Shown piece by piece: positions 1 to 64,000 of a stretch of DNA of 64,000 bases (positions are counted from its first letter, which is position 1; each line of letters opens with the position of its first letter). Location of the stretch: NCBI RefSeq assembly GCF_932294415.1, contig NC_065544.1:35148310-35212309 (forward strand), in the 5' to 3' direction. A model generated the notes under the pieces. That model made no database searches and was not told where the DNA came from. It was given only the letters and a program-made list of their open reading frames with translations. Position numbers and translations under genes: made by a program. The stretch comes from Quercus robur (taxonomy: Eukaryota > Streptophyta > Magnoliopsida > Fagales > Fagaceae).

Positions 1-1583
1 GGAGAAAATGAGCAATAAGGCCAGCATGCAAGCGGGTAACATTACAATATACATTTTCTGCATGCAAAAGACCTAAAACCGGCATATGAGCATAAGGGCC
101 CATGATAAAGCCCAACTTTCCTCCCAAGCATGTTGATAAAGAAAGCACACACTTCATCAAACACAACACAAATTTTCAAACAGTAGAAGCATAGAAAATT
201 GATACACAATCATATAAACCAATAGAAAATTCTATCAGGCCCAAACAGAGGATGGTAATAACAAAGCCTACATTTAATCCATAGCCATAGCTTATGCAGA
301 TGAAGAAACAGCAAAAAGCACATATAAACTCATTAAAGAACCCCTTAGAAACAAACCTATCTATACTGAAACTAGAACATGCATTTCACCATACCAACAC
401 AACCTCACCCATCATAGTGTAAAACGCGGGGAGGAAGGGGGGCAGGGGCACCCCAAAAGCAAACCTTAATAATCAACAGATTCAATACCATTATTTTTCT
501 CACTTACCAAGCATTGCTTAAAAAAAAAAAAAAGCAATGGAACAAACTTAAATCAAACCATTCGTCAAAACCCATATCTCGTACACACCAAAAACAGCCT
601 CAGACAAGCAACAACATCAGTATCCATCTCACAAACTGACAATGACAGTAAATTTAATAGTACAAAGACCAGTTCCATCTATAACATAAAACAGACAACT
701 TAATTGAGCCACAATAACAACCTAATCTGGTTTTTACCAATACAGCTTTACGAAAACATAAGAAACCCATAGAAAACGCCAAATAATACTAAACACACCA
801 AATGCTTCCCAAAATCAATTATTGCTTTAAAAGAGTAAGAAAATACAGCCAGATTAACAACATAACCCACCTTTCATATCCAACACAAACTTATCCAAAT
901 CATGAAATCCATAATGCATAACCAAAACCCACAAAAGGGTTTAAAAATTCAACTATTACTTGCATAAATTATGAGCAGAAACTGTTTTCATCCTTTGTAA
1001 TTATTTGGCTTCCCCATTGCCTTTTTGCATGAAGTAGTCTGTTTTTAATAAAACTACTCTTACTTATCAATAAATTATGAGCAAAAATTAGATTAAAATA
1101 GAAGCCTAAATTTCATTTACACCCAGAGAACCTTATCCAAAAATGGAAACCCATCTGAAATCCTCCAAAAACAAAGAAAACAAAACCCACATCAGCCACA
1201 AACAAATGTTTCAGAAACAGCTCAATAACCAATTTGAGACACTACAACAAAGAACAAAAACCCACATTTCACTTGCACAAACAACAGCCTTATCCAAAAG
1301 CACGAACCCATCTAAACCCTCAAAAAAGACCAAACCCACATCTAAAATCTCATATTCCATCTACAAAATATCATTTTCACCAGTATAGCCATCTAAAAAC
1401 AACAATAACCTAGACCCAACAACATAACCCACATTTCATATACACCAACAAAGGCTTATCCAAACATAAAAGTAAAACCCCAAACCCATTTGAAAATCCC
1501 ACCGAAAGAGTTTCAAAAAACCAAACATAACTTGCATAAACTGAGGAAATGAAAAGGAAAAAAACATTAAAAAAAAAAAAAAC
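1..1583 (-). other. Intron 1 of the SWIB gene, with degenerate tandem repeats
   Basis: AT-rich DNA with no coding match, directly downstream (minus sense) of the exon-1 donor. It contains a loosely repeated unit on the plus strand: a motif like CTTATCCAAA followed by AACCCATCT, preceded by CCCAC-TTTCA. Copies sit near 890, 1131, 1288 and 1454, spaced about 240, 157 and 166 bp. An open reading frame of 81 codons at 1143-1388 is only the translation of this repeat and is not considered a gene. Confidence 0.55.
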
Positions 1584-1880
1584 CTGAAGATTGTGCTCCT
1601 TAATGTGGGCCCAAATCTGCTTGAGAGCTTGGGTACGAGAAATCTCGGGGACTCCAACGAGGTCTTGCATCTCCGGCGAGACAGGGCGGGGCTTCATGAT
1701 GCCACGTGGAGCGCGCTTCTGTGGGGCTTCGTTGGAGGACACGGTGGCGGAGGTGACAGTGCGCACCATGCGCAGGTTAGCAGGAGAGCAGTAGAGCATG
1801 AGAGTAGGTGAAGATTTGGGCATCAGCGACGCCGCTTTGGCGGAGGAAAAGGAAGAGAACAGCCTTAGAGAAGTGGCCAT
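1584..1880 (-). CDS. SWIB/MDM2-domain protein, exon 1 only (gene continues off left edge)
   Basis: The exon encodes 99 residues from the ATG at 1880 down to 1584, where CAG is followed by a GT donor (1583-1582), phase 0. Residues 1-50 are rich in Ser, Ala and Arg with almost no acidic residues, which looks like an organellar transit peptide. Residues about 55-99 contain a basic KRAPRG segment and then VSPEMQDLVGVPEISRTQ and an IWAHIKEHNLQ end, the first half of a SWIB domain as in small plant SWIB proteins. Known of the family: SWIB domains are found in chromatin-remodelling subunits and in small organelle-targeted plant proteins. The second half of the domain (usually starting near DP-NK) was searched for by eye on the minus strand down to base 1 and not found, so it should lie beyond the window. 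Family assignment is firm; organelle targeting is inferred. Confidence 0.85.
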
Positions 1881-2032
1881 GGTTGTCGGTTTGCTAAGTC
1901 AAGGGATAGAGAGTAGAGAGTGTGTGTGAAGTGTGAACTGTGAAGAGTGACTGAGAAAGAAAAACAGAAGACAATTCTAGAGCCCGCCTAATCTCCTAAT
2001 CCATGGTTAGTAGTGTCTCAGCCCTTCTCCCG

Positions 2033-2047
2033 ATCATTATATTTTTA
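2033..2047 (-). promoter_or_regulatory. Probable TATA region of the SWIB gene
   Basis: Read on the minus strand the stretch is AAAAATATAATG, about 155 bp upstream of the ATG. The DNA between it and the ATG is rich in GA on the plus strand (CT on the minus strand), as is usual for plant 5' UTRs. No other convincing TATA lies closer. Confidence 0.4.
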
Positions 2048-3049
2048 CCAAAATACCCTTTTTTTTTTCTTTTCTGTTTTTTTTAAAACCAAAACTTTTT
2101 TTTGTTACTTATAAAATAAATAAATAAACTTTTTTTTTCCTAGTGCATGGGTTAACAACTTAAAGAGTTAAGATTAAGGTGTTTTTTTTTTTTTTAAAGA
2201 AAATTTCAATCTATGGCATTTATTTTTTATGATAGCTCTTTATCATCAGACTATGACACCAATCAATTTTTAGTATAGGTAAAAATTGAATATCAAATCT
2301 CTTATTCAACCATTAGAGACTTTATGAGTTAATTAAAATCCACAAGATTAAGGTTTTATTGTAATCAAATCATAGATTTTTATTTTTGAAGTGATATGAA
2401 ATTGAATTAAAAAAGTATTTATTTATTTATTTTTTAACTACTTTCCAGTTTCCAATATAGTAATGCAATATGACTCATTAGATTCCACCCTAATAGGTGC
2501 ATTTGTTAACAAAAGCCCAATCAAGCATGTAGTAAGATATGACTAAATATTATATTTTTTTGTCCCTCTCTTTTTTGGGAAAATTTTTCTTCTAACATTG
2601 CCTTCTTAGTTCTTAGTGAACTATGTATTAAACCAATGAGTAAATATTATATGATTGAACGTATAACTCTTTACCAAAGTTGATTCCCCAATCTTTTATA
2701 GTGTATTCTAAATTGATTTGGTATCCTTATAAAAGATGCAAACATTGTATGTGGACAAGAGAGATATGTAGTTCGAACCTCACATACACCATAAATCGCT
2801 TGATGATTTAGCCCAATGATAAAATACAATCAACTTAAACACTGAAATACAACGGTTCAAGTATTTTTTTTTTTTTTTAAGTTAAATAGTACCCTAAGTA
2901 AATGGTTATTTCACAAATTTTGAAAATTTCTATCCACCTCATTTGTGTGCTATTCCTTTACTTTGTTCTTAAACAAGTTCTTAAGCAATCAAAACCCTAG
3001 CTTTTTTATTTTTGTTATGTTTGTTTTTCTCTAAAAATGTGTTTTTCTA
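2048..3049. other. Intergenic AT-rich DNA, no gene seen
   Basis: Long T and A runs. Near 2745-2870 there is a segment that on the minus strand contains a GGTTCGAACT box, similar to a tRNA-type B box, so a decayed SINE is possible. Nothing else is recognisable. Confidence 0.4.
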
Positions 3050-3180
3050 ATGTCTAAGGGTGAGATGGGTAATGGATTAAAGTTCAGGTGGGCAAAGTGT
3101 AAAGTTTTAAACCACAAGTAGGCAAAGTGAAAACGGGCTTAACCACAGGTGGATTTATTGTAATTATCCCATATATTATA
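3050..3180. repeat. One-sided copy of the long-TIR element seen at 61078-61450
   Basis: The sequence repeats phrases of the type CAGGTGGGCAAAGTG, TTTTAAACCACAAGTAGG and AACCACAGGTGG. These match the terminal arms of the inverted-repeat element near the right end of the window (ACC-TCTGTGGTTTGAAATTTG type). Only one arm is apparent here. Confidence 0.45.
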
Positions 3181-3929
3181 TAAAAAGCCTCAATATTAGT
3201 TTTCGCCTTAGGCACCCAAATGCATCAAGCCACCACCACTAGTAAGGATGTGACCTAAAACTTATGTTGACTCTTTCAACCTCAACATGTCAAGTCATCT
3301 TATCACATATTTAAAAATAAACATAATCACACTCAATTATTTCTAATACTCATATATAAATTCAACTAAATTGGAAATTTATTGAGATATTATTAAGTGT
3401 GGTATGATGTATCGAATTTTAAGTAAAATGTTGATGTAGCAATCACTAATTGGATGGTATAAAATATAGATTTTACATCTTGTCCTTACAAAATTCGTAA
3501 TCCTAAACCTCCATTCAATATTCCTCTCAGTATCATTTACTCCCCTCTATACCATTCCTCTTTTGTAAGAACAATTACTGAGAAATAATAACATTGTTTG
3601 CAATAAGCATTACTTAGAGAAGGAAGGCGTTGGCTTTCTGCAACAATTACCAAAGCAACTTCAAAGGGGAGGATAGCCTAATTGTTTTTCTTCTTGAAAT
3701 TCTCTTTAATTTAGAGTTTATAAAAAAAAATAATAAAATAATAATAAAATAAAAATTTTAAAAAAAAAAAAACCATAGGAAAATGGAGTACACTTGCAGG
3801 TAAGTTGAGTACGCCACATTGGGAAACCCTGTTTAAAATGGGGCATTGGGCCAAGGCTGTGTTTTTAGGTTTCTAGGAATTGGACATTTTGGCAGGGATT
3901 CATTTTTCTTGTCATTGGGACTAGTGACC
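3181..3929. other. Intergenic DNA, no gene seen
   Basis: AT-rich, with an A/T simple stretch at 3720-3772. No open frame of interest and no clear repeat ends. Confidence 0.4.
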
Positions 3930-5632
3930 ATGGGCTAGGATTATAAATGAATCAGACCGTTTATAAACGGTTCATTTCAATAAAAAACTCGTTTATATTT
4001 ATTTATTTATAAATAAGTCAAATTTGAGCGTTAGGGTATGTTTGTTTGGAGAGATTTTAGGAATGATGGAAAATTGAGGAGAGAAAAGTGGAGAGAAAAC
4101 TTTTTAATTGGTGTTTGGTTGGAAGGGGGAGGGAAAAAAAATATGGTAGGATCCAAGTGTTTTCTCTCCGGTCCCACCAAAATATTTTTCTTCTCAAAAT
4201 TGAGAGAAAACTTAGTGCATTAAAAAGACTAGAATACCCATATGCAAGTGCACATGGTTTTCGTTTCTCTGCCAGTTTTGGCTTTTTTTTTTTTTTTTTT
4301 CCTTTTTATCCCAGTCCATTGTACAGTCATACTACTGCTATCTATTTTTTTCTTTTTTTGGTTATCAAAAAATTTCTTCCTTTTTGTTTAATTTAGCAAT
4401 TTTTTCTTTTCTTTTCTTCTTCTTTTTTATTTGGGGGGGGGGGGGGGTCTTTTCTTGTACTTCCTTTTTTTTTTTTTAGTGCTCATCTTCCTTTAGCTTG
4501 TACTCCTTTAAAAAAAAAAAAAAAAAAAAAATTGAAGTGTACATACTTCATACACAATTTTTTATTTTATTTAGTGGGGACATAATTGTAAATTTATACT
4601 TACTTCATTTTCCATCCTCTCATTTTTTCTCTAAACCAAACAAAAAAGTTTTCCATCCTTCCACTTTTCCATCCCTCCAACCAAAAACACATGAGGGAAA
4701 ATTAAATCTTTTCTATCCTCTCTCTTTTCCATCCTCCAATAATTTTCTATCCTCCCACTTTTCCACCACTCAAACCAAACGGACTCTTAGTTTTAGGCTT
4801 GTTTAGAAAACAAGTCGAGCTTAAGCAAAACTATTTGTTCATAAACAAGCTTGTGAACTATAAATCTCAATACAAAACAAGTCAAGTATAGACTCATTTA
4901 TAGGCTTGATATGTGCTTTCTAAATAAACTCATTATACATATCTTAATAAAAAAATATCTCATATTGGACCACTGCCCTTTACCTTAATTTTTCACTTCC
5001 CTCTAAACTGATCAAATACTACTTTAGACTTTAGTTACCTTTTGAAAAAAATTTATAAGTGGGCCACATATGGTCCTTCCTAATCCATTATCTAATGTAA
5101 AGTTATATAGCATGTTAATCTTTTCTCATTTACAATAGTTACAAACAAATCTTTTTATAATTCTTTATCATCTAATGTGGATGGAAAAATTATATTTAAA
5201 CTATTGATGAAGCTATATGCAATAAAGGATGAATGGATGGATTTAATTTTGTAAAGTTGTAATTTGAACGATGGCTAATCATAGATTGGACTAGAAGCAT
5301 GATAAAATGAGTATGCTATTTTCTTATTTTTGTTTACTTGATTTTGGGAGATTTAAGCATTTGATAAGATAATTTTGTTAGATCTCAAGCTCAAAAGCTT
5401 GATCTTAGCTCGAGTTTGAGCTTGATATTATGCTCGAGCTTGGCTTGACTAATGAATCAAGCCAAGCCAGGCCAAACTCAAGCTTTTTGGCATTCACACA
5501 AGCTCAAGCTCAAACAATATTTTAGGCTTGTCTCAAGCTCAAGCCAAGCTTGAGCTTTTGAATTTTACCGACGAGCCAAGCTTGAACATGCTTCACTCGG
5601 TAAAACTTAGCTCATTTACAGCCTTACGCATG
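3930..5632. mobile_element. Non-autonomous DNA element with GCTCAAGCTT-rich interior, split by a MITE
   Basis: The left part (3930-4030) has a terminal segment containing ATTATAAATGAATCAG and a small palindrome TTTATAAACGG. The right end (about 5600-5632), read in reverse, contains GGCTGTAAATGAGCTAAG, a diverged inverted match. The right third is built of CAAGCTCAAGCT / GAGCTTGA words on both strands, typical of a repetitive plant element. The interior resumes after the MITE with an AGGCTTGTTTAG segment. No protein is encoded. Ends are approximate. Confidence 0.4.
4034..4786. mobile_element. Tourist-like MITE (PIF/Harbinger type), TSD TTA
   Basis: The termini are GGGTATGTTTGTTTGG on the left and, in reverse, GAGTCCGTTTGGTTTG on the right. 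The element is flanked by TTA on both sides (4031-4033 and 4787-4789). A 3-bp TTA/TAA duplication is the hallmark of PIF/Harbinger-derived MITEs. The arms contain words like GGAGAGAAAAGTGG and, inverted, CCACTTTTCCATCC. The centre contains long homopolymers, including a G run at about 4432-4447 and A/T runs. It is nested in the element at 3930-5632 and shares its arms with the copy at 57854-58466. Confidence 0.75.
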
Positions 5633-8600
5633 GGCGTAGGCCAGAACAAAATAAAGTGTTTAGAATAGCCATTAACTCCAACAAAATCACAATTTCTCTT
5701 TAATTATACTTTATTATTTTATTTTTATTTTTATCTATTAGATTGCTAATCAATTCCCTTCCATGTGGATTTGATTTCAAACTCACGGAGTTATTACTTC
5801 ATGACAATCTTGCACTTGGGAGTTAAAGTTGCAACAATGAGAGAAAAAAATGTAGATTAAAATTTTCAACAATTTTTTTTTTCATTTTTTCTTTCTTTAA
5901 AATTGTGGAATTATTTTCTATTTTTGGATTTTTTTTTTATTCTTTTAGATGCAAGAGTGGAATTTTTTAATGTTAATTAAATTTATTATTATTTTATTAA
6001 CTATATCCAAGTTTAATTGTGCCACATAATCTTTTTTTTGTCACTTAGATAATGGAAGGACCAAATATGACCAATAGGTTCATAAACCTAAAGAAATTGA
6101 AAGTTTTAAAAAACATGAGAACAAGTGAAAATGGCTCCAAAATAAAGGGACCAAAAAGGCGTTTTTGCCTTTAAATACTACTTCCACACCTCATAAGAAT
6201 AGAATAGGGTGAATCATAAAGTCATGGTTGAAGATCACTAGGTAAGAAACAAAAAATTCATCTTGGGAGCTCATAATAATATTTGGGTGTGTACTTGGTA
6301 GAGTTGTTATATATAGAAATTTTTAACATAGAACAAAGGTAGAATTAAAATTATATGACCTTAAGGATGATTGAAAAAAAAAACATTTTGGAGAGGAGGG
6401 GGTTGTCTATCATTCCTGGTACCCAAACTCTCACCTATAGGATCATAGGGCCAGGCCAGGGTTGGTTTTGAATCTTGCAAAACATCCAGACTCAAAGAAA
6501 CCTATTCTACAGGAAATCTAAGAGGAGCCCAGTTCATGTTAAATGGCCCATAATTGATAATCCTTCTTAATTGTTAGGCCAGGATTTCTCTTGGTGCAAT
6601 ATTCAAGTTCAGTTTGGGCTTGTTGGTGTATGAATTTTTTTAATGAAAATTCCCAACCATTGAGATTGACTTGACTTCCCTTTTACTTTTAGGAACTATG
6701 ATTGAGATTCACGTTCCTTGTCCCTTCGATAAAATCCCATAAAAAAGGTTCATTGTTTTTATTTTTTTGGGTCCAGGCTTTGAATTCAGTTGCCAATATC
6801 AAATGAGGCTGAAGAGTGAGCTTACTTCTAAAGCTTCCCAAGCAATGAAATTGGGGGTGGGCCTTAGTACTGAAATTTGAACCCTACCTTCAAGGACAAG
6901 TGAAAGAAAGGAACTACCACCCTCTTCCTTTTGCTCTAGAATGAATGTCTCTCCTAATTTTTGCTCAGATATGTTATATTGTTACAACTAGCTCCATGCA
7001 GCTGGCAACTTTTTAGGCGAGGAAAGAAATCTTAGATTTTGACTTTGAGGTTACATTTTTGGCCATATCCCAAATTCCCAATAACATCTATAACAAGAGG
7101 AATAGGTTGAAATTGACAATCCTATGAAATGTGAATAAAATTTCTTTGTTCAGCTGGTGCCAAATAACCATCACAACTAGAGGAACATGCCCAAAAACAA
7201 AAGTGCCACTAATCTTAATGATTGTTGATTAATCAGTAAGTTGTTTTCCTTGTAAATTGACTTTTGTTTGAGATCTGCTTTAGCTCAAGGATTTAGGAAA
7301 AAAAGTAATTTTAGGACCACATCCTTTATCACATCATTTTTCACAACTATTTTATATGACAGACTGTGATTAACTGTCTGTCACTTATACAAAAACTCAT
7401 CATTTTTTCTCTATTACTCACAATCTATCGTATTAGAGTTGTAACAAAATTGTGTCGCAAAAAGAAATGGTGCAACTTGTGAGTTGAACTGAGATAAAGT
7501 CAGCTCAATCGGTGGGGGGTGGAGGTCAAGGAGTCATTATAAGCTGTTTTGAAAGAAATGGGCCAACAAGAAGAGGCTAGCGAGTAAACATCATGCAAGA
7601 TTATCGATATGACCGTTAAACCAACGTCGGTTCCTTTCGCTTTTACTCTACGCTGGTGGGTTTGGGCTTTCGGACCCACCAACACACACTAAGCTGTCCT
7701 CCATAACAGAACGGAGGCCCCCTCTTATTATTAAAAATGATGGTACGAGAACTTTAATTTTTTCATGTGATCATCATGATTCTTTTAGATTTTTTTTTTT
7801 TTAATTGATTGTTGCCTTCAGAAATTGATAGTATACTCTCTCTACACTAGTAGTTGAGGTTCATGAACAAAACTTTATTGGTTTTTATGACTTGGGCAGT
7901 GTTTTTTTTTTTTTTTTTTTCCTATTATTATTGCTGAAAATTAGGTGTCAGGTACGTTCCTTTCTTTGAGAATGTGTGTATGCGTGTGTTTTTCAATGTA
8001 ATCCTGGTTTGAGAATGAGAATGAGAATGAGAATGAGATTGAGGAGTGAGGACTAATTCAGAATCTAATCCTTCTTTTGAGTTTTGAGTGCATCCACAGC
8101 AATAATTTCTTATATAGTGTTTTAACTTTAATGCCATCTTTAATCAAACTACATAGCACATATAACGTGAATTCCTTTTTAGCCTATGATAGTAGTTTTT
8201 TTATTATTAGATTAAGACACTAATCAATTTTTGATATATACGGTATACTACGTGAATTCTAATTAGTTTAATTAGTAATTTTATTTTATTGTTGAATAAT
8301 AGAACTAAACTACACACAACACTTTACAATACTTTTTTTTTTTATCAAAAGAGTCTAAAGACATGACTTTCTATACACCTTGTTAAAATAACGTATGAGT
8401 TTTGTAAAATAAAGTGATGTAAATGGTGAAGGTTCAAGTAAAAGTGATTAAGAAAAAAAAAATGAAGAAAAATAAGTGTTGATAGCTCTTGAAAAAAAAA
8501 AAGACAGCCTTTCCCATATGGATTAAATTTGTCAAACAATTTTTTGAAATGACAAAGATTTTTAATAAAAATTTATTTTTGCTTACAGTTAATTTGGCTT

Positions 8601-8910
8601 CTAACGTCAACTTATTAATAAAAATTGATTGCAAGTTCAAAATAATATAGACTAAATTAACTGCCATTGAAATATATGGATCAAAATAGCATTTTTGCTT
8701 TTGTTTTTGTTTTTTTTTTCTTTTTTCTTTTTTGTGGTAAATACATGTTCCAAATTGTCACTGCCTACTTCTCACACCAAAATTTACTAGAAATATTATC
8801 AAGTATGTCTTATAATGGGATAGGAAATAACTGGATATAAGAAATGGGCCTAAATTATTATTGAATTAAATTTTTGTATGAGGGCCTAAATTAAATTTCT
8901 CAATAGTGTT
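5633..8910. other. Intergenic DNA, no gene seen
   Basis: AT-rich DNA with poly-T tracts. The short GC-richer block at 7490-7730 (AGTCAGCTCAATCGGTGGGG onward) has no open frame with recognisable protein similarity. A GAGAAT tandem run lies at about 8014-8037. The stretch 7296-7462 has short arms resembling the palindromic elements at 49365 and 62487 but no clean ends. Confidence 0.4.
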
Positions 8911-8914
8911 ATTA

Positions 8915-9161
8915 GGAGGTGTTTGATTTGCGGTGATGTTACATTACACCATAATATTACATTATTATAATCTTACATTAATATAATTTCAATACAAGAA
9001 TACAATATTATTTAAGAAGATGATAAAATTAAGATGATGTGAAATGTTTTGTAATTTTAAATTATAATAATGTTAGAAAAAATAAAATAAATTAAAATTT
9101 TCAATATCATATTATTATAATATGCATCATATCAAGATCACATTACAACGAATCAAATGTT
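8915..9161. mobile_element. MITE-like element
   Basis: The left end reads GGTGTTTGATTTGCGGTGAT and the right end, in reverse, ACATTTGATTCGTTGTAATG, with an AT-rich interior of TAATATTACATTAT words in both orientations. The left end is preceded by TTA. The right flank does not give an exact duplicate, so class and borders are tentative. Confidence 0.5.
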
Positions 9162-12100
9162 AAGAGGTAAAGTCGTTATAAGCTAAGGATTGGAGTATAA
9201 AGCAATCTTGGGAAATCACTTTTTTTTTGTTTGTCTCTAAATTAATTAAAGGAAGACACGTGAAGCCAAATAATCATGTCAATTATTAGTTCGGACCCAA
9301 CAAATTGTCTGTGGTACAGCTTTTGTTGCTAAAACTCATTACGCTGTTCTTTTATTATTACTATTATTTATCAATAAACGATAGAAATCAACAGTACTAG
9401 CAAGATTATTCTTGAAGGCAGTTATCAGGGCGTGACAACTCACCAGGCCCACACATTTTTTGGCGGTGCTTCATCATATTCATACCAACTGAATTTGGTA
9501 ATTTCTTTCCCAACTAATTGAAAATTGGTGTAGGTTTAGTAAATTTTTTTAACTTTCAATAAGAGATAAGAGATATGATATTTCATTCCATTTCATATGG
9601 TTTAAGAAATTGTGTTATGTGTAGTATAAATTATCTTACTTTTCCTTAGAAGTTATTATAACTTTTGAATGGAATTAGTAGTGTATCTTTACGTTAGAAT
9701 TCATTTCCCTCCCCGTTGAATGTGTGTGTGTTTGTTTCCAAAAAATAAAAAAGGGTTTAATCTCCTTTTATACTATAAATCAATTGGTGTCTTAATTTTA
9801 GGCTAAAAAAAATCATTATAAAGTAAACATTACAGATTTGAAATATTGTCATATCTATAAAGTAATAATAATAATTCCAAGTAATTTAATGATTGAGTTT
9901 TGGTCTAACTATAAGTAGAAAGTAAATTCAAACTAATTCCAAGAATCTTGTTCAATTACATGGATGTTAAGAGCTTATGTACCTCAATTTAACATTCTCC
10001 TATTTTTCTTGAGTTTTGTAACCCATGAGAAAATCTGTATTTTTGTTTCTTTATTTGTCATAAGAAAAATAAATTCAAACAAATGTTCCTCGTTTTGGAT
10101 GTATAAATTTCAACTAAAAAGGCTACATTGAAGTAAACAGCATACGGAGGCAGAATCTATGGTCCACTAATCATAATCTCGCAGAAAGAAAGTGTTTTAC
10201 AATCTGTATAAACTAAGAGTTGCTTTAGCTTTGTACAAACTAAAAGAAATCTTGTTTTATAAACTAATGTTACAAAGGACAAATTCAATCTTACAAATTG
10301 TTGTGGTAGAATATCACGTTTGGTCTGTTTTCTAGGCATATAGTAGGGCATCAATTTATAGTATGAGATTTAACTAGAACCGTATGAAGCACATAATATT
10401 ACAAATTAACTGTCACTTCAACTAAAAGAAAAAGGTTGAAATCTTCCTAAATTTCATGCATTTTAGTGCTAAATGTTGTTGGATTCTAAAAATATAATCA
10501 TTAATAGATGGGGTTTTGTTTAACAAGTTCAGCCTGTAAAAGTTAAAAATACTAAGTGGCGAATTGAAATTTTAAACTTAGAGCAATGATATATTAGGTT
10601 GGAGGAGTACATGTTAGCAATATCTCAATGTCATGATTATGAGCCCATTAAGGTTAATGAAAGCTCTAACAAACCAATTTCCCCAACAAAATTTTTAATG
10701 GACAAAGCTTTTTGTCATAACAACCAGAGTGGACCAGCTTGTTTCTCATGACAACTATTTAGTGTTTTTCATAAGGCCAAAGTTAATGAATTCCTTAAAA
10801 GCATTTTTTTTTAGTGAATCATTTTTAGAAAACGAACTAATTTTTTTGATAGATTTTTTATATTTTTTTATAAAACTTATATTAAAACTTTCTTAAAATG
10901 ATTTATTAACAAATACTCTAAAGGCATTTGTTAACCGAACTCTTTTCATAAATAATACAACATTTAAAAGCCAGGGTCATCAAAATAAGGAGACATTTTA
11001 AGCATAGGTGAAGGTTCCTAACTAGATTATCCACATAAAAACACAGGTGCTGTGTTTCATTAAAAGAACCTACCACTTGTACAGTTATTTAAGAGAAGGG
11101 TTTAGATGCCAACATATATGGATCACATTGACACTACCCTCTGAGTCTGAGTGATAGGAGAATCACCCCTTATGGAATTCACATCTAGAATGAATACTTT
11201 CTATCTTGGTTGGTGTCAAGGGATTAATTCTAATTTATTCCAACTGACATTTCTTGCCATTCGCCCTATGTATTTAGGTCAGCCATACCATAATCTAGTG
11301 ACCATTTATTATCTCAGCATACACTTGAGTTTGATAGGTTCAACCAAAACATTTTTACCCTAGAGCTATTACTTTATTCGGCAATCAAAATGAGTACTTA
11401 TTTAGTAGGCTAACGAGACAAAGGATCACATCTATGTAATTTATTTGGGATTAATGTCCTAAGTTCAAACTCTCAATGATTCCTCCATGTTATCTATATA
11501 TATAATAATAATATAAACTATAAGTTTTAAATTTTTTGTTAATTTCTTCTAATATTACCATATAAAGGTATAAACTGAAAAACTTTTCAAACCTCACATT
11601 TTTGCTACTTCATATTTGTAAGACATATTAATTTAGTTGTTAGAGTTGAAAATGAAAATGGTGCTAATCTGTGTTATTTTGAATTAATTAAATCTTACTA
11701 AATCTTAAATAAAGTAACCCCACACTATAAAGATTATAATTAATTCATACTTAAAAATTATTACAAATTCTCTAGTTTAACTTTTTATTTATTGGATTAT
11801 CAAAAAAAAAAAAAAAAAAATTTATTGATACTTGTTAATTAAAATTTTTCTATATATTATACAAGTTAACAACTAACTGTAAGAGATTACCATGGTTACA
11901 CTCATGGTTTTAAAAATTGAATCGGTCTAATTAAATCAACCAAGAATCAAACCTTAAACCAGTAGGATAAAAATGGCAAAATTTGATAAAAATAGTTGAT
12001 TCAACAAGTAAAACTATTTCCTCCAAAAAAAAAAAAAAAGTAAAACAAAAAACTGGAATTTTTTCAAGTTTTCTAACTGTTTTGGTTTTCGAAACCAGGA

Positions 12101-12249
12101 ATGCAACACATTGTTTATCAACACATTATTAGTTTGAAATTTTTTAGACAATAAAAGTCTGACAATAATTTTAATATTTTTTAATTTAAATAAATTCCAC
12201 CATCCAAGCAGGTCCCACAGCATCACCTATCTGTGTTTTCACCCATACA
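9162..12249. other. Intergenic DNA, no gene seen
   Basis: AT-rich with small open frames that show no protein similarity or codon structure. A GGCCAAAGTTAATGAATTCC stretch near 10776 and a GGCATTTGTTAACC stretch near 10923 may be decayed MITE ends. No confident feature. Confidence 0.4.
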
Positions 12250-12530
12250 TTTAGAAATTATATAGTTCTTTGGTGGACTAAGTCTCTTGTTGTCCACCAT
12301 TCTACTAAAAGACTTCCGAAATTATATAGTTCTCTGGTGGATCAAATCACTTGTTATCCACTATTCCACTAAAAGACTCCCACTTGTTTAAAAATTGTTG
12401 AGCCAGTAATTAGTTTCTGTTTTAAAAAATTTTCTAACTCAAAAATTTTAAACAAGTATTAATTTTTTAATAGAATAGTGAATCACGTCACTTATCCACC
12501 ACAAAGAACTTATAATTTCTTACGTACCAG
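12250..12530. mobile_element. Palindromic MITE in the AGP upstream region
   Basis: The left arm begins AGAAATTATATAGTTCTTTG followed by GTGGACTAAGTC, and is present twice in tandem (about 12253-12315 and 12318-12380). The right arm (about 12470-12525) read in reverse gives AGAAATTATAAGTTCTTTG then GTGGATAAGTGACGTGA. It is thus an inverted repeat with one duplicated arm. It ends about 300 bp upstream of the AGP TATA box. Confidence 0.6.
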
Positions 12531-12628
12531 GAAGGTAAAACTCGAAAAGAGAACCACCAACAAACCTAGTAAAACCAAGATTCACTACCATAAACACACA
12601 TTAACAACGGGATTAAAAAGCCGGTAGT

Positions 12629-12637
12629 CCACGTGGC
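12629..12637. promoter_or_regulatory. G-box (CCACGTGGC) upstream of the AGP gene
   Basis: A palindromic CCACGTGG core of the type bound by bZIP/bHLH factors, about 200 bp upstream of the TATA box of the gene starting at 13018. Function is inferred from the motif and position only. Confidence 0.45.
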
Positions 12638-12830
12638 ATCCAGATCAATCATTCCCCACACACAGCAAAAAAATAAATGGGACCCACATCATGATCGAAC
12701 GGCTACAGATCTGTTTGGTAGCACAAATCATCCAATGTGGACCAATAATCCCGAACCTTCCTATACAGAGTTATTATAACAAGTCTCTCACAGATCCAAA
12801 AACCAAAACCCCAAACAAACCCTTATACGC

Positions 12831-12840
12831 CTATTTATAT
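12831..12840 (+). promoter_or_regulatory. TATA box of the AGP gene
   Basis: CTATTTATAT lies 180 bp upstream of the ATG at 13018. It is followed by CT-rich DNA (CTCTCTCTCGC twice), which fits a plant 5' UTR starting near 12865. Confidence 0.6.
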
Positions 12841-13017
12841 TCTGTACCATTTTCCCACTAAATACACACACTCTCTCTCGCACAAACTAAAAAGGAAAAA
12901 CAAAAAAAAAAAAAAACTTGCGCTCTCTCTCTCGCTCTCTCTGGGTCTTATTAGCACTGAGCACTGACAGTGCGCAGGATAAGCAGTGAGAGGGTGCGCA
13001 CGATAAGAGAAATTACG

Positions 13018-13611
13018 ATGGATCGGAGGGCAGCGTTTTTTGTAGGATTTGTCTGCATTGTGATCGCCAGCGTCGGGGGTCAATCTCCGGCGACTTCTCC
13101 CAGCTCTACTCCCAACACGCCTTCTCCACCGACTCAGTCAAGTCCTCCATCTGGTGCACCACCTCCGGCCACCACCACTGCACCGCCTACTCCTGCCGCT
13201 ACATCGCCACCTCCAGTTACTCAGTCTCCTCCACCGGCGGCTACTCCACCACCGGTGAGCGCTCCTCCTCCGGCTACTCCTCCACCAGTAAGCGCTCCAC
13301 CTCCTGCTACTCCTCCACCAGCCACTCCTCCTCCCGCAACTCCACCTCCAGCTACCCCTCCTCCAGCAACCCCACCACCTGCTACCCCTCCACCAGCAAC
13401 TCCTCCTCCGGCAACTCCACCACCGGCAGTGCCTCCACCTGCACCACTCGCATCGCCACCTGCTTCAGTCCCTGCACCGGCACCAAGCAAGAAGAAGGTG
13501 AAATCTCCAGCTCCGTCTCCCTTGGGGCTGAGTCCACCGGCTCCACCAACTGATGCTCCAGCACCTAGCTTGCTCGGAACTGCTGCACCTGGACCAGCTC
13601 AAAACGACGAC
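13018..13611 (+). CDS. Lysine-rich classical arabinogalactan protein, exon 1
   Basis: The exon gives 198 residues from the first ATG (MDRRAAFF). Residues 1-21 form a signal peptide (hydrophobic FFVGFVCIVIASVGG), with likely cleavage before QSPAT. Residues 22-160 are Pro/Ala/Thr/Ser-rich, including about ten TPPPA units in tandem (about 75-140), the substrate for Pro hydroxylation and O-arabinogalactan attachment. Near residues 160-165 is a short basic cluster (PSKKKVKSP), which with the rest of the layout resembles the lysine-rich AGP17/18/19 group. AGPs are secreted, GPI-anchored cell-surface proteoglycans involved in growth and signalling. The exon ends at AACGACGAC|GTAAGT, phase 0. The frame runs on for 12 codons into the intron, which I reject because exon 2 supplies the missing anchor signal. 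Confidence 0.9.
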
Positions 13612-15375
13612 GTAAGTCTCCTCCTCCTTTTTTGCCCTACTAATAAATAATATATATAAGACACATAAAAATGTGCACATGAACATGATCCATCGTCGTT
13701 TAGCGCCGATGGATCTTAGTGTTTAAGGTTTCCAACTTTGAAGTATTACTATACGATCGACCTGGTTTTAGTCTCCAAAATGTTAATAAAGTGATATAGA
13801 ATCAGATACATAAAAAATAGTGATAGTAATTTTACATTTAAAAAAAAAAAAAAATTTAAACAGTTGATAATCAATGTTTTTTTTTAAAAATATAAGATGA
13901 ATGTTAATTTGGATTAATGAGTCCTTAAACTTATGATGATCTAGTTTATAGAGTTAGTTAGAGCAAGTTAATATCCAAGGTAGTTTTTTCCTGTTGCGGC
14001 GAGGGAGCAATGTAGTCGAGGATGAAGTGGATCTTTCTGTGTGTCAGACTTTTGATCATGTGTCTCCGGTGTTCCAGTTCTATTGGCTGGAACTCACGTG
14101 AGGTTGGGGAGCCGTGTAGATCTGATTAGTACTGTATAGTCAGAAAAGCACGTGTTCCTTTTTTTTAACTATTTAAAATTTAAAAAAAAAGATTTTCGGA
14201 CACTACTCTCTACTCCATCCCTATCCTCTTATCCTTCATCAGGTATAACAATAGCAAATCAGACGATTCACATGAATAGTAATTGATTGCACCGTACGAA
14301 GGAAGTAAACGTGACCTATTAAAAAAAACCAATAAAAAAGACAAGGGAAAGAAAAAGAGAGAAAGTTGGAGGGGTTGATGCCATTGCCAGCTAGCGATTG
14401 AGCAGATATATATAGAGAGGCACAAAGTGTTGTGGCTAGGAGTGAGACCGCAACACAAGACACAGAATTCTAAGTCTGCAAAGATAAAGATAGGTCATAG
14501 CATGGGGGGTGCCTGTACTCTCGTGCGTGCTGGTTCACACAGTTTCAGGTGCAAAGTATTTTAATGAATGATTTGGTAATTTAAAAAGTGAACTTGCATA
14601 CCAATGGATCATGCTACAGATTGAGATTAGGGTAGTTTCCATGTAAAAAATACTATTATATTAGATTTGTGAGATTGATATTTACTAATTTTTAGCAAAC
14701 TCACCAAAGTTTTGGGACTTTGTTGTTTTATTATTATTGATTATTAAAAAAAATAACTATTTATTACCATGTTTTAAAATAAAAATATTTTCTTACAAAT
14801 CAGGTCCCAATTTATATTCTTCTCCAAAAAAAAAAAAAAAAAAGGTCCCAATTTATATTAGAATAAAACAAAGCAGTAGCTAACAGGTACTGGCCCCAAA
14901 GTAAAATTTTGTACTACTTTTATGCTGCAACTTTAAATCATTTTTAGTATAGTATAGACATTTCTTTTTCATTTATGTTCTTTTTGGGTGTATGTTTCTG
15001 TTTCATTGACTGTAATTACTTTTAGAAAGGATCTACATTGCATGTCCAGACATATATGATTGCTAAAGATATTTGGTTGATTGAGATTTTGGTAGTCATC
15101 TTACACAATTAAGTAATTAGACACATTTCACTTCAAGTAGCAACTGAGAACCTGTCCTACCCTTGCTCATGTTGTCACATACCTGAAAATGGTAAACAGG
15201 GGAAGGGGATGATCAAATATGTCTAGGATTTTTCTTCACGGCGATATGGAATGTCCGATGATAAACTAAAATTGTGTCATGGGATTTAGTTTTTGATGTT
15301 TCATATATATTATATTGTCTTTTACAATTAATGCTATTATTGTTTAACAAGCTTTGGTGCAACCTTATATTGCAG
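13612..15375 (+). other. AGP intron (1,764 bp)
   Basis: Begins GTAAGT and ends TATTGCAG. It holds a short perfect hairpin near 13688-13720 (GATCCATCG / CGATGGATC), a GC-richer block at about 13980-14130 without coding sense, and a TATATATAGAGAG stretch near 14406. Antisense frames here have no protein similarity. Confidence 0.75.
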
Positions 15376-15462
15376 AGTGGGGTGGAGAAGATCTTGTCCA
15401 TTCAGAAGATGGTTGGGAGCTTGGTCTTTGGATGGGCTCTCCTATGGTTGTTGGTTCTTTAG
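15376..15462 (+). CDS. Lysine-rich AGP, exon 2 (GPI-anchor signal)
   Basis: After TGCAG the sequence codes for 28 residues and TAG in phase with exon 1. It starts SGVEKILSIQKM and ends in a hydrophobic tail (VFGWALLWLLVL). A small residue followed by a spacer and a hydrophobic C-terminus is the standard signal for GPI attachment, and classical AGPs end in this way. The joined protein is 226 residues, a normal length for the family. The intron placement just before the anchor signal is strongly supported by this fit. Confidence 0.85.
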   Translation, partial: SGVEKILSIQKMVGSLVFGWALLWLLVL

Positions 15463-17723
15463 AGCTGCGTTTTTACCTTCATATTTCTGTGTTATCACTT
15501 TTGCCTCTATATATTACTTACTGCCCATCATTATAGCTCTACCTGATGATGGGACTTTCTTTCTACATGTATTTGAGCTATATACATTCGGTTGAATTCT
15601 TTGGGAGATTTTTGGAGGGGAGTTTTATGTATTATTGACTATTGAGGGGAGTTGTTTTGTATTGGATTGTAGCTACCTCTTTCTTTCAAATTTCTTTCTC
15701 TGTCTATGCCTCACTTTTGATTGATTATTCATTATTGTCTCTCTTTTTATTCAGTTCTGTTAATACATACTCAAATAGCATATTAGTCCCGTTCCGTATT
15801 AAATACTTTAGAGCACTTATCCCAAAAAAAAAAAAAAAACTTTAGAGCATATATGAAGCCCCGCCTAAAGGCAAAAATATTGTTGCATGTTTGGTAAGAG
15901 TGGGAAACTAATTTGTTGAAATTAAAGGAAAATTGTATGATTTGGCCTAATGGCCTACGTTCTTGAGGATTACATTTTTGATATTATCAAGTTTCCTGGG
16001 TTGAGTAGTACAATTAGGCCTACAAATATTATAATTAACCAGAATGGAAACCTCCAATTGGGTGAGGAAAAGATAGGGAGGATATAAAAGGGGTGATCAA
16101 AATAAAATTAAGATTATGCCTTCTCAATTATGTGTACTTTTGGGTCAAAAAAAGAAGAAAGAATTCATTCATGTGAAACAGAGGAATTGTTTACAAGACC
16201 AAAAGCGGGACATGTCCCTTCGCTTTGGAAAAGAGTGCTAGTCGAAGTGGCCGTACCATGGACTTTCGAGACTAAAAGTATCATATGGCCCATTGCATTG
16301 CAAAAGAGAAGTGGACGTAACAGACCAGAACATCATATGGCCCATTAAAATGCAATTCATTTTATATATCTGAATTAGTGCAAGTCACACTATATCTGAA
16401 CGTATTTGAAACCAAAAGAATATATGAATATATATGTGATATTGTTGATATAATATATTCAGGATATCCAAAGAAGTGTGAACATATGGTCCAATTGGAC
16501 CCATATTATCGCAGACATTCTTTAATGGCTATCGGCACCTTTTTGCAGTGATAAAAATGGTCTTCTATTCCAATACAACCTGAGTTGTTACTTGCTTCAA
16601 CATGAGCCATTCACATGGATACATCCTAACCTTCTCACATGGTAGAGCCATAGAGGGGATACCTTAAATATCTTATCCATTTTAAATGGGTCTGGGCTAT
16701 GACAAACTTTAGCCTTGCATTGCCTCATCGACTTCGGTCTAACTTTCAGCAATTTCTATAGCAGGAAGGAATCATGAAAACTAACAAATTTCAGCTTACT
16801 TGAGGAAAGGTTACCCTTTGATTGGGCAAGGATAAAGCTCGGAAAACCAAACACACGATGTGGTTATTTCAAATAAAGTTCGTGTTAATAGATGCCCTTA
16901 GGGCAATTGTTAATAAACCATAATAAGAAAGTTTTAACACCACTTTCATAGAAAATACAAAAAGCTGTCAACAACATTTATTGTTTTATCATTCTCCCAA
17001 TAAAATGTTTCTAAAAATAACTCCTAAACTACGGGCATTGGTTAACATTTCCCATTCAATAATTTAACCATCTTATTTTCAGAAGAGAGTTTCAGTACTT
17101 ACCAAAAGAGGAAAAAATTGTTTTCCACAAGTGAAAGGTAATAAATACAAAAGGTTATTAACATCTCGTTTTTTTCGCTAAAAGGAGGCTATTATTCATT
17201 CAAATATGTACCTAAAGTTAATCAATTATATGTGGGTTTGGGATATCAAAATTTAAAAAACTTGTAATATATATTTTTTTCCCTCCAAGTAAATTGTGCC
17301 ATCAAATATCAATAAGTGGAAGGTCCTACTTAGACGATTTATTATTTTTTGTTATAGTTGCATTTACATAGGGTTGTGGGATTCACCCATGTGATAGGGA
17401 TATTGCATACAATGTTTACGTATAATACCACCTCGTTTTTGGGATTTTATTTGATAAGGAATGATTAGAGGTTGGAAAATTGGAGTTTTTCCAGCATCTA
17501 ATTGTGCTTCTTGTAAAGAGTAATGTTGAATATTGTCAACCTAACTTCTCTCTACAAGGCTCTCACTCTTACATAATTTTTGAATTCTAAAAGTTGGATC
17601 CCCTTTTCATGATGGTTTGTTCTTGATTTTATAGAGGTAGATGAATTAAGATATTCAAATTTCCCTCTAGTTCCTCTATTTAAGAGTTTTTGAACTCATG
17701 TTTATCCTCTTAGACACATCTAA
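15463..17723. other. AGP 3' UTR and intergenic DNA
   Basis: The first few hundred bases are T-rich and likely contain the 3' UTR, though no unambiguous polyadenylation signal was fixed. Around 16130-16350 there is a GC-richer piece with a direct repeat (ATCATATGGCCCATT at about 16278 and 16331). Around 16893-17055 are GGGCATTGGTTAAC / GATGCCC words suggestive of a decayed MITE. No gene. Confidence 0.45.
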
Positions 17724-17724
17724 T

Positions 17725-18358
17725 CTAATACTATATATAAAAGCAGAAGCATATTCCTGCAATTAAGGAGGTTTTGCCACGTTAGCAAAAAAAACCCCCT
17801 TAAAAACCTACCACACTCCTAGAAAAGGAAGCGCAAAAATAAAAAAATAAAAAAAATTAAAAAAAACCGTGAAAACTTATAAACACCATTCAAGTAGTGC
17901 GAAAACATAAAAACATCAAGCGGCGCAGTCATTCGGCCAAACGCACAAACGCAAATACAAAACCCCTCCCTCCATTGTTTTAAATGTTCATTCTGACTTC
18001 TCCTACCAATTTTCCTTCCCTTTCCTTCCCTTTTTCACTGCTTTATTCATTCTCTACCCTATTACTTTTCTATCGCCATTCCTCTGTGACAACAAACTAT
18101 TCAGAAGTCAAAACCATTCCTTCTCTGCAACAACAGACAATTCAAAAGGTAAGCATGCTTTTTTCTTTTCTTTTTTTCCTTTTTTCTTTTTCTTTTTTTC
18201 TATTCAACTACCATTCCCAATTGCCTAAAACTGCCTACAGATTGTTTTTCCATTTGCTGAATTTAATTTTTTTTTCTTTCTCTTCCATCTTTTTCTCCAA
18301 TTGCAGATTACTAATTCCTTATGCCAGATAAACCCATTAGGTCTTCCACAAAAAGAAT
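17725..18358 (+). other. Helitron 5' non-coding region
   Basis: Starts with the terminal motif, then AAGCAGAAGC and a GTTTTGCCACGTTAGC segment, then long pyrimidine-rich tracts. The 115-codon frame at 17984-18331 is a low-complexity translation of TTTTC runs and is not accepted as a gene. Confidence 0.5.
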
Positions 18359-18701
18359 CTCTCAATCAAGGTTTAAGGTTTGGCTACCTGTTATCCTAAT
18401 TTTCCATTTATTTTTCTTCAATTTATTGAGTTATGTTTTCTTCGATTGTTGTATTGGTTAGATTTTATTTTTGTTTGGCAAATTTTTGTTAGGTTTTCAC
18501 TTCTTTTTTTTTTCGTTTGCCTTTATGTTTTGTCAATTACTGTAGAGTGAACATTTATTGATGATTTTTCTCAAAGTGAAATTATGGTTTCCTTGGAATT
18601 ATTTACTGCATTTTTTTAATAGAAACAAACATATAAATAACAAAGATTTTGTTAAATACTGTTTTGCTGCATTACTCAATCAAGGTTTAAGGTTTGGCTA
18701 C

Positions 18702-19825
18702 TGAAAGGACACATTTTGGATCCCAACCCAAAATGTAAAGGGATATTGGGCCAGTGAGCCTAGTACAATAAATTTGTAGAGAGTGGGTTAGAGAACTAGG
18801 CCCTAATGAGTTGAACAATGGCCAGAATGGGTTTGAAAGATAATCAAACAAAAGCAAGAAGGATTGATCCAAATAAATTCACTCTCGGTACAGTCCGAGG
18901 AGGTAAGTTCTAATATAAATCAGTTGAACGAATTATTAATACAATTTTGATTGCTACCATCCTTTTTCTCTCTATTTTTTGATCTCTCTTCCATGGAGGG
19001 TCTCTTACATTATATAGTTCCATTTTGATGATTTTGACCATACACTTGTTGATCATTTAAACCACTACTTGAGTGCCTGTCCCAACAAACACCCCCTCAG
19101 ACCTTCTGTGAGTTGAGGCAGCCAAGACAGCACTGTTCAGGGGTCTTCTTTACATTAATGTAGCGAGAAAGTTAGCTAGAGAGCATTTAGGGTCCGTTTG
19201 GATACAGCTGAAAACTGAAAACTAAAACTGAAAAATACTATAGCAAAATAATTTTTAAATGTGTAAATAGTACCGTGGGACTCATTTTTAATGAAAAAAT
19301 TGCTGAAAAGTGAAATTTGTGGGTTCGTGAACAGTACACGATGTGCACTAATTGACTGAAAAAAGTTTGAAAAGTCCAACTTTGCGGCTATTGTTCATTG
19401 AACAGTGCATGAACAGTAGCCGCAAGTTTCAAAAACGCGTGAAAAAAAAAAAAAAAAAAAAAAGGAAAAACGCAGACGCAAACTTTTCAGTTTCAGCCAA
19501 ATCCAAACGTAGCCTTAATGCAGTGGTATCAGCTTTCCCTTAAATATTTCTAAGCTCCCATTCTTCCAGTACGTTCATAAGGCATGTCCCTCTCAGTGGC
19601 ATTTTCTGGAAAGTCACTTTGAGTGATAGAACATACATTTGATCCGTGCTTCTTTTATCCGAGGAGACAATCCTCCTTGGACCACCTTTCTCAACCTTAG
19701 CTTACACATTACTCATGAGACTCTGAACTCAACACCCTCACAACTACTTATTCGTCCTCGGACTAATCAACGTCCTCGGCCAAAGCCCAAGGCTCAATAT
19801 ACAATTTTGGGCCCTTATCTCTACA
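18702..19825. mobile_element. Solo LTR, TSD GCTAC
   Basis: The sequence begins TGAAAGGACAC and ends TTATCTCTACA, that is TG...CA, and is flanked by the 5-bp direct repeat GCTAC (18697-18701 and 19826-19830). There is no internal coding region or second LTR, so it is a solo LTR of 1,124 bp left by recombination. Superfamily cannot be set from an LTR alone. A Tourist-like MITE is nested in it. Confidence 0.85.
19190..19514 (+). mobile_element. Tourist-like MITE nested in the solo LTR, TSD TTA
   Basis: The left end GGGTCCGTTTGGAT and reversed right end GGCTACGTTTGGAT are flanked by TTA (19187-19189 and 19515-19517). The sub-terminal arms are AGCTGAAAACTGAAA and, inverted, TGGCTGAAACTGAAA. Inside is the phrase AATAGTACCGTGGGACTC. 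The copy at 41280-41474 is the same family on the other strand. Confidence 0.8.
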
Positions 19826-19830
19826 GCTAC

Positions 19831-21358
19831 CATTTTCCCTAATTTCCCATTTATTTTTTCAATTTCTTGAGCTCTGTTTTGTTCTATTGTTGTATTGATT
19901 ATTATTATTTTTTTTTTTTTGGGGGGTAGATTTTTGTTAGGTTTGAGCTTTTTTTGGTTTGCCCCTAAAATTTGAATTGATTTATGTTTTGTCAACTACA
20001 ACATGTTAAGGAATTATTTCCTTAATATGGTTGTATGGTTTACACACTAATTTTTAGATATACATTTTGTTGAATCGTTCTCAAAAGAAGAAGAAGAAAA
20101 AAACAAAAAACAAAAAAAAAAACCAAACGTTGAACTGCTGGATTACCTTTTAAATGGAAACGACCCTTGATTTTAATAGCCATATTAGTAACATGGATGG
20201 TTTGAAATCTGAATGTTTGGAGAGTACCTTTATTTATAATTTTTTAAAGTAAAATTATTGGATTTTTTTATGTTAATTACTTAGTTTTTGCAGATTGAAC
20301 CGCATTTTCTCTAATCTCCTTTTCTTTTTCTTTTTTTCTTGATATTTAATTTTACTATTATTTCTCTATTGATCTATGTCTATGATTTACTAGAATACTT
20401 TTTTTTTTTTTTTTTTGAGCATCTTACGCTTTCTTTTTGCTTTAAGAATAATTTCTCAAATAATTCAAAAGTGTTCTATTAGACTTGGTATTTGTTAATT
20501 TTTGTACTTCTCAGGCTATTAGGCTCAGTTTATTGGCAGGGTTTTTATTTTTATTTTTATTTTTTATGTTGTTGTTGCTAGCTTTGCTTTTTTTTTTTTA
20601 TTCATTTTTTTTATTGTGTATGTCTTAGTGTTTTGGATTTGAGTACTTATAGATGATTTACTTTTATTTATTTATTTTTATGAATAGTTGATTACATAAT
20701 AATGGGTGAAAAGTTTCATGAATTCCATAACTTGGGTGTGCATATAATCTAATCTATCTCTTTGTGTAATTTCGAAGTAAAGCTTAATAAGTTTGAGAAA
20801 CCTTTGTGTAATTAATCTTGATTCTTGCTGTCGAGGAAATTGTTATCAACTTCCTTACAATGATTATTTCTGACTCTTTTCTGTAGTCTCTCTTACACTA
20901 TTCCCCTATTTTTTCTATCCCTTATTGAATACTTATATACAGAATAGAACATAGAATTATTTTAGTGTTATTAAACTTCAGTTTGGCTTTATTAGACATT
21001 CAGATTTCTTACTGTTTATTTCAAATAAACCTGCCATGTTTTGCTATGTTTTGTGTTTTCAATGACATTTTTATTCTCACGTGCTATTGTAGATTTATCA
21101 TCTCTGCTTTGGCTTGTAAGACCTTTTTTTCTATTCAAGAAGATCTACTAAATTAAATTGAGAGGTTAGTACAACCTAATTTTCCCTTTGTTGCTTTTAA
21201 TTATTTAGATTTGTATCTCTTTATCATTTGTTGATGTTCCAATAAAAAATATTTGGACAAAAATAGTGTAAAAAGATTATTAAATATGTACCCTTTGATT
21301 TTTAAAACAAATGCTAATTTTTTTTTCCACTTTACCATGTTATAATAGTAAAAGAAAA
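19831..21358 (+). other. Helitron leader, no gene seen
   Basis: T-rich DNA with several poly-T and poly-A tracts (about 19910, 20095, 20400). Probably the untranslated leader or an intron of the Helitron Rep gene. The 63-codon frame at 20965 shows no similarity. Confidence 0.4.
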
Positions 21359-23226
21359 AATGGAAAATACAAGATTAGCACGACAAAAAAGACGGATGAT
21401 AATGTTTAAGAAGCGATCCAAAAGAAAACAATATGAAAGAAAATACTTTACAAAATAAAGTTACCGAAGCTAGGAAATACAAAAAAAATAGACATTGCTT
21501 GAAAAAAACAAAAAAAAAAAGGGGGGAGAGATAGTACGGTGGTCAATCATGAAAATTCTTCGTTACATTTACCTGGTACAAGTACGAACCTTTTTGAGAC
21601 AAAAGATTCGTTAGATATTGATGTTAATATTTTCCATTCCTTTGGAGAAAATGAGTCGAACTTAACTAATGATATTGAACCTTGGAATTTTGGCCCACCT
21701 TCTTATGTATGTAACCATTGTGGTGCAGTATTATGGTATGAAGAAAGAAGTGTAAAATCTAAGAGGCCTAGAAATCCAAAATTTTCTGTGTTGTATGGAG
21801 GGTAAGGTGAAGTTGCCTTTGCTTAAAAAAAAAACACCTCTTCTTCTTAATGAGCTATTAGATCCTCTTAGTGTACAACGATCTAAAACATTCAGAACTC
21901 AAATAAGGAGTTATAATGCAATGTTTGCAATGACATCCATAGGTGGCAAGGTGGATAATAAAGTTAACGATGGTAGAGGCCCTTACATTTTCAGACTTAA
22001 TGGTCAAACCCACCATAGGATTGGAACACTTCTTCCTAATAATGGTGAGGACCCACAATTTGCACAGCTATATTTCTATGATACTAAAAATGAAGTCCAA
22101 TATAGAATGAATGCCTTTGGTAGAAATCTTGTTAATAAAGACCTTGATCCATCTATTGTTGACACATTGGTCCAAATGTTTGATGAGTCAAACAGTTTGG
22201 TGAAGATATTTTGTATGTCTAGAGATCATTTCATACAACGTGATATCCATTGTTTAAGATTAAGACTTATTGGCTCACGAACTACAGATGGAAGAGAGTT
22301 CAATCTTCCTACATGTTCTGAAATTGCTACAATCATTGTTGGCGATATTGGTGTTGATAATGCATACCATGATATTATTGTGGAGTTAAAAGGAGGGAAA
22401 CATAGGATCTATGAGTTGCATCCATCGTACATGGCATTGCAATATCCTCTTTTATTTCCATATGGTGAGGATGGCTTTTTGCTTGGCATTTTGTGCAGAA
22501 ATATAGATGAGATCAGATCTGACACAAATGACTTCGATACAATGAGAGAGTATTATGCATTCAGATTGCAAGAGTGTAATGGTGAGGGACATACTTTGAT
22601 ATCTGGTGGTCAATTATTTCAACAATTTGATGTAGATGCCTATACATGTATTGAGGTAATAAGACTTATGCGGGTGAAGAATAACCAAGAAAAGTTGAGG
22701 ATTGAACTGTATAATGGATTGAAGGATGCAATTATGAGGGCTGATACTACCCCTGCATCTGCTAGAAAAAGATTTGTTTTACCTTCAAGCTTCACAGGAA
22801 GTCCAAGGTATATGATTGAAAATTACCAAGATGCAATGGAGATCTGTAGATGGGCTGGCTATCCAAATCTGTTTATTACCTTCGCATGCAATGCAAAATG
22901 GCCAGAGATTGAGCTTTTCATGTCTAGGAAACCTGGGCAGAAAGTAGAAGACCAACCTAATGTGGTTTTGAGAGTATTCAAGATAAAACTTGATCAACTT
23001 TTAAATGATTTAAAGTATGGTTGACACTTTAGAAGAGTGATTGCAGGTATACTAAACTACACACCTTTAATATTTTTTTTTTGCTTTCTCCTTTTTGATC
23101 TTCATAATTACTCTAAATTAATATAATTAGCTTGATATTTTGGTACCAATTGTCTACACCACTGAATATCAAAAGAAAGGCCTACCTCATGCACACATAT
23201 TGCTTTTTTTACATAATGATGACAAA
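21359..23226 (+). pseudogene. Helitron Rep/helicase, N-terminal part with HUH motif (broken)
   Basis: A Lys/Arg-rich start (ATG at 21359, MENTRLARQKRRM) runs into stops. Similarity is clear from about 21539. EPWNFGPPSYVCNHCGAVLW (about 21679-21738) is a zinc-knuckle-like segment. The frame is lost near 21785, where a 2-nt deletion shifts it, and MEGKVKLP resumes at 21795. The Helitron_like_N domain follows, with the landmarks NDGRGPYIFRLNGQTHHRIG, FAQLYFYD and LHPSYMALQYPLLFPYGEDG. A TGA (23022) interrupts YG-HFRRVIAG, then about 100 bp of non-coding DNA precedes YTTEYQKKGLPHAHILLFLH, which carries the HUH motif (HAH) of the rolling-circle nuclease. The reading stops at the hAT insertion at 23227. 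It would nick and join DNA in Helitron transposition; this copy cannot make the protein. Confidence 0.9.
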
Positions 23227-23247
23227 CAGGGACGAAGCTAGGACTTA

Positions 23248-23757
23248 GGGCACGTTTGGTACACTGTAATGATTATTACATGGGAATAGGAATAAGTATT
23301 ACAAGGAATACATTAAATTAGAATGTAATAAGTATTACTATTCATTAGTTTGGTGACCATTTAAGAATAGAATCCTGAATATGCATCCACAATTTAGTAG
23401 AGTATAAAAAGAATGTGTAATTAAATCATTTTTAAGTCAAATTTCCTAAAATACACTTATTTTAGGATGTTCAAAATAGTGCTAATAATTAACAAGAAGG
23501 AAAATTTATTTTCTTTCCTTTTGAAGATGTGACAACTAATGGCTTTTTAGGAAAAAAATTTAAAAAGTTATTACATAAGGTAAAGGAATAGATATTCAGT
23601 ACTTTTGATAAGGAATAATTATTCCTCATTTTGAAGAATAGTTATTCATAAGGAATAACTATTCATTGTAATAAAAACATAACCAAACAACCGAATAGTT
23701 ATGCCATAGGAATATCTATTACATTATAGTGTCTATTACAGTCTACCAAACATGCCC
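23248..23757. mobile_element. Tourist-like MITE nested in the hAT element, TSD TTA
   Basis: The left end GGGCACGTTTGGTACACTGT and reversed right end GGGCATGTTTGGTAGACTGT match in 18 of 20 bases, flanked by TTA (23245-23247 and 23758-23760). The interior repeats GGAATA-TATTAC words in both orientations. It sits 21 bp inside the hAT left end. Confidence 0.85.
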
Positions 23758-23830
23758 TTAGAGTTAGGGGGGGCAAAAGTATAAACAATTTTTTTTTTTT
23801 TTGAAACTCGAAGTAAGCATTCATTTAGAA

Positions 23831-24010
23831 GAGAAATGCTATGTCCACAATATTTTCACTACATTTTCACAACAAATCGTATGTGGTAAGTTATTATTGG
23901 TTGTTATAAGTGAGCAAAAAAGTAATTTAAGTTGTGGATTTAAATTAGAACCAATAATAACTTACCGCATGTGATTTGTTGTGAAAATATTGTGGACGTA
24001 GCATTTCTTA
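23831..24010. mobile_element. Palindromic MITE, 8-bp TSD ATTTAGAA
   Basis: The arms AGAAATGCTATGTCCACAAT and the reversed right end AGAAATGCTACGTCCACAAT differ at one base and continue into TTTTCAC. The flanks ATTTAGAA (23823-23830 and 24011-24018) are identical. The 180-bp element could fold into a long hairpin. A diverged relative is at 59509-59676 and a weaker one at 40170-40332. Confidence 0.85.
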
Positions 24011-24018
24011 ATTTAGAA

Positions 24019-25490
24019 AGTTAAGCTTTTTTTTTTTACTTTTTTTTTTTTTGGGTGTCTTGTGTGTTGTCAAATGTGTGTGGGTGTTCACTTAGACTAG
24101 TTAGAATTGGCTTAGGAATTTTTTTTTTAATTTAATTTTATTTTTTGTTTGTGTCTTGCGTGGGTTTGATTTAAGGTGTCGTTTGGCCGGGCTTAAGTTT
24201 GTTATTGGTAAATTTTTTTGTTAAGCTTGTTAAATTTATTTCAAATTTTAGATCAATAAAATTTTTTATAACCTTTAAAAAGATCAATAATATTGTTGAG
24301 AGGACAAAGTGCAAATTTATTGAAACAAAAATTGCTAAAATTAATACACACACATATATACTGAAAGTTCAAATAGTGTAAAAACACCCTTGAACGTTTA
24401 GACTCCCAATTTACAAATTAACCAATTCAAGCTTTATGTCAAACAACTATTGTGCGGAAAATGAACAAAAGCTATAAAACAGAATTGGTAAACAATCTAA
24501 GCCAATTTAAAATCACAACCCACAGCAGATAATAAAAGGCAAAGATAAAAGGGAAGGAAGATGCAAACACAAGGACAACACACGATGTGTTATCGAAGAG
24601 GAAACCGAAGCCCTCGGCGTAAAACCTCTCTGTCGCCCTCCAAGCGGTAAGTAATCCACTAGAAAATGTAGTTGGGATACATGGATAGCAATAGACCCTC
24701 CAAGCCTAATCTACCCAGTGCACCTAAGCCTTCCAAGCTTCTTGCTCCAACGAGGTTGCCCCGAACCTATTTCTTTTCTAGCTTCCCGGATTCCGCTACT
24801 TGACCATAGTATCAACCAATGTAGATTGGTTCCTTCATAACTGCTTCCCAGAACACCAAACAGCCCTCTCACAGTAATGGATATGGTGAGAAAAGGTTTT
24901 GGTAAAATGCCTCTCAAAGATTTGACAATGGAAAGGAAGAGAGTTGAGGAATTTGAAGAGACTCTTATGTAAAGATTGTAGATGAATCAATCTTGTTTCA
25001 CTCTAGGGTTTCTCTCTCAAAATTCCCTTTGGAAGCCCTCTTTCATTTGTGGGTATAAGGGATATTTATACTGGGGTGAGAAAAGAATGTGTAACGTCAG
25101 GTTTTTCAAAACAGGGGTAGCTCGCGGCTTGGACTTGCAGCTTGACTGAGTCGCGAGTTCCAGCCGCACGATAACAAAACAGCCAGTTGTCCTATTTTGT
25201 CCTATAGTACTCCAGCTAGCATGATGCTTTAGCTTCTGGCATGCTTGGCACGTGTGCTGCTTCTGGCGGCTTGCAGCCGCGAGTCACCTGCGAGATCCAG
25301 CCACGGGACTCTGTTTTCTTGCACACTCTTGAGCATTCAACACTCTATCTCACTCACTACCCTTACAACAAACCCACCTAAATATAGGGTTACTAATTGC
25401 TGAAATACAAGCAAATTTGGCATAGAATAAAGCCAACAAGATGGTTGATTAAATTCAACCTTACATATACTAAAAAAACTTTGAAAAAAT
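24019..25490. other. Interior of the hAT element, no gene seen
   Basis: AT-rich to about 24520. From 24530 to 25330 it is GC-richer, with phrases such as TCCAAGCGGTAAGTAATCC and repeated words around CGCGAGTTCCAGCCGC / GCAGCCGCGAGTCACC (about 25130-25310). This piece has no open frame with protein similarity. It resembles dispersed non-coding repeat DNA; origin not recognised. Confidence 0.4.
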
Positions 25491-25536
25491 TTAGGGGGCC
25501 ACTGCCCCCCCAAGTCCAACTATAGTTCCGTCACTG

Positions 25537-26718
25537 ATGACAAGCATCCTATAGCAACAGAAATTAACAAGATAATCTCAGCAAAAATTCCAAATTTGAA
25601 TAAGTAACCTCTAGCTTATGATGCTGTCAAACAATACATGGTCCATGGTCTTTGTAGATCTATAAATTTTGTATGATTGAGAACAAATGTGTCAAGCACT
25701 TTCCTAAGAAATTTTGTTTTCAAACCACTGTTAATAATGATGGTTTCCCAATATATAGAAGAAGGAATAATGGAATACTTGTTGAAAGAAATGGAGTTAG
25801 ACTCGATAATTGATTTATAGTTCCTCACAATATTGACTTATTGGTGAAATCTCAAGCCCACATAAATGTCAAGTGATGTAATTGTTCAAGGTCTATCAAA
25901 TACTTATTCAAATACATAACGAAGGGACCTAATCGTGCAATTTTGATTCTTGAAGAAAATTTACATGTTGATGCTTTTACTAGAATGCAAAATATGACAG
26001 ATACGGATGAAGTTAAGGAATACTTAAATTGAAGATATGTGTTTGCCATAGAGGCATGCTGGAGGATATTTGAGTTTGAAATCCACTATCGACAGCCTGC
26101 TATTCAAAGACTTAGTTTCCATATCGAAAATGAACAACCGGTTGTTTTAAGGATACTCAGTATATAGATAACGTTGTGGATGGACCAGATATTAGAAAAA
26201 GTAAATTTATAGAATGGATGAAAGCAAATGAATTGTATGAAGAAGCAAGGGAATTGACTTATTTTGAATTTTCAACAAAATGGGTTTGGCATAAAAGAGA
26301 CAAGGAATGGAGATTGAAGAAGTTTGGAAGATGTATAGGGAGTATATACTATGCTCATCCTAAAAATGGAGAACGTTTTTATTTACGGATGATATTAAAT
26401 GTTGTTAAAGGAGCTCGATCCTTTAAAGAAATAAGAACTATAAATAATGTAGTAAATTTAGATTTCATATCAGCATGTTATGTGCTTGGTTTGCTTAATG
26501 ATGACAAAGAGTGGCATGAAGCTTTAAATCATGCATCACATTGGGCTTTAGGAAAACAACTTTGTGAGCTTTTTGTCACAATACTGATTTTTTGTGAGGT
26601 TTCTGACCCCTATAAATTATGGATTTCGAATTGGTGGCTATTATTTGAGGACATTCTTCATCGTCAAAGAGCAGTTTTACGCTATGACAATCTACATCTT
26701 GATGACTTCCTGTTGTAG
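25537..26718 (+). pseudogene. Helitron Rep/helicase, middle part (broken)
   Basis: Directly after the hAT, HPIATEINKIISAKIPN and PLAYDAVKQYMVHG continue the Rep domain. The stretch to 26170 is recognisable only in pieces because stops and frameshifts are dense. From 26176 a 180-codon frame is clean and carries the linker domain seen between the nuclease and helicase of Helitrons (ERFYLRMILNVVKGARSF, ISACYVLGLLNDDKEWHEAL). It ends at a TAG (26716-26718) that interrupts LDDFLL-NYALSDIEQIL. The same frame then continues into the helicase part. Confidence 0.85.
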
Positions 26719-28265
26719 AACTATGCACTTAGTGATATAGAACAAATTTTGATAAAAAATGGAAGGTCTTTGCAAGAATTTGAAACAATACCATATTCAA
26801 ACACATTGCTTTTGAGACAATATAACAATAGAATATTACAAGAAGAATTGGATTATGATAGAGATTCTTTGGCAGCAGAACATATTGAACTTTTTAATGG
26901 TCTTAATTTTGATCAAAAGAATATATATGATGCAGTAATTGATTTTGTTTTGAGAAATAAAGGTGACTTCTTATTTGTATATGGACATGGAGGAATAGGA
27001 AGACTTATCTTTGGAAAACCATTATATGCTGATTGCGTTTAGAAGGAAAAATTGTCATTGCAATTGCATCATCTGGAACTGCTGCATTATTGTTGCCAGG
27101 AGGAAGAACGACTCATTCGAGATTTCAAATGCCAATAATTGTAATAGACCATTCAACTTGCAGAATTAAACAAGTTTCACAAATTGCAGAAGTTATGATG
27201 AAAGCAAGTCTTATAATTTGGGATGAAGCTCCTATGGCACACCAAAACTGTTTTGAAGCTGTTGATTGTTCACTAAGTGATATTTTTCGTTTTACTGGCA
27301 GTGACAGTGGAGATAAACGTTTTGGAGGAAAAACAGTTGTTCTTAGTGGTGATTTTAGACAAATATTACCAGTGGTAGCTAAAGGAAAAAGAGAACAAAT
27401 AGTTGAGGCATCAATTAACAAGCCTTCATTATGGAACAATTGTAGAGTTTTCATTCTGACAAAAAATATGAGGCTCACAAAAAACCCAGGTGATATTGCT
27501 GCAAGGGAATTTACTGAATGGATATTGAAAATTGGTGATGGTGAACTAAATAACATTGAAAGTGAAGCATTGATTGAAATATTACATGAATTATTAATTC
27601 AACCTAGTACTCATCCTTTCAATAATATCATGAATGCTACCTACCCTGACTTTCATATTAAATTCAATGATTCAAAGTATTTAGAAGAGAGGGGAATTTT
27701 AGCTCCAACAAATGAAGTCGTTGAAGACATAAAAGATTACATGATTGACCTTATTAATGTTGATGAAGAAACATATCTTAGTGCAAATTCAATATGTAAA
27801 GCTTCAACCAACATTCTAGATCAAGATGTCATGTATCCAAGAGAGTTTCTAAATTCATTGAAGTTCCTTGGTATTCCAAACCATAAACTCAAGTTGAAAG
27901 TAGGACTACCAATAATGCTACTTCGAAATTTAAACCAAAGTGTTGGACTTTGCAATGGTACTAGACTTAGTCACTCAATTATCAAAATGGATTTTAGAAG
28001 CCCAAATAATATCAGGATCTCATGTTGGAGATAAAGTATTTATTCCAAGAATAGTTTTGCTCCCTTTTGAATCTAAATAGCCTTTTGTACTAAAGAGAAG
28101 ACAGTTTCCACTATCAGTTTGCTTTGCTATGACAATTAATAAAAGCTAAGGTCAATCTTTGAAATGCGTTGGACTTTCTTTGGACAAACCATTTTTTAGT
28201 CATGGATAGTTATATGTTGCCATCTCCAAAGTTACAAGTAGAAATGGCCTTAGATTGTCACTAAT
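26719..28265 (+). pseudogene. Helitron PIF1-type helicase domain (broken)
   Basis: LNFDQKNIYDAVIDF leads into the Walker A region VYGHGGIGR, where a one-base loss near 27000 shifts the frame out of the expected GKT. The original reading returns in another frame, with a TGA, before LRLEGKIVIAIASSGTAALL (27036 on). Walker B is IIWDEAPM, followed by VVLSGDFRQILPV and LTKNMRL. A second shift (about 2 nt lost) near 27969 separates LCNGTRL from QLSKWILEAQIISGSHVGDK. The C-terminus (FPLSVCFAMTINKS, LYVAISKVTSRNG) carries three stops, at SK-PF, NKS-GQS and SHG-LYVA. The 5'-3' helicase would unwind DNA during transposition; this copy is dead. Confidence 0.92.
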
Positions 28266-28339
28266 GTTGCAAACAGTAGATTTTACTCCATAATTATATA
28301 TAAATTTTATTGATGTTTAAATTGTGCAGATATTAGAGA

Positions 28340-31300
28340 TTCAAATCAATATAGAGTACACAACTTTGAAGCAGATATCGGGGGACAAAGACAACTCGAA
28401 AGTGAAAGTTAGAATTTTACGAATGTGGGATGCAATTAATATAACAAACAACCATGACCTGATCAGTCTTGATATAATTGGTTGACAAAGAGGTAAATTC
28501 ATAATTGGTTTTCTTTTAGAATAAATTTTACTAATATGGTGTCCTTAGAGTTTCTTTTCCATGCAATATGTCTATGTTTTATGTGGTCATGATTTGCATG
28601 AACTAAAAAAAAAAACTCACCATGTAAATATAATAAATTGCTCTTGCTAATGCAAAATGCTTTCATCAATAAAGTCTAATCTATTATATACATTAATCTA
28701 AGGTGGCAACTTCAAGTAAATAAACAGGACTTCTAACTCATGCTAGAATTCTTTTTTATTTGTTAAATCTGTGTGTTGATGCTATGTTGCTTACAATTTT
28801 GATTAAAATGTTGATTTGTTCTTTTATTTATTTTCTTAAAATTCCCAGGACCTATATGCAAATTTTGGGGATCTTGAGTAGATTGATTTTGGGTTAAATT
28901 GAGTAAATCAATTTAAATTGGGTTAAATTGATTTTAGATGTCTATTATTAATGAGGTCATAGGGAAAAAACTCTACATTATGCCACCCTGAGTGAATGTA
29001 AGTTGGTAGTTATGTACTGCTTCTATTCATTCAAGGGGTAATTTAATCACTGATTTCTATCTTAAGCACGTATATCTCTTCTATTAAAAAAAAAAAATTC
29101 ATCTTAACCAATGTATCAAATAAATATAAGTTTAATGTAATCGGGCTATTTCTCAACTGATTTCCTTAGTGTGTGTATGTAATTATTTATTTATCTCATA
29201 AATTGATGCTTAATGTTATTTTTCTCTTTAGTTAAATATGAGTGATTGAGGTCGTTTTGATCAAGGGCTAATTCATTTGAAATGTTTGTAAGGAACATTA
29301 ATACATGCAAGCATCAAAAAGATTCTGGCTCATAGTTACCGTCCATAGCTAAATGATGAGAGTCTATATGCAATTACAAATTTTTTAGTTGAGGAAAATA
29401 AAGGAAACTATCATCCAGTACATCATAATCTCAAAATTCTTTTCAAGTCAACAACTTCCGTTTTAAAAATATGTGGGTTTGATCATTTAATACCTCAATT
29501 CCAATTTGAAATTGCTGATTATGGAGCAATAGCTTCTCGTTGCTACGAGACTACTTACTTGACTGGTAATTTTAATTGTTTTACAAGTTAGTTTACACAT
29601 ACCATTTATATATTATTTGCTAATAACTCACAGTTTGGTAATTATGTGTAAGCAACTACTTTTAGTAAGCTAAAAATTAACAATTGATAACTTAATACTG
29701 ACTCTTATCTAAAATAATATCATGTTCTTACCAAATGTGATTGGCATATTGGACTACATCGAAGACATTGAGAAGATCAAAATAAGAGGGTGTCCAACAA
29801 ATATTAGAAACATTTGATTGTTGTTAGAAGAGTAAGATATATATACATTTTTTAAACCTCATATGTTATAAATTTTTAGTAGCTCAAACTTACATATAAA
29901 CAACTTCAAAAATAATTCAGTTCAAACAACTTTGAGGGGAAATACTACACAACAAATAGATGATGATTCCTACAAAACAAATAGAGGGTCATTCATTGTA
30001 ATAGTCACTTCAACTATTGTGAAAACTTACAGAGATAACCATTGACTGAGCCATTTATTAAGTACATAACGTTTATGTATCAATGATCCTTATAAATTTT
30101 TACGACTTTTTTGTAGGTGACTATCAACTATCATCCACTTTTGCAACAAAGCTGTATGTCAATCTAGACATTCTAGAAGTTGCAGAAATTAAAGACAAGT
30201 AACTACTGTTAAACTTTTTTTTTTGGTGGCTACTTTGTGATACTTTTTAAATGATAGATAGTATAAAATTGTGTAATACAAATACTACAGGAGATTAAAA
30301 AAAGAGACCAACAGGTATGTTCAGAAAAGACATGTTTATTTCAATTTGTTTAGATATATATTCATATGGAATATGATGAGGTAAAAAAGTTTTGAAGGCA
30401 ATACTAGATATCAATAATTAAATATGTAGAAATAGTTATGTTATTGTTTTTTTGAATTGTATCTAATTTCTGGATAGTTACTCTTATATGTGCATTAGTT
30501 AAAAGACAAACGATTATTTATTCATTCAGTTTTAGAGGATATGATAGATGGCATAAACTGTGTTAAAACCAATTCAAACTATATTTGAACTTCTAGCATT
30601 TGTATGAAACATTGGAGTCATGCTTGAAATATATCCTCTAGCCTCTACATATATCACGTCTAGAAGATGCTACTTATAAATTGTGTCTATCCTTTTTGTT
30701 TCTTTTTACAATTTGTACGATTATGATAAAAAATTAAATATTCAACAAACAAATATAAAATAATGTTAATGTTGATGCATAGATTGAACACCACAATGGG
30801 CATAAATGTAAAAGAAATTATGCCAAAGGGACTACCTAAAATAAAAGATGAAGAACTTGTCTTACATAATAGAAAAACAGTTGTTGAAATAAAGGACTTG
30901 GAATGGAACCCAGAGACAATGGTATCAACTTTACTCTTACAATATGAATTTATCGTAAATGGTAATTGTTTGTGTTTTATAATAAGATATAATTTTAAAA
31001 ACTGACTTAAGTTTGTATTACAAGATTTATTGGTGACATGCAATGCCAAAATCATTAATATCAACAACATATATGGATGGTATTATATTGCATATCTTAC
31101 ATGCAAGTCGAAGGTAAAACAAGTCAAAGAAGTTCAATGGTGCAACTGTTGAAAAAGTGAGCAAAAATTTGCAATCCCAAGGTAAACGAAAAAATGATTG
31201 GTAAGTTCACAAACACAAACAAAATATATGTACTTCTACTAACAACTTTGTATCTGAAATAGCTATAGAATACAAGTCCAAGTACAAGATGAGACCGGTT

Positions 31301-31467
31301 CAACAACATACATTTTGTTTGATAAATGAGCTGAAAAAATTATATCTAAGACTGTAAAAGAACTTACAGAGACGCAAGAAGAGGTAATTTCATATATAAA
31401 TGTCAACATAGATCTTTATTATCTGAGAGTTGAAGTTTTGATACTTTCTTACCAATGCTACGCATGT

Positions 31468-31509
<42 letters not shown>

Positions 31510-32501
31510 CATTTTCTGTAGAAGGCGCTCATCATCCGTGGTATTCCTCATATAAACAGTTTGTGCAAATATCACATACAAAACAGTTACAAAAGAAAAT
31601 GATAAAACTTTAATAGATTAGATTATTAATTACAATAAGAACATTACTGGTCATTATGAAGAGAGATTTCAATTTTGAATTAAAAAAAAAAAAAACTAAT
31701 TACACTGGACATGATGCATACATGCATATATACTTTGCTAATTGTATGACTCTTTGTTTGTACAGAATTTGAAATTGGATGTGTCCTACCAAGGGAGATT
31801 CAAAGAATAATTGGCAATGAATGTTTCTTCCAACTGCATCTTGATGAATATAATTTGAAATATGGAAGAGAAAATCACACCGTTTCGAAGATTTTAGAGA
31901 CGGAGATCTTGCATAAAGTTGAAGAACATCAGGTAATAATAAAGTTGAAGTCTATTTTTAGTATATTTATCACACCTAAGTACCATAGGATTCATGACTA
32001 TTCTTTACATGATATTTCCAGTATGCTTTATAGTTCATTGAAATTGAAGCATACACACTTCACCTTGCTTGTTATATGATTTAAACATTAGTCTGCACGG
32101 GACTTAGTATACATATCTAACTGGTACATAAGAAGTTGTTATCAAAATAAGAAAAAATATATAAAATTTTGTATGATACCATCAAAGTCAACATAGTACA
32201 ATGAAAGCACTCTAAATTTTAAGCAACATGCATATAATCTTCCATTTTTTGAAACACCATTTAATAAAAGTGCAAATTATTGCAGGACACAATAGAGGAA
32301 ATTGTAAGGAAATCAAGGAAGGACAAGTCCATTGCTAGTCAAAAAATAAACATAGGACAAACATTTGTTAAAAGACCTCAATTAATTGTCGTTATAACTA
32401 CTGAAGATGAAAAAACTAATGATAAAAGTATGCCGTTCCAAATGCTTCAAAAACGTCAAAATGGTACTAAGCTGATTGCATCAAAGAAGAAAAAAATTTG
32501 A
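28340..32501 (+). pseudogene. Helitron-encoded RPA1-like (replication protein A large subunit) gene, multi-exon and broken
   Basis: Segments in order match plant RPA70-like proteins, separated by intron-like DNA: VRILRMWDAINI and LISLDII (28354-28485); YAITNFLVEENKGNYHPVHH and ADYGAIASRC (29271-29566); VIGILDYIEDIEKIKIRG (29728-29820); LSSTFATKLYVNLDILEVAE (30124-30195); LPKIKDEELVLHNRKTVVEI with LEWNPE (30820-30920); YRIQVQVQDETGSTTYILFD (31262-31325), the C-terminal zinc/OB region; LPREIQRIIGNECFFQLHLD (31780-31850) with YNLKYGRENHTVSKIL; and a Lys-rich tail with TAA to 32501. RPA binds single-stranded DNA; plant Helitrons carry such genes next to the Rep/helicase. Several in-frame stops make this copy a pseudogene. 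Confidence 0.85.
31468..31502. repeat. (CA)n microsatellite
   Basis: About 16 CA units in an intron-like part of the RPA pseudogene. Confidence 0.95.
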
Positions 32502-32668
32502 AGTCTAATGTATCTCAATGTATTTTATAAATAACATACTCTCTAGTTTCCTTTGGAAACCCTAGAGGTGAAAAAAGTCGCTAGTAATAGCAGTACGGTT
32601 GCCGTCAGGCATATTTTCTCTCTGCGTAAGCGGTAGAATCGATTTATGTTTCTTCCAAAAGCTTGAAG

Positions 32669-34260
32669 ATGGAGGAGATTATAGAGAGATGTGCAGGTTT
32701 ACATCTGTCATTGAAGGAAGATGCTGAAGTTATAATCCACAAACCAGTACCAGAGGAGGGCTTAGTCCTTCTAGGGAAGTTCTATACAAAGAGGAGAGTT
32801 AACTTAGAGTCTGTTGCAAGGGTGCTGAAATCGGTGTGGAAAACAGTGGCTAATTTCGAGGTCAGCGATCTGGGTGAGAATAAGGTCATGTTTCTTTTTC
32901 AAAAAAAGGATGATATGGATAGAGTGCTTTTCCTTTGCCCGTGGTCTTTTGATAAATACTTATTAGTCCTTCATAAACTGGTGTATGGGGAGGCGGTGCA
33001 AGATATCAAGTTCGACAGGACTCCGTTTTGGATCCAAATACATGGGCTGCCTACAATGTGTCAAACGAAGACAGTGGGAATGAGTATCGGAGCTACTCTA
33101 GGGGAAGTGGAGAAGGTGGATGCAAATGGGAGTGGATTTTGCCTGGGAAGTTTTCTGCGAATAAGGGTGCAAATGGAGATCACTAAGCCGTTGTGTCGTG
33201 GGCGGAAGTTTAGGCTAGGCAAGCATGGGATGTAATGGGTAGAATTCAAGTACGAGAGGCTCCCGATTTTCTACTACTTGTGTGGGATGATTGATCATGA
33301 TGAAAGAGATTGTCTGCAGGGTTTTCGAAGCAAGGAAACGCCAAGGCTAGAAGAGAAGCAATTTGGTCCGTGGCTGCGTGCGAATCCGGACAAACACCAA
33401 AAAACCTTACTAATCACTGCCAGAAAGTATGGAGAAAGTAGAAATGGGGAAGTCAAACCTGAAACAATGGCTCGAAGACGGAATATAGAACCTGCAAAGG
33501 AAGGCGTGATTACTAGAAATGACGGTTTGGGTAAGGCGGAGAGAACGGTGGAGGCCCAGGCTGACGTGGTGAACGTGGACAACACTTCAGATCATCTGAA
33601 AATTAAAATCCCGAATATCTCGCTAAGTTCAAATTTTGAAGCGGAACTCCAGGCCATTGATGCCGCAATTATGGGAGACGTTTCAGGTGTAAATGATGAG
33701 CCAATAAAGGAACTAATAATGGGAAGGGAGGAGATCACGTTGACTCAGAAGGATGCCAGGCTGGACAGTAAGGACCAGAACCGTATGAACGGGCCAAATC
33801 TCCAAGGCCCACAGCCAAAAGGAGTTATTGGGCCTCAGGAGCAACTTATGGAGATGAATGAAAGACCGGGTGTGGATTTGGGCTTGACTCCATCCAGTAT
33901 TAGTTTTAAAATGGGGCCTACTTCTCCAAAATTAACAAAATCTCTGAAAATAAAGAAAGGCACTGAAGGTGGCCAAAAGAAAATAAATGAAACAGAGGTG
34001 GCGTGGAAACGAGGAAGGATTTGGACAGGGAGTGCATGCAGTCTCAAGGAGTTGATAGTGGTATTGAGAGGTCCAAGGAAGTCGATCAAACAGAGATGGG
34101 ATTAAAGAGGAGAATACAATCATCGTCGCATGAACTGGAGAATTTTGATGTTTCTAGGAAAAGAGCAAAAATGGAGGGAGAGGTCAGGGAGTTTGGTAAA
34201 CTGTTAGCTCACCATTTGGGATCAGCGGAGGCTGGCAACCAGCCCCGCCGGACACAATGA
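32669..34260 (+). pseudogene. LINE ORF1: DUF4283 and CCHC-type zinc knuckle protein (broken)
   Basis: The start is ATG at 32669 (MEEIIERCAGLHLS). Residues to about 180 are a DUF4283 domain (KSVWKTVANFEVSDLGENKV, PWSFDKYLLVLHKL, FDRTPFWIQIHGLP). A TAA at 33233 interrupts HGM-WVEFKYERLP in the same frame. Next comes a zinc-knuckle segment YYLCGMIDHDERDC, in which the expected first Cys appears as Tyr. The rest is a low-similarity linker to about 34005, where the frame shifts to the one ending SRKRAKMEG...QPRRTQ at 34260. The TGA overlaps the ATG of ORF2 by four bases. ORF1 proteins bind the element's RNA. Confidence 0.88.
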
Positions 34261-37200
34261 GTGCCATCAGTTGGAACTGTAGGGGGCTTGGGAACCCCCT
34301 AACAGTTAAAGCACTCCAAAAGGTAGTTTTGGAAAAAGACCCCACCTTAGTTTTCCTAATGGAAACTAAGTTTAAAGTCAGTGAGATGGACGGAATTAAA
34401 AGAAAAATAGAAAGACAGGAAGGTTTGGTGGTTCCAAGTGTTAACCGTGGAGGAGGCTTAGCTCTTTTATGGAAAAGAACAGTGAAAGTTGATGTGTTGA
34501 CTTACTCCCCTAGACACATTGACGTAATAGTCTTTGAAGAATAGGGGACAAGAAAATGGCGCTTTACTGATTTCTACGGACATCCGGAGACAGGGAAGAG
34601 AGAGGAGTCATGGAAGTTGTTGGAAAGTCTTAGCAATAGAAGCAATTTGCCATGGATATGTATGAGAGATTATAATGATGTTATGTATGCCAAAGAAAAA
34701 GAGGGTGGTGGGGTGAGACCTGAAGGTCAAATGCGAAATTTCCAAGAAGCAATCAATAGAAGCCGATTGAGGGACTTGGGTTATGTGGGGTCAGATTACA
34801 CATGGAGTAGAAGACTAGGTAGTCGTGGTTGGGTGCGTGAATGGTTGGATAGAGCTTTGGTGTCAACAGATTGGGCAACGATGTTCCCGTCGGTGAAGCT
34901 TTATCATCTATCCAACTCAGTCTCAGATCATAGTATTCTTGTTCTCAAGGAAGCTCGGGTTCCTCAGTGGCAATGGAAACAATCGAAGCTTTTTCATTTT
35001 GAATCCATGTGGCTTAAGGATAGGAGATGCAACGAGGTGGTAGAGGCTACTTGGGAGAGAGGGCAACATAGTCTTTAACGGTGGACTTTAGAATCTTGTT
35101 TGGAGGAGTGCCAAAGTTCACTTCAGTCATGGAATAAGCATACTTTTGGCAATGTTGGAAAGCAGATTGCTGATCTTCAGAATAAAATCCAAGGGCTTGA
35201 GTCAATGAACTGTAATGGTATTGACTTAGAATCACTCCATGCATTGAAAATGGAGCTCAATAAGTGGCTGGGCATCGAAGAAGAGATGTGGCACCAAAGA
35301 AGTCGCAACAATTGGTTAAAGGCAAGAGACAAGAATACAACTTTCTTCCATACCAAAGCTTCAAACCGGTACCAAAAGAATACTATTAGTAAAATGTTGG
35401 ACTCTAATAATGTTTGGTACGAGGAGGCAGACCAGATTGGACAGATTTTTATTAACTATTTTGAACATTTATTCACTTCCTCACAGCCAAAGGTAGATCA
35501 AGAGATGATTGAGGCAGTGCACCCTAAAGTCACAGATAGGATGAACTCTACTCTTTCCCAAGAGTTCCATGCCATGGAGGTGGAAAAAGCACTAAAACAA
35601 ATGCATCCTTTAACGGCGCCAGGCTCGGACGGTATGCCCCCCTTATTTTATCAACATTTTTGGCCAACTATAAAATCCATTGTTATTCAAACTGTTCTTA
35701 CCTTTTTAAATAATGGCATAGCTCCCCCAAAATTTCATGATACACACATTGTGCTTATCCCCAAAATTAAGAACCCGGAGAAAGTCACTGATTATAGACC
35801 TATTTCTTTATGTAATGTGGCTTATAAAATTGCTTCCAAAGTGGTGGCGAACAGGTTGAAAATGGTGATGCAGGATATAATAGGGGAGAACCAAAGTGCT
35901 TTTGTGGCGGAACGCCTTATCACAGACAATGTACTGGTGGCACAAGAGCTGATGAATCATATCAGTAGGAAGAAAAGGGGTAAAGGTGGAGAGATGTCTG
36001 TGAAGTTGGACATGAGTAAGGCATACGACCGAGTCGAATGGGAATGTTTGCAACAGATGATGCAAAAGCTTGGTTTTCAGGAGAAGTGGATTGGTATTGT
36101 GATGAGGTGTGTGACGTCGGTGAAGTATGCAGTACGTATTAATGGACAACCTTGCGGCCAAATCCAGCCAACTCGAGGGCTGAGCCAAGGCAACCCCCTA
36201 TCGCCTTATCTCTTCCTTATTTGCGCCGAGGGGTTGTCGGCTCTTCTGCATCGTGCTACCCAAAGAAGTGCCATTAAGAGAGTGGCTGCATCATCTAGAG
36301 GTCCTAGAGTATCCCATCTCTTTTTTGCCGATGATAGTTTAGTGTTTGGAAGGGCATCAGTGAGTGAAGCCACAGAAATCCAGAGGATTCTCAAAGTCTA
36401 TGAACTCTCCTTTGGAAAACAACTGAATTGCTCCAAAACCTCCCTCTTTTTCAGCCCAAATACGGATGATGGAACAAAGGAAAGGGTGAAAAACATGTTC
36501 GGTGCCCAAGTAATAAAGCCACATGAGTCCTATCTCGGTTTGCCATCACTTGTGGGTAGGTCAAAAAATAATACCTTCGCTCAGCTCAAGCAGAAAGTGG
36601 CAAACAAAGTTTCGGGTTGGAAAGAAAAATTACTCACACCTGCAGGAAAGGAGATATTGATTAAATCAGTAGCCCAAGCTGTGCCATCCTATACGATGAG
36701 TTGTTTCCTATTACCTAAGAAATTATGTAAGGAGCTTACGGGCATGATCAGGCAGTTTTGGTGGGGACAGGTGAAGAACGAAAAGAAACTTGCGTGGTTA
36801 AGTTGGGACAAAATGTGCTTGCCGAAGGAAAGAGGGGGATTAGGTTTCAGAGACCTAAAATGCTTCAACTTGGCTCTTTTGGCGAAACAGGGGTGGCGGC
36901 TTCAAACCAATCCTACCTCACTATTTAGTTGAGTATATAAGGCTAAATACTTCCCACAGTGCAGTTTTCTTGAGGCAAAGATGGGTCCGAATCCTTCATA
37001 TGCGTGGCGAAGCTTAATGGCGGCATAGGGAGTTGTCCGGAGAGGCAAGAGGTGGCAGGTGGGAAACGGAAATAAAATCAGAGTGTGGCAAGACAAGTGG
37101 ATTCCAAGGCCAAGTACGTATAGGTTGGTAACACCAGAGAAGTCAAACTCGGAGAATGCTCTGGTTTGTGAACTCATAAACAAAGCAACTCATGAGTGGA

Positions 37201-38357
37201 ACATGGATAGGTTGCAGGAGTGGTTTTTACCCGAAGACAGAGAGGTTATAATGAGCATCCCGTTGAGTACAAATGAGGCCTGTGATAGACTAATTTGGGC
37301 TGAAAACAGAAGTGGCAAGTTCACGGTTAAAAGTGCCTATGCTCTGGCACTTGAGGAACAGAGTCATCTCAGCATGGTGGATTGCTCCAATGGCTCGGTT
37401 CGAAGGAAGTTATGGAAGACTATTTGGCAATTAAAGCTGCCTCAGAAACTGAAACACTTTGCATGGAAAGCGAGTTGTGACATTCTCGCCACAAAAAGGA
37501 GTTTGGCAATGAGGAAAATCGTACCGAACGGAGTATGTGATCTTTGTGGACAAGATGAGGAGACGGTGACACATTTACTCTGGTTTTGCAGTCACGCTAT
37601 AGAGGTATAGACCGCAAGCAAAATGGTTTTACCATTTGAGATTGCTAAATACTGGAGCTTTTTGGTCGTGGTTGAACACCTAAAGCGGTGCAAAGAAACT
37701 TGGCCTAGTCTCCTAGAACGTGTCATCGTAATCTGCTGGGGCATTTGGAAGAACAGGAACGAGCTTCGGACCGGGGGGAAAGGGAAGACGGGCAGGACAA
37801 TATTTAGGACGGCCATGAACTTGGTGGATGAGTTTTGCACGGCAAATGAACCAAAAGAAGAACCAGTGGCTGACGTTGCACCAACGGTTTCATGGCAACC
37901 TCCAAGCGATGGATGCTACAAAGTCAACACGGATGGGGTGGTCTTCTCAAACAGTAAACAAGCAGAGGCAGGTGTCATTATCAGGGATGGAGCTGGGGAA
38001 GTTGTTGCTGCCTTAAGCAAGAAATGGAATTATCCTTTGGGTGCTATAGAAGCGGAAGCGAAAGCAGTGGAAGCCGATATCATCTTTGCTCATGACGTGG
38101 GAATTCGAGATGCTGAAGTTGAGACCGACTCGTTGGAGATTTTTAATGCAATGCGAGGCCACTCAGCTCCGCCGTCATCGGTGGTGAACGTGGTAACCGG
38201 AATTCTGAACCAAGCCTCTTTATTCAGAAAGTGGAAGTTTACTCACATTAAAAGACAGGGAAATGTCCCTGCTCATGTCTTAGCCCAACATGCCAAGAAT
38301 GTTGAGGATTATTTAGCCTGGGTGAAGGATTTAGCCCAACTATTCATTTTTTTATAA
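34257..38357 (+). pseudogene. LINE ORF2: endonuclease, reverse transcriptase, zf-RVT, RNase H (five stops)
   Basis: One frame of about 1,366 codons, interrupted by stops at 34542 (TAG), 35076 (TAA), 36930 (TGA), 37026 (TAG) and 37608 (TAG). Domains in order: an apurinic-type endonuclease (ISWNCRGLGNP at residue 4, METK, and SDHSIL near 223); a reverse transcriptase ([40 protein letters not shown] and the catalytic FFADDSLVF near 690); a zf-RVT domain (CDLCGQDEETVTHLLWFC near 1095); and RNase H with acidic residues in KVNTDGV, AIEAEAKAVEAD and VETDSLEIF. It would nick target DNA and copy its RNA into it. Removing the five stops alone would leave an uninterrupted frame, so inactivation looks recent. 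Confidence 0.93.
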
Positions 38358-38380
38358 GATAATTGATTCAAATTTCAAAA

Positions 38381-40036
38381 ATAATAATTATTTACAGGAT
38401 TTATCTCATACATTTTACTACATCCCCTTATTATAATTAAACCAATGAGATTTGACATCTAATTAAATTTTGTTTTAAAAATATCAAAATTAATTGATCA
38501 TAATCAAATGGATTCTCACATAATTAACAAGTAGGCATCTTAATTGTTAAAACTTGATATGGCTTGATCTTTTAATTTGGTGGTCCAATTTTGCAATCAA
38601 TAGGTCATTTGATCATTATGAGCTTTGGTGTATCTTGGAATTATGCTCTTGCTCAGCTAAAAATTCAAAATGATGTTTTGATCATTTCATGGTTAAAATC
38701 ACGTGTTTTTCTCTTTATGACCACTTATATTTACACTCTCCATTAGAATTATGTGACATCATTTATATAAATAAATAAATAAATAAAGTAGAATAATTAG
38801 TTATATATACAAACACAATATAATCCATTGTGACTATCATAATTATCAAATTTCATACTATGGAAGAAATAAAACAGGTAATGAAGTTTATATTTTGTAG
38901 AACTTACCCATGCATCAAGTTTGTTATAGTTTCCATTCAATAACAATTACAGATATATTTTTGTTTCTCTCTTAATAATAACAATGGGACTTGTTAAGAA
39001 ACACGTACAATTTATAATTGGCCGTTTTGAACGTATTATGTGGATCTGATGATATAATGAGATCTCTTGTCGTTAAATAAGAAATTTAGATTTAATTCAT
39101 GCATACATTACAAAGAAACTTATTGAAATCTTAACTCTGATGCTAAAAAAAATCATCATAGATCAAACACCAAGGGAAAGAGCGGAGGTAAATTGCATAT
39201 CAACCCATTATTTATTTTGCTTTTTACTCTAATTCTCGTAATAGAATGTAAATTGTTCAAAGAAAAAAAAAGAACATAGATGGCTAACAAAGCAAGGAGA
39301 AGAAACAAACTTAAAAATCCACTATCATTCTTGTAATGAAGCTCAGCAGTCCATAAAAGATTAAAAATGTGAATATATGGTCATGGGCTTGGTGGGTTTA
39401 ATCTGTTGCTTACTTTCAAGCAAGCAGGCTCAAAGGCTTACAGATTATGAGCCCAAATACAATTATCCAGTACACCTCTACAGTTCCAGGCCTTGCAAAA
39501 ACCATCAGAATAAAATTGGACAATGACCCCGAAAAGTTCAAAGTACTTTTCAAAATCTGATTGTAGAACAACCTGCTTAAGATTTGTGAATGGCATATTG
39601 ACATAGTGGTCCTTAGGAACCCATTCTCAATCATAATGGTCATGTTGGTGGATTTTAATATTAATATGAATGAATTAATGAATAATTTTTAATCATAAGT
39701 GGGCCAATTGAACGAGAAGAATTGACAGATTTATGGGTAAACGAGGCTCTATTGAAGAGTTTGTAATTTGCTAAAAAAAATTGATTCTCACATGAGAGAG
39801 ACTCCTTATTAATTTATAGTTATTACTTTTATAAATATATATATATATATATATATATAACTAAGAGAAAATCTAATTGGAATCCTCAAATAATGTCTTT
39901 AATTTCTTCTTAATTTTGTTGTCAAATGAATTATTTGGCACAACATATAAGGAGTTAATTTTTAATGTATGAATTTACACCATTGTGAGAACCAAATGAT
40001 CCAACATGTTAAAACTTGAAGAAAAAGATATAAAAA
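38381..40036. other. Probable Helitron 3' region, no gene seen
   Basis: AT-rich DNA with a TAAA tract at about 38768-38788 and a (TA)n run at 39834-39860. Small open frames have no similarity. Assignment to the Helitron rests only on the proposed 3' terminus at 41724. Confidence 0.4.
39834..39860. repeat. (AT)n microsatellite
   Basis: About 13 AT units. Confidence 0.9.
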
Positions 40037-40169
40037 CAGGGGCGGCAATGCACACAGCCCAGGTGTTCAAATGAACCCCTGACCTGCCCAAAAAAAATTA
40101 TATATAAAAATTTGAATGCTTTGACTCTATTTTTTTTTTTTTTTTTTTTTTTTTAAACCCAGCTGAAAT

Positions 40170-40332
40170 TAACTTTTATGATCATTTTAGTGCTATTTTT
40201 ACAACAAAAGTTAAGTGGTAAGTTATAATTAATTTTTATCTAGACAACTAACATAACTTTTTTACCTACCTTTAACAACTTGCCACCTAAATTTGTTGTG
40301 AAAGTTTTGTATCAATAGCACTACTCTTAAAA
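40170..40332. repeat. Decayed palindromic MITE related to the one at 23831
   Basis: The arms ATTTTTACAACAAAAGTTAA then GTGGTAAGTTA, and reversed CTTTCACAACAAATTTAGGT then GGCAAGTTG, pair with mismatches. They resemble the CACAACAAATC / GGTAAGTTATTATTGG words of the element at 23831-24010. Confidence 0.45.
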
Positions 40333-40378
40333 TATTTAATTTTATAAGAAAATAAAGTTTCAAAATTTTGCTCACTTA

Positions 40379-40403
40379 TTAATAATAATAATAATAATAA
40401 TAA
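40379..40403. repeat. (AAT)n microsatellite
   Basis: About eight AAT units. Confidence 0.9.
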
Positions 40404-40502
40404 CCTTCTCTCTTAGACTTTGGCTTACTTTGGCATTGATAGCGGAATGAAGTTGTTTTACTTGCATTTTTCTTCTTCATAAGCAAAACATTACACCAGC
40501 AA

Positions 40503-41000
40503 TACAACCAACAGATCTATATTTACATCTATGTTTTATTAAATTTATGATTAGTTATTTGAAAATAATGTATGATTAGTTATTTGATTCTATTTGTTTA
40601 TGCATTCAATAGTTGTTGTCTTACCTATCTTTAAACTATTAATCATTTTATTATACTATTCGAAAATATAGTGATACAACCAATAGATCTATATCTACAT
40701 CTATGTTTTATTAAATGTATGATTAGTTATTTAATTCTATTTGTTTATGCATTCAATTGTTGTTGTCTTACTGATCTTTAAATTATTAATAATTTTTTTA
40801 GACTATTGTAAAATATAGTGATGCAACCAACAGATCTATATCTACATATGTGTTTCATTAAATGTGTGATTAGTTATTTGACAAGAATGTATGATTAGTT
40901 ATTTAATTCTATTTGTGTATGCATTCAATAGTTGTTGTCTTACCGATCTTTAAAGTTTAAACTATTTATAATTTTTTTAGACTATTGTAAAATATAGTTG
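40503..41000 (+). repeat. Three tandem repeats of about 150-175 bp
   Basis: Each copy starts near CAACCAACAGATCTATAT (about 40505, 40678, 40826) and goes on with TGATTAGTTATTTGA, TTTGTTTATGCATTCAAT and GTTGTTGTCTTAC, ending near TATTGTAAAATATAG. The middle copy lacks a short internal duplication of the TGTATGATTAGTTATTTG word present in copies 1 and 3. Confidence 0.85.
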
Positions 41001-41279
41001 TATTGTATACTATATTGTATGGAAGTGTATATAAAGAAAAAAAAATTAGTCATTTTATTTTTTACTTCCCTACTCACTATAAATTCCTAGCTCCGCCCAT
41101 ACTAGCCCCTAAGAATTTGTGGTCATCTATTGGAGTATGTGGTCTCAATAGAGTTCTATTCTTTATGAAGGAAGCCTATGTGAGCTATTGGTGTTTCTGA
41201 AATTAATTTAATAATTCTCTTAACAATTTTATTTACCTTTTATTATGCTTTTAGTTTTTTTTTTTTTTAGACAAAAAAA

Positions 41280-41474
41280 ACACTGTTCATGCACTGTTCA
41301 TACACTATTCGCGCACTATTTACGGAACCCATAACCACTTTATTTAGGAAAAAATATTAAAAATTGGTCCCACGGTGCTATTTACACATTTAAAAATTAT
41401 TTTGCTATAGTGTTTTTAGTTTTCAATTTCCAGTTTTTAGTTTCAGCAAAAATAAGTTATATTCAAACAGACCC
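41280..41474 (-). mobile_element. Truncated Tourist-like MITE (same family as 19190-19514)
   Basis: Read on the minus strand it begins GGGTCTGTTTGAATATAAC after a TTA (41475-41477), then contains CTATAGCAAAATAATTTTTA and ACCGTGGGACCAA, matching the copy at 19190. The distal end is missing: the sequence runs into TGTTCATGCACTG words and a T tract with no terminal repeat. Confidence 0.75.
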
Positions 41475-41697
41475 TTAGTGGAATTATTGGTATGATTTAT
41501 TTTTTAAAATAGAGTTCTCTAAATTAAGATATAATTTATTGAAACTTATTAATTAAATATGTAGATCAATATTTTTATTGAACTTTAATTTCCTATGTAT
41601 TTTGTAGTGTTCATTTTAATTTTCTTAATTTTGATGTCAAATAAGTCATTCACTCATCTAAGTAAATCATCTCATCATCACTATTATTGAATATTTT

Positions 41698-41724
41698 TGT
41701 GCGTAAACACACATTACAACCTAG
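41698..41724 (+). other. Proposed Helitron 3' terminus: hairpin and CTAG
   Basis: The stem TGTGCGT / ACACACA has a 2-nt loop and one mismatch that a single CpG-to-CpA change explains. It ends 7 nt before CTAG at 41721-41724, which is followed by T. Hairpin, spacer and CTRR|T are the known Helitron 3' signature. Confidence 0.6.
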
Positions 41725-43998
41725 TTAGTATATATAATTGGGTGAAGTAGGAAAAATGGGCTTAGCCCAAGGAGCCAAGCTGCATGGAAGAAGATGAAGA
41801 TTTGGAGGTGTAACCCAAGAATCACAATGCTACCCAAACGGATTCAAAAAAAAAAAATGCTACCCTAATGTTTTTTGTCACCCAAATACTTTTGTCTTAA
41901 CAAAGCTCAACTCTACAATGAAAAAATAAGTAATTATCAACCTTTTCCTTTTGTTTTTATTTTTACTTTAACTAGTTTGTAACCTCATACATATGCATGA
42001 ATACACTTAAAAATATATAATAAGATGCATAATATAATTCATATATATAATTTAAATATTATTGATAGCCATTTTTATATTTTGTTAACTTTTTAAAAAA
42101 ATTTGTAAGGATATTATTAGGTATAAAATGTAAATTATCCATATTTAAAAAAAAATTATTATGAAGCACTTTTTTTTTTTTTTTACGATTCATTTATTCT
42201 AGACTTTTTGGTTTTTGTACTTAATAACTCACTTCAATAAATATTTATGATGTGGTCCTACATTTGATTTTAAAATTAAGAAATAAAACTCTTTAAGAAT
42301 AAATAATTTAGGACACAGATCAAAATTAGAACTCTAATTTAGAATTTTAATTTGAATTTCTGTCAACTTTAACTATTATTTATATATATATATATATATA
42401 GATATATAGATTTCAGAACCACTTTATTCACTCGAAAATATCTACACAGCGAAGCACTTGAAAATAAATACACCAGAAATTGCATTTGCTCTTGGGTTCA
42501 AGTCTAAAATCTCTAAGATATATGAGTAAGAAAGACAAGTTATATCATACTTTAGAAACAGCTCAAAGTAATGGATAAGTTCACCATTAACAAGGAAGGC
42601 AACAAATAACGAAATTTCCAAATTGTGCAATGTTCTATAATATTATGAAACATTATTCTAAATGTATCTCTAATTAGACTTTAGAACACATATGCTTAAA
42701 GACATTATGACCAAAACCTGGTTGTCTGTATTCAAATAAAAACAAATTAATAGAGATGATTAACTTTTTTTCATCATCAAATAGCCATAATAGGAAAATA
42801 CAGGAACAAATAAAAAATTACAACACCATGCCTTGATGGATCACAATTCCAATGTACCATAATTTTTTTAAGGTTCTGCATTGATCATTAATTCTCTGAC
42901 CGATGCTTTACTGTTCCAATCTTCGACATCCATACCTTAAATCCAGGCAAATTATGGAATAACAGCAATAAAATGTAAAGCTATTGCAGTACATAATGTA
43001 GTCATAAATGTTTTGAAACCAAAAATAGAAATGAAGGGTACCATCAATTTGTTTGGGAAACCTATGAAACGATCAGTCTGATCCTTAGCCGAAAGATGGA
43101 CACTACAATGTCAAGAAACGTCTTAACTTCTTATCAGATTTTATATTTTTAACCCAAGTGCTATAAGAAAAGACAATCGACATTTTTTTTCCTTGGTTAT
43201 ATTCTGAGTGTAACATAATTAGTTTGATGATCTACACCCCCCCTCCCCAATGAGTTTGTTCTAGTCCAATAAAAAGATTCTTTCTAAATTATAAATTTTT
43301 AGTTTTTATGTCTATTTAGAATTTACCCTAAAACAGTGATTTAATATAGTAATAATGTAACCACTAAGGCCATCAAGAGCCTTTCTTAAAAAAAAAAAGT
43401 TCTTTAAGAGCCTTATAACTTCTTCTTCTGACAAAGTTTGAACCAAGAGAAGAACAAAAAAGTTCAGATGTTTTTAAGTAAAAAAAGTGAAAAAAACACT
43501 ATTCAACTAGCATCTCTTTGTGTTTTTAACGAAGATAAATAGAATTTAAATCCTCCTATCTCCAACTGTTGAATTATAAAAAAATAGAGTCACTAAAGGG
43601 TTTTTGTTGTGGGCGTAGATCGTCAGATTGATGCACATAATTAATTCATTTTATGAAATTCACCAACTCCCTCACATGCTTTATCACAATATTGTCCTCT
43701 AATAATATTTCTTAGGCCACTAATGCAATTGTTTTTGGCCATAACAATCACTCTTTGATCACTAGCGCAACTATTCTTTGGCCCTTGTAGCCGTCTTCAG
43801 GAATATATCAATCGTTGCTGTCCGCTACCATCTCCATCATTTTGCACGAATGAATCCACAATGTGCCTAACCCATTCTACAACATCCGAACCGATTTCTC
43901 GTTGTCAATTTTTAAGGCATCTTCACAAGCTTATTATATTCCAAATTCAAGGCATCACCAAGCTTCTACATTGAGGTTTGAGGGAATGTTAATGTATC
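41725..43998. other. Intergenic DNA, no gene seen
   Basis: AT-rich, with a (TA)n run at about 42379-42401, poly-T near 42170 and a C run near 43237. Nothing with protein similarity. Confidence 0.4.
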
Positions 43999-44505
43999 TG
44001 ATGGGTAAGAAATTGTGCAACATTTGGGCCTAACGGATTCGAAATCATGGGCCGACATTAAGCAGGGGCCCAAGGCTTAGCCTCGCTTAAAATGCTTGAT
44101 ACGCACGTTTAAAATCCAAGGGAATCCCAGAAAATTAGGAGGTCCGCACAAGGGCAATTATAGAAGATCCGCCTTAATGAAGAGACTCACTCTACAAGGA
44201 AATATTTGCCCATCACGTTTGGGATTTCAGGAAAAAGAGTCCTACAAGGAAAAGACTTCTAGTCCAAGGAGGAAAGACCGACTTTCTTCTACTATAAAAG
44301 CTTGAATACTCTCGCAAATCAAGGTACGCAAAAAACACCATCTCTAGCATTCTAGAGTTGAGAACAATTCTAACTTGATCGTCGGAGGGTATTTGGTCGA
44401 CACCACACCGGTGCCCACGGCGAGATCACTTTCTTTTTCTTTGCAGGTTGCTAGTTACGGCGAGCGTGGACTATGCGGCTCACTGGTGATTTCACGACCT
44501 CATCA
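43999..44505 (+). mobile_element. Solo LTR, TSD GTATC
   Basis: Begins TGATGGGTAAGAAATTG and ends ACGACCTCATCA (TG...CA), flanked by GTATC on both sides (43994-43998 and 44506-44510). At about 44289 there is a TATA box (ACTATAAAAGC). Downstream phrases such as TTGATCGTCGGAGGGT and ACACCGGTGCCC are of a type common in plant Gypsy LTRs. Length is 507 bp; no second LTR or internal region is present. Confidence 0.9.
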
Positions 44506-44566
44506 GTATCATTTATATCACATCACATTCAGCATACATCAATATCATTGATTGACTAGAATTAAA

Positions 44567-44597
<31 letters not shown>

Positions 44598-45129
44598 TTA
44601 TGCTTGAGCCTTGAGATTGGCCTAATTAAAAGATTCTCCTAAATCAACTTTAGTTTTTATATATATCCTATATATGGTTCACTGTAACACTACAATTTAG
44701 AATAGTAAAAATGTAGTCTTTAAAGACTTTTTGCTGCGAATGTAAGCATCAAATCATGCAATTCTAATTCTCCTTATTTCCGTTTTCTCTCTCTTTGTGA
44801 AAGGAAAAAAATCACACAAAACTTTGTTTGTAACGTACCAAAAATAAGGTGATCCTACCACCAACTACCTGCAATTACTATGTGTCTGGTAAGAACTCAT
44901 GCTGCATGCACAAACAAAAATGCAGAAGCAATTGCGCGCACACGCTTACACACACCCACAGAGAGAGGGAGAGAGAATATTTTATGTGGAGAGATAGTCT
45001 TACTTGTAGATATGGGTGGTAGTGCCCAGTGCAGTATAATAAATTAATTGCATTTGTTCTACGGCACTGGTATCATAAATGTGCATCCATTCTTTCTCAC
45101 TATATCATAAATGTGCATCCATTCTTTTG

Positions 45130-45180
45130 CACTACAAGAAGTGGAACCTTCCTTTGCCGACAATTCTATGCTATTTATTT
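45130..45180 (+). mobile_element. Possible CACTA transposon terminus
   Basis: CACTACAAGAAGTGGAACC followed by CTTTGCCGACAATT is close to the left terminal repeat of CACTA (En/Spm) elements. No inverted partner was found downstream, so this is at most a fragment. Confidence 0.4.
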
Positions 45181-47084
45181 ATCTTTTCTAAGTTTTAACT
45201 CCAAATATTTGCTTATCCCATATACTACATTTTTTTGAAATGCTCAACATGTCATCCAAATTAACAGCATTTCCTAAAACCCTGGTGTATTGCAGGATTA
45301 TACTAAACCATCCTAGACAAACAGGTTTAACAAGTCAATGCAAATGCCCTACAGAATAGGTAAACTATAGAGAGGACCCAAAAAATGAACATGTTAAGAA
45401 TCTTCCTAATTTTGGGCCATGCCTCTACTTTTTTTTGTTTTTTAATAACTTTTATTCATGTTTTGATTTTTATAGAATTATTAATTATGCCTATACTTGT
45501 TCATGAGCCAAAGTTAAATTGGTTCATTAGTCACTCCCAAGCCCTTTTCTATGGTTCAGCAAACCTTTGGCCAAACACATGCAGCATCAAATCCACACCT
45601 CATTCATCTTAGTAATGTTAAAAATAAAAAGTAATGCAAAGGGAATCGAAACCCCAGTATAGTTTAATTAGCATTTAACTCTATCATCCAAAGAAAGGAG
45701 AAGGAAAATGACCTTATTCAAAGAACTTGGAGGAATTTATTTAACATTAATTTTATATGGTTGCCATCCTAGGAAAGGAGTAGGAAAATAGGCTCTTCTC
45801 CAATCTCCATATGCACTAATAAGAATTTTTTCAAGATGCCAATTGCTAATTACTTTGAACCATATATGCCGTTATTCTCAATGAGATAAAGTTAACCCTC
45901 ACTCCCTTATAGGCTACTCCATCTTCTAATGGGTGAAACTTATTAGATTCCTCATTTAAATTAAAAACAGCATATGGTTGTTTTTTTATTTGTATTATAT
46001 ATATTGATCAATGCAGTAATTTTTTTTAATAATTTAATCGAAGAACTTAAGAAATAACATCTAAAGAATTGTACTTATATTTTGCTTATGATTAATTTTT
46101 ATTTATTTGGGAAACCATAGTCGACCTTAATTTCCTTCTATCATTTTTTTTATTTTTATTTTTTTGCTTTTTCTTTGAGGGAAGAGGAGTAACAAAGAAG
46201 ATGAGATTTGAACTTGACCGACATAAGCTTTTAAAGATATTATGCTTATTACCAACATGGCTTTGGCCATTGTTAAAGCTTATAGATCATGACCAGATCC
46301 AAATCCAAAGAGTCTAATATTCGATGCCCTCTTTTTTTATTTTTCAGGTTTCAGAACCTAGGTAGGGCTAAACTGCAATTGATAAATATATAGACTATTA
46401 AGTGTGAGATGTTGAGAAAAGTATGCAACCGACGGGACTTTTTAAGTCAACTACAGTACTCGCACGGCCATTCAAGCAAAGGAGAGGTGTTTAATGTTAT
46501 ACCAGATACTATTCCTTACATATATAAAATATATAATAATAGAAACAATTTAGCAAAGTGGTGAAAAAATTTATACAAAAAAAAAAAAAGAAAAAAAAAA
46601 AAAAAGAAGAAGAAGAAGAAGAATAGAAACAAATCATCTCCATATGCATTCATAAAATATTTTTCAAGATTCCATTTATATATGCACAATTACCTCTACC
46701 TGTCAACGAGCTGAAGCTGCTGAACTTCACTCACAGGCACAGCTCACTCACTAACCTTTTGGCTAATGATGGTTCATTCATAGCCTTAGCTATTATGGAT
46801 GTCTTTTCTTTCTTTCTATGGCCAACAATAAAATCGATTCTTGTTACCGTTGGGATACGTTAATATTAGAAATAATAAGTCTAGCCAAATAGATAATTTT
46901 ATAATATTTTTTTTTACAACAGCTGAGATAGTATATTGTGATTGGTGTTCAATAAAAGTGGTATCAATAATGGGGTTATCTGAAAATGATGTTGTAGCAA
47001 TCATAATTTATCACCCTAATATTTTGCACCAATCACATCCTGTCACCTGTATGTATTGTGAAATTTTTAGTTTCTCCACCAAAT

Positions 47085-47265
47085 AGGTGGGTGGTCCTTT
47101 CTCAAAAAAAAAATAAAATAAAATAAAATAGGTGGGTGGTCTAGTGGTAAGGCTATTGAGCTAGCAGGACTTAGGTTATATATAGATTCAAACTTAGGTT
47201 ATATATAGATTCAAGTTTCCCATTATATAGATTCAAACTTAGGTTATATATAGCTCCTTGTAACA
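47085..47265 (+). repeat. SINE-like fragment with short internal duplications
   Basis: GGTGGTCTAGTGGTAAGGC resembles a tRNA-type A box. ACTTAGGTTATATATAGATT is repeated three times after it, perhaps from a B-box region (GATTCAAAC). AATAGGTGGGTGGTC occurs at both 47084 and 47129, separated by an A-rich run, as in a tandem or tail-mediated insertion. Confidence 0.35.
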
Positions 47266-48094
47266 AGTAGGAAACTCACACTGGTCCACCCCTAAACATT
47301 TTTTCTTTGCCAAGAAAAAAGAATTAGTACCTCTCACACCGCTACTAAATGGTTTTCAACTTTCATTAAAAAAAAAAAAAAAAAAAGTTAAATGTAAGAG
47401 AATCGTTACCCGAGCCATGTGTAGTGAGGTTTGAGAACTGAGGAGAGCCATTTAAGTCAGCTTAGCCTTAAGAGAACCTAATCCAAGCTGAGTACTAGTT
47501 TCGTGGCTCACTTGCCTTTTGTTTTTTAGCACATGTTGCTGAAGACTGAAGTGGGATTCTTTCGTTTATTTCTTTAGGGGGGTGGTTGTATTAAAAATAG
47601 TGTGTGAATGTGTTTAATGAGCAAGGATTAAGTAAGCAATGGGAATTTGAAATTATAGTTTCAAGTCAACTTCAAAATCCAACATTTCATTCTAGGTAAG
47701 AAGGAAAGATATCATTATTCCCATATGGATGCATTTATTTTAAATATAAGGAACAATTTTGTTTACTTCTAAGTTTCATCTAACTCAACATAGCCTACTT
47801 CCTAGACAGTCAAAGTCCCATCTTCCAACTTTTTTTTTTTTTTGACTCTTAGCTAGTGTTGTTTCTCTTTTGACTGAGCTAAATTACCCAGAAGCAATGG
47901 TTACAGCTGAAAAAAAAAAAAAAAAAAAAAGACTGGAAGCCAGACCAAAAGGTTTTCCAGGCATTGGACAGACAGCTATGATGCAAAAAAGAAGTTCCTG
48001 AGTAACAAATTTAAAGCAATTGCAAATTTATACATTAGCAAGTAAAATTGATATAGAAGATATGTAATGTATGTCTTAAGTTATTATTACCTAA

Positions 48095-48200
48095 AAGTCT
48101 TGTAACTCAACTAGTTAGTATATCCTTATGTTTCTAATAAAAAAAATCTATGGTTCAAATATTTTCTCTCCCATTGTAACTATCAAATTAAAAATAAAAA
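48095..48200 (+). repeat. SINE-like fragment
   Basis: TTGTAACTCAACTAGTTAGT (A-box-like) is followed about 55 bp later by ATGGTTCAAATATT (B-box-like) and then by CCCATTGTAAC, the layout of plant tRNA-derived SINEs. Ends and tail are not clear. Confidence 0.35.
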
Positions 48201-49364
48201 TAAAAAGTTATAATATCCTACTTTAAGTTTTTTTTATAAGTAATTTCCTAATTAAGTTACAATTTCCTAACTTTGTTATAACTTATAACGTAATATTGAA
48301 TGATGAGGTTCAGTCGCAACTAACTCTATTGAATGGTCTATATCAATTAGTTATTCAAGGACATCTTAACAAGGACATATAACAGAGGGAGATTTCTCAT
48401 TTTTTAATTATAGTATGACAATGGAAGAAGACAATGCAGAGGATGGTTAATTGAGCTACCTGCTTGAGATTTTCAATCATATGACTGCCTATACGGAACT
48501 AGGTTGAATTTCAGAGAGTTAAAAATATATCAAAATTTGCAGCCTCTTTTAATTTTATATATGTCTCCTATTTCAATCAAAAGAAAACAAACAAGAAGCC
48601 AATGGCCTATAGTAGCCCAGTTGGCACGTCCACTTCCTTGTGTGGGTTGTTGTGGTCAAATCTGAAATTGTCAGCATTGTTAGTGTTTCAAGTTTGGCAA
48701 GAACAAATACCGATAAATATTGATGTATCATTTAGAATAATTATCATATATAACGTAAAATCTACTATTTCATCTAATACATTTTAGTTTATTTTAGCGT
48801 TTGACTATTATTTGTTGGGTACTCTACAATTTTCGATAGCTTATTGGCTGTGTTTATTAAAAAATATAGTTTTTAGTAATTTTTATGTTAAATGTGTGAG
48901 AAAAAAACTAAAAACCGACGAATTTTTATATAAAATAATAATAATAATAATAATTGGATTATTTGCCCAAAAAAAAACCTTACACAAAAAACAAAAAGCT
49001 TGTTACTTTTTCCCTCATCACTCCCTTAATCAACCTCCTAAGGTTTGGTAGCAATTGGTGTATAAAGAGTACAATACCTTGGGGAAAACAACACAAGCTG
49101 CTAAAATTTGGTGCCAAATTGAAGGCTCTAGCGTTTTTGTCAAGATGTTTGTTCTCACTACTGCTTGGATGTTTTAGAGCTTCTCATTTTCTAATTACAT
49201 GTCTACATCAAAATTAATAATGAAGAAGCATATGTATGCATATTTCTGCATATGGTACCTCACCCCTCTCCTCAACAAGTGGCAATGCAAGCCCTCTCAG
49301 TTCCAAAACCCTGGACCCCTCAACCCCAAACTTTGGCCCCTCAAACAATTAAAAGAGAAAAAGA

Positions 49365-49570
49365 CAGTGGCACAACTTGTGCCACAACTCGCTATATGGG
49401 CGAGTTGTGGTTGGTGAAAGAATGTCCTTACATAGACCCATCATATGGGCAAGTTATAGTTGGTGAAGTGATGTACTCGCATGGACCCACCATCACCCCT
49501 CCACTAATTACAACTCACCACATAAGCAAGTTGTGACACAAATTATACCACAAGTTGTAGCACCAAAACT
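49365..49570. mobile_element. Palindromic MITE-like repeat
   Basis: The left arm has GTGGCACAACTTGTGCCAC and GGGCGAGTTGTGG. The right arm has CATAAGCAAGTTGTGACAC and ACCACAAGTTGTAGCACC. A phrase GTTGTGGTTGGTGAA / GTTATAGTTGGTGAA is repeated in tandem with ATGGACCCA-type spacers. Related words occur at 62487-62660. Confidence 0.45.
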
Positions 49571-51059
49571 ACTCATTAAAAGATGAGTCCCTTCGTCAGT
49601 TTGGGACTTTGACCACTCGGGAACACCATCATGAGGAGGAACCTTCCCCAAAGTTAAAAACTGTATTAAATACCAAAAAAAATTAAGAGGTAAAAGTGGG
49701 GTAAAGAAGAGAAAGACAATATGCCTGCAAAAAGCAGCGCAAATAAATACACTCCTTTGAGAGAAAACAAAGCAGCTGAGCAAGAAGAAGCAAAAGAAAC
49801 CAAGTATATCACATGGGGTTTGGAGACTTTTTACCTCTTTGTCTAGCTGTAATGTCACACACAAAGCCCTTGGTCTCAACTCTCAATGTTCAATGTACAA
49901 ATTCATTTCCGTTCTTACCCACTATTAATTTTTTATATGTGTTGGCATTAGGTCCAATGGTCATAGAAAGGGTTTAAAAAAGTAATAATACTTAAAAGTT
50001 ATAGACCCCACTTAAGAGACCCTCTCACTTCTCATCCCATCTGGGGGGCAGGGTTGAAAGAAAAGGTCCAAAGCCACACACAGCTACTAGTGAGCTTTGA
50101 AGCACAAATGGAAAAAAAGAAAAGAAAAGATACATACCAATGAGATGGCGCACTACCAGAATAACCTCAGCTTTCATAATAATATCACAATTCAAGGAGA
50201 CCCCACATAAACAGAAATGTCATTGGAAATAAATAATAAAGTAAAAGGAAAAAAAGATGGAAGAAAAAGACACACTACCATACAATGTGACACAGCAGAG
50301 AGAAGTTCTAAGCATTAAAGAAGGGTCAAATGTACTCTTAGTCCTCTTAAAAAAAATGGAAAGAAAGATGCTGATCCAATATATATTCATGAGCATTCAA
50401 TATCTGAGGAACACAACATTTCTGTTTACATCTTTATGTAAGAAGCACTGACAAAATGCCATGATACAACCAGAAACCCCTATCAGAAATATGTGGGTTA
50501 CAGGCTTACAGCAGTTAAAAAAGGAAAATGAGTTTCATCGTCTCTTTTACCAAGCCCTCCATCCCAAACCATGAAAAAACTTGTAAATCAATCAAACCAC
50601 ACAAAGATTAGCACACTGGCATAAGGTAAAATTAACAAACTAGGCATTAGCATCAAACTCATGTCGGTTGGTAGCAGTTTCCTTACTACTGCCACCACCA
50701 CTAAAGTCATTAAAAGTAAGAGAATTAGTAGAATTATAAAAGGTAAGTGGTTCTGCTATACCAAAGCTTCACCACCTTCATGCATTGAAGGTAAATTAAA
50801 AATTAACCTCCACTTGCTCTATCCCTAAATGGAAAGCTGAGCTCCAACTCCATAGTTGGATTCTGCATTGAGAGTATAAAGATTCAACCAGGCCAAACAA
50901 AACCTGAGAATGCTTATGCTCTATTTACAGATTAATAGAGGCATAAACCAACTTCCAAAAAAAGCTGACTTGAACTCCTACTTTGTAAATTCTAAAATGT
51001 TAGTCAATTAAAACTAGCTACCGATATGAACAGTTGCCCTAATTGGATTCTACCCTTTG
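49571..51059 (-). other. Region downstream of the DUF620 gene, including its 3' UTR
   Basis: No coding match. The 3' UTR of the DUF620 gene should lie in the part next to 51059. The 123-codon antisense frame at 49508-49879 is hydrophobic by composition only and is not accepted. Confidence 0.4.
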
Positions 51060-51683
51060 TTAGACTTCCATCTTCCAAATCATGTTATCAATGGATCCGT
51101 CATGTTCTTTCTCCAGTGCAGCTACTTTGGCCCGATGTGCTGCTAGTGCAATCGCCCCTTTTCCTCTTTCATCGTGAGGGAGCTCACATGTCTCACCGAT
51201 GGACCCAGATCTCAAATCTGCTGGGGGGATGAAGCAGTCTACCGACAGACCCGGAACATTAAATGCAACCTCTTCAATTGTCCATGCTTCTTCCATCCTT
51301 GTTTTGGTATGACTCATTGCCATCTCACCAAATCTGAAAAGGGTCACCACGGAACGCCCAGAGTGGGCGATCATGATCCCCTCAACAGACCTGTAATCAT
51401 CAAGGAATGAATTGATTGTAGTTTCCCAGTAAACTGAATCTCCACCATTGGATTGGATACGCGTCAGATGTGAATCCTCCATGTAAACAAGAAGCCCAGT
51501 CTTCTGGCTGAAGTAGCCAAACAAGACATGCCTAATTATCTCCGCCGGACCTTCACTCCTCCCCTTCAATGTCTGAGGGTCAGCACAAAGCTTCAGAATG
51601 AAGCAATCCTCGCTGTTGATCTTCTTCTCTCCTATGCATCTAGCATCCGCAAACATACCAGCAGTGGTTCTAGGATCAAGCCC
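51060..51683 (-). CDS. DUF620-family protein, exon 3
   Basis: The acceptor GTTTCAG|GGG places the exon start at 51683. It encodes 207 residues and TAA at 51060, from GLDPRTTAGMFADARCIGEK through LLVYMEDSHLTRIQ, WETTINSFLDDYRSVEGIMI, AHSGRSVVTLFRFGE and WTIEEVAFNVPGLSVDCFIP to a charged end (EKEHDGSIDNMIWKMEV). It is the C-terminal half of the plant-specific DUF620 domain; function is not established. It joins exon 2 in phase 0. Confidence 0.92.
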   Translation of the reverse strand, partial: GLDPRTTAGMFADARCIGEKKINSEDCFILKLCADPQTLKGRSEGPAEIIRHVLFGYFSQKTGLLVYMEDSHLTRIQSNGGDSVYWETTINSFLDDYRSVEGIMIAHSGRSVVTLFRFGEMAMSHTKTRMEEAWTIEEVAFNVPGLSVDCFIPPADLRSGSIGETCELPHDERGKGAIALAAHRAKVAALEKEHDGSIDNMIWKMEV

Positions 51684-51767
51684 CTGAAACACAACCATAA
51701 ATCACATATGAAAATGTCCACAACACCAAAATAAACCTGCAAAAAACAAGCCACACACAATGTCTAC

Positions 51768-52115
51768 CTGAAGTGCACGACGCAGAGGCCTCACAGGGCC
51801 TTTTGCAGTGTGGGCACCAAGCCAGGGCGTGTGCCTCCAAACAAGCTTGCCATTGCAGCCTGCGTGAACCTTACTTCCCCCAACCGCAAGCTCCACATAC
51901 CACATATCTGGATTCATCTGCCAGAGCACAAACCCGCCCGACTCAGCACATCTAGAAGGATTCCGATTCTTCATCACCTTAGTGGCAGTTTCAAACTCAG
52001 AAGCTACCATCCTAAGCTTTCCCATTGCATACGCATTTTTAATCGAGTTCTGCAGCTTCTGCCCACCAGAAGCTGCCGTGTACTGCTGCAATATGTACTG
52101 AGCAGAGGAAGTTTC
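51768..52115 (-). CDS. DUF620-family protein, exon 2
   Basis: Starts after TTGCAG at 52115 (ETSSAQYILQQYTAASGGQK) and ends CTTCAG|GTAGAC at 51768, 116 codons in phase 0. It includes AYAMGKLRMVASEFETATKV and GGFVLWQMNPDMWYVELAVG, the most conserved part of the domain. Introns on both sides have GT/AG borders (84 bp to exon 3, 682 bp from exon 1). Confidence 0.93.
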
Positions 52116-52797
52116 CTGCAATAATACCAGCCATTAGAACACCAAAAAAACACAGTTATTTTACTATATCTACAGAATGTTTTTTAGTATTCTATAAAAA
52201 AGAGAGAAACACAAAAGGCAATGAAATTAATTGTATCAACCACTCAATATTTAGTAACAAAAATGCTAACTATAGTTATTTTTCTCTGTTGGGTCTAGTA
52301 AAAAAAGTTGGCTCTAAGTTCATGTACTTTCCTCTGTTTCCTCATCAACCAAACGGAGACATTAAAAATAAAAAAATAAAAAATTAAGGGTGCTTATTTT
52401 ACTACTTTAAACAAACATAGAAGAAAATCTAAAATTTAAAAACAAATCCAAACATCAGGATTCAGAATATCCATAGATTTCGCCAAGAATTCACATAAAA
52501 CATTTATACAAATAAATTATTAAGAGAAAATCTACAACCCAAACAATCAAATATCAAATATCTTAAGGAACACTCAAACCCAATGCGGCAAAACCCCATT
52601 TCCAAATAACAATTTTTATTTATTTTTAATAAAGTTACTAAAAAACAAAACCAACCCAACTCTTAAAAAATAAAAATAAATAAATCCCAAAATATCAAAA
52701 CTACTATTTTTGAAAACCAAAACGACCCCATTTGTATAGTTTCACACAGAGAGAAAGAGAAAGAGAAAGAGAAAGATGGAGAGAGAGAGAGACTGAC
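52116..52797 (-). other. DUF620 intron 1
   Basis: 682 bp with a GT donor (GTCAGT) and AG acceptor (TTGCAG). AT-rich, with a CT-rich tract next to the donor on the coding strand. No other feature. Confidence 0.8.
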
Positions 52798-53283
52798 AAT
52801 GGGGGTGTCCTTGATACTAAGGTGAGGCAAAGGGTCAGTGGTGCTGACGTGGAGAGGAGCAAGTGGAGCACCCATTACACCAAGCAATATTCTGAGATCA
52901 GACCTTCTGTTGCTGCTGTTGCTGTTGTTGTTGTTGTAACCCATGGAAGAAGCTGTCACTGAAGGAGTTCTACCCAGTTGTCCTTTCATCCACTGACCCA
53001 AACCCGACCCGCTTCTCTTCGACTCTCCGATTTCCGCTCCGTCTTGGTCCGGACCCTCCATCAGCGGCGTCAGTGTTTCCCCCAACGGCCTCAGGCTACC
53101 GGATCTCGCTACCAACGCCGCCTCATGTTGGGCCGCGTGGTGGCTCTTCTTTCGCCGGAGTAAACCGGACATTATCGTGGGTGACCCGGTTCTAGCCGGG
53201 CTGTTGGCACGTGACCGGGACGGTGAGAGTCCTCGGACTACTTCTTCTTTTAGTGCCGAGAAGAAGCCTTGCTTTCTCTCCAT
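52798..53283 (-). CDS. DUF620-family protein, exon 1
   Basis: The first ATG is at 53283 (MERKQGFFSALKEEVVRGLS); the codons just upstream are open but start with TTG, not ATG. It encodes 162 residues to CCCATT|GTCAGT at 52798, phase 0. The N-terminus is basic and Ser/Pro-rich (SRSRANSPARTGSPT). Near residues 115-127 an Asn run (YNNNNSNSSNRRSD) is coded by a GTT/GTTGCT-type repeat. It ends LPHLSIKDTPI, as in DUF620 proteins. The joined product is 485 residues. Subcellular location and role are unknown. Directly inside the donor the intron carries a GA/CT microsatellite (52747-52795). Confidence 0.92.
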
Positions 53284-53674
53284 TGTTAATGGAACCAAAA
53301 AATATAAAGCTTAGTTAGAATGAAAACGTTGTTGTTGCTTTTTGTGTTTGTGTTTGTGTATGTGAGTGAGTGTGTTTGTGTTTGTTTGGTTTAGTTTAGT
53401 TTAGTTTTTTTTGTTAGAGAGAAAGGTGGGTTTGAGAGCGAGTAGTGTGCGAGCTCTTCATGGAGAGAGAAAGGTTTTGGGACTCAGTTCACTGTGTGGG
53501 CAACTGGTGAGAGAAAACGGCTTCAACGATAGTGCGACTTTTTAGTGTGTGTGTGTTATGAAAATGATTCTAGAGAGAGAAAAAGTGGTGCGTTATTTTT
53601 AGAGAGGAGAGAGAGAGGAGAGAGAATTTTCTATCGAGGGAAAGAAATAGGGTGTGGAATAGTGTGGTGGGGTG

Positions 53675-53682
53675 CTATATAG
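53675..53682 (-). promoter_or_regulatory. TATA box of the DUF620 gene
   Basis: CTATATAG (palindromic), about 390 bp upstream of the ATG at 53283. The DNA between them is rich in GAGA/CTCT and GT tracts, consistent with a long 5' UTR or a core promoter with GA elements. Confidence 0.55.
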
Positions 53683-53912
53683 TGACTAGTGAGAAAAAGG
53701 AACGATGTGCCTTTTTTTTTTTCCGTATTAATTTATTTAAGGGACATACCAAATTAAGAAATGTGAATGTGTGGGGTGTCTTTTTGGTATTTTTATATTT
53801 TAACCAAAAAAAAAAAGAGTAAAATAGAAGTAATTTTTAGATACTTCTAAAATACGAAAAATATTACTATTTTTTCTTAAATTTATGGTGGAGCCTACTC
53901 ATTAAATTTATA

Positions 53913-54071
53913 GGGAAATGCTAACGAGTGTCCTTAGAGTACTGGTTGAGAATCCAGTTAAAGAAAGTTTTTATGGAAAAAGAAAAAAAATAATTAATGT
54001 TTTGACAACTTTTTTCATTTTTCATAAAAGTGATGTCAAAACTTTTCTATGGGCATTCGTTAGCATGACCC
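53913..54071. mobile_element. Mutator-like MITE, 9-bp TSD AAATTTATA
   Basis: The ends GGGAAATGCTAACGAGTGTC and reversed GGGTCATGCTAACGAATGCC match at 17 of 20 bases. Identical 9-bp flanks AAATTTATA lie at 53904-53912 and 54072-54080. A 9-bp duplication is characteristic of Mutator-like elements. Length 159 bp. It lies about 230 bp upstream of the DUF620 TATA box. Confidence 0.88.
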
Positions 54072-54175
54072 AAATTTATAATAGGGTCCACCAAGAATGT
54101 GAGAGCATAAAACACCATCTCTCCTTACTTCGGAAGTACCTAAGAATTTTCCATAAGAACTGTAATTTAGGTGCT

Positions 54176-54552
54176 ATTCTTTGGCAAAAATGGCCCACTA
54201 CCACTATTTAGCAAAAAAATTAGCAATCTACCACTGTTTTAGAAATATGTAGGAATCTACCACTTTTTTGAAACTCGAGTTCCAAAAACTCGAGTTCTCT
54301 GAAAAAATATACTCTAAAAAGTTTTGAAAATTTTTTATGGTACTCAAGTTCATGAAACTCGAGTACCATAAAAAAATTTCCAAATTTTTCCGTGGTACTC
54401 GAGTTCCATAAACTCGAGTACCATAGAAAATTCTATTTCGCCAAACTTGAGTACTTAAAAAGTGGTAGATCTCTACATATTTCCGAAACAGTGGTAGATT
54501 GCAACATAGTTTGCAAAAATGTGCTATTCAGCTATTTTCGCCATTGTTCTTT
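54176..54552. mobile_element. Foldback element with long inverted repeats and CTCGAG palindromes
   Basis: The arms of about 95 bp match in inverted order: TTTGGCAAAAATGGCCC, CAATCTACCACTGTTTTAG, AATATGTAGGAATCTACCAC on the left, and reversed CAATCTACCACTGTTTCGG, AATATGTAGAGATCTACCAC on the right. The centre has several copies of a smaller palindrome, ACTCGAGTTCC...AACTCGAGTACC, giving CTCGAG at about 54276, 54292, 54358, 54398 and 54413. No exact target duplication was found. Confidence 0.8.
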
Positions 54553-54618
54553 AGGCTCATCTCTTAAAATTCAGTAATGTGGTTTTTTTCTCATGGGATG
54601 AAAATGTATTTTTAGTTA

Positions 54619-54946
54619 CGCTCCATTTGTTTTGATGGAAAATCTTGTGTAAAGATAGTTTTCTGTATTTTCTAGTGTTTGGTAGCATAAAAAAAAGACG
54701 AGCCAAAGGAAAATTATCTTTAATCAACATAAAAAGTATGGCTCATTTTTAGACATTGTTTTCCATTAAAATTTTTTGGAAAACAACTTTATCTCACAAC
54801 AAGCTAAATAAGGAAAGTTAGAAAATTATTTTTCAACTCATTTAAAATTGCTACCAAACATTGGAAAATGAGATAGTTTTATAGAAAATAATTTTTGAAA
54901 AATGACTCATTTTCTAGAAAATATCATTGCTGAAACAAACAAAGTG
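54619..54946. mobile_element. Tourist-like MITE, TSD TTA
   Basis: The left end CGCTCCATTTGTTTTGATGG and reversed right end CACTTTGTTTGTTTCAGC are flanked by TTA (54616-54618 and 54947-54949). The interior has GGAAAAT / ATTTTCC words in both orientations. Third MITE in a row upstream of the DUF620 gene. Confidence 0.75.
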
Positions 54947-54949
54947 TTA

Positions 54950-56104
54950 AATACAACTACATGACTTAATTTTAAGAATGAAATCTAAGAAACAGTACTT
55001 AGATATTGTATGTTTGTACCTAAATTTTGCCATTTTTATAAAATAGGATTTAACATGTTGGTAATTTTTTCTCAAAAAAAAAAAAAAAAACATGTAGGTA
55101 ATTTTTTTAGGTTTTTTTTTTTTAATTAAAGGATTTACTTTGGACCATGTAATAACTTCTTCTTTTTGAGCAAAATATAATAACTTTTTTTATGGTAGAT
55201 GAATAACTATCATGAATAATAATAATTAATGGTTCAATTGAATGGTCAAAGTTCGACCCAAATTTGCGCCCTGGTTTTGGTTTAGTTATTATTATTCCCT
55301 GTAAAGGTTGTACCAATAAGAATTATCTAGCAGAATTGTAGGAGATACCACTTTAAATTGTTCGCATGGTGTAGTGGTAATTTAATGAACTAACTTTATT
55401 ATTATCATGCTTTTTCTTTGAAGCTAATTACTGTAAGTTCATTCACATAAAAGATCAAATTACAAGTTCACCACTGGCCAGAAAATTACTACAAAACTTC
55501 ACTGTATGAGTCTTGAGAATTGAGAAGGAAAAAAAAAAACTACATCCTACTTTTTTATTTTATTAAGAAAAACTACATCCTACTGTGATTCAACTTATCC
55601 CATTCTATAGATCAAAATTAACCCAAAAAAAAAAAAAAACTTATTCCATTCTAATTCATGTGAGTTTTTCTCGTCTCAAAGTGGGGATAGAATGATAATT
55701 GATTTTATCCATTCGCACTTTGAGTTTGTATCTATTTTATTTATATATTATACATTTAAATATAATTTGACTTTTTATGTTTACCTTAACTTTAATTATA
55801 AATTTTTTACATATTTGATTATTTCCACAAAATACTTGTTTATAATAACTTTTAATGTCACCGCCTCGATAGAGACAGCGCTATGTAGATACTTGGGGGG
55901 ACCATGGCCTTCTAATTATTTTTACAATACTACATATTCATATAATCTTTAGAATCTAGCTTAAGAAAATTGTTCTCGGCCCCCTTTATAATGTTTTCAT
56001 ATTGCCATTGCATGATTTCAGAGTGTGTCACACCATTATACTAGGTTATTTGAAAGAGAAAAAAAAAAAAAAAAAAAGATAATAGCCAGTAATCTCCTTT
56101 TTTT
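54950..56104. other. Intergenic DNA, no gene seen
   Basis: AT-rich with several poly-A/T runs. GCATGGTGTAGTGGTAAT at about 55363 is A-box-like and may be a SINE remnant. The stretch 55840-56000 (TCACCGCCTCGATAGAGAC onward) is not recognised. Confidence 0.4.
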
Positions 56105-56570
56105 ATGGAATGGAAAGATTTTATTTATAAACAATGGAATTACAAAGAGAGGCTAATAGATTCCTCTTTAATTACAGAGTCAAAACAAGGAGGGCCACAT
56201 GCTAAATCAAAAAAGTCACATACATTGTTCTTTAAAGACCATTTGGCCAAAGCATGAATTGCACCATTCGCCACCTTGGGAACCCAATAAACAAAGTAGT
56301 TTAGGAATTGTTATAGTAATGTTACATCCCAAGACCACATGGAAAGATTTTATTAACAGACAATGGAATTACAAAGAGAGATCGATGGATTCCTCTCTGA
56401 TTACTGATTCAAAACAAGGAGGGACACATGCTAAATCAAAAGAGCCATATATACATTAATCTTTAAGAACCATTTGGGCAAAGCATGAAATGCAACATTC
56501 GCCACCCTAAGAACCCAATAAACAAAGTAGTTTGGGAACTGTGACAGTAAATGTTAGCATGTCACAAGGC
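56105..56570 (-). pseudogene. Two tandem copies of an L1 LINE 3' end
   Basis: Two units of about 227 bp (about 56105-56330 and 56331-56570) repeat in tandem. On the minus strand each codes in pieces for the C-terminal end of plant LINE RNase H (AHALAKWSLKNN-like: first unit AKWSLKNNVCDFFDLACGPP, then SVIKEESISLCNSIVYK), followed by short 3' UTR. The second unit is more diverged and has stops. The tandem arrangement suggests a local duplication after insertion. Confidence 0.7.
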
Positions 56571-56814
56571 CACATGGAAGATAATTATGTAGCAACTGTT
56601 GAAGTTTGAATTTGAATAATAAATTAGCAATGGTAGATTGGATTGTTATTGTTTCAAATTTTTATTTGATAGGAGTTAGTTCCTATTTGTTTGGATAGTA
56701 TCAAATTATGAGTATTATTTATGTACTGTGAAGGAAGGTATGGATCAGAAGCAGACAATTAACCCATAATGTTTATTTTCTCTCTCAAGTTTAGGAGATT
56801 TGTTATCTCGGATT

Positions 56815-57046
56815 GGCTAACTATCTTTTAAGTTTCCGAATTCACAACTGCAAAGCAGATAAATCATAGCATATGCACTTAATTCTTTTTGTTGAACAGC
56901 ACATGCGCTTAATTCTCTAGGGGATACCTTGGCAAAGGAATACAAGAGCATCAACAAAGACTTTGGAATCACTCTCAACACATATAGATTCAATTCCAAT
57001 CTCTCTCCCAATCTTAATACCCATGATACAACTTCAACTTCTGCTT

Positions 57047-57060
<14 letters not shown>
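56815..57060 (-). pseudogene. LINE RNase H remnant
   Basis: On the minus strand AEVEVVSWVLRLGERLELNL is followed, after a shift, by LESDSKVLVDAL-like sequence. That is the part of a plant LINE RNase H holding the catalytic Glu and Asp. It is probably the upstream piece of the same element as the tandem 3' ends at 56105-56570, which lie further along the minus strand. Frameshifted and non-functional. Confidence 0.6.

Positions 57061-57080
<20 letters not shown>
57046..57080. repeat. (GA)n microsatellite
   Basis: About 15 GA units at the edge of the LINE remnant. Confidence 0.9.
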
Positions 57081-57082
<2 letters not shown>

Positions 57083-57853
57083 GTTTGCTCTTTTGGAACA
57101 AGAGAATACCAACTCTTCTCTCTAGTTTCTAGCAACAACTGAAATTGCAAAACACTCAACATTGCATGTATCACATCATTATTTAGATTTTTTTTTTTTT
57201 TTTTTTGAAGGACATTACTTGGATGATTAAGCCAGAAAAACTCAAAATTGAAACTACGTGCTTCAATAAAAAGTTTGAGCCATGATTATGTGTAGTCAAC
57301 AAAGTTAACATAATGAAGAAACATTAGAAAATTTGAATATAAAGTCAAGCAAGACCTTAGATAGTCTTGTATTGTCTAATAATTTATTATACTACTATTT
57401 ACTACAGGAATAGCAAAAGATTGGTTTCATAAAAAAGAAGAAAGAAGAAACAAAAAAACAAAATTAAACGCGTTAAATAGTTGTATAATTTATTATACTA
57501 CTATTTACAAAACTTTTGATAATACGTGTTGTTTTTGTTTATAAACTACAAGTGGGAAAAACTTTTTAATAAACTCTGTTATTTGCAGAGGAGAAAAAAT
57601 AGAAGGTGTGGCCCACTAGAGTAGGGAATTATTTACTGTTGTTGCACGCATATAAAGAGCGTGAAGTGAACTGATTGTGCTCTTAAATTGAAATCATGCT
57701 CATCGCTTCGTAACAGCATATGCGATATGTGAATGAATAAAGTGAAAGACTGTGACGTGAAACGCGCATTGTTCTACCGTGTCATTGGATGATTGGGTAA
57801 TGTTCACAACATTGCACAACCTTCCTAAAGTATATCATTAATTTGAAAAATAA
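57081..57853. other. Intergenic DNA, no gene seen
   Basis: AT-rich; poly-T at about 57188. A phrase AATTTATTATACTACTATTTAC occurs at about 57379 and 57486, about 107 bp apart. No gene. Confidence 0.4.
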
Positions 57854-58466
57854 AGGTATGTTTGGTTGAAGAATAGAAAAGTGAAAGGATAGAAAATGAT
57901 GAGAGGATAAAAAAGTAAGAAAATAAAAAAGATTTTAATTTCAATCATTTTTATTTGATTGAAAGTGAAAAGGTGAATAGGTAGAAAAAGTGAGTTTGTA
58001 TAAATTTACTCATACACCTTTCTTAAAAAATAATGTCTAATTAAAAAAAAAAGTGACAAACAATCAAAAAAAAAAAAAAAAAGCAATCACCTAAAAAAAT
58101 CATGCCTAGTTAAATAACAAAAAAGAAAAAGAAAAGAAAAGAAGAGAGACAACGGTCCAGGAAAGAAAAGAAAAAAAGAGGCGAAGTGCCACCCCCAACC
58201 CAGGAAACCAGAAGAAAAAAAAAAAAAAAAAAAAAAAAAAGAAGGACATGGGTATTTTTGTCCATTAAGCGATCGTATTTTTTCCCTTCAGTTTTCTCTC
58301 CATTTTGAAATAAAACCTTTTGGTGAGCTTAGGGAGAAAACATCCAGACCCCACTATTTATTTTTCTTCCTCCCTATCAAATTAAACATACTCAAAAAAG
58401 TTTTCCTTCCCATTTTCTTTCCAAAATTTTTCATTCACTATATTCTACCTCCAAACAAACACACCC
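57854..58466. mobile_element. Tourist-like MITE, TSD TAA (family of 4034-4786)
   Basis: The left end AGGTATGTTTGGTTGAAG and reversed right end GGGTGTGTTTGTTTGGAGG are flanked by TAA (57851-57853 and 58467-58469). Arms with GTGAAAGGATAGAAAATGAT and inverted TTTTCTTTCC words match the copy at 4034. The centre has poly-A tracts (58060-58082, 58217-58240). Confidence 0.8.
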
Positions 58467-58529
58467 TAAGGGAATTTTGGATTCAGTACAATTTTTTTTT
58501 TTTTAATAATGGAATATTCCTGTAAGGTT

Positions 58530-58790
58530 TGGTATTATTAGAGATATATTAGCCCAATATAATGGGTACAAAGCCACTCTTACTTGTACTAATAGCTTAG
58601 GGTTTAGTCGTCTATATATAGATATGCTATAGTTCATTGTAATACAAGTTATTGTACAACACTCTTATATACAATAAAGATGTAGTCCTTAAAAGTTTTA
58701 TCCGTGGATGTAGGCTGAATCACGTAACTCTCGTGTTTTCGATGTTTCTATTCTATACTTTCTCTTTTGCATCCACTCTAGCATATACAA
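58530..58790 (+). repeat. Copia-like LTR fragment
   Basis: GAGATATATTAGCCCAATAT, a CTATATATAGATATGC TATA region, an ACAATAAAGATG polyadenylation-like signal, then GTGGATGTAGGCTGAATCAC and a CATATACAACA end. This layout (short LTR with U3, TATA, AATAAA, and a conserved GTGGA-GTAGGC phrase) is that of small plant Copia LTRs. A target duplication was not found. Confidence 0.5.
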
Positions 58791-59508
58791 CATGATATAA
58801 CATATCGCATTGCTAATATATTTTACAAGTTTTATGGTTGAATTTTTACTATTTATTAAAAAAAATCTACTAGAAAATAATAATGTTAAATGGTTTAGCC
58901 TTGTACTTAATATTCATAAAATTGTTCTGGCCGCATTTAAACTGAATAAAACCGACTGTAAAATGTGATCCCCACATTGCCAGCCGTGGTAGAGTGGCAT
59001 AAATCGGCAATTGCAGTGTGGTTCATGGTGAAAACTAACCAAACTGCACTGCATTGCACGATGATTAATCTATTAAGGTGTGCTGCGATTAAGAGTTTAA
59101 GAAAATTGTACAGCATCACATCTTGTACGCTATAAAACCCTACTTATAGCTCAAGTTTCCAAGCACATCATTTAGGTATTTAATTACCCATTTTCATTGT
59201 AATTATTGAATTATTAAAAATAAAAAATAAATTGTCATAAAATAATACTGTAATTTTTATTTTTAAACTTTCCTTTCTCATACTTGTATTCGATCCCAAC
59301 ACTCCCCCACTATCTGACCTCTAAAGGTAATTTTGTGCAGAATTACAAAATTGACTAAGGATACACCAATGGACCAGTTTGTGTAACAGTTCACCAGATT
59401 ATCAATTTGATTGGCCAAGCCAAATTTAATAAATTATTGTTACACATTTATCCAATGAAAATGAGAGGCTTGATAGAGAACAAGAACCATCCTTTTATTA
59501 TGAGTTAT
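58791..59508. other. Intergenic DNA, no gene seen
   Basis: AT-rich; a GC-richer piece at 58930-59130 has no coding sense. No repeat ends recognised. Confidence 0.4.
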
Positions 59509-59676
59509 GAGAAATGCTATGTTCACAATATCTTCACAATAAATCCTATATGACAGGTTGTTACGGGTTATTATTGATGGGGTAGAAAAGTAATTTCAGT
59601 GGTAAGTTCAAATTAGAACTAATAACAATTAACCACCTATGATTTTTTGTGAAAATATTGTGGATGTGACATCTCT
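59509..59676. mobile_element. Palindromic MITE (family of 23831-24010)
   Basis: The left arm GAGAAATGCTATGTTCACAA then TATCTTCAC, and reversed right arm GAGATGTCACATCCACAATA then TTTTCAC. The middle has AAAAGTAATTTCAGTGGTAA as in the other copy (AAAAGTAATTTAAGTTGTGG). More decayed, without a clean target duplication. Confidence 0.7.
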
Positions 59677-61077
59677 CTTTAAATTATTTTTACCATATCT
59701 CAAAAAAAAAAAAAAAAAAAAAAAAAAACTCAAACTCAAAATTCTATTACAACCCTACTAACCCCTTTCTCACTATTTACCTATATTTTTATATTAAAAA
59801 TTAAATAATAAAAAACCCTCAAACTTCTCATATTGAAAATATTTAGTTCAAATATTTTCACCATCTTCTCAGGAAAAAAAAAAAAAAAAACACGAAGAGA
59901 CAACCATTGAGCAAATATCAATTTGAGCAAGCTTTGTTTTTCTACATTAAAGATTTCTACGTTTGTGCCAAGACTTAGCTTAGGACCCCACTGCTCGTGA
60001 AATTTGTTTTGGTATTGGTATTGGTATCTACTTGTTTCTCAAGTTAATAACTATTTTCAGTTATTTGGATAAAATGATTTTTGTATATAAATTTGGATTT
60101 GATTGATTACAATTCAAATACTTTGTTTCGATAGTTTTAAAAGAGAAAAGTTTTGTATTTGACTAAATCAACCATAGATTTTAAACCTTTAAAATCATTG
60201 AATTAGAAATAATATCTAAAATTAATAGATTTGAAATCAAGGCAATTCAATTCTATTGATTTAAAATCCAAATCCAAATCTAAATTCAAGTTCCCAAACT
60301 CAACCCTAGAGAATTTGGGTGCTTGTTTTCCAATTATCTAATCCCTTTTTAATGAATTTCATTCAATGAATTAAACTAATACATCTTACATCACCAAATC
60401 TCCATGCTAAGATTTATATTATGTCTTTGTATATGTTGGCATCTTATGTTATGGATTCCTATAAATTTATGTTTTGGTTTATGATAACCTGAATTGAGAG
60501 TCTCATCATCCATGCAAAAGAAATATCTTAAACCCCAAATTGTTGACATCCACCCAAGCACCATTTACTTTTTAGTGTTCTTACATGATCAAACTCATCT
60601 AAGAGGTGGGCCATTGGAATTACAAATTTACAACTATAAATCATAATTGATTTAGTGGGCCATATTTACTGTTTACAAAAGCCAAGCGCAGTAGACAAAA
60701 TTGTTGTTCCTTATAGACAAAGGCATACTCAATTCCTTGTCAATCTTAGTCTAACCTTAGTTTATTCTATTCATTTAAAAAAAAAAAAAATAGTTTACTC
60801 TGAAAAAGGCTAAAACAATGTTTTGTATCAGGAAGTAATCTGACAAATCATGCAATGCCAAGTTGTAACAAGCAGAATTTAATATGAACAGGTGCAAGGC
60901 TGTCACATAATTTAAAAATTATTACAAGTACTAATTTTATGATGAAGCCAAGCCCACATTTTTTTAATCACACTTAATAGATATAGATGAAGGAAAATGC
61001 TTTCTGGAAATGAGTATGATGCTCCAACTTTACTGTACAATGAGATGGAATCAATGGAAAAGATTCACTGGTATTTT
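59677..61077. other. Intergenic DNA, no gene seen
   Basis: Long A runs at about 59701-59728 and 59874-59890. The stretch 60035-60310, with GGATTTGATTG / CAATTCAA words in both orientations, may be an old MITE. No gene. Confidence 0.4.
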
Positions 61078-61450
61078 GGCAAATTATAACTTACCCATCT
61101 ATGATTTTGCCGAAATTTAAGTTACCTGTCTGTGGTTTGAAATTTGACAATTTATCTATCTGAAGTTAGTATAGTTAGATTTCTTTAACCCACCTCTGTT
61201 AAAAACATGGCTAAATATGTGATTTTGCTTCACTTTTATGTTTCTCTCATCTAAAAACATAAAAATACAAGATCATATAAAATCAAAAAGAATCCAACGA
61301 AACACTTACATCATGGGATTTTAAACCACAAATAGGCAACTTAAATTTTTCGATCAAACTTTAGGCGGGTAAAATGTCAAATTTTAAATCACAGATAAGC
61401 AACTTAAGTTTCAACCAAACCGCGGGTTAATAAGTTGTAATTTGAACTTA
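61078..61450. mobile_element. Long-TIR non-autonomous element
   Basis: The left arm (about 90 bp) has AAATTATAACTTACCCATCT, AATTTAAGTTACCTGTCTGT and GGTTTGAAATTTGAC. The reversed right arm has CAAATTACAACTTATTAACC, AACTTAAGTTGCTTATCTGT and GATTTAAAATTTGAC. The long TIRs suggest a Mutator-like MITE, though no 9-bp duplication was confirmed. A one-armed relative is at 3050-3180. Confidence 0.7.
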
Positions 61451-64000
61451 TTATTATTACATACATAGAATGCCTTCTATAGAGGGCAAAACTAGTGGCC
61501 TGACCCAATTCGAATAAGACTAGGCTAGGATGGAGGCCCTATACAACTAATTTATAGAGGTGGTTGGTCAAGGTCAGCTCTTTAAGCTCTCAACTTGCCT
61601 ATAGATTTCCTACTCCAAGTGAAAGCAGAATCAAATAAAGTCTCTTTTAAACCTAGTACAAAGTATAGACATTGAAATATGTTCATGTGGTACCTCTGGG
61701 TATATATCTTTGTTTGTCTTGCACAAAATATTATACACCTAAAAAAAACTATACATAAATGCTCTAATATACCTCTCTATCAGTCTAGCTATCTATTTAT
61801 GATGATTTTATTTCTATTTATAATTAAACTATAAACACCCAGATAGACAAACACTGAAAATTTTATATTATTCAATGGGCTGTCTGTTTTGTTGCCAATA
61901 CTATATTTTCTCATATCTGCCTTAAATTTTTTTCTAAAAAAAAAAAAAAAAAAATGTAGCCACACTTTCATTTGGATTGTTGCCTTGCCAATATTTTTTC
62001 TTTCATAAATTGTTTTTATACTGCTAAGTGATATAATTGATAACTTAAAAGATTAATCTTCTGTCACACTTTCAGACTTCATGTGATTTGTTGCCCACTG
62101 TGTTCAACTGCTAACTTAAAAATTGATTTCGATTTGTTGCTACCATGTTTCTTTTTTCTGACCAGAACAGGAAACATCCAAGTTCTAATGTGTTTCTTAT
62201 TGCCCTAGCATAATAATTTATAAAATCAGAAGATATAAAAAGCTATTATACTATAGCATGGCCTATTGGGTCCCAAACCATGATACCTTCTTTTGTCTCA
62301 CCAACAAACTTCTTCTTTACGCTCCAAGGCACGTGTATAGTACTAATCTAGCAAAAGAGATTCATAAATAAATAGTTTATATAGTGAGAGATCAGAAGAA
62401 TAGTGCACCTTCATGGAAAAGCTTGGTCATCATCCTTGACAGTGAGCCTAACTTCGCAAACTTTTTTCTTAAATAAGAGTAAGTCTAGTATCACAAAAAT
62501 TTTCACAATTTGTTCATGTAATGAGTTGTAAGTGGTGGAATTGTGGACCCATGTGTACCCAAAATATTTTTTCCAACTTTCACCATTCATCACGTTAGCG
62601 AGAGCGAGTTGTGACAAAAGTTATAAAAATGATTGTAGCAGTAAACTTTTTGAGAAGTCTATTGCTACATTAAAAAAAAAGAGAGTGGGAGATTGTGACC
62701 TTTTTTCTCAAGTTGGGGCTGTCAAATCTGTGATGACAAGAGACTAAAGAAGCATGACCACTATAATTAGGTTCTAAAGTCATTTTAGACATTAGATTGG
62801 GAACCTTTTAATTCTTTTCCCCCCACTTCGGGTTACAACTGTATATGTTCCTGCTTCTTTTATGTTTTCATTGGCTATTTTCATCTATGATTCGTCAACT
62901 TTATAATGTGAATGGTCTTGGTGAGCCAATGTGGCTCTGTTTGGGCAAAGGTTGAGGGAGGCTCATGACTTGTATGTCTGTGATGCAGATTGCAGAAGTG
63001 TCTGTGTCAGAGTACTGCTAGAATGAATGAGCCACTGACTTAAAGAAGCTCGAATGAATGGCTATTAAATCCATGATTCCTCAAATCATGTAAGCTTAAT
63101 TTTTTAAATTTAGGCCAAAAGTTTCATAGTTTAATTGGTATTTTATGGAGTTTCTAAAATCTAAAGAAGATGTCGAGTGTTTTTTTATTTATTTTAATAA
63201 GATGTCAAGTGTTTAAATTTTTATATCTCTAAGTTTCTAACTATAAAAATTATACTAAAAAAAGAAAAAAAAACTGATATTCAATATGCATTTAGATAGA
63301 CTCATTTCATTTGTTTGCAATGAAGGAAAAAAAAAAACCATTATACCTTGAATAAATATATACTTTATTACTAGGACTCAATCTTTTAGAAAACAAAACC
63401 GAACTTGGTAAGACAAGTGTATTAATTGTTAAAAGTGTCAGTCAGGCAACTCTTCTAACCCTCGTTTTGGTGAACAAAAATTGTGATGTTGATTACAATT
63501 GGTAAGTTTGTAACAGAAGGAGAAAGAAAAGTTTCTTGAATTTTCATGAATGTTCGAAGAAATTAATAAAGTTTGGAAGGCTTGATGGAAACATGAAATA
63601 TAATGAAAACTGTTTTTGGCATAAAAATATTTGATGATTTAAAGATTTTTACTTGCATTTTCCTCAAAACTGATTTGGTATATCTCAGTGTAATGACTCA
63701 ACATTGCACATTTGAAGGTATGTAAGCTAAAAATTAGTATTTCTACAATCAGGTAAAGCTTCCATCTAGTGTATTGGAATATTGGATGGGACACGATATT
63801 GACATATGATCATTTTTTATATATGTCATGTCTTTGTCACTTTATTGTTCTAAAGCATTAAATAGAAGCCAAACCCTTGATTGGGATTTGAAAGCATGAT
63901 TTACAATTTTTTTTTTTAATTTTGTTTAATTCAAGAAAAAAAAAAACAGTTTATATTTTTAATCTAAAAGGTATTTTTCAAACTTATTTTAGTATAGTTT
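61451..64000. other. Intergenic DNA to the right edge, no gene seen
   Basis: AT-rich; repeats related to the 49365 element at about 62487-62660 (TCACAATTTGTTC, GCGAGTTGTGACAAAAGTTA). Poly-A/T tracts near 61937, 63327, 63910. Short frames have no similarity. No exon was recognised. Confidence 0.4.

Follow-up and report, generated by a model that had tools for sequence, protein, structure and literature searches.

Positions 17724-41724 of a 64,000-nt stretch of Quercus robur DNA (hereafter the window; contig NC_065544.1) start and finish like a Helitron and hold several other transposable elements in between. The question raised by this locus is whether it represents one 24-kb Helitron, as a first-pass annotation had proposed, or an assemblage whose two ends have different origins. 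As discussed below, the region is very probably a composite of degraded elements and not a single transposon (Table 1), and the 24-kb one-element reading is not supported. Much of the nest is real and its insertion order is mostly legible, while the far end at 41724, at first taken as the terminus of the 24-kb element, seems to derive from another one. The region is thus an ordinary plant-chromosome transposon graveyard plus one instructive chimera.

Table 1. Features of the window between 17724 and 41724
Feature	Position	Strand	Evidence
5′ portion of a putatively RPA-bearing plant Helitron, own 3′ end missing	17724-32542	+	terminus, leader, Rep, Pif1, RPA-like gene; paralogues
Leader tandem duplication, first unit and start of second	18361-18701	+	second unit 18675-18701, resumes at 19826 past the LTR
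Solo LTR	18702-19825		TG...CA; 5-bp TSD GCTAC
MITE inside LTR	19190-19514		3-bp TSD TTA
Rep N-terminal ORF, Helitron_like_N (PF14214)	21756-23021	+	E 9.6e-36; stop codon 23022-23024
Non-autonomous hAT in Rep	23227-25536		8-bp TSD ATGACAAA/ATGACAAG, one mismatch
MITE inside hAT	23248-23757		TSD TTA; window only
Independent dispersed repeat inside hAT	24361-25465		C38 copy without surrounding hAT sequence
Pif1-like helicase ORF	27033-28031	+	PIF1 (PF05970) E 1.9e-63; Pif1_2B (PF21530) E 2.1e-22
RPA-like gene remnant (exons)	29349-32501 (about 29.3-32.5 kb)	+	sub-threshold profile matches
L1-type LINE, 5′ end present, 3′ tail and poly(A) missing	32543-38329	+	domains, copies; 5′ boundary 32539-32543
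Putative rearrangement junction	38329-38340		LINE break; 10-nt local repeat
DNA without Helitron-family match	38330-41170		old dispersed repeat, sparse-match stretch, hAT-like element
Old dispersed repeat	38337-38712		genome matches
Second hAT-like element	about 40032-41115		dispersed repeat copies; edges approximate
3′ terminal part of another Helitron family (type A; hairpin weak; CTAG followed by T)	41180-41724	+	repeated terminus
MITE inside 41180-41724	ends 41474		nested in the type A 3′ end

Genes and 5′ end of the Helitron

The first-pass annotation reported Rep, helicase and RPA sequences in the order expected of a Helitron. The combination of a Rep (Helitron_like_N) and a Pif1-type helicase was indeed found, with Rep broken by a stop codon and by the hAT, and the RPA-like gene gave only sub-threshold profile matches. 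One of seven ORFs tested in the window matched DUF223 at 20.9 bits, the cut-off being 24.6, and Rep_fac-A_C was found in one ORF each of the paralogues L047 (E 4e-4) and L051 (E 1e-4), that is, in two of ten ORFs tried and again sub-threshold; a PDB search with one ORF of the RPA region returned no match. Both the RPA-like gene and membership of the RPA-bearing (PHRPA) group are putative, read from DUF223 and Rep_fac-A_C matches that lie under the curated cut-offs.

Position 17724 is a repeated 5′ terminus, with A followed by TCTAATACTATATATAAAAGC in the window (41 rows among the matches listed, one of them the window itself). In 14 other copies that were read, the alignments start within the first five bases, TC stands at the start in 9 and A precedes in 12, and the left flanks differ from each other, apart from those of three pairs that are duplicates (L026/L027, L028/L030 and L029/L032). 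The segment 17724-32542 thus has the 5′ TC at an A/T target that is typical of Helitrons. The leader duplication recurs in all three paralogues examined for it (L075, L079 and L088), which suggests that it is old and was present before the solo LTR inserted. Reading further upstream of these three leaders did not reveal the 5′ terminus (0/3), the match of L075 reaching back only to 17823, so that the link between terminus and body comes from the window and from one other place, by position. Upstream of its leader, L079 carries a reversed LTR-like piece.

Order of the nested insertions

The solo LTR has TG...CA ends, a target site duplication (TSD), family copies that share these ends (mostly matching q10-18 to q1134-1136) and an empty site, as LTR-free joins occur in L075 and L088. 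LTR copies elsewhere are contiguous across the position of the inner MITE, which is presumably Tourist-like and of which separate copies match about q495-833. The order proposed earlier, from leader duplication to solo LTR to MITE, is accordingly borne out by element-free paralogues for both the LTR and the MITE. The hAT in Rep has its 8-bp TSD (one mismatch), short TIRs and two paralogous sites that lack it, L092 (C5:8.20 Mb) and L093 (C5:78.4 Mb); its insertion into Rep before the arrival of the MITE also holds, the first step from these paralogues and the MITE step from the window. Thus, the nest yields relative insertion orders that are supported by paralogues, which is routine for plant genomes. 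Of the elements listed in the first-pass annotation, the solo LTR, the hAT in Rep, the MITEs and the L1 LINE are all present, and the supposed second hAT is a hAT-like dispersed repeat, for which no 8-bp TSD was seen by eye in the window sequence.

The LINE and the junction at 38329

The LINE, which we take to be of the plant L1 type, contains a reverse transcriptase (RVT_1, E 1.5e-30) together with zf-RVT, RVT_3, DUF4283 and zf-CCHC_4 domains; among NCBIfam models, it matched a group II intron reverse transcriptase far under the cut-off of that model. The element is cut at 38329, and its last ~85 bp, the poly(A) and the right TSD are absent. In the nearest copy, C37, identity is 98% across 102 bp on the 5′ side; on the 3′ side, two stretches of 130 and 325 bp are 93% and 91% identical, respectively. 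C37 and four of the five other LINE copies examined do not stop at the break but extend through an AATAAA motif and a tail rich in A or AT. A TSD search returned one 8-mer, located away from the LINE ends, and nothing at the ends themselves. The missing tail would be best read as a 3′ loss that followed insertion.

Directly after the junction, 10 nt (TTAGCCCAAC) repeat LINE sequence lying about 50 bp upstream. Such a match was equalled by 23 of 3000 random 16-mers compared with the LINE stretch, and at 104 of 3000 random places compared with their own upstream 200 bp; this repeat may be end-joining filler, as a suggestive sign only. None of the 40 matches listed, other than the window itself, spans 38329/38330. 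An assembly misjoin at this point would account for the lack of a second copy among these matches, but the junction falls within a single contig of an assembly that has 42 contigs and the short local repeat is of the end-joining kind, suggestive as that is; a misjoin is extremely unlikely.

The DNA that follows the junction, up to 41170, does not match the Helitron family. Between about 38906 and 39827 there are few genome matches, none of them to the Helitron family, except for a weak repeat at 39054-39172. The terminus at 41724 is itself repeated (44 rows among the matches listed). When the ends of this type were placed by searching up to 12 bases around the expected position for CTAG, CTAA or TTAG, CTAG or CTAA was found in 12 of 14 other copies and T came next in 12 of the 13 placed; the edge is not fully sharp, as 8 of 14 alignments extend 7-32 bases beyond it into AT-rich flank.

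Which 3′ terminus belongs to the RPA Helitron

The TC and hairpin-CTAG termini proposed for the 24-kb element are each a genuine repeated terminus, and what failed is the claim that together they delimit a single Helitron, the end after the LINE being the true one. All ten RPA paralogues read continue beyond 32542 with a shared tail that is absent from the window, and their downstream 1.5 kb gave no match to window positions 32543-41724. Three of the paralogues (L047, L049 and L050) are nearly identical to each other. Two of five that were read 4 kb further, on C1 and C39, finish in a different hairpin-CTAG terminus (CCCGYGCRTTGC...GTTAAACACTAG, then T), and the profile of the 41724 terminus was found in none of the five. 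Copies of the Rep/helicase element thus end elsewhere, an outcome that the first-pass annotation had itself named as refuting its reading. This family terminus is multi-copy (best 40 of 194 candidates) and does not occur in the window within the fuzzy limits used. The fuzzy scan, run for both types of 3′ end, is stricter than the profile, and of 14 other known loci of the 41724 type it recovered only 4; it also matched L037, L067 and L069 (both strands), and these were excluded from the RPA-Helitron ends.

Co-location was then scored as a terminus lying downstream within 30 kb on the same strand, among the copies listed. The five copy lists represent the best 40 of 61, 97, 212, 217 and 194 candidates. 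For the 5′ end, 41 rows minus the window left 40 places; for the leader, 39 of 77 rows were kept after dropping the window and weaker second pieces; for RPA, 37 later-exon places of 93 rows, without the window, second pieces, places with earlier exons only and a LINE copy; for the 41724 type, 39, the 44 rows minus the window and four weak second pieces, with a nearby second piece at C39:10835062 kept; all 40 family termini were kept, one being the place of the query itself. The family terminus follows the leader at 7 of 39 places (three via a 160-bp leader piece only), RPA at 4 of 37 (one of them inevitably, as C1:49.02 Mb supplied the query) and the 5′ terminus at 1 of 40. The 41724-type terminus follows none of the 39 leader, 37 RPA or 40 5′-terminus places listed, contrary to the expectation that other Helitron copies should share both ends, and the reversed-side controls gave 0 in all six comparisons. 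At C1:50656215-50680740 the 5′ terminus, RPA and the family 3′ terminus occur in order over 24.5 kb, as judged by position, the intervening sequence being unread. A pattern search with two CTAGT motifs gave no information, its 531 forward and 594 reverse hits being outnumbered by those of the reversed-pattern controls (1038 and 1076).

The segment 17724-32542 therefore carries no hairpin and CTRR/T terminus of its own and is a truncated Helitron; the copy is, by what is known of Helitrons, dead, because its Rep is broken and its own terminator is gone. That 17724-41724 is nonetheless a single Helitron into which the LINE and others simply inserted, with 41724 as native 3′ end, could be argued from two repeated Helitron-type termini, with A preceding the first and T following the second. 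Against it stand the lack of the paralogues' post-RPA tail on both sides of the LINE, the LINE with neither 3′ tail nor TSD, the other terminus in which relatives finish and the stretch at about 38906-39827; this reading is very improbable. The outer ends (A then TC, CTAG then T) do resemble a proper Helitron insertion and are the counterpoint to a composite, under which the A and T would be a coincidence, such ends being common (at least 44 rows). An empty site had also been predicted at an orthologous locus; the flanks joined across 17723/41725 matched, in the same genome, only the window, which gives direct insertion-site evidence to neither reading.

A probable history of the locus

From the observed boundaries, missing pieces, element-free paralogues and different 3′ end of the relatives, a history of the composite can be proposed. 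An RPA-bearing plant Helitron would have inserted at an A/T site (17723/17724) with the leader duplication, common to its relatives, already aboard. A retrotransposon would have entered the leader and shrunk to a solo LTR, in which a MITE then landed; separately, a non-autonomous hAT would have landed in Rep, with more repeats entering it afterwards. An L1-type LINE would also have inserted, near 32540. Most likely, a rearrangement (in the simplest case a deletion) would afterwards have removed the final ~85 bp of the LINE together with its poly(A) and right TSD, as well as the Helitron tail carrying its own hairpin-CTAG, and end joining would have connected the LINE at 38329 to DNA in which the 3′ terminus of another Helitron family lies 3.4 kb downstream. 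A single deletion as the cause, and the end joining, are what we infer from these losses.

Alternatively, the Helitron might have read through its own terminator before the LINE arrived and transposed with flanking DNA up to a foreign terminator, the LINE and the deletion coming later inside the unit. Bypass with flank transduction is described for Helraiser (PMC4778049), and it would fit the correct A and T that flank the unit, but it requires an extra event, neither a second junction copy (among the matches listed) nor an empty site was found, and no leader or RPA place listed has a 41724-type terminus downstream. This course of events is improbable. Whether by bypass or by deletion, the composite might also be a new and still mobilisable chimeric Helitron, its 5′ start intact and its terminator swapped for that of another family, which we regard as quite improbable. 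If so, a 24-kb unit with a nearly complete LINE could be mobilised by a helper.

Comparison with known elements

Under the composite reading, a structure-based Helitron finder that relies on a TC start, a hairpin-CTAG end, A/T flanks and Rep-helicase could call here a false 24-kb element with a captured LINE. Such a false call arises when the two ends derive from different families, which is a warning for automatic annotation, and the check that exposes it, co-location of family termini within the same genome, is cheap.

Like plant L1-type LINEs, the LINE of the window has DUF4283/zf-CCHC_4 and RVT_1/zf-RVT/RVT_3 in like order. LINEs are usually 5′-truncated, whereas here the situation is reversed, with the 5′ end kept and the 3′ end gone. 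The Helitron shares with the RPA-bearing plant Helitrons, such as the rice Mothra sister family (PMC4683698), the TC start, the A/T target and the set of Rep, helicase and a putative RPA-like gene, and its relatives end in hairpin-CTAG; unlike these elements, the window copy has been interrupted by other insertions and lacks a 3′ end of its own. Helraiser (Helibat) is likewise a Rep-helicase Helitron with a 5′ TC and a 3′ hairpin-CTAG, and it is reported to read through to a downstream terminator and to transduce the flanking DNA (PMC4778049). In contrast, the foreign terminator of the oak locus would come most simply from a later rearrangement and not from read-through.

Structure of the Helitron Body and Its Insertions

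Position 17724 is a repeated Helitron-type 5' terminus. A genome search with 17724-17900 returned at least 41 rows, and the alignments begin within the first five bases in all 14 other copies read, with a TC start in nine, a preceding A in 12 and left flanks that are dissimilar save for three duplicate pairs. The Rep and helicase domains follow (see table), and the gene downstream of the helicase is likely RPA-like, judging from sub-threshold scores: DUF223 matched weakly in a downstream ORF, one of seven window ORFs tried, and Rep_fac-A_C matched weakly in one ORF each of two paralogues (two of ten ORFs tried). In four paralogues (L040-L043), about 75 bp of the RPA region (32086-32158) are missing, and 32085 adjoins 32159-32164. 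The body is probably an unremarkable RPA-bearing plant Helitron, and this copy looks dead: a stop codon closes its Rep ORF, and a hAT insertion divides Rep.

Features of the window (contig C40:35148310-35212309; genome of 786 Mb in 42 contigs)
Feature	Position	Remarks
Front and body of plant Helitron, probably RPA-bearing	17724-32542	
Helitron_like_N	21756-23021	Pfam
Stop codon of Rep ORF	23022-23024	
hAT in Rep	23227-25536	TSD ATGACAAA/ATGACAAG
PIF1 and Pif1 2B domain	27033-28031	Pfam
L1-type LINE	32543-38329	
Old dispersed repeat	first after junction	68-77% identity
Stretch with few genome matches	after old dispersed repeat	no match does not prove rarity
Second hAT-like element	after few-match stretch, before 41724-type terminus	three tandem copies of a ~160-bp unit, 78-86% alike (40502-40998)
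41724-type terminus	final part after junction	
Tandem duplication	56110-56579	~235 bp, 84% identity

The first-pass annotation had read an order of events from the sequence (leader duplication, LTR, MITE in the LTR; hAT in Rep, MITE in the hAT), and this order proved right on the evidence of paralogues, but for the MITE in the hAT, which is read from the window only. The tandem leader duplication is present in three leader paralogues (L075, L079 and L088), none of which has the LTR at the window's site; the duplication is therefore old and predates the LTR insertion. In L075 and L088, window 18701 joins 19826 with a 5-base overlap, the TSD, and in L079 the join is less clean and a reversed LTR-like piece lies further upstream. 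Among the matches listed, most LTR copies elsewhere match 18702-19825 and are contiguous over the MITE position apart from a 3-base overlap (e.g., C41:14172232-14172708 and 14172706-14173018), and standalone MITE copies match about positions 495-833 of the LTR query, so the MITE inserted into the LTR. Two Rep paralogues on contig C5 (8.20 and 78.4 Mb) are uninterrupted through the hAT site. The MITE inside the hAT has a TTA duplication, and another internal repeat (24361-25465) also occurs on C38, there without surrounding hAT sequence. No relative order can be given for the leader steps versus the Rep steps.

Two Types of 3' Terminus

The claim of a single 24-kb element whose true end follows the LINE is not supported: the relatives keep a tail that the window lacks. 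In a genome search with 31750-32640, the better-matching Helitron copies listed end at 32542, and one C37 copy matches solely from 32539 onward, the LINE start. Beyond 32542, all ten RPA paralogues read (L047, L049 and L050 being nearly identical) have a similar tail starting with TACAAGCAAG or a close variant, and 1.5 kb of this sequence gave no match to window 32543-41724. Two of the five paralogues read 4 kb further (on C1 and C39) end in a different, family terminus, CCCGYGCRTTGC...GTTAAACACTAG followed by T; a profile of the window's 41724-type end matched none of these five, and a fuzzy scan found, within its limits, no CCCGYGCRTTGC...GTTAAACACTAG end in the window.

Both termini are repeated. 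The 41724 type gave at least 44 rows, with CTAG or CTAA at the end of 12 of 14 other copies (a placement aided by the motif itself) and eight of the 14 alignments extending 7-32 bases beyond it; for the family terminus, the best 40 of 194 candidates were scored. Pairing was judged by position, as a terminus downstream within 30 kb. The places listed comprise 39 leaders, 37 RPA matches and 40 5' ends, and the family terminus follows seven, four and one of them, respectively; three of the seven leader pairings depend on a 160-bp leader piece alone, and one of the four RPA pairings arises by construction. The 41724 type follows none in any of these three sets, and reversed-order controls gave 0 in all six comparisons. 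At C1:50656215-50680740, known by position alone, a copy of the window's 5' terminus is followed by RPA and then by the family 3' terminus over 24.5 kb.

There is a dispersed repeat just beyond the right-hand terminus in the window (42065-42380); on C1, a copy with 86-88% identity lies some 30 bp beyond the Helitron's 3' end. Head-to-tail Helitrons also occur: at L037 (about 1476-1510) and in the C39 copy (L070, minus strand, about 2601), a 3' end (CCCG, hairpin, CTAG) is directly followed, on the same strand, by a further Helitron-type 5' terminus that lacks its first few bases.

Truncation of the LINE and Proposed History

Homology to the LINE stops at 38329. In the nearest copy among the matches listed (C37), the matched ends are 5,793 bp apart versus 5,791 in the window, and the copy extends about 85 bp further, a stretch that includes AATAAA and poly(A). 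Of the six LINE copies printed, L063 loses similarity within some ten bases of the break; the other five run beyond it into a similar tail, where AATAAA is followed by A- or AT-rich sequence. Target-primed insertion begins at the 3' end, yet here the 5' end is present and the 3' end absent, so that the LINE most simply lost its 3' end after insertion. A TSD search around the window LINE found none, and the 38329 junction is crossed by none of the 39 other rows listed in the LINE-junction search. The ten bases immediately past the junction also occur in the LINE 50 bp upstream. This suggests end joining with templated filler, although 23 of 3000 random 16-mers match equally well.

The boundaries, the missing pieces and the relatives' different terminus are observed, and the simplest history, which we favor, includes a deletion. 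A Helitron with a duplicated leader would have received the solo LTR with its MITE and the hAT with its inserts, and then, in the order we infer, the LINE in its tail. Finally, what was probably one deletion, closed by end joining, would have taken out both the LINE tail and the end of the Helitron, joining the remnant to DNA in which another Helitron's 3' end was already present. Less probably, the Helitron's own terminator may have been bypassed earlier, as documented for Helraiser (PMC4778049). The flanks joined as a query found no empty site in the genome.

Plant genomes routinely contain nested transposons, solo LTRs and rearranged LINEs, and the point of interest is the false pairing of termini. 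PMC4683698 states as Helitron hallmarks a TC start, a CTRR end, a hairpin and a target between A and T, and reports some plant Helitrons with an RPA gene; the Helitron body described here probably belongs to this kind.
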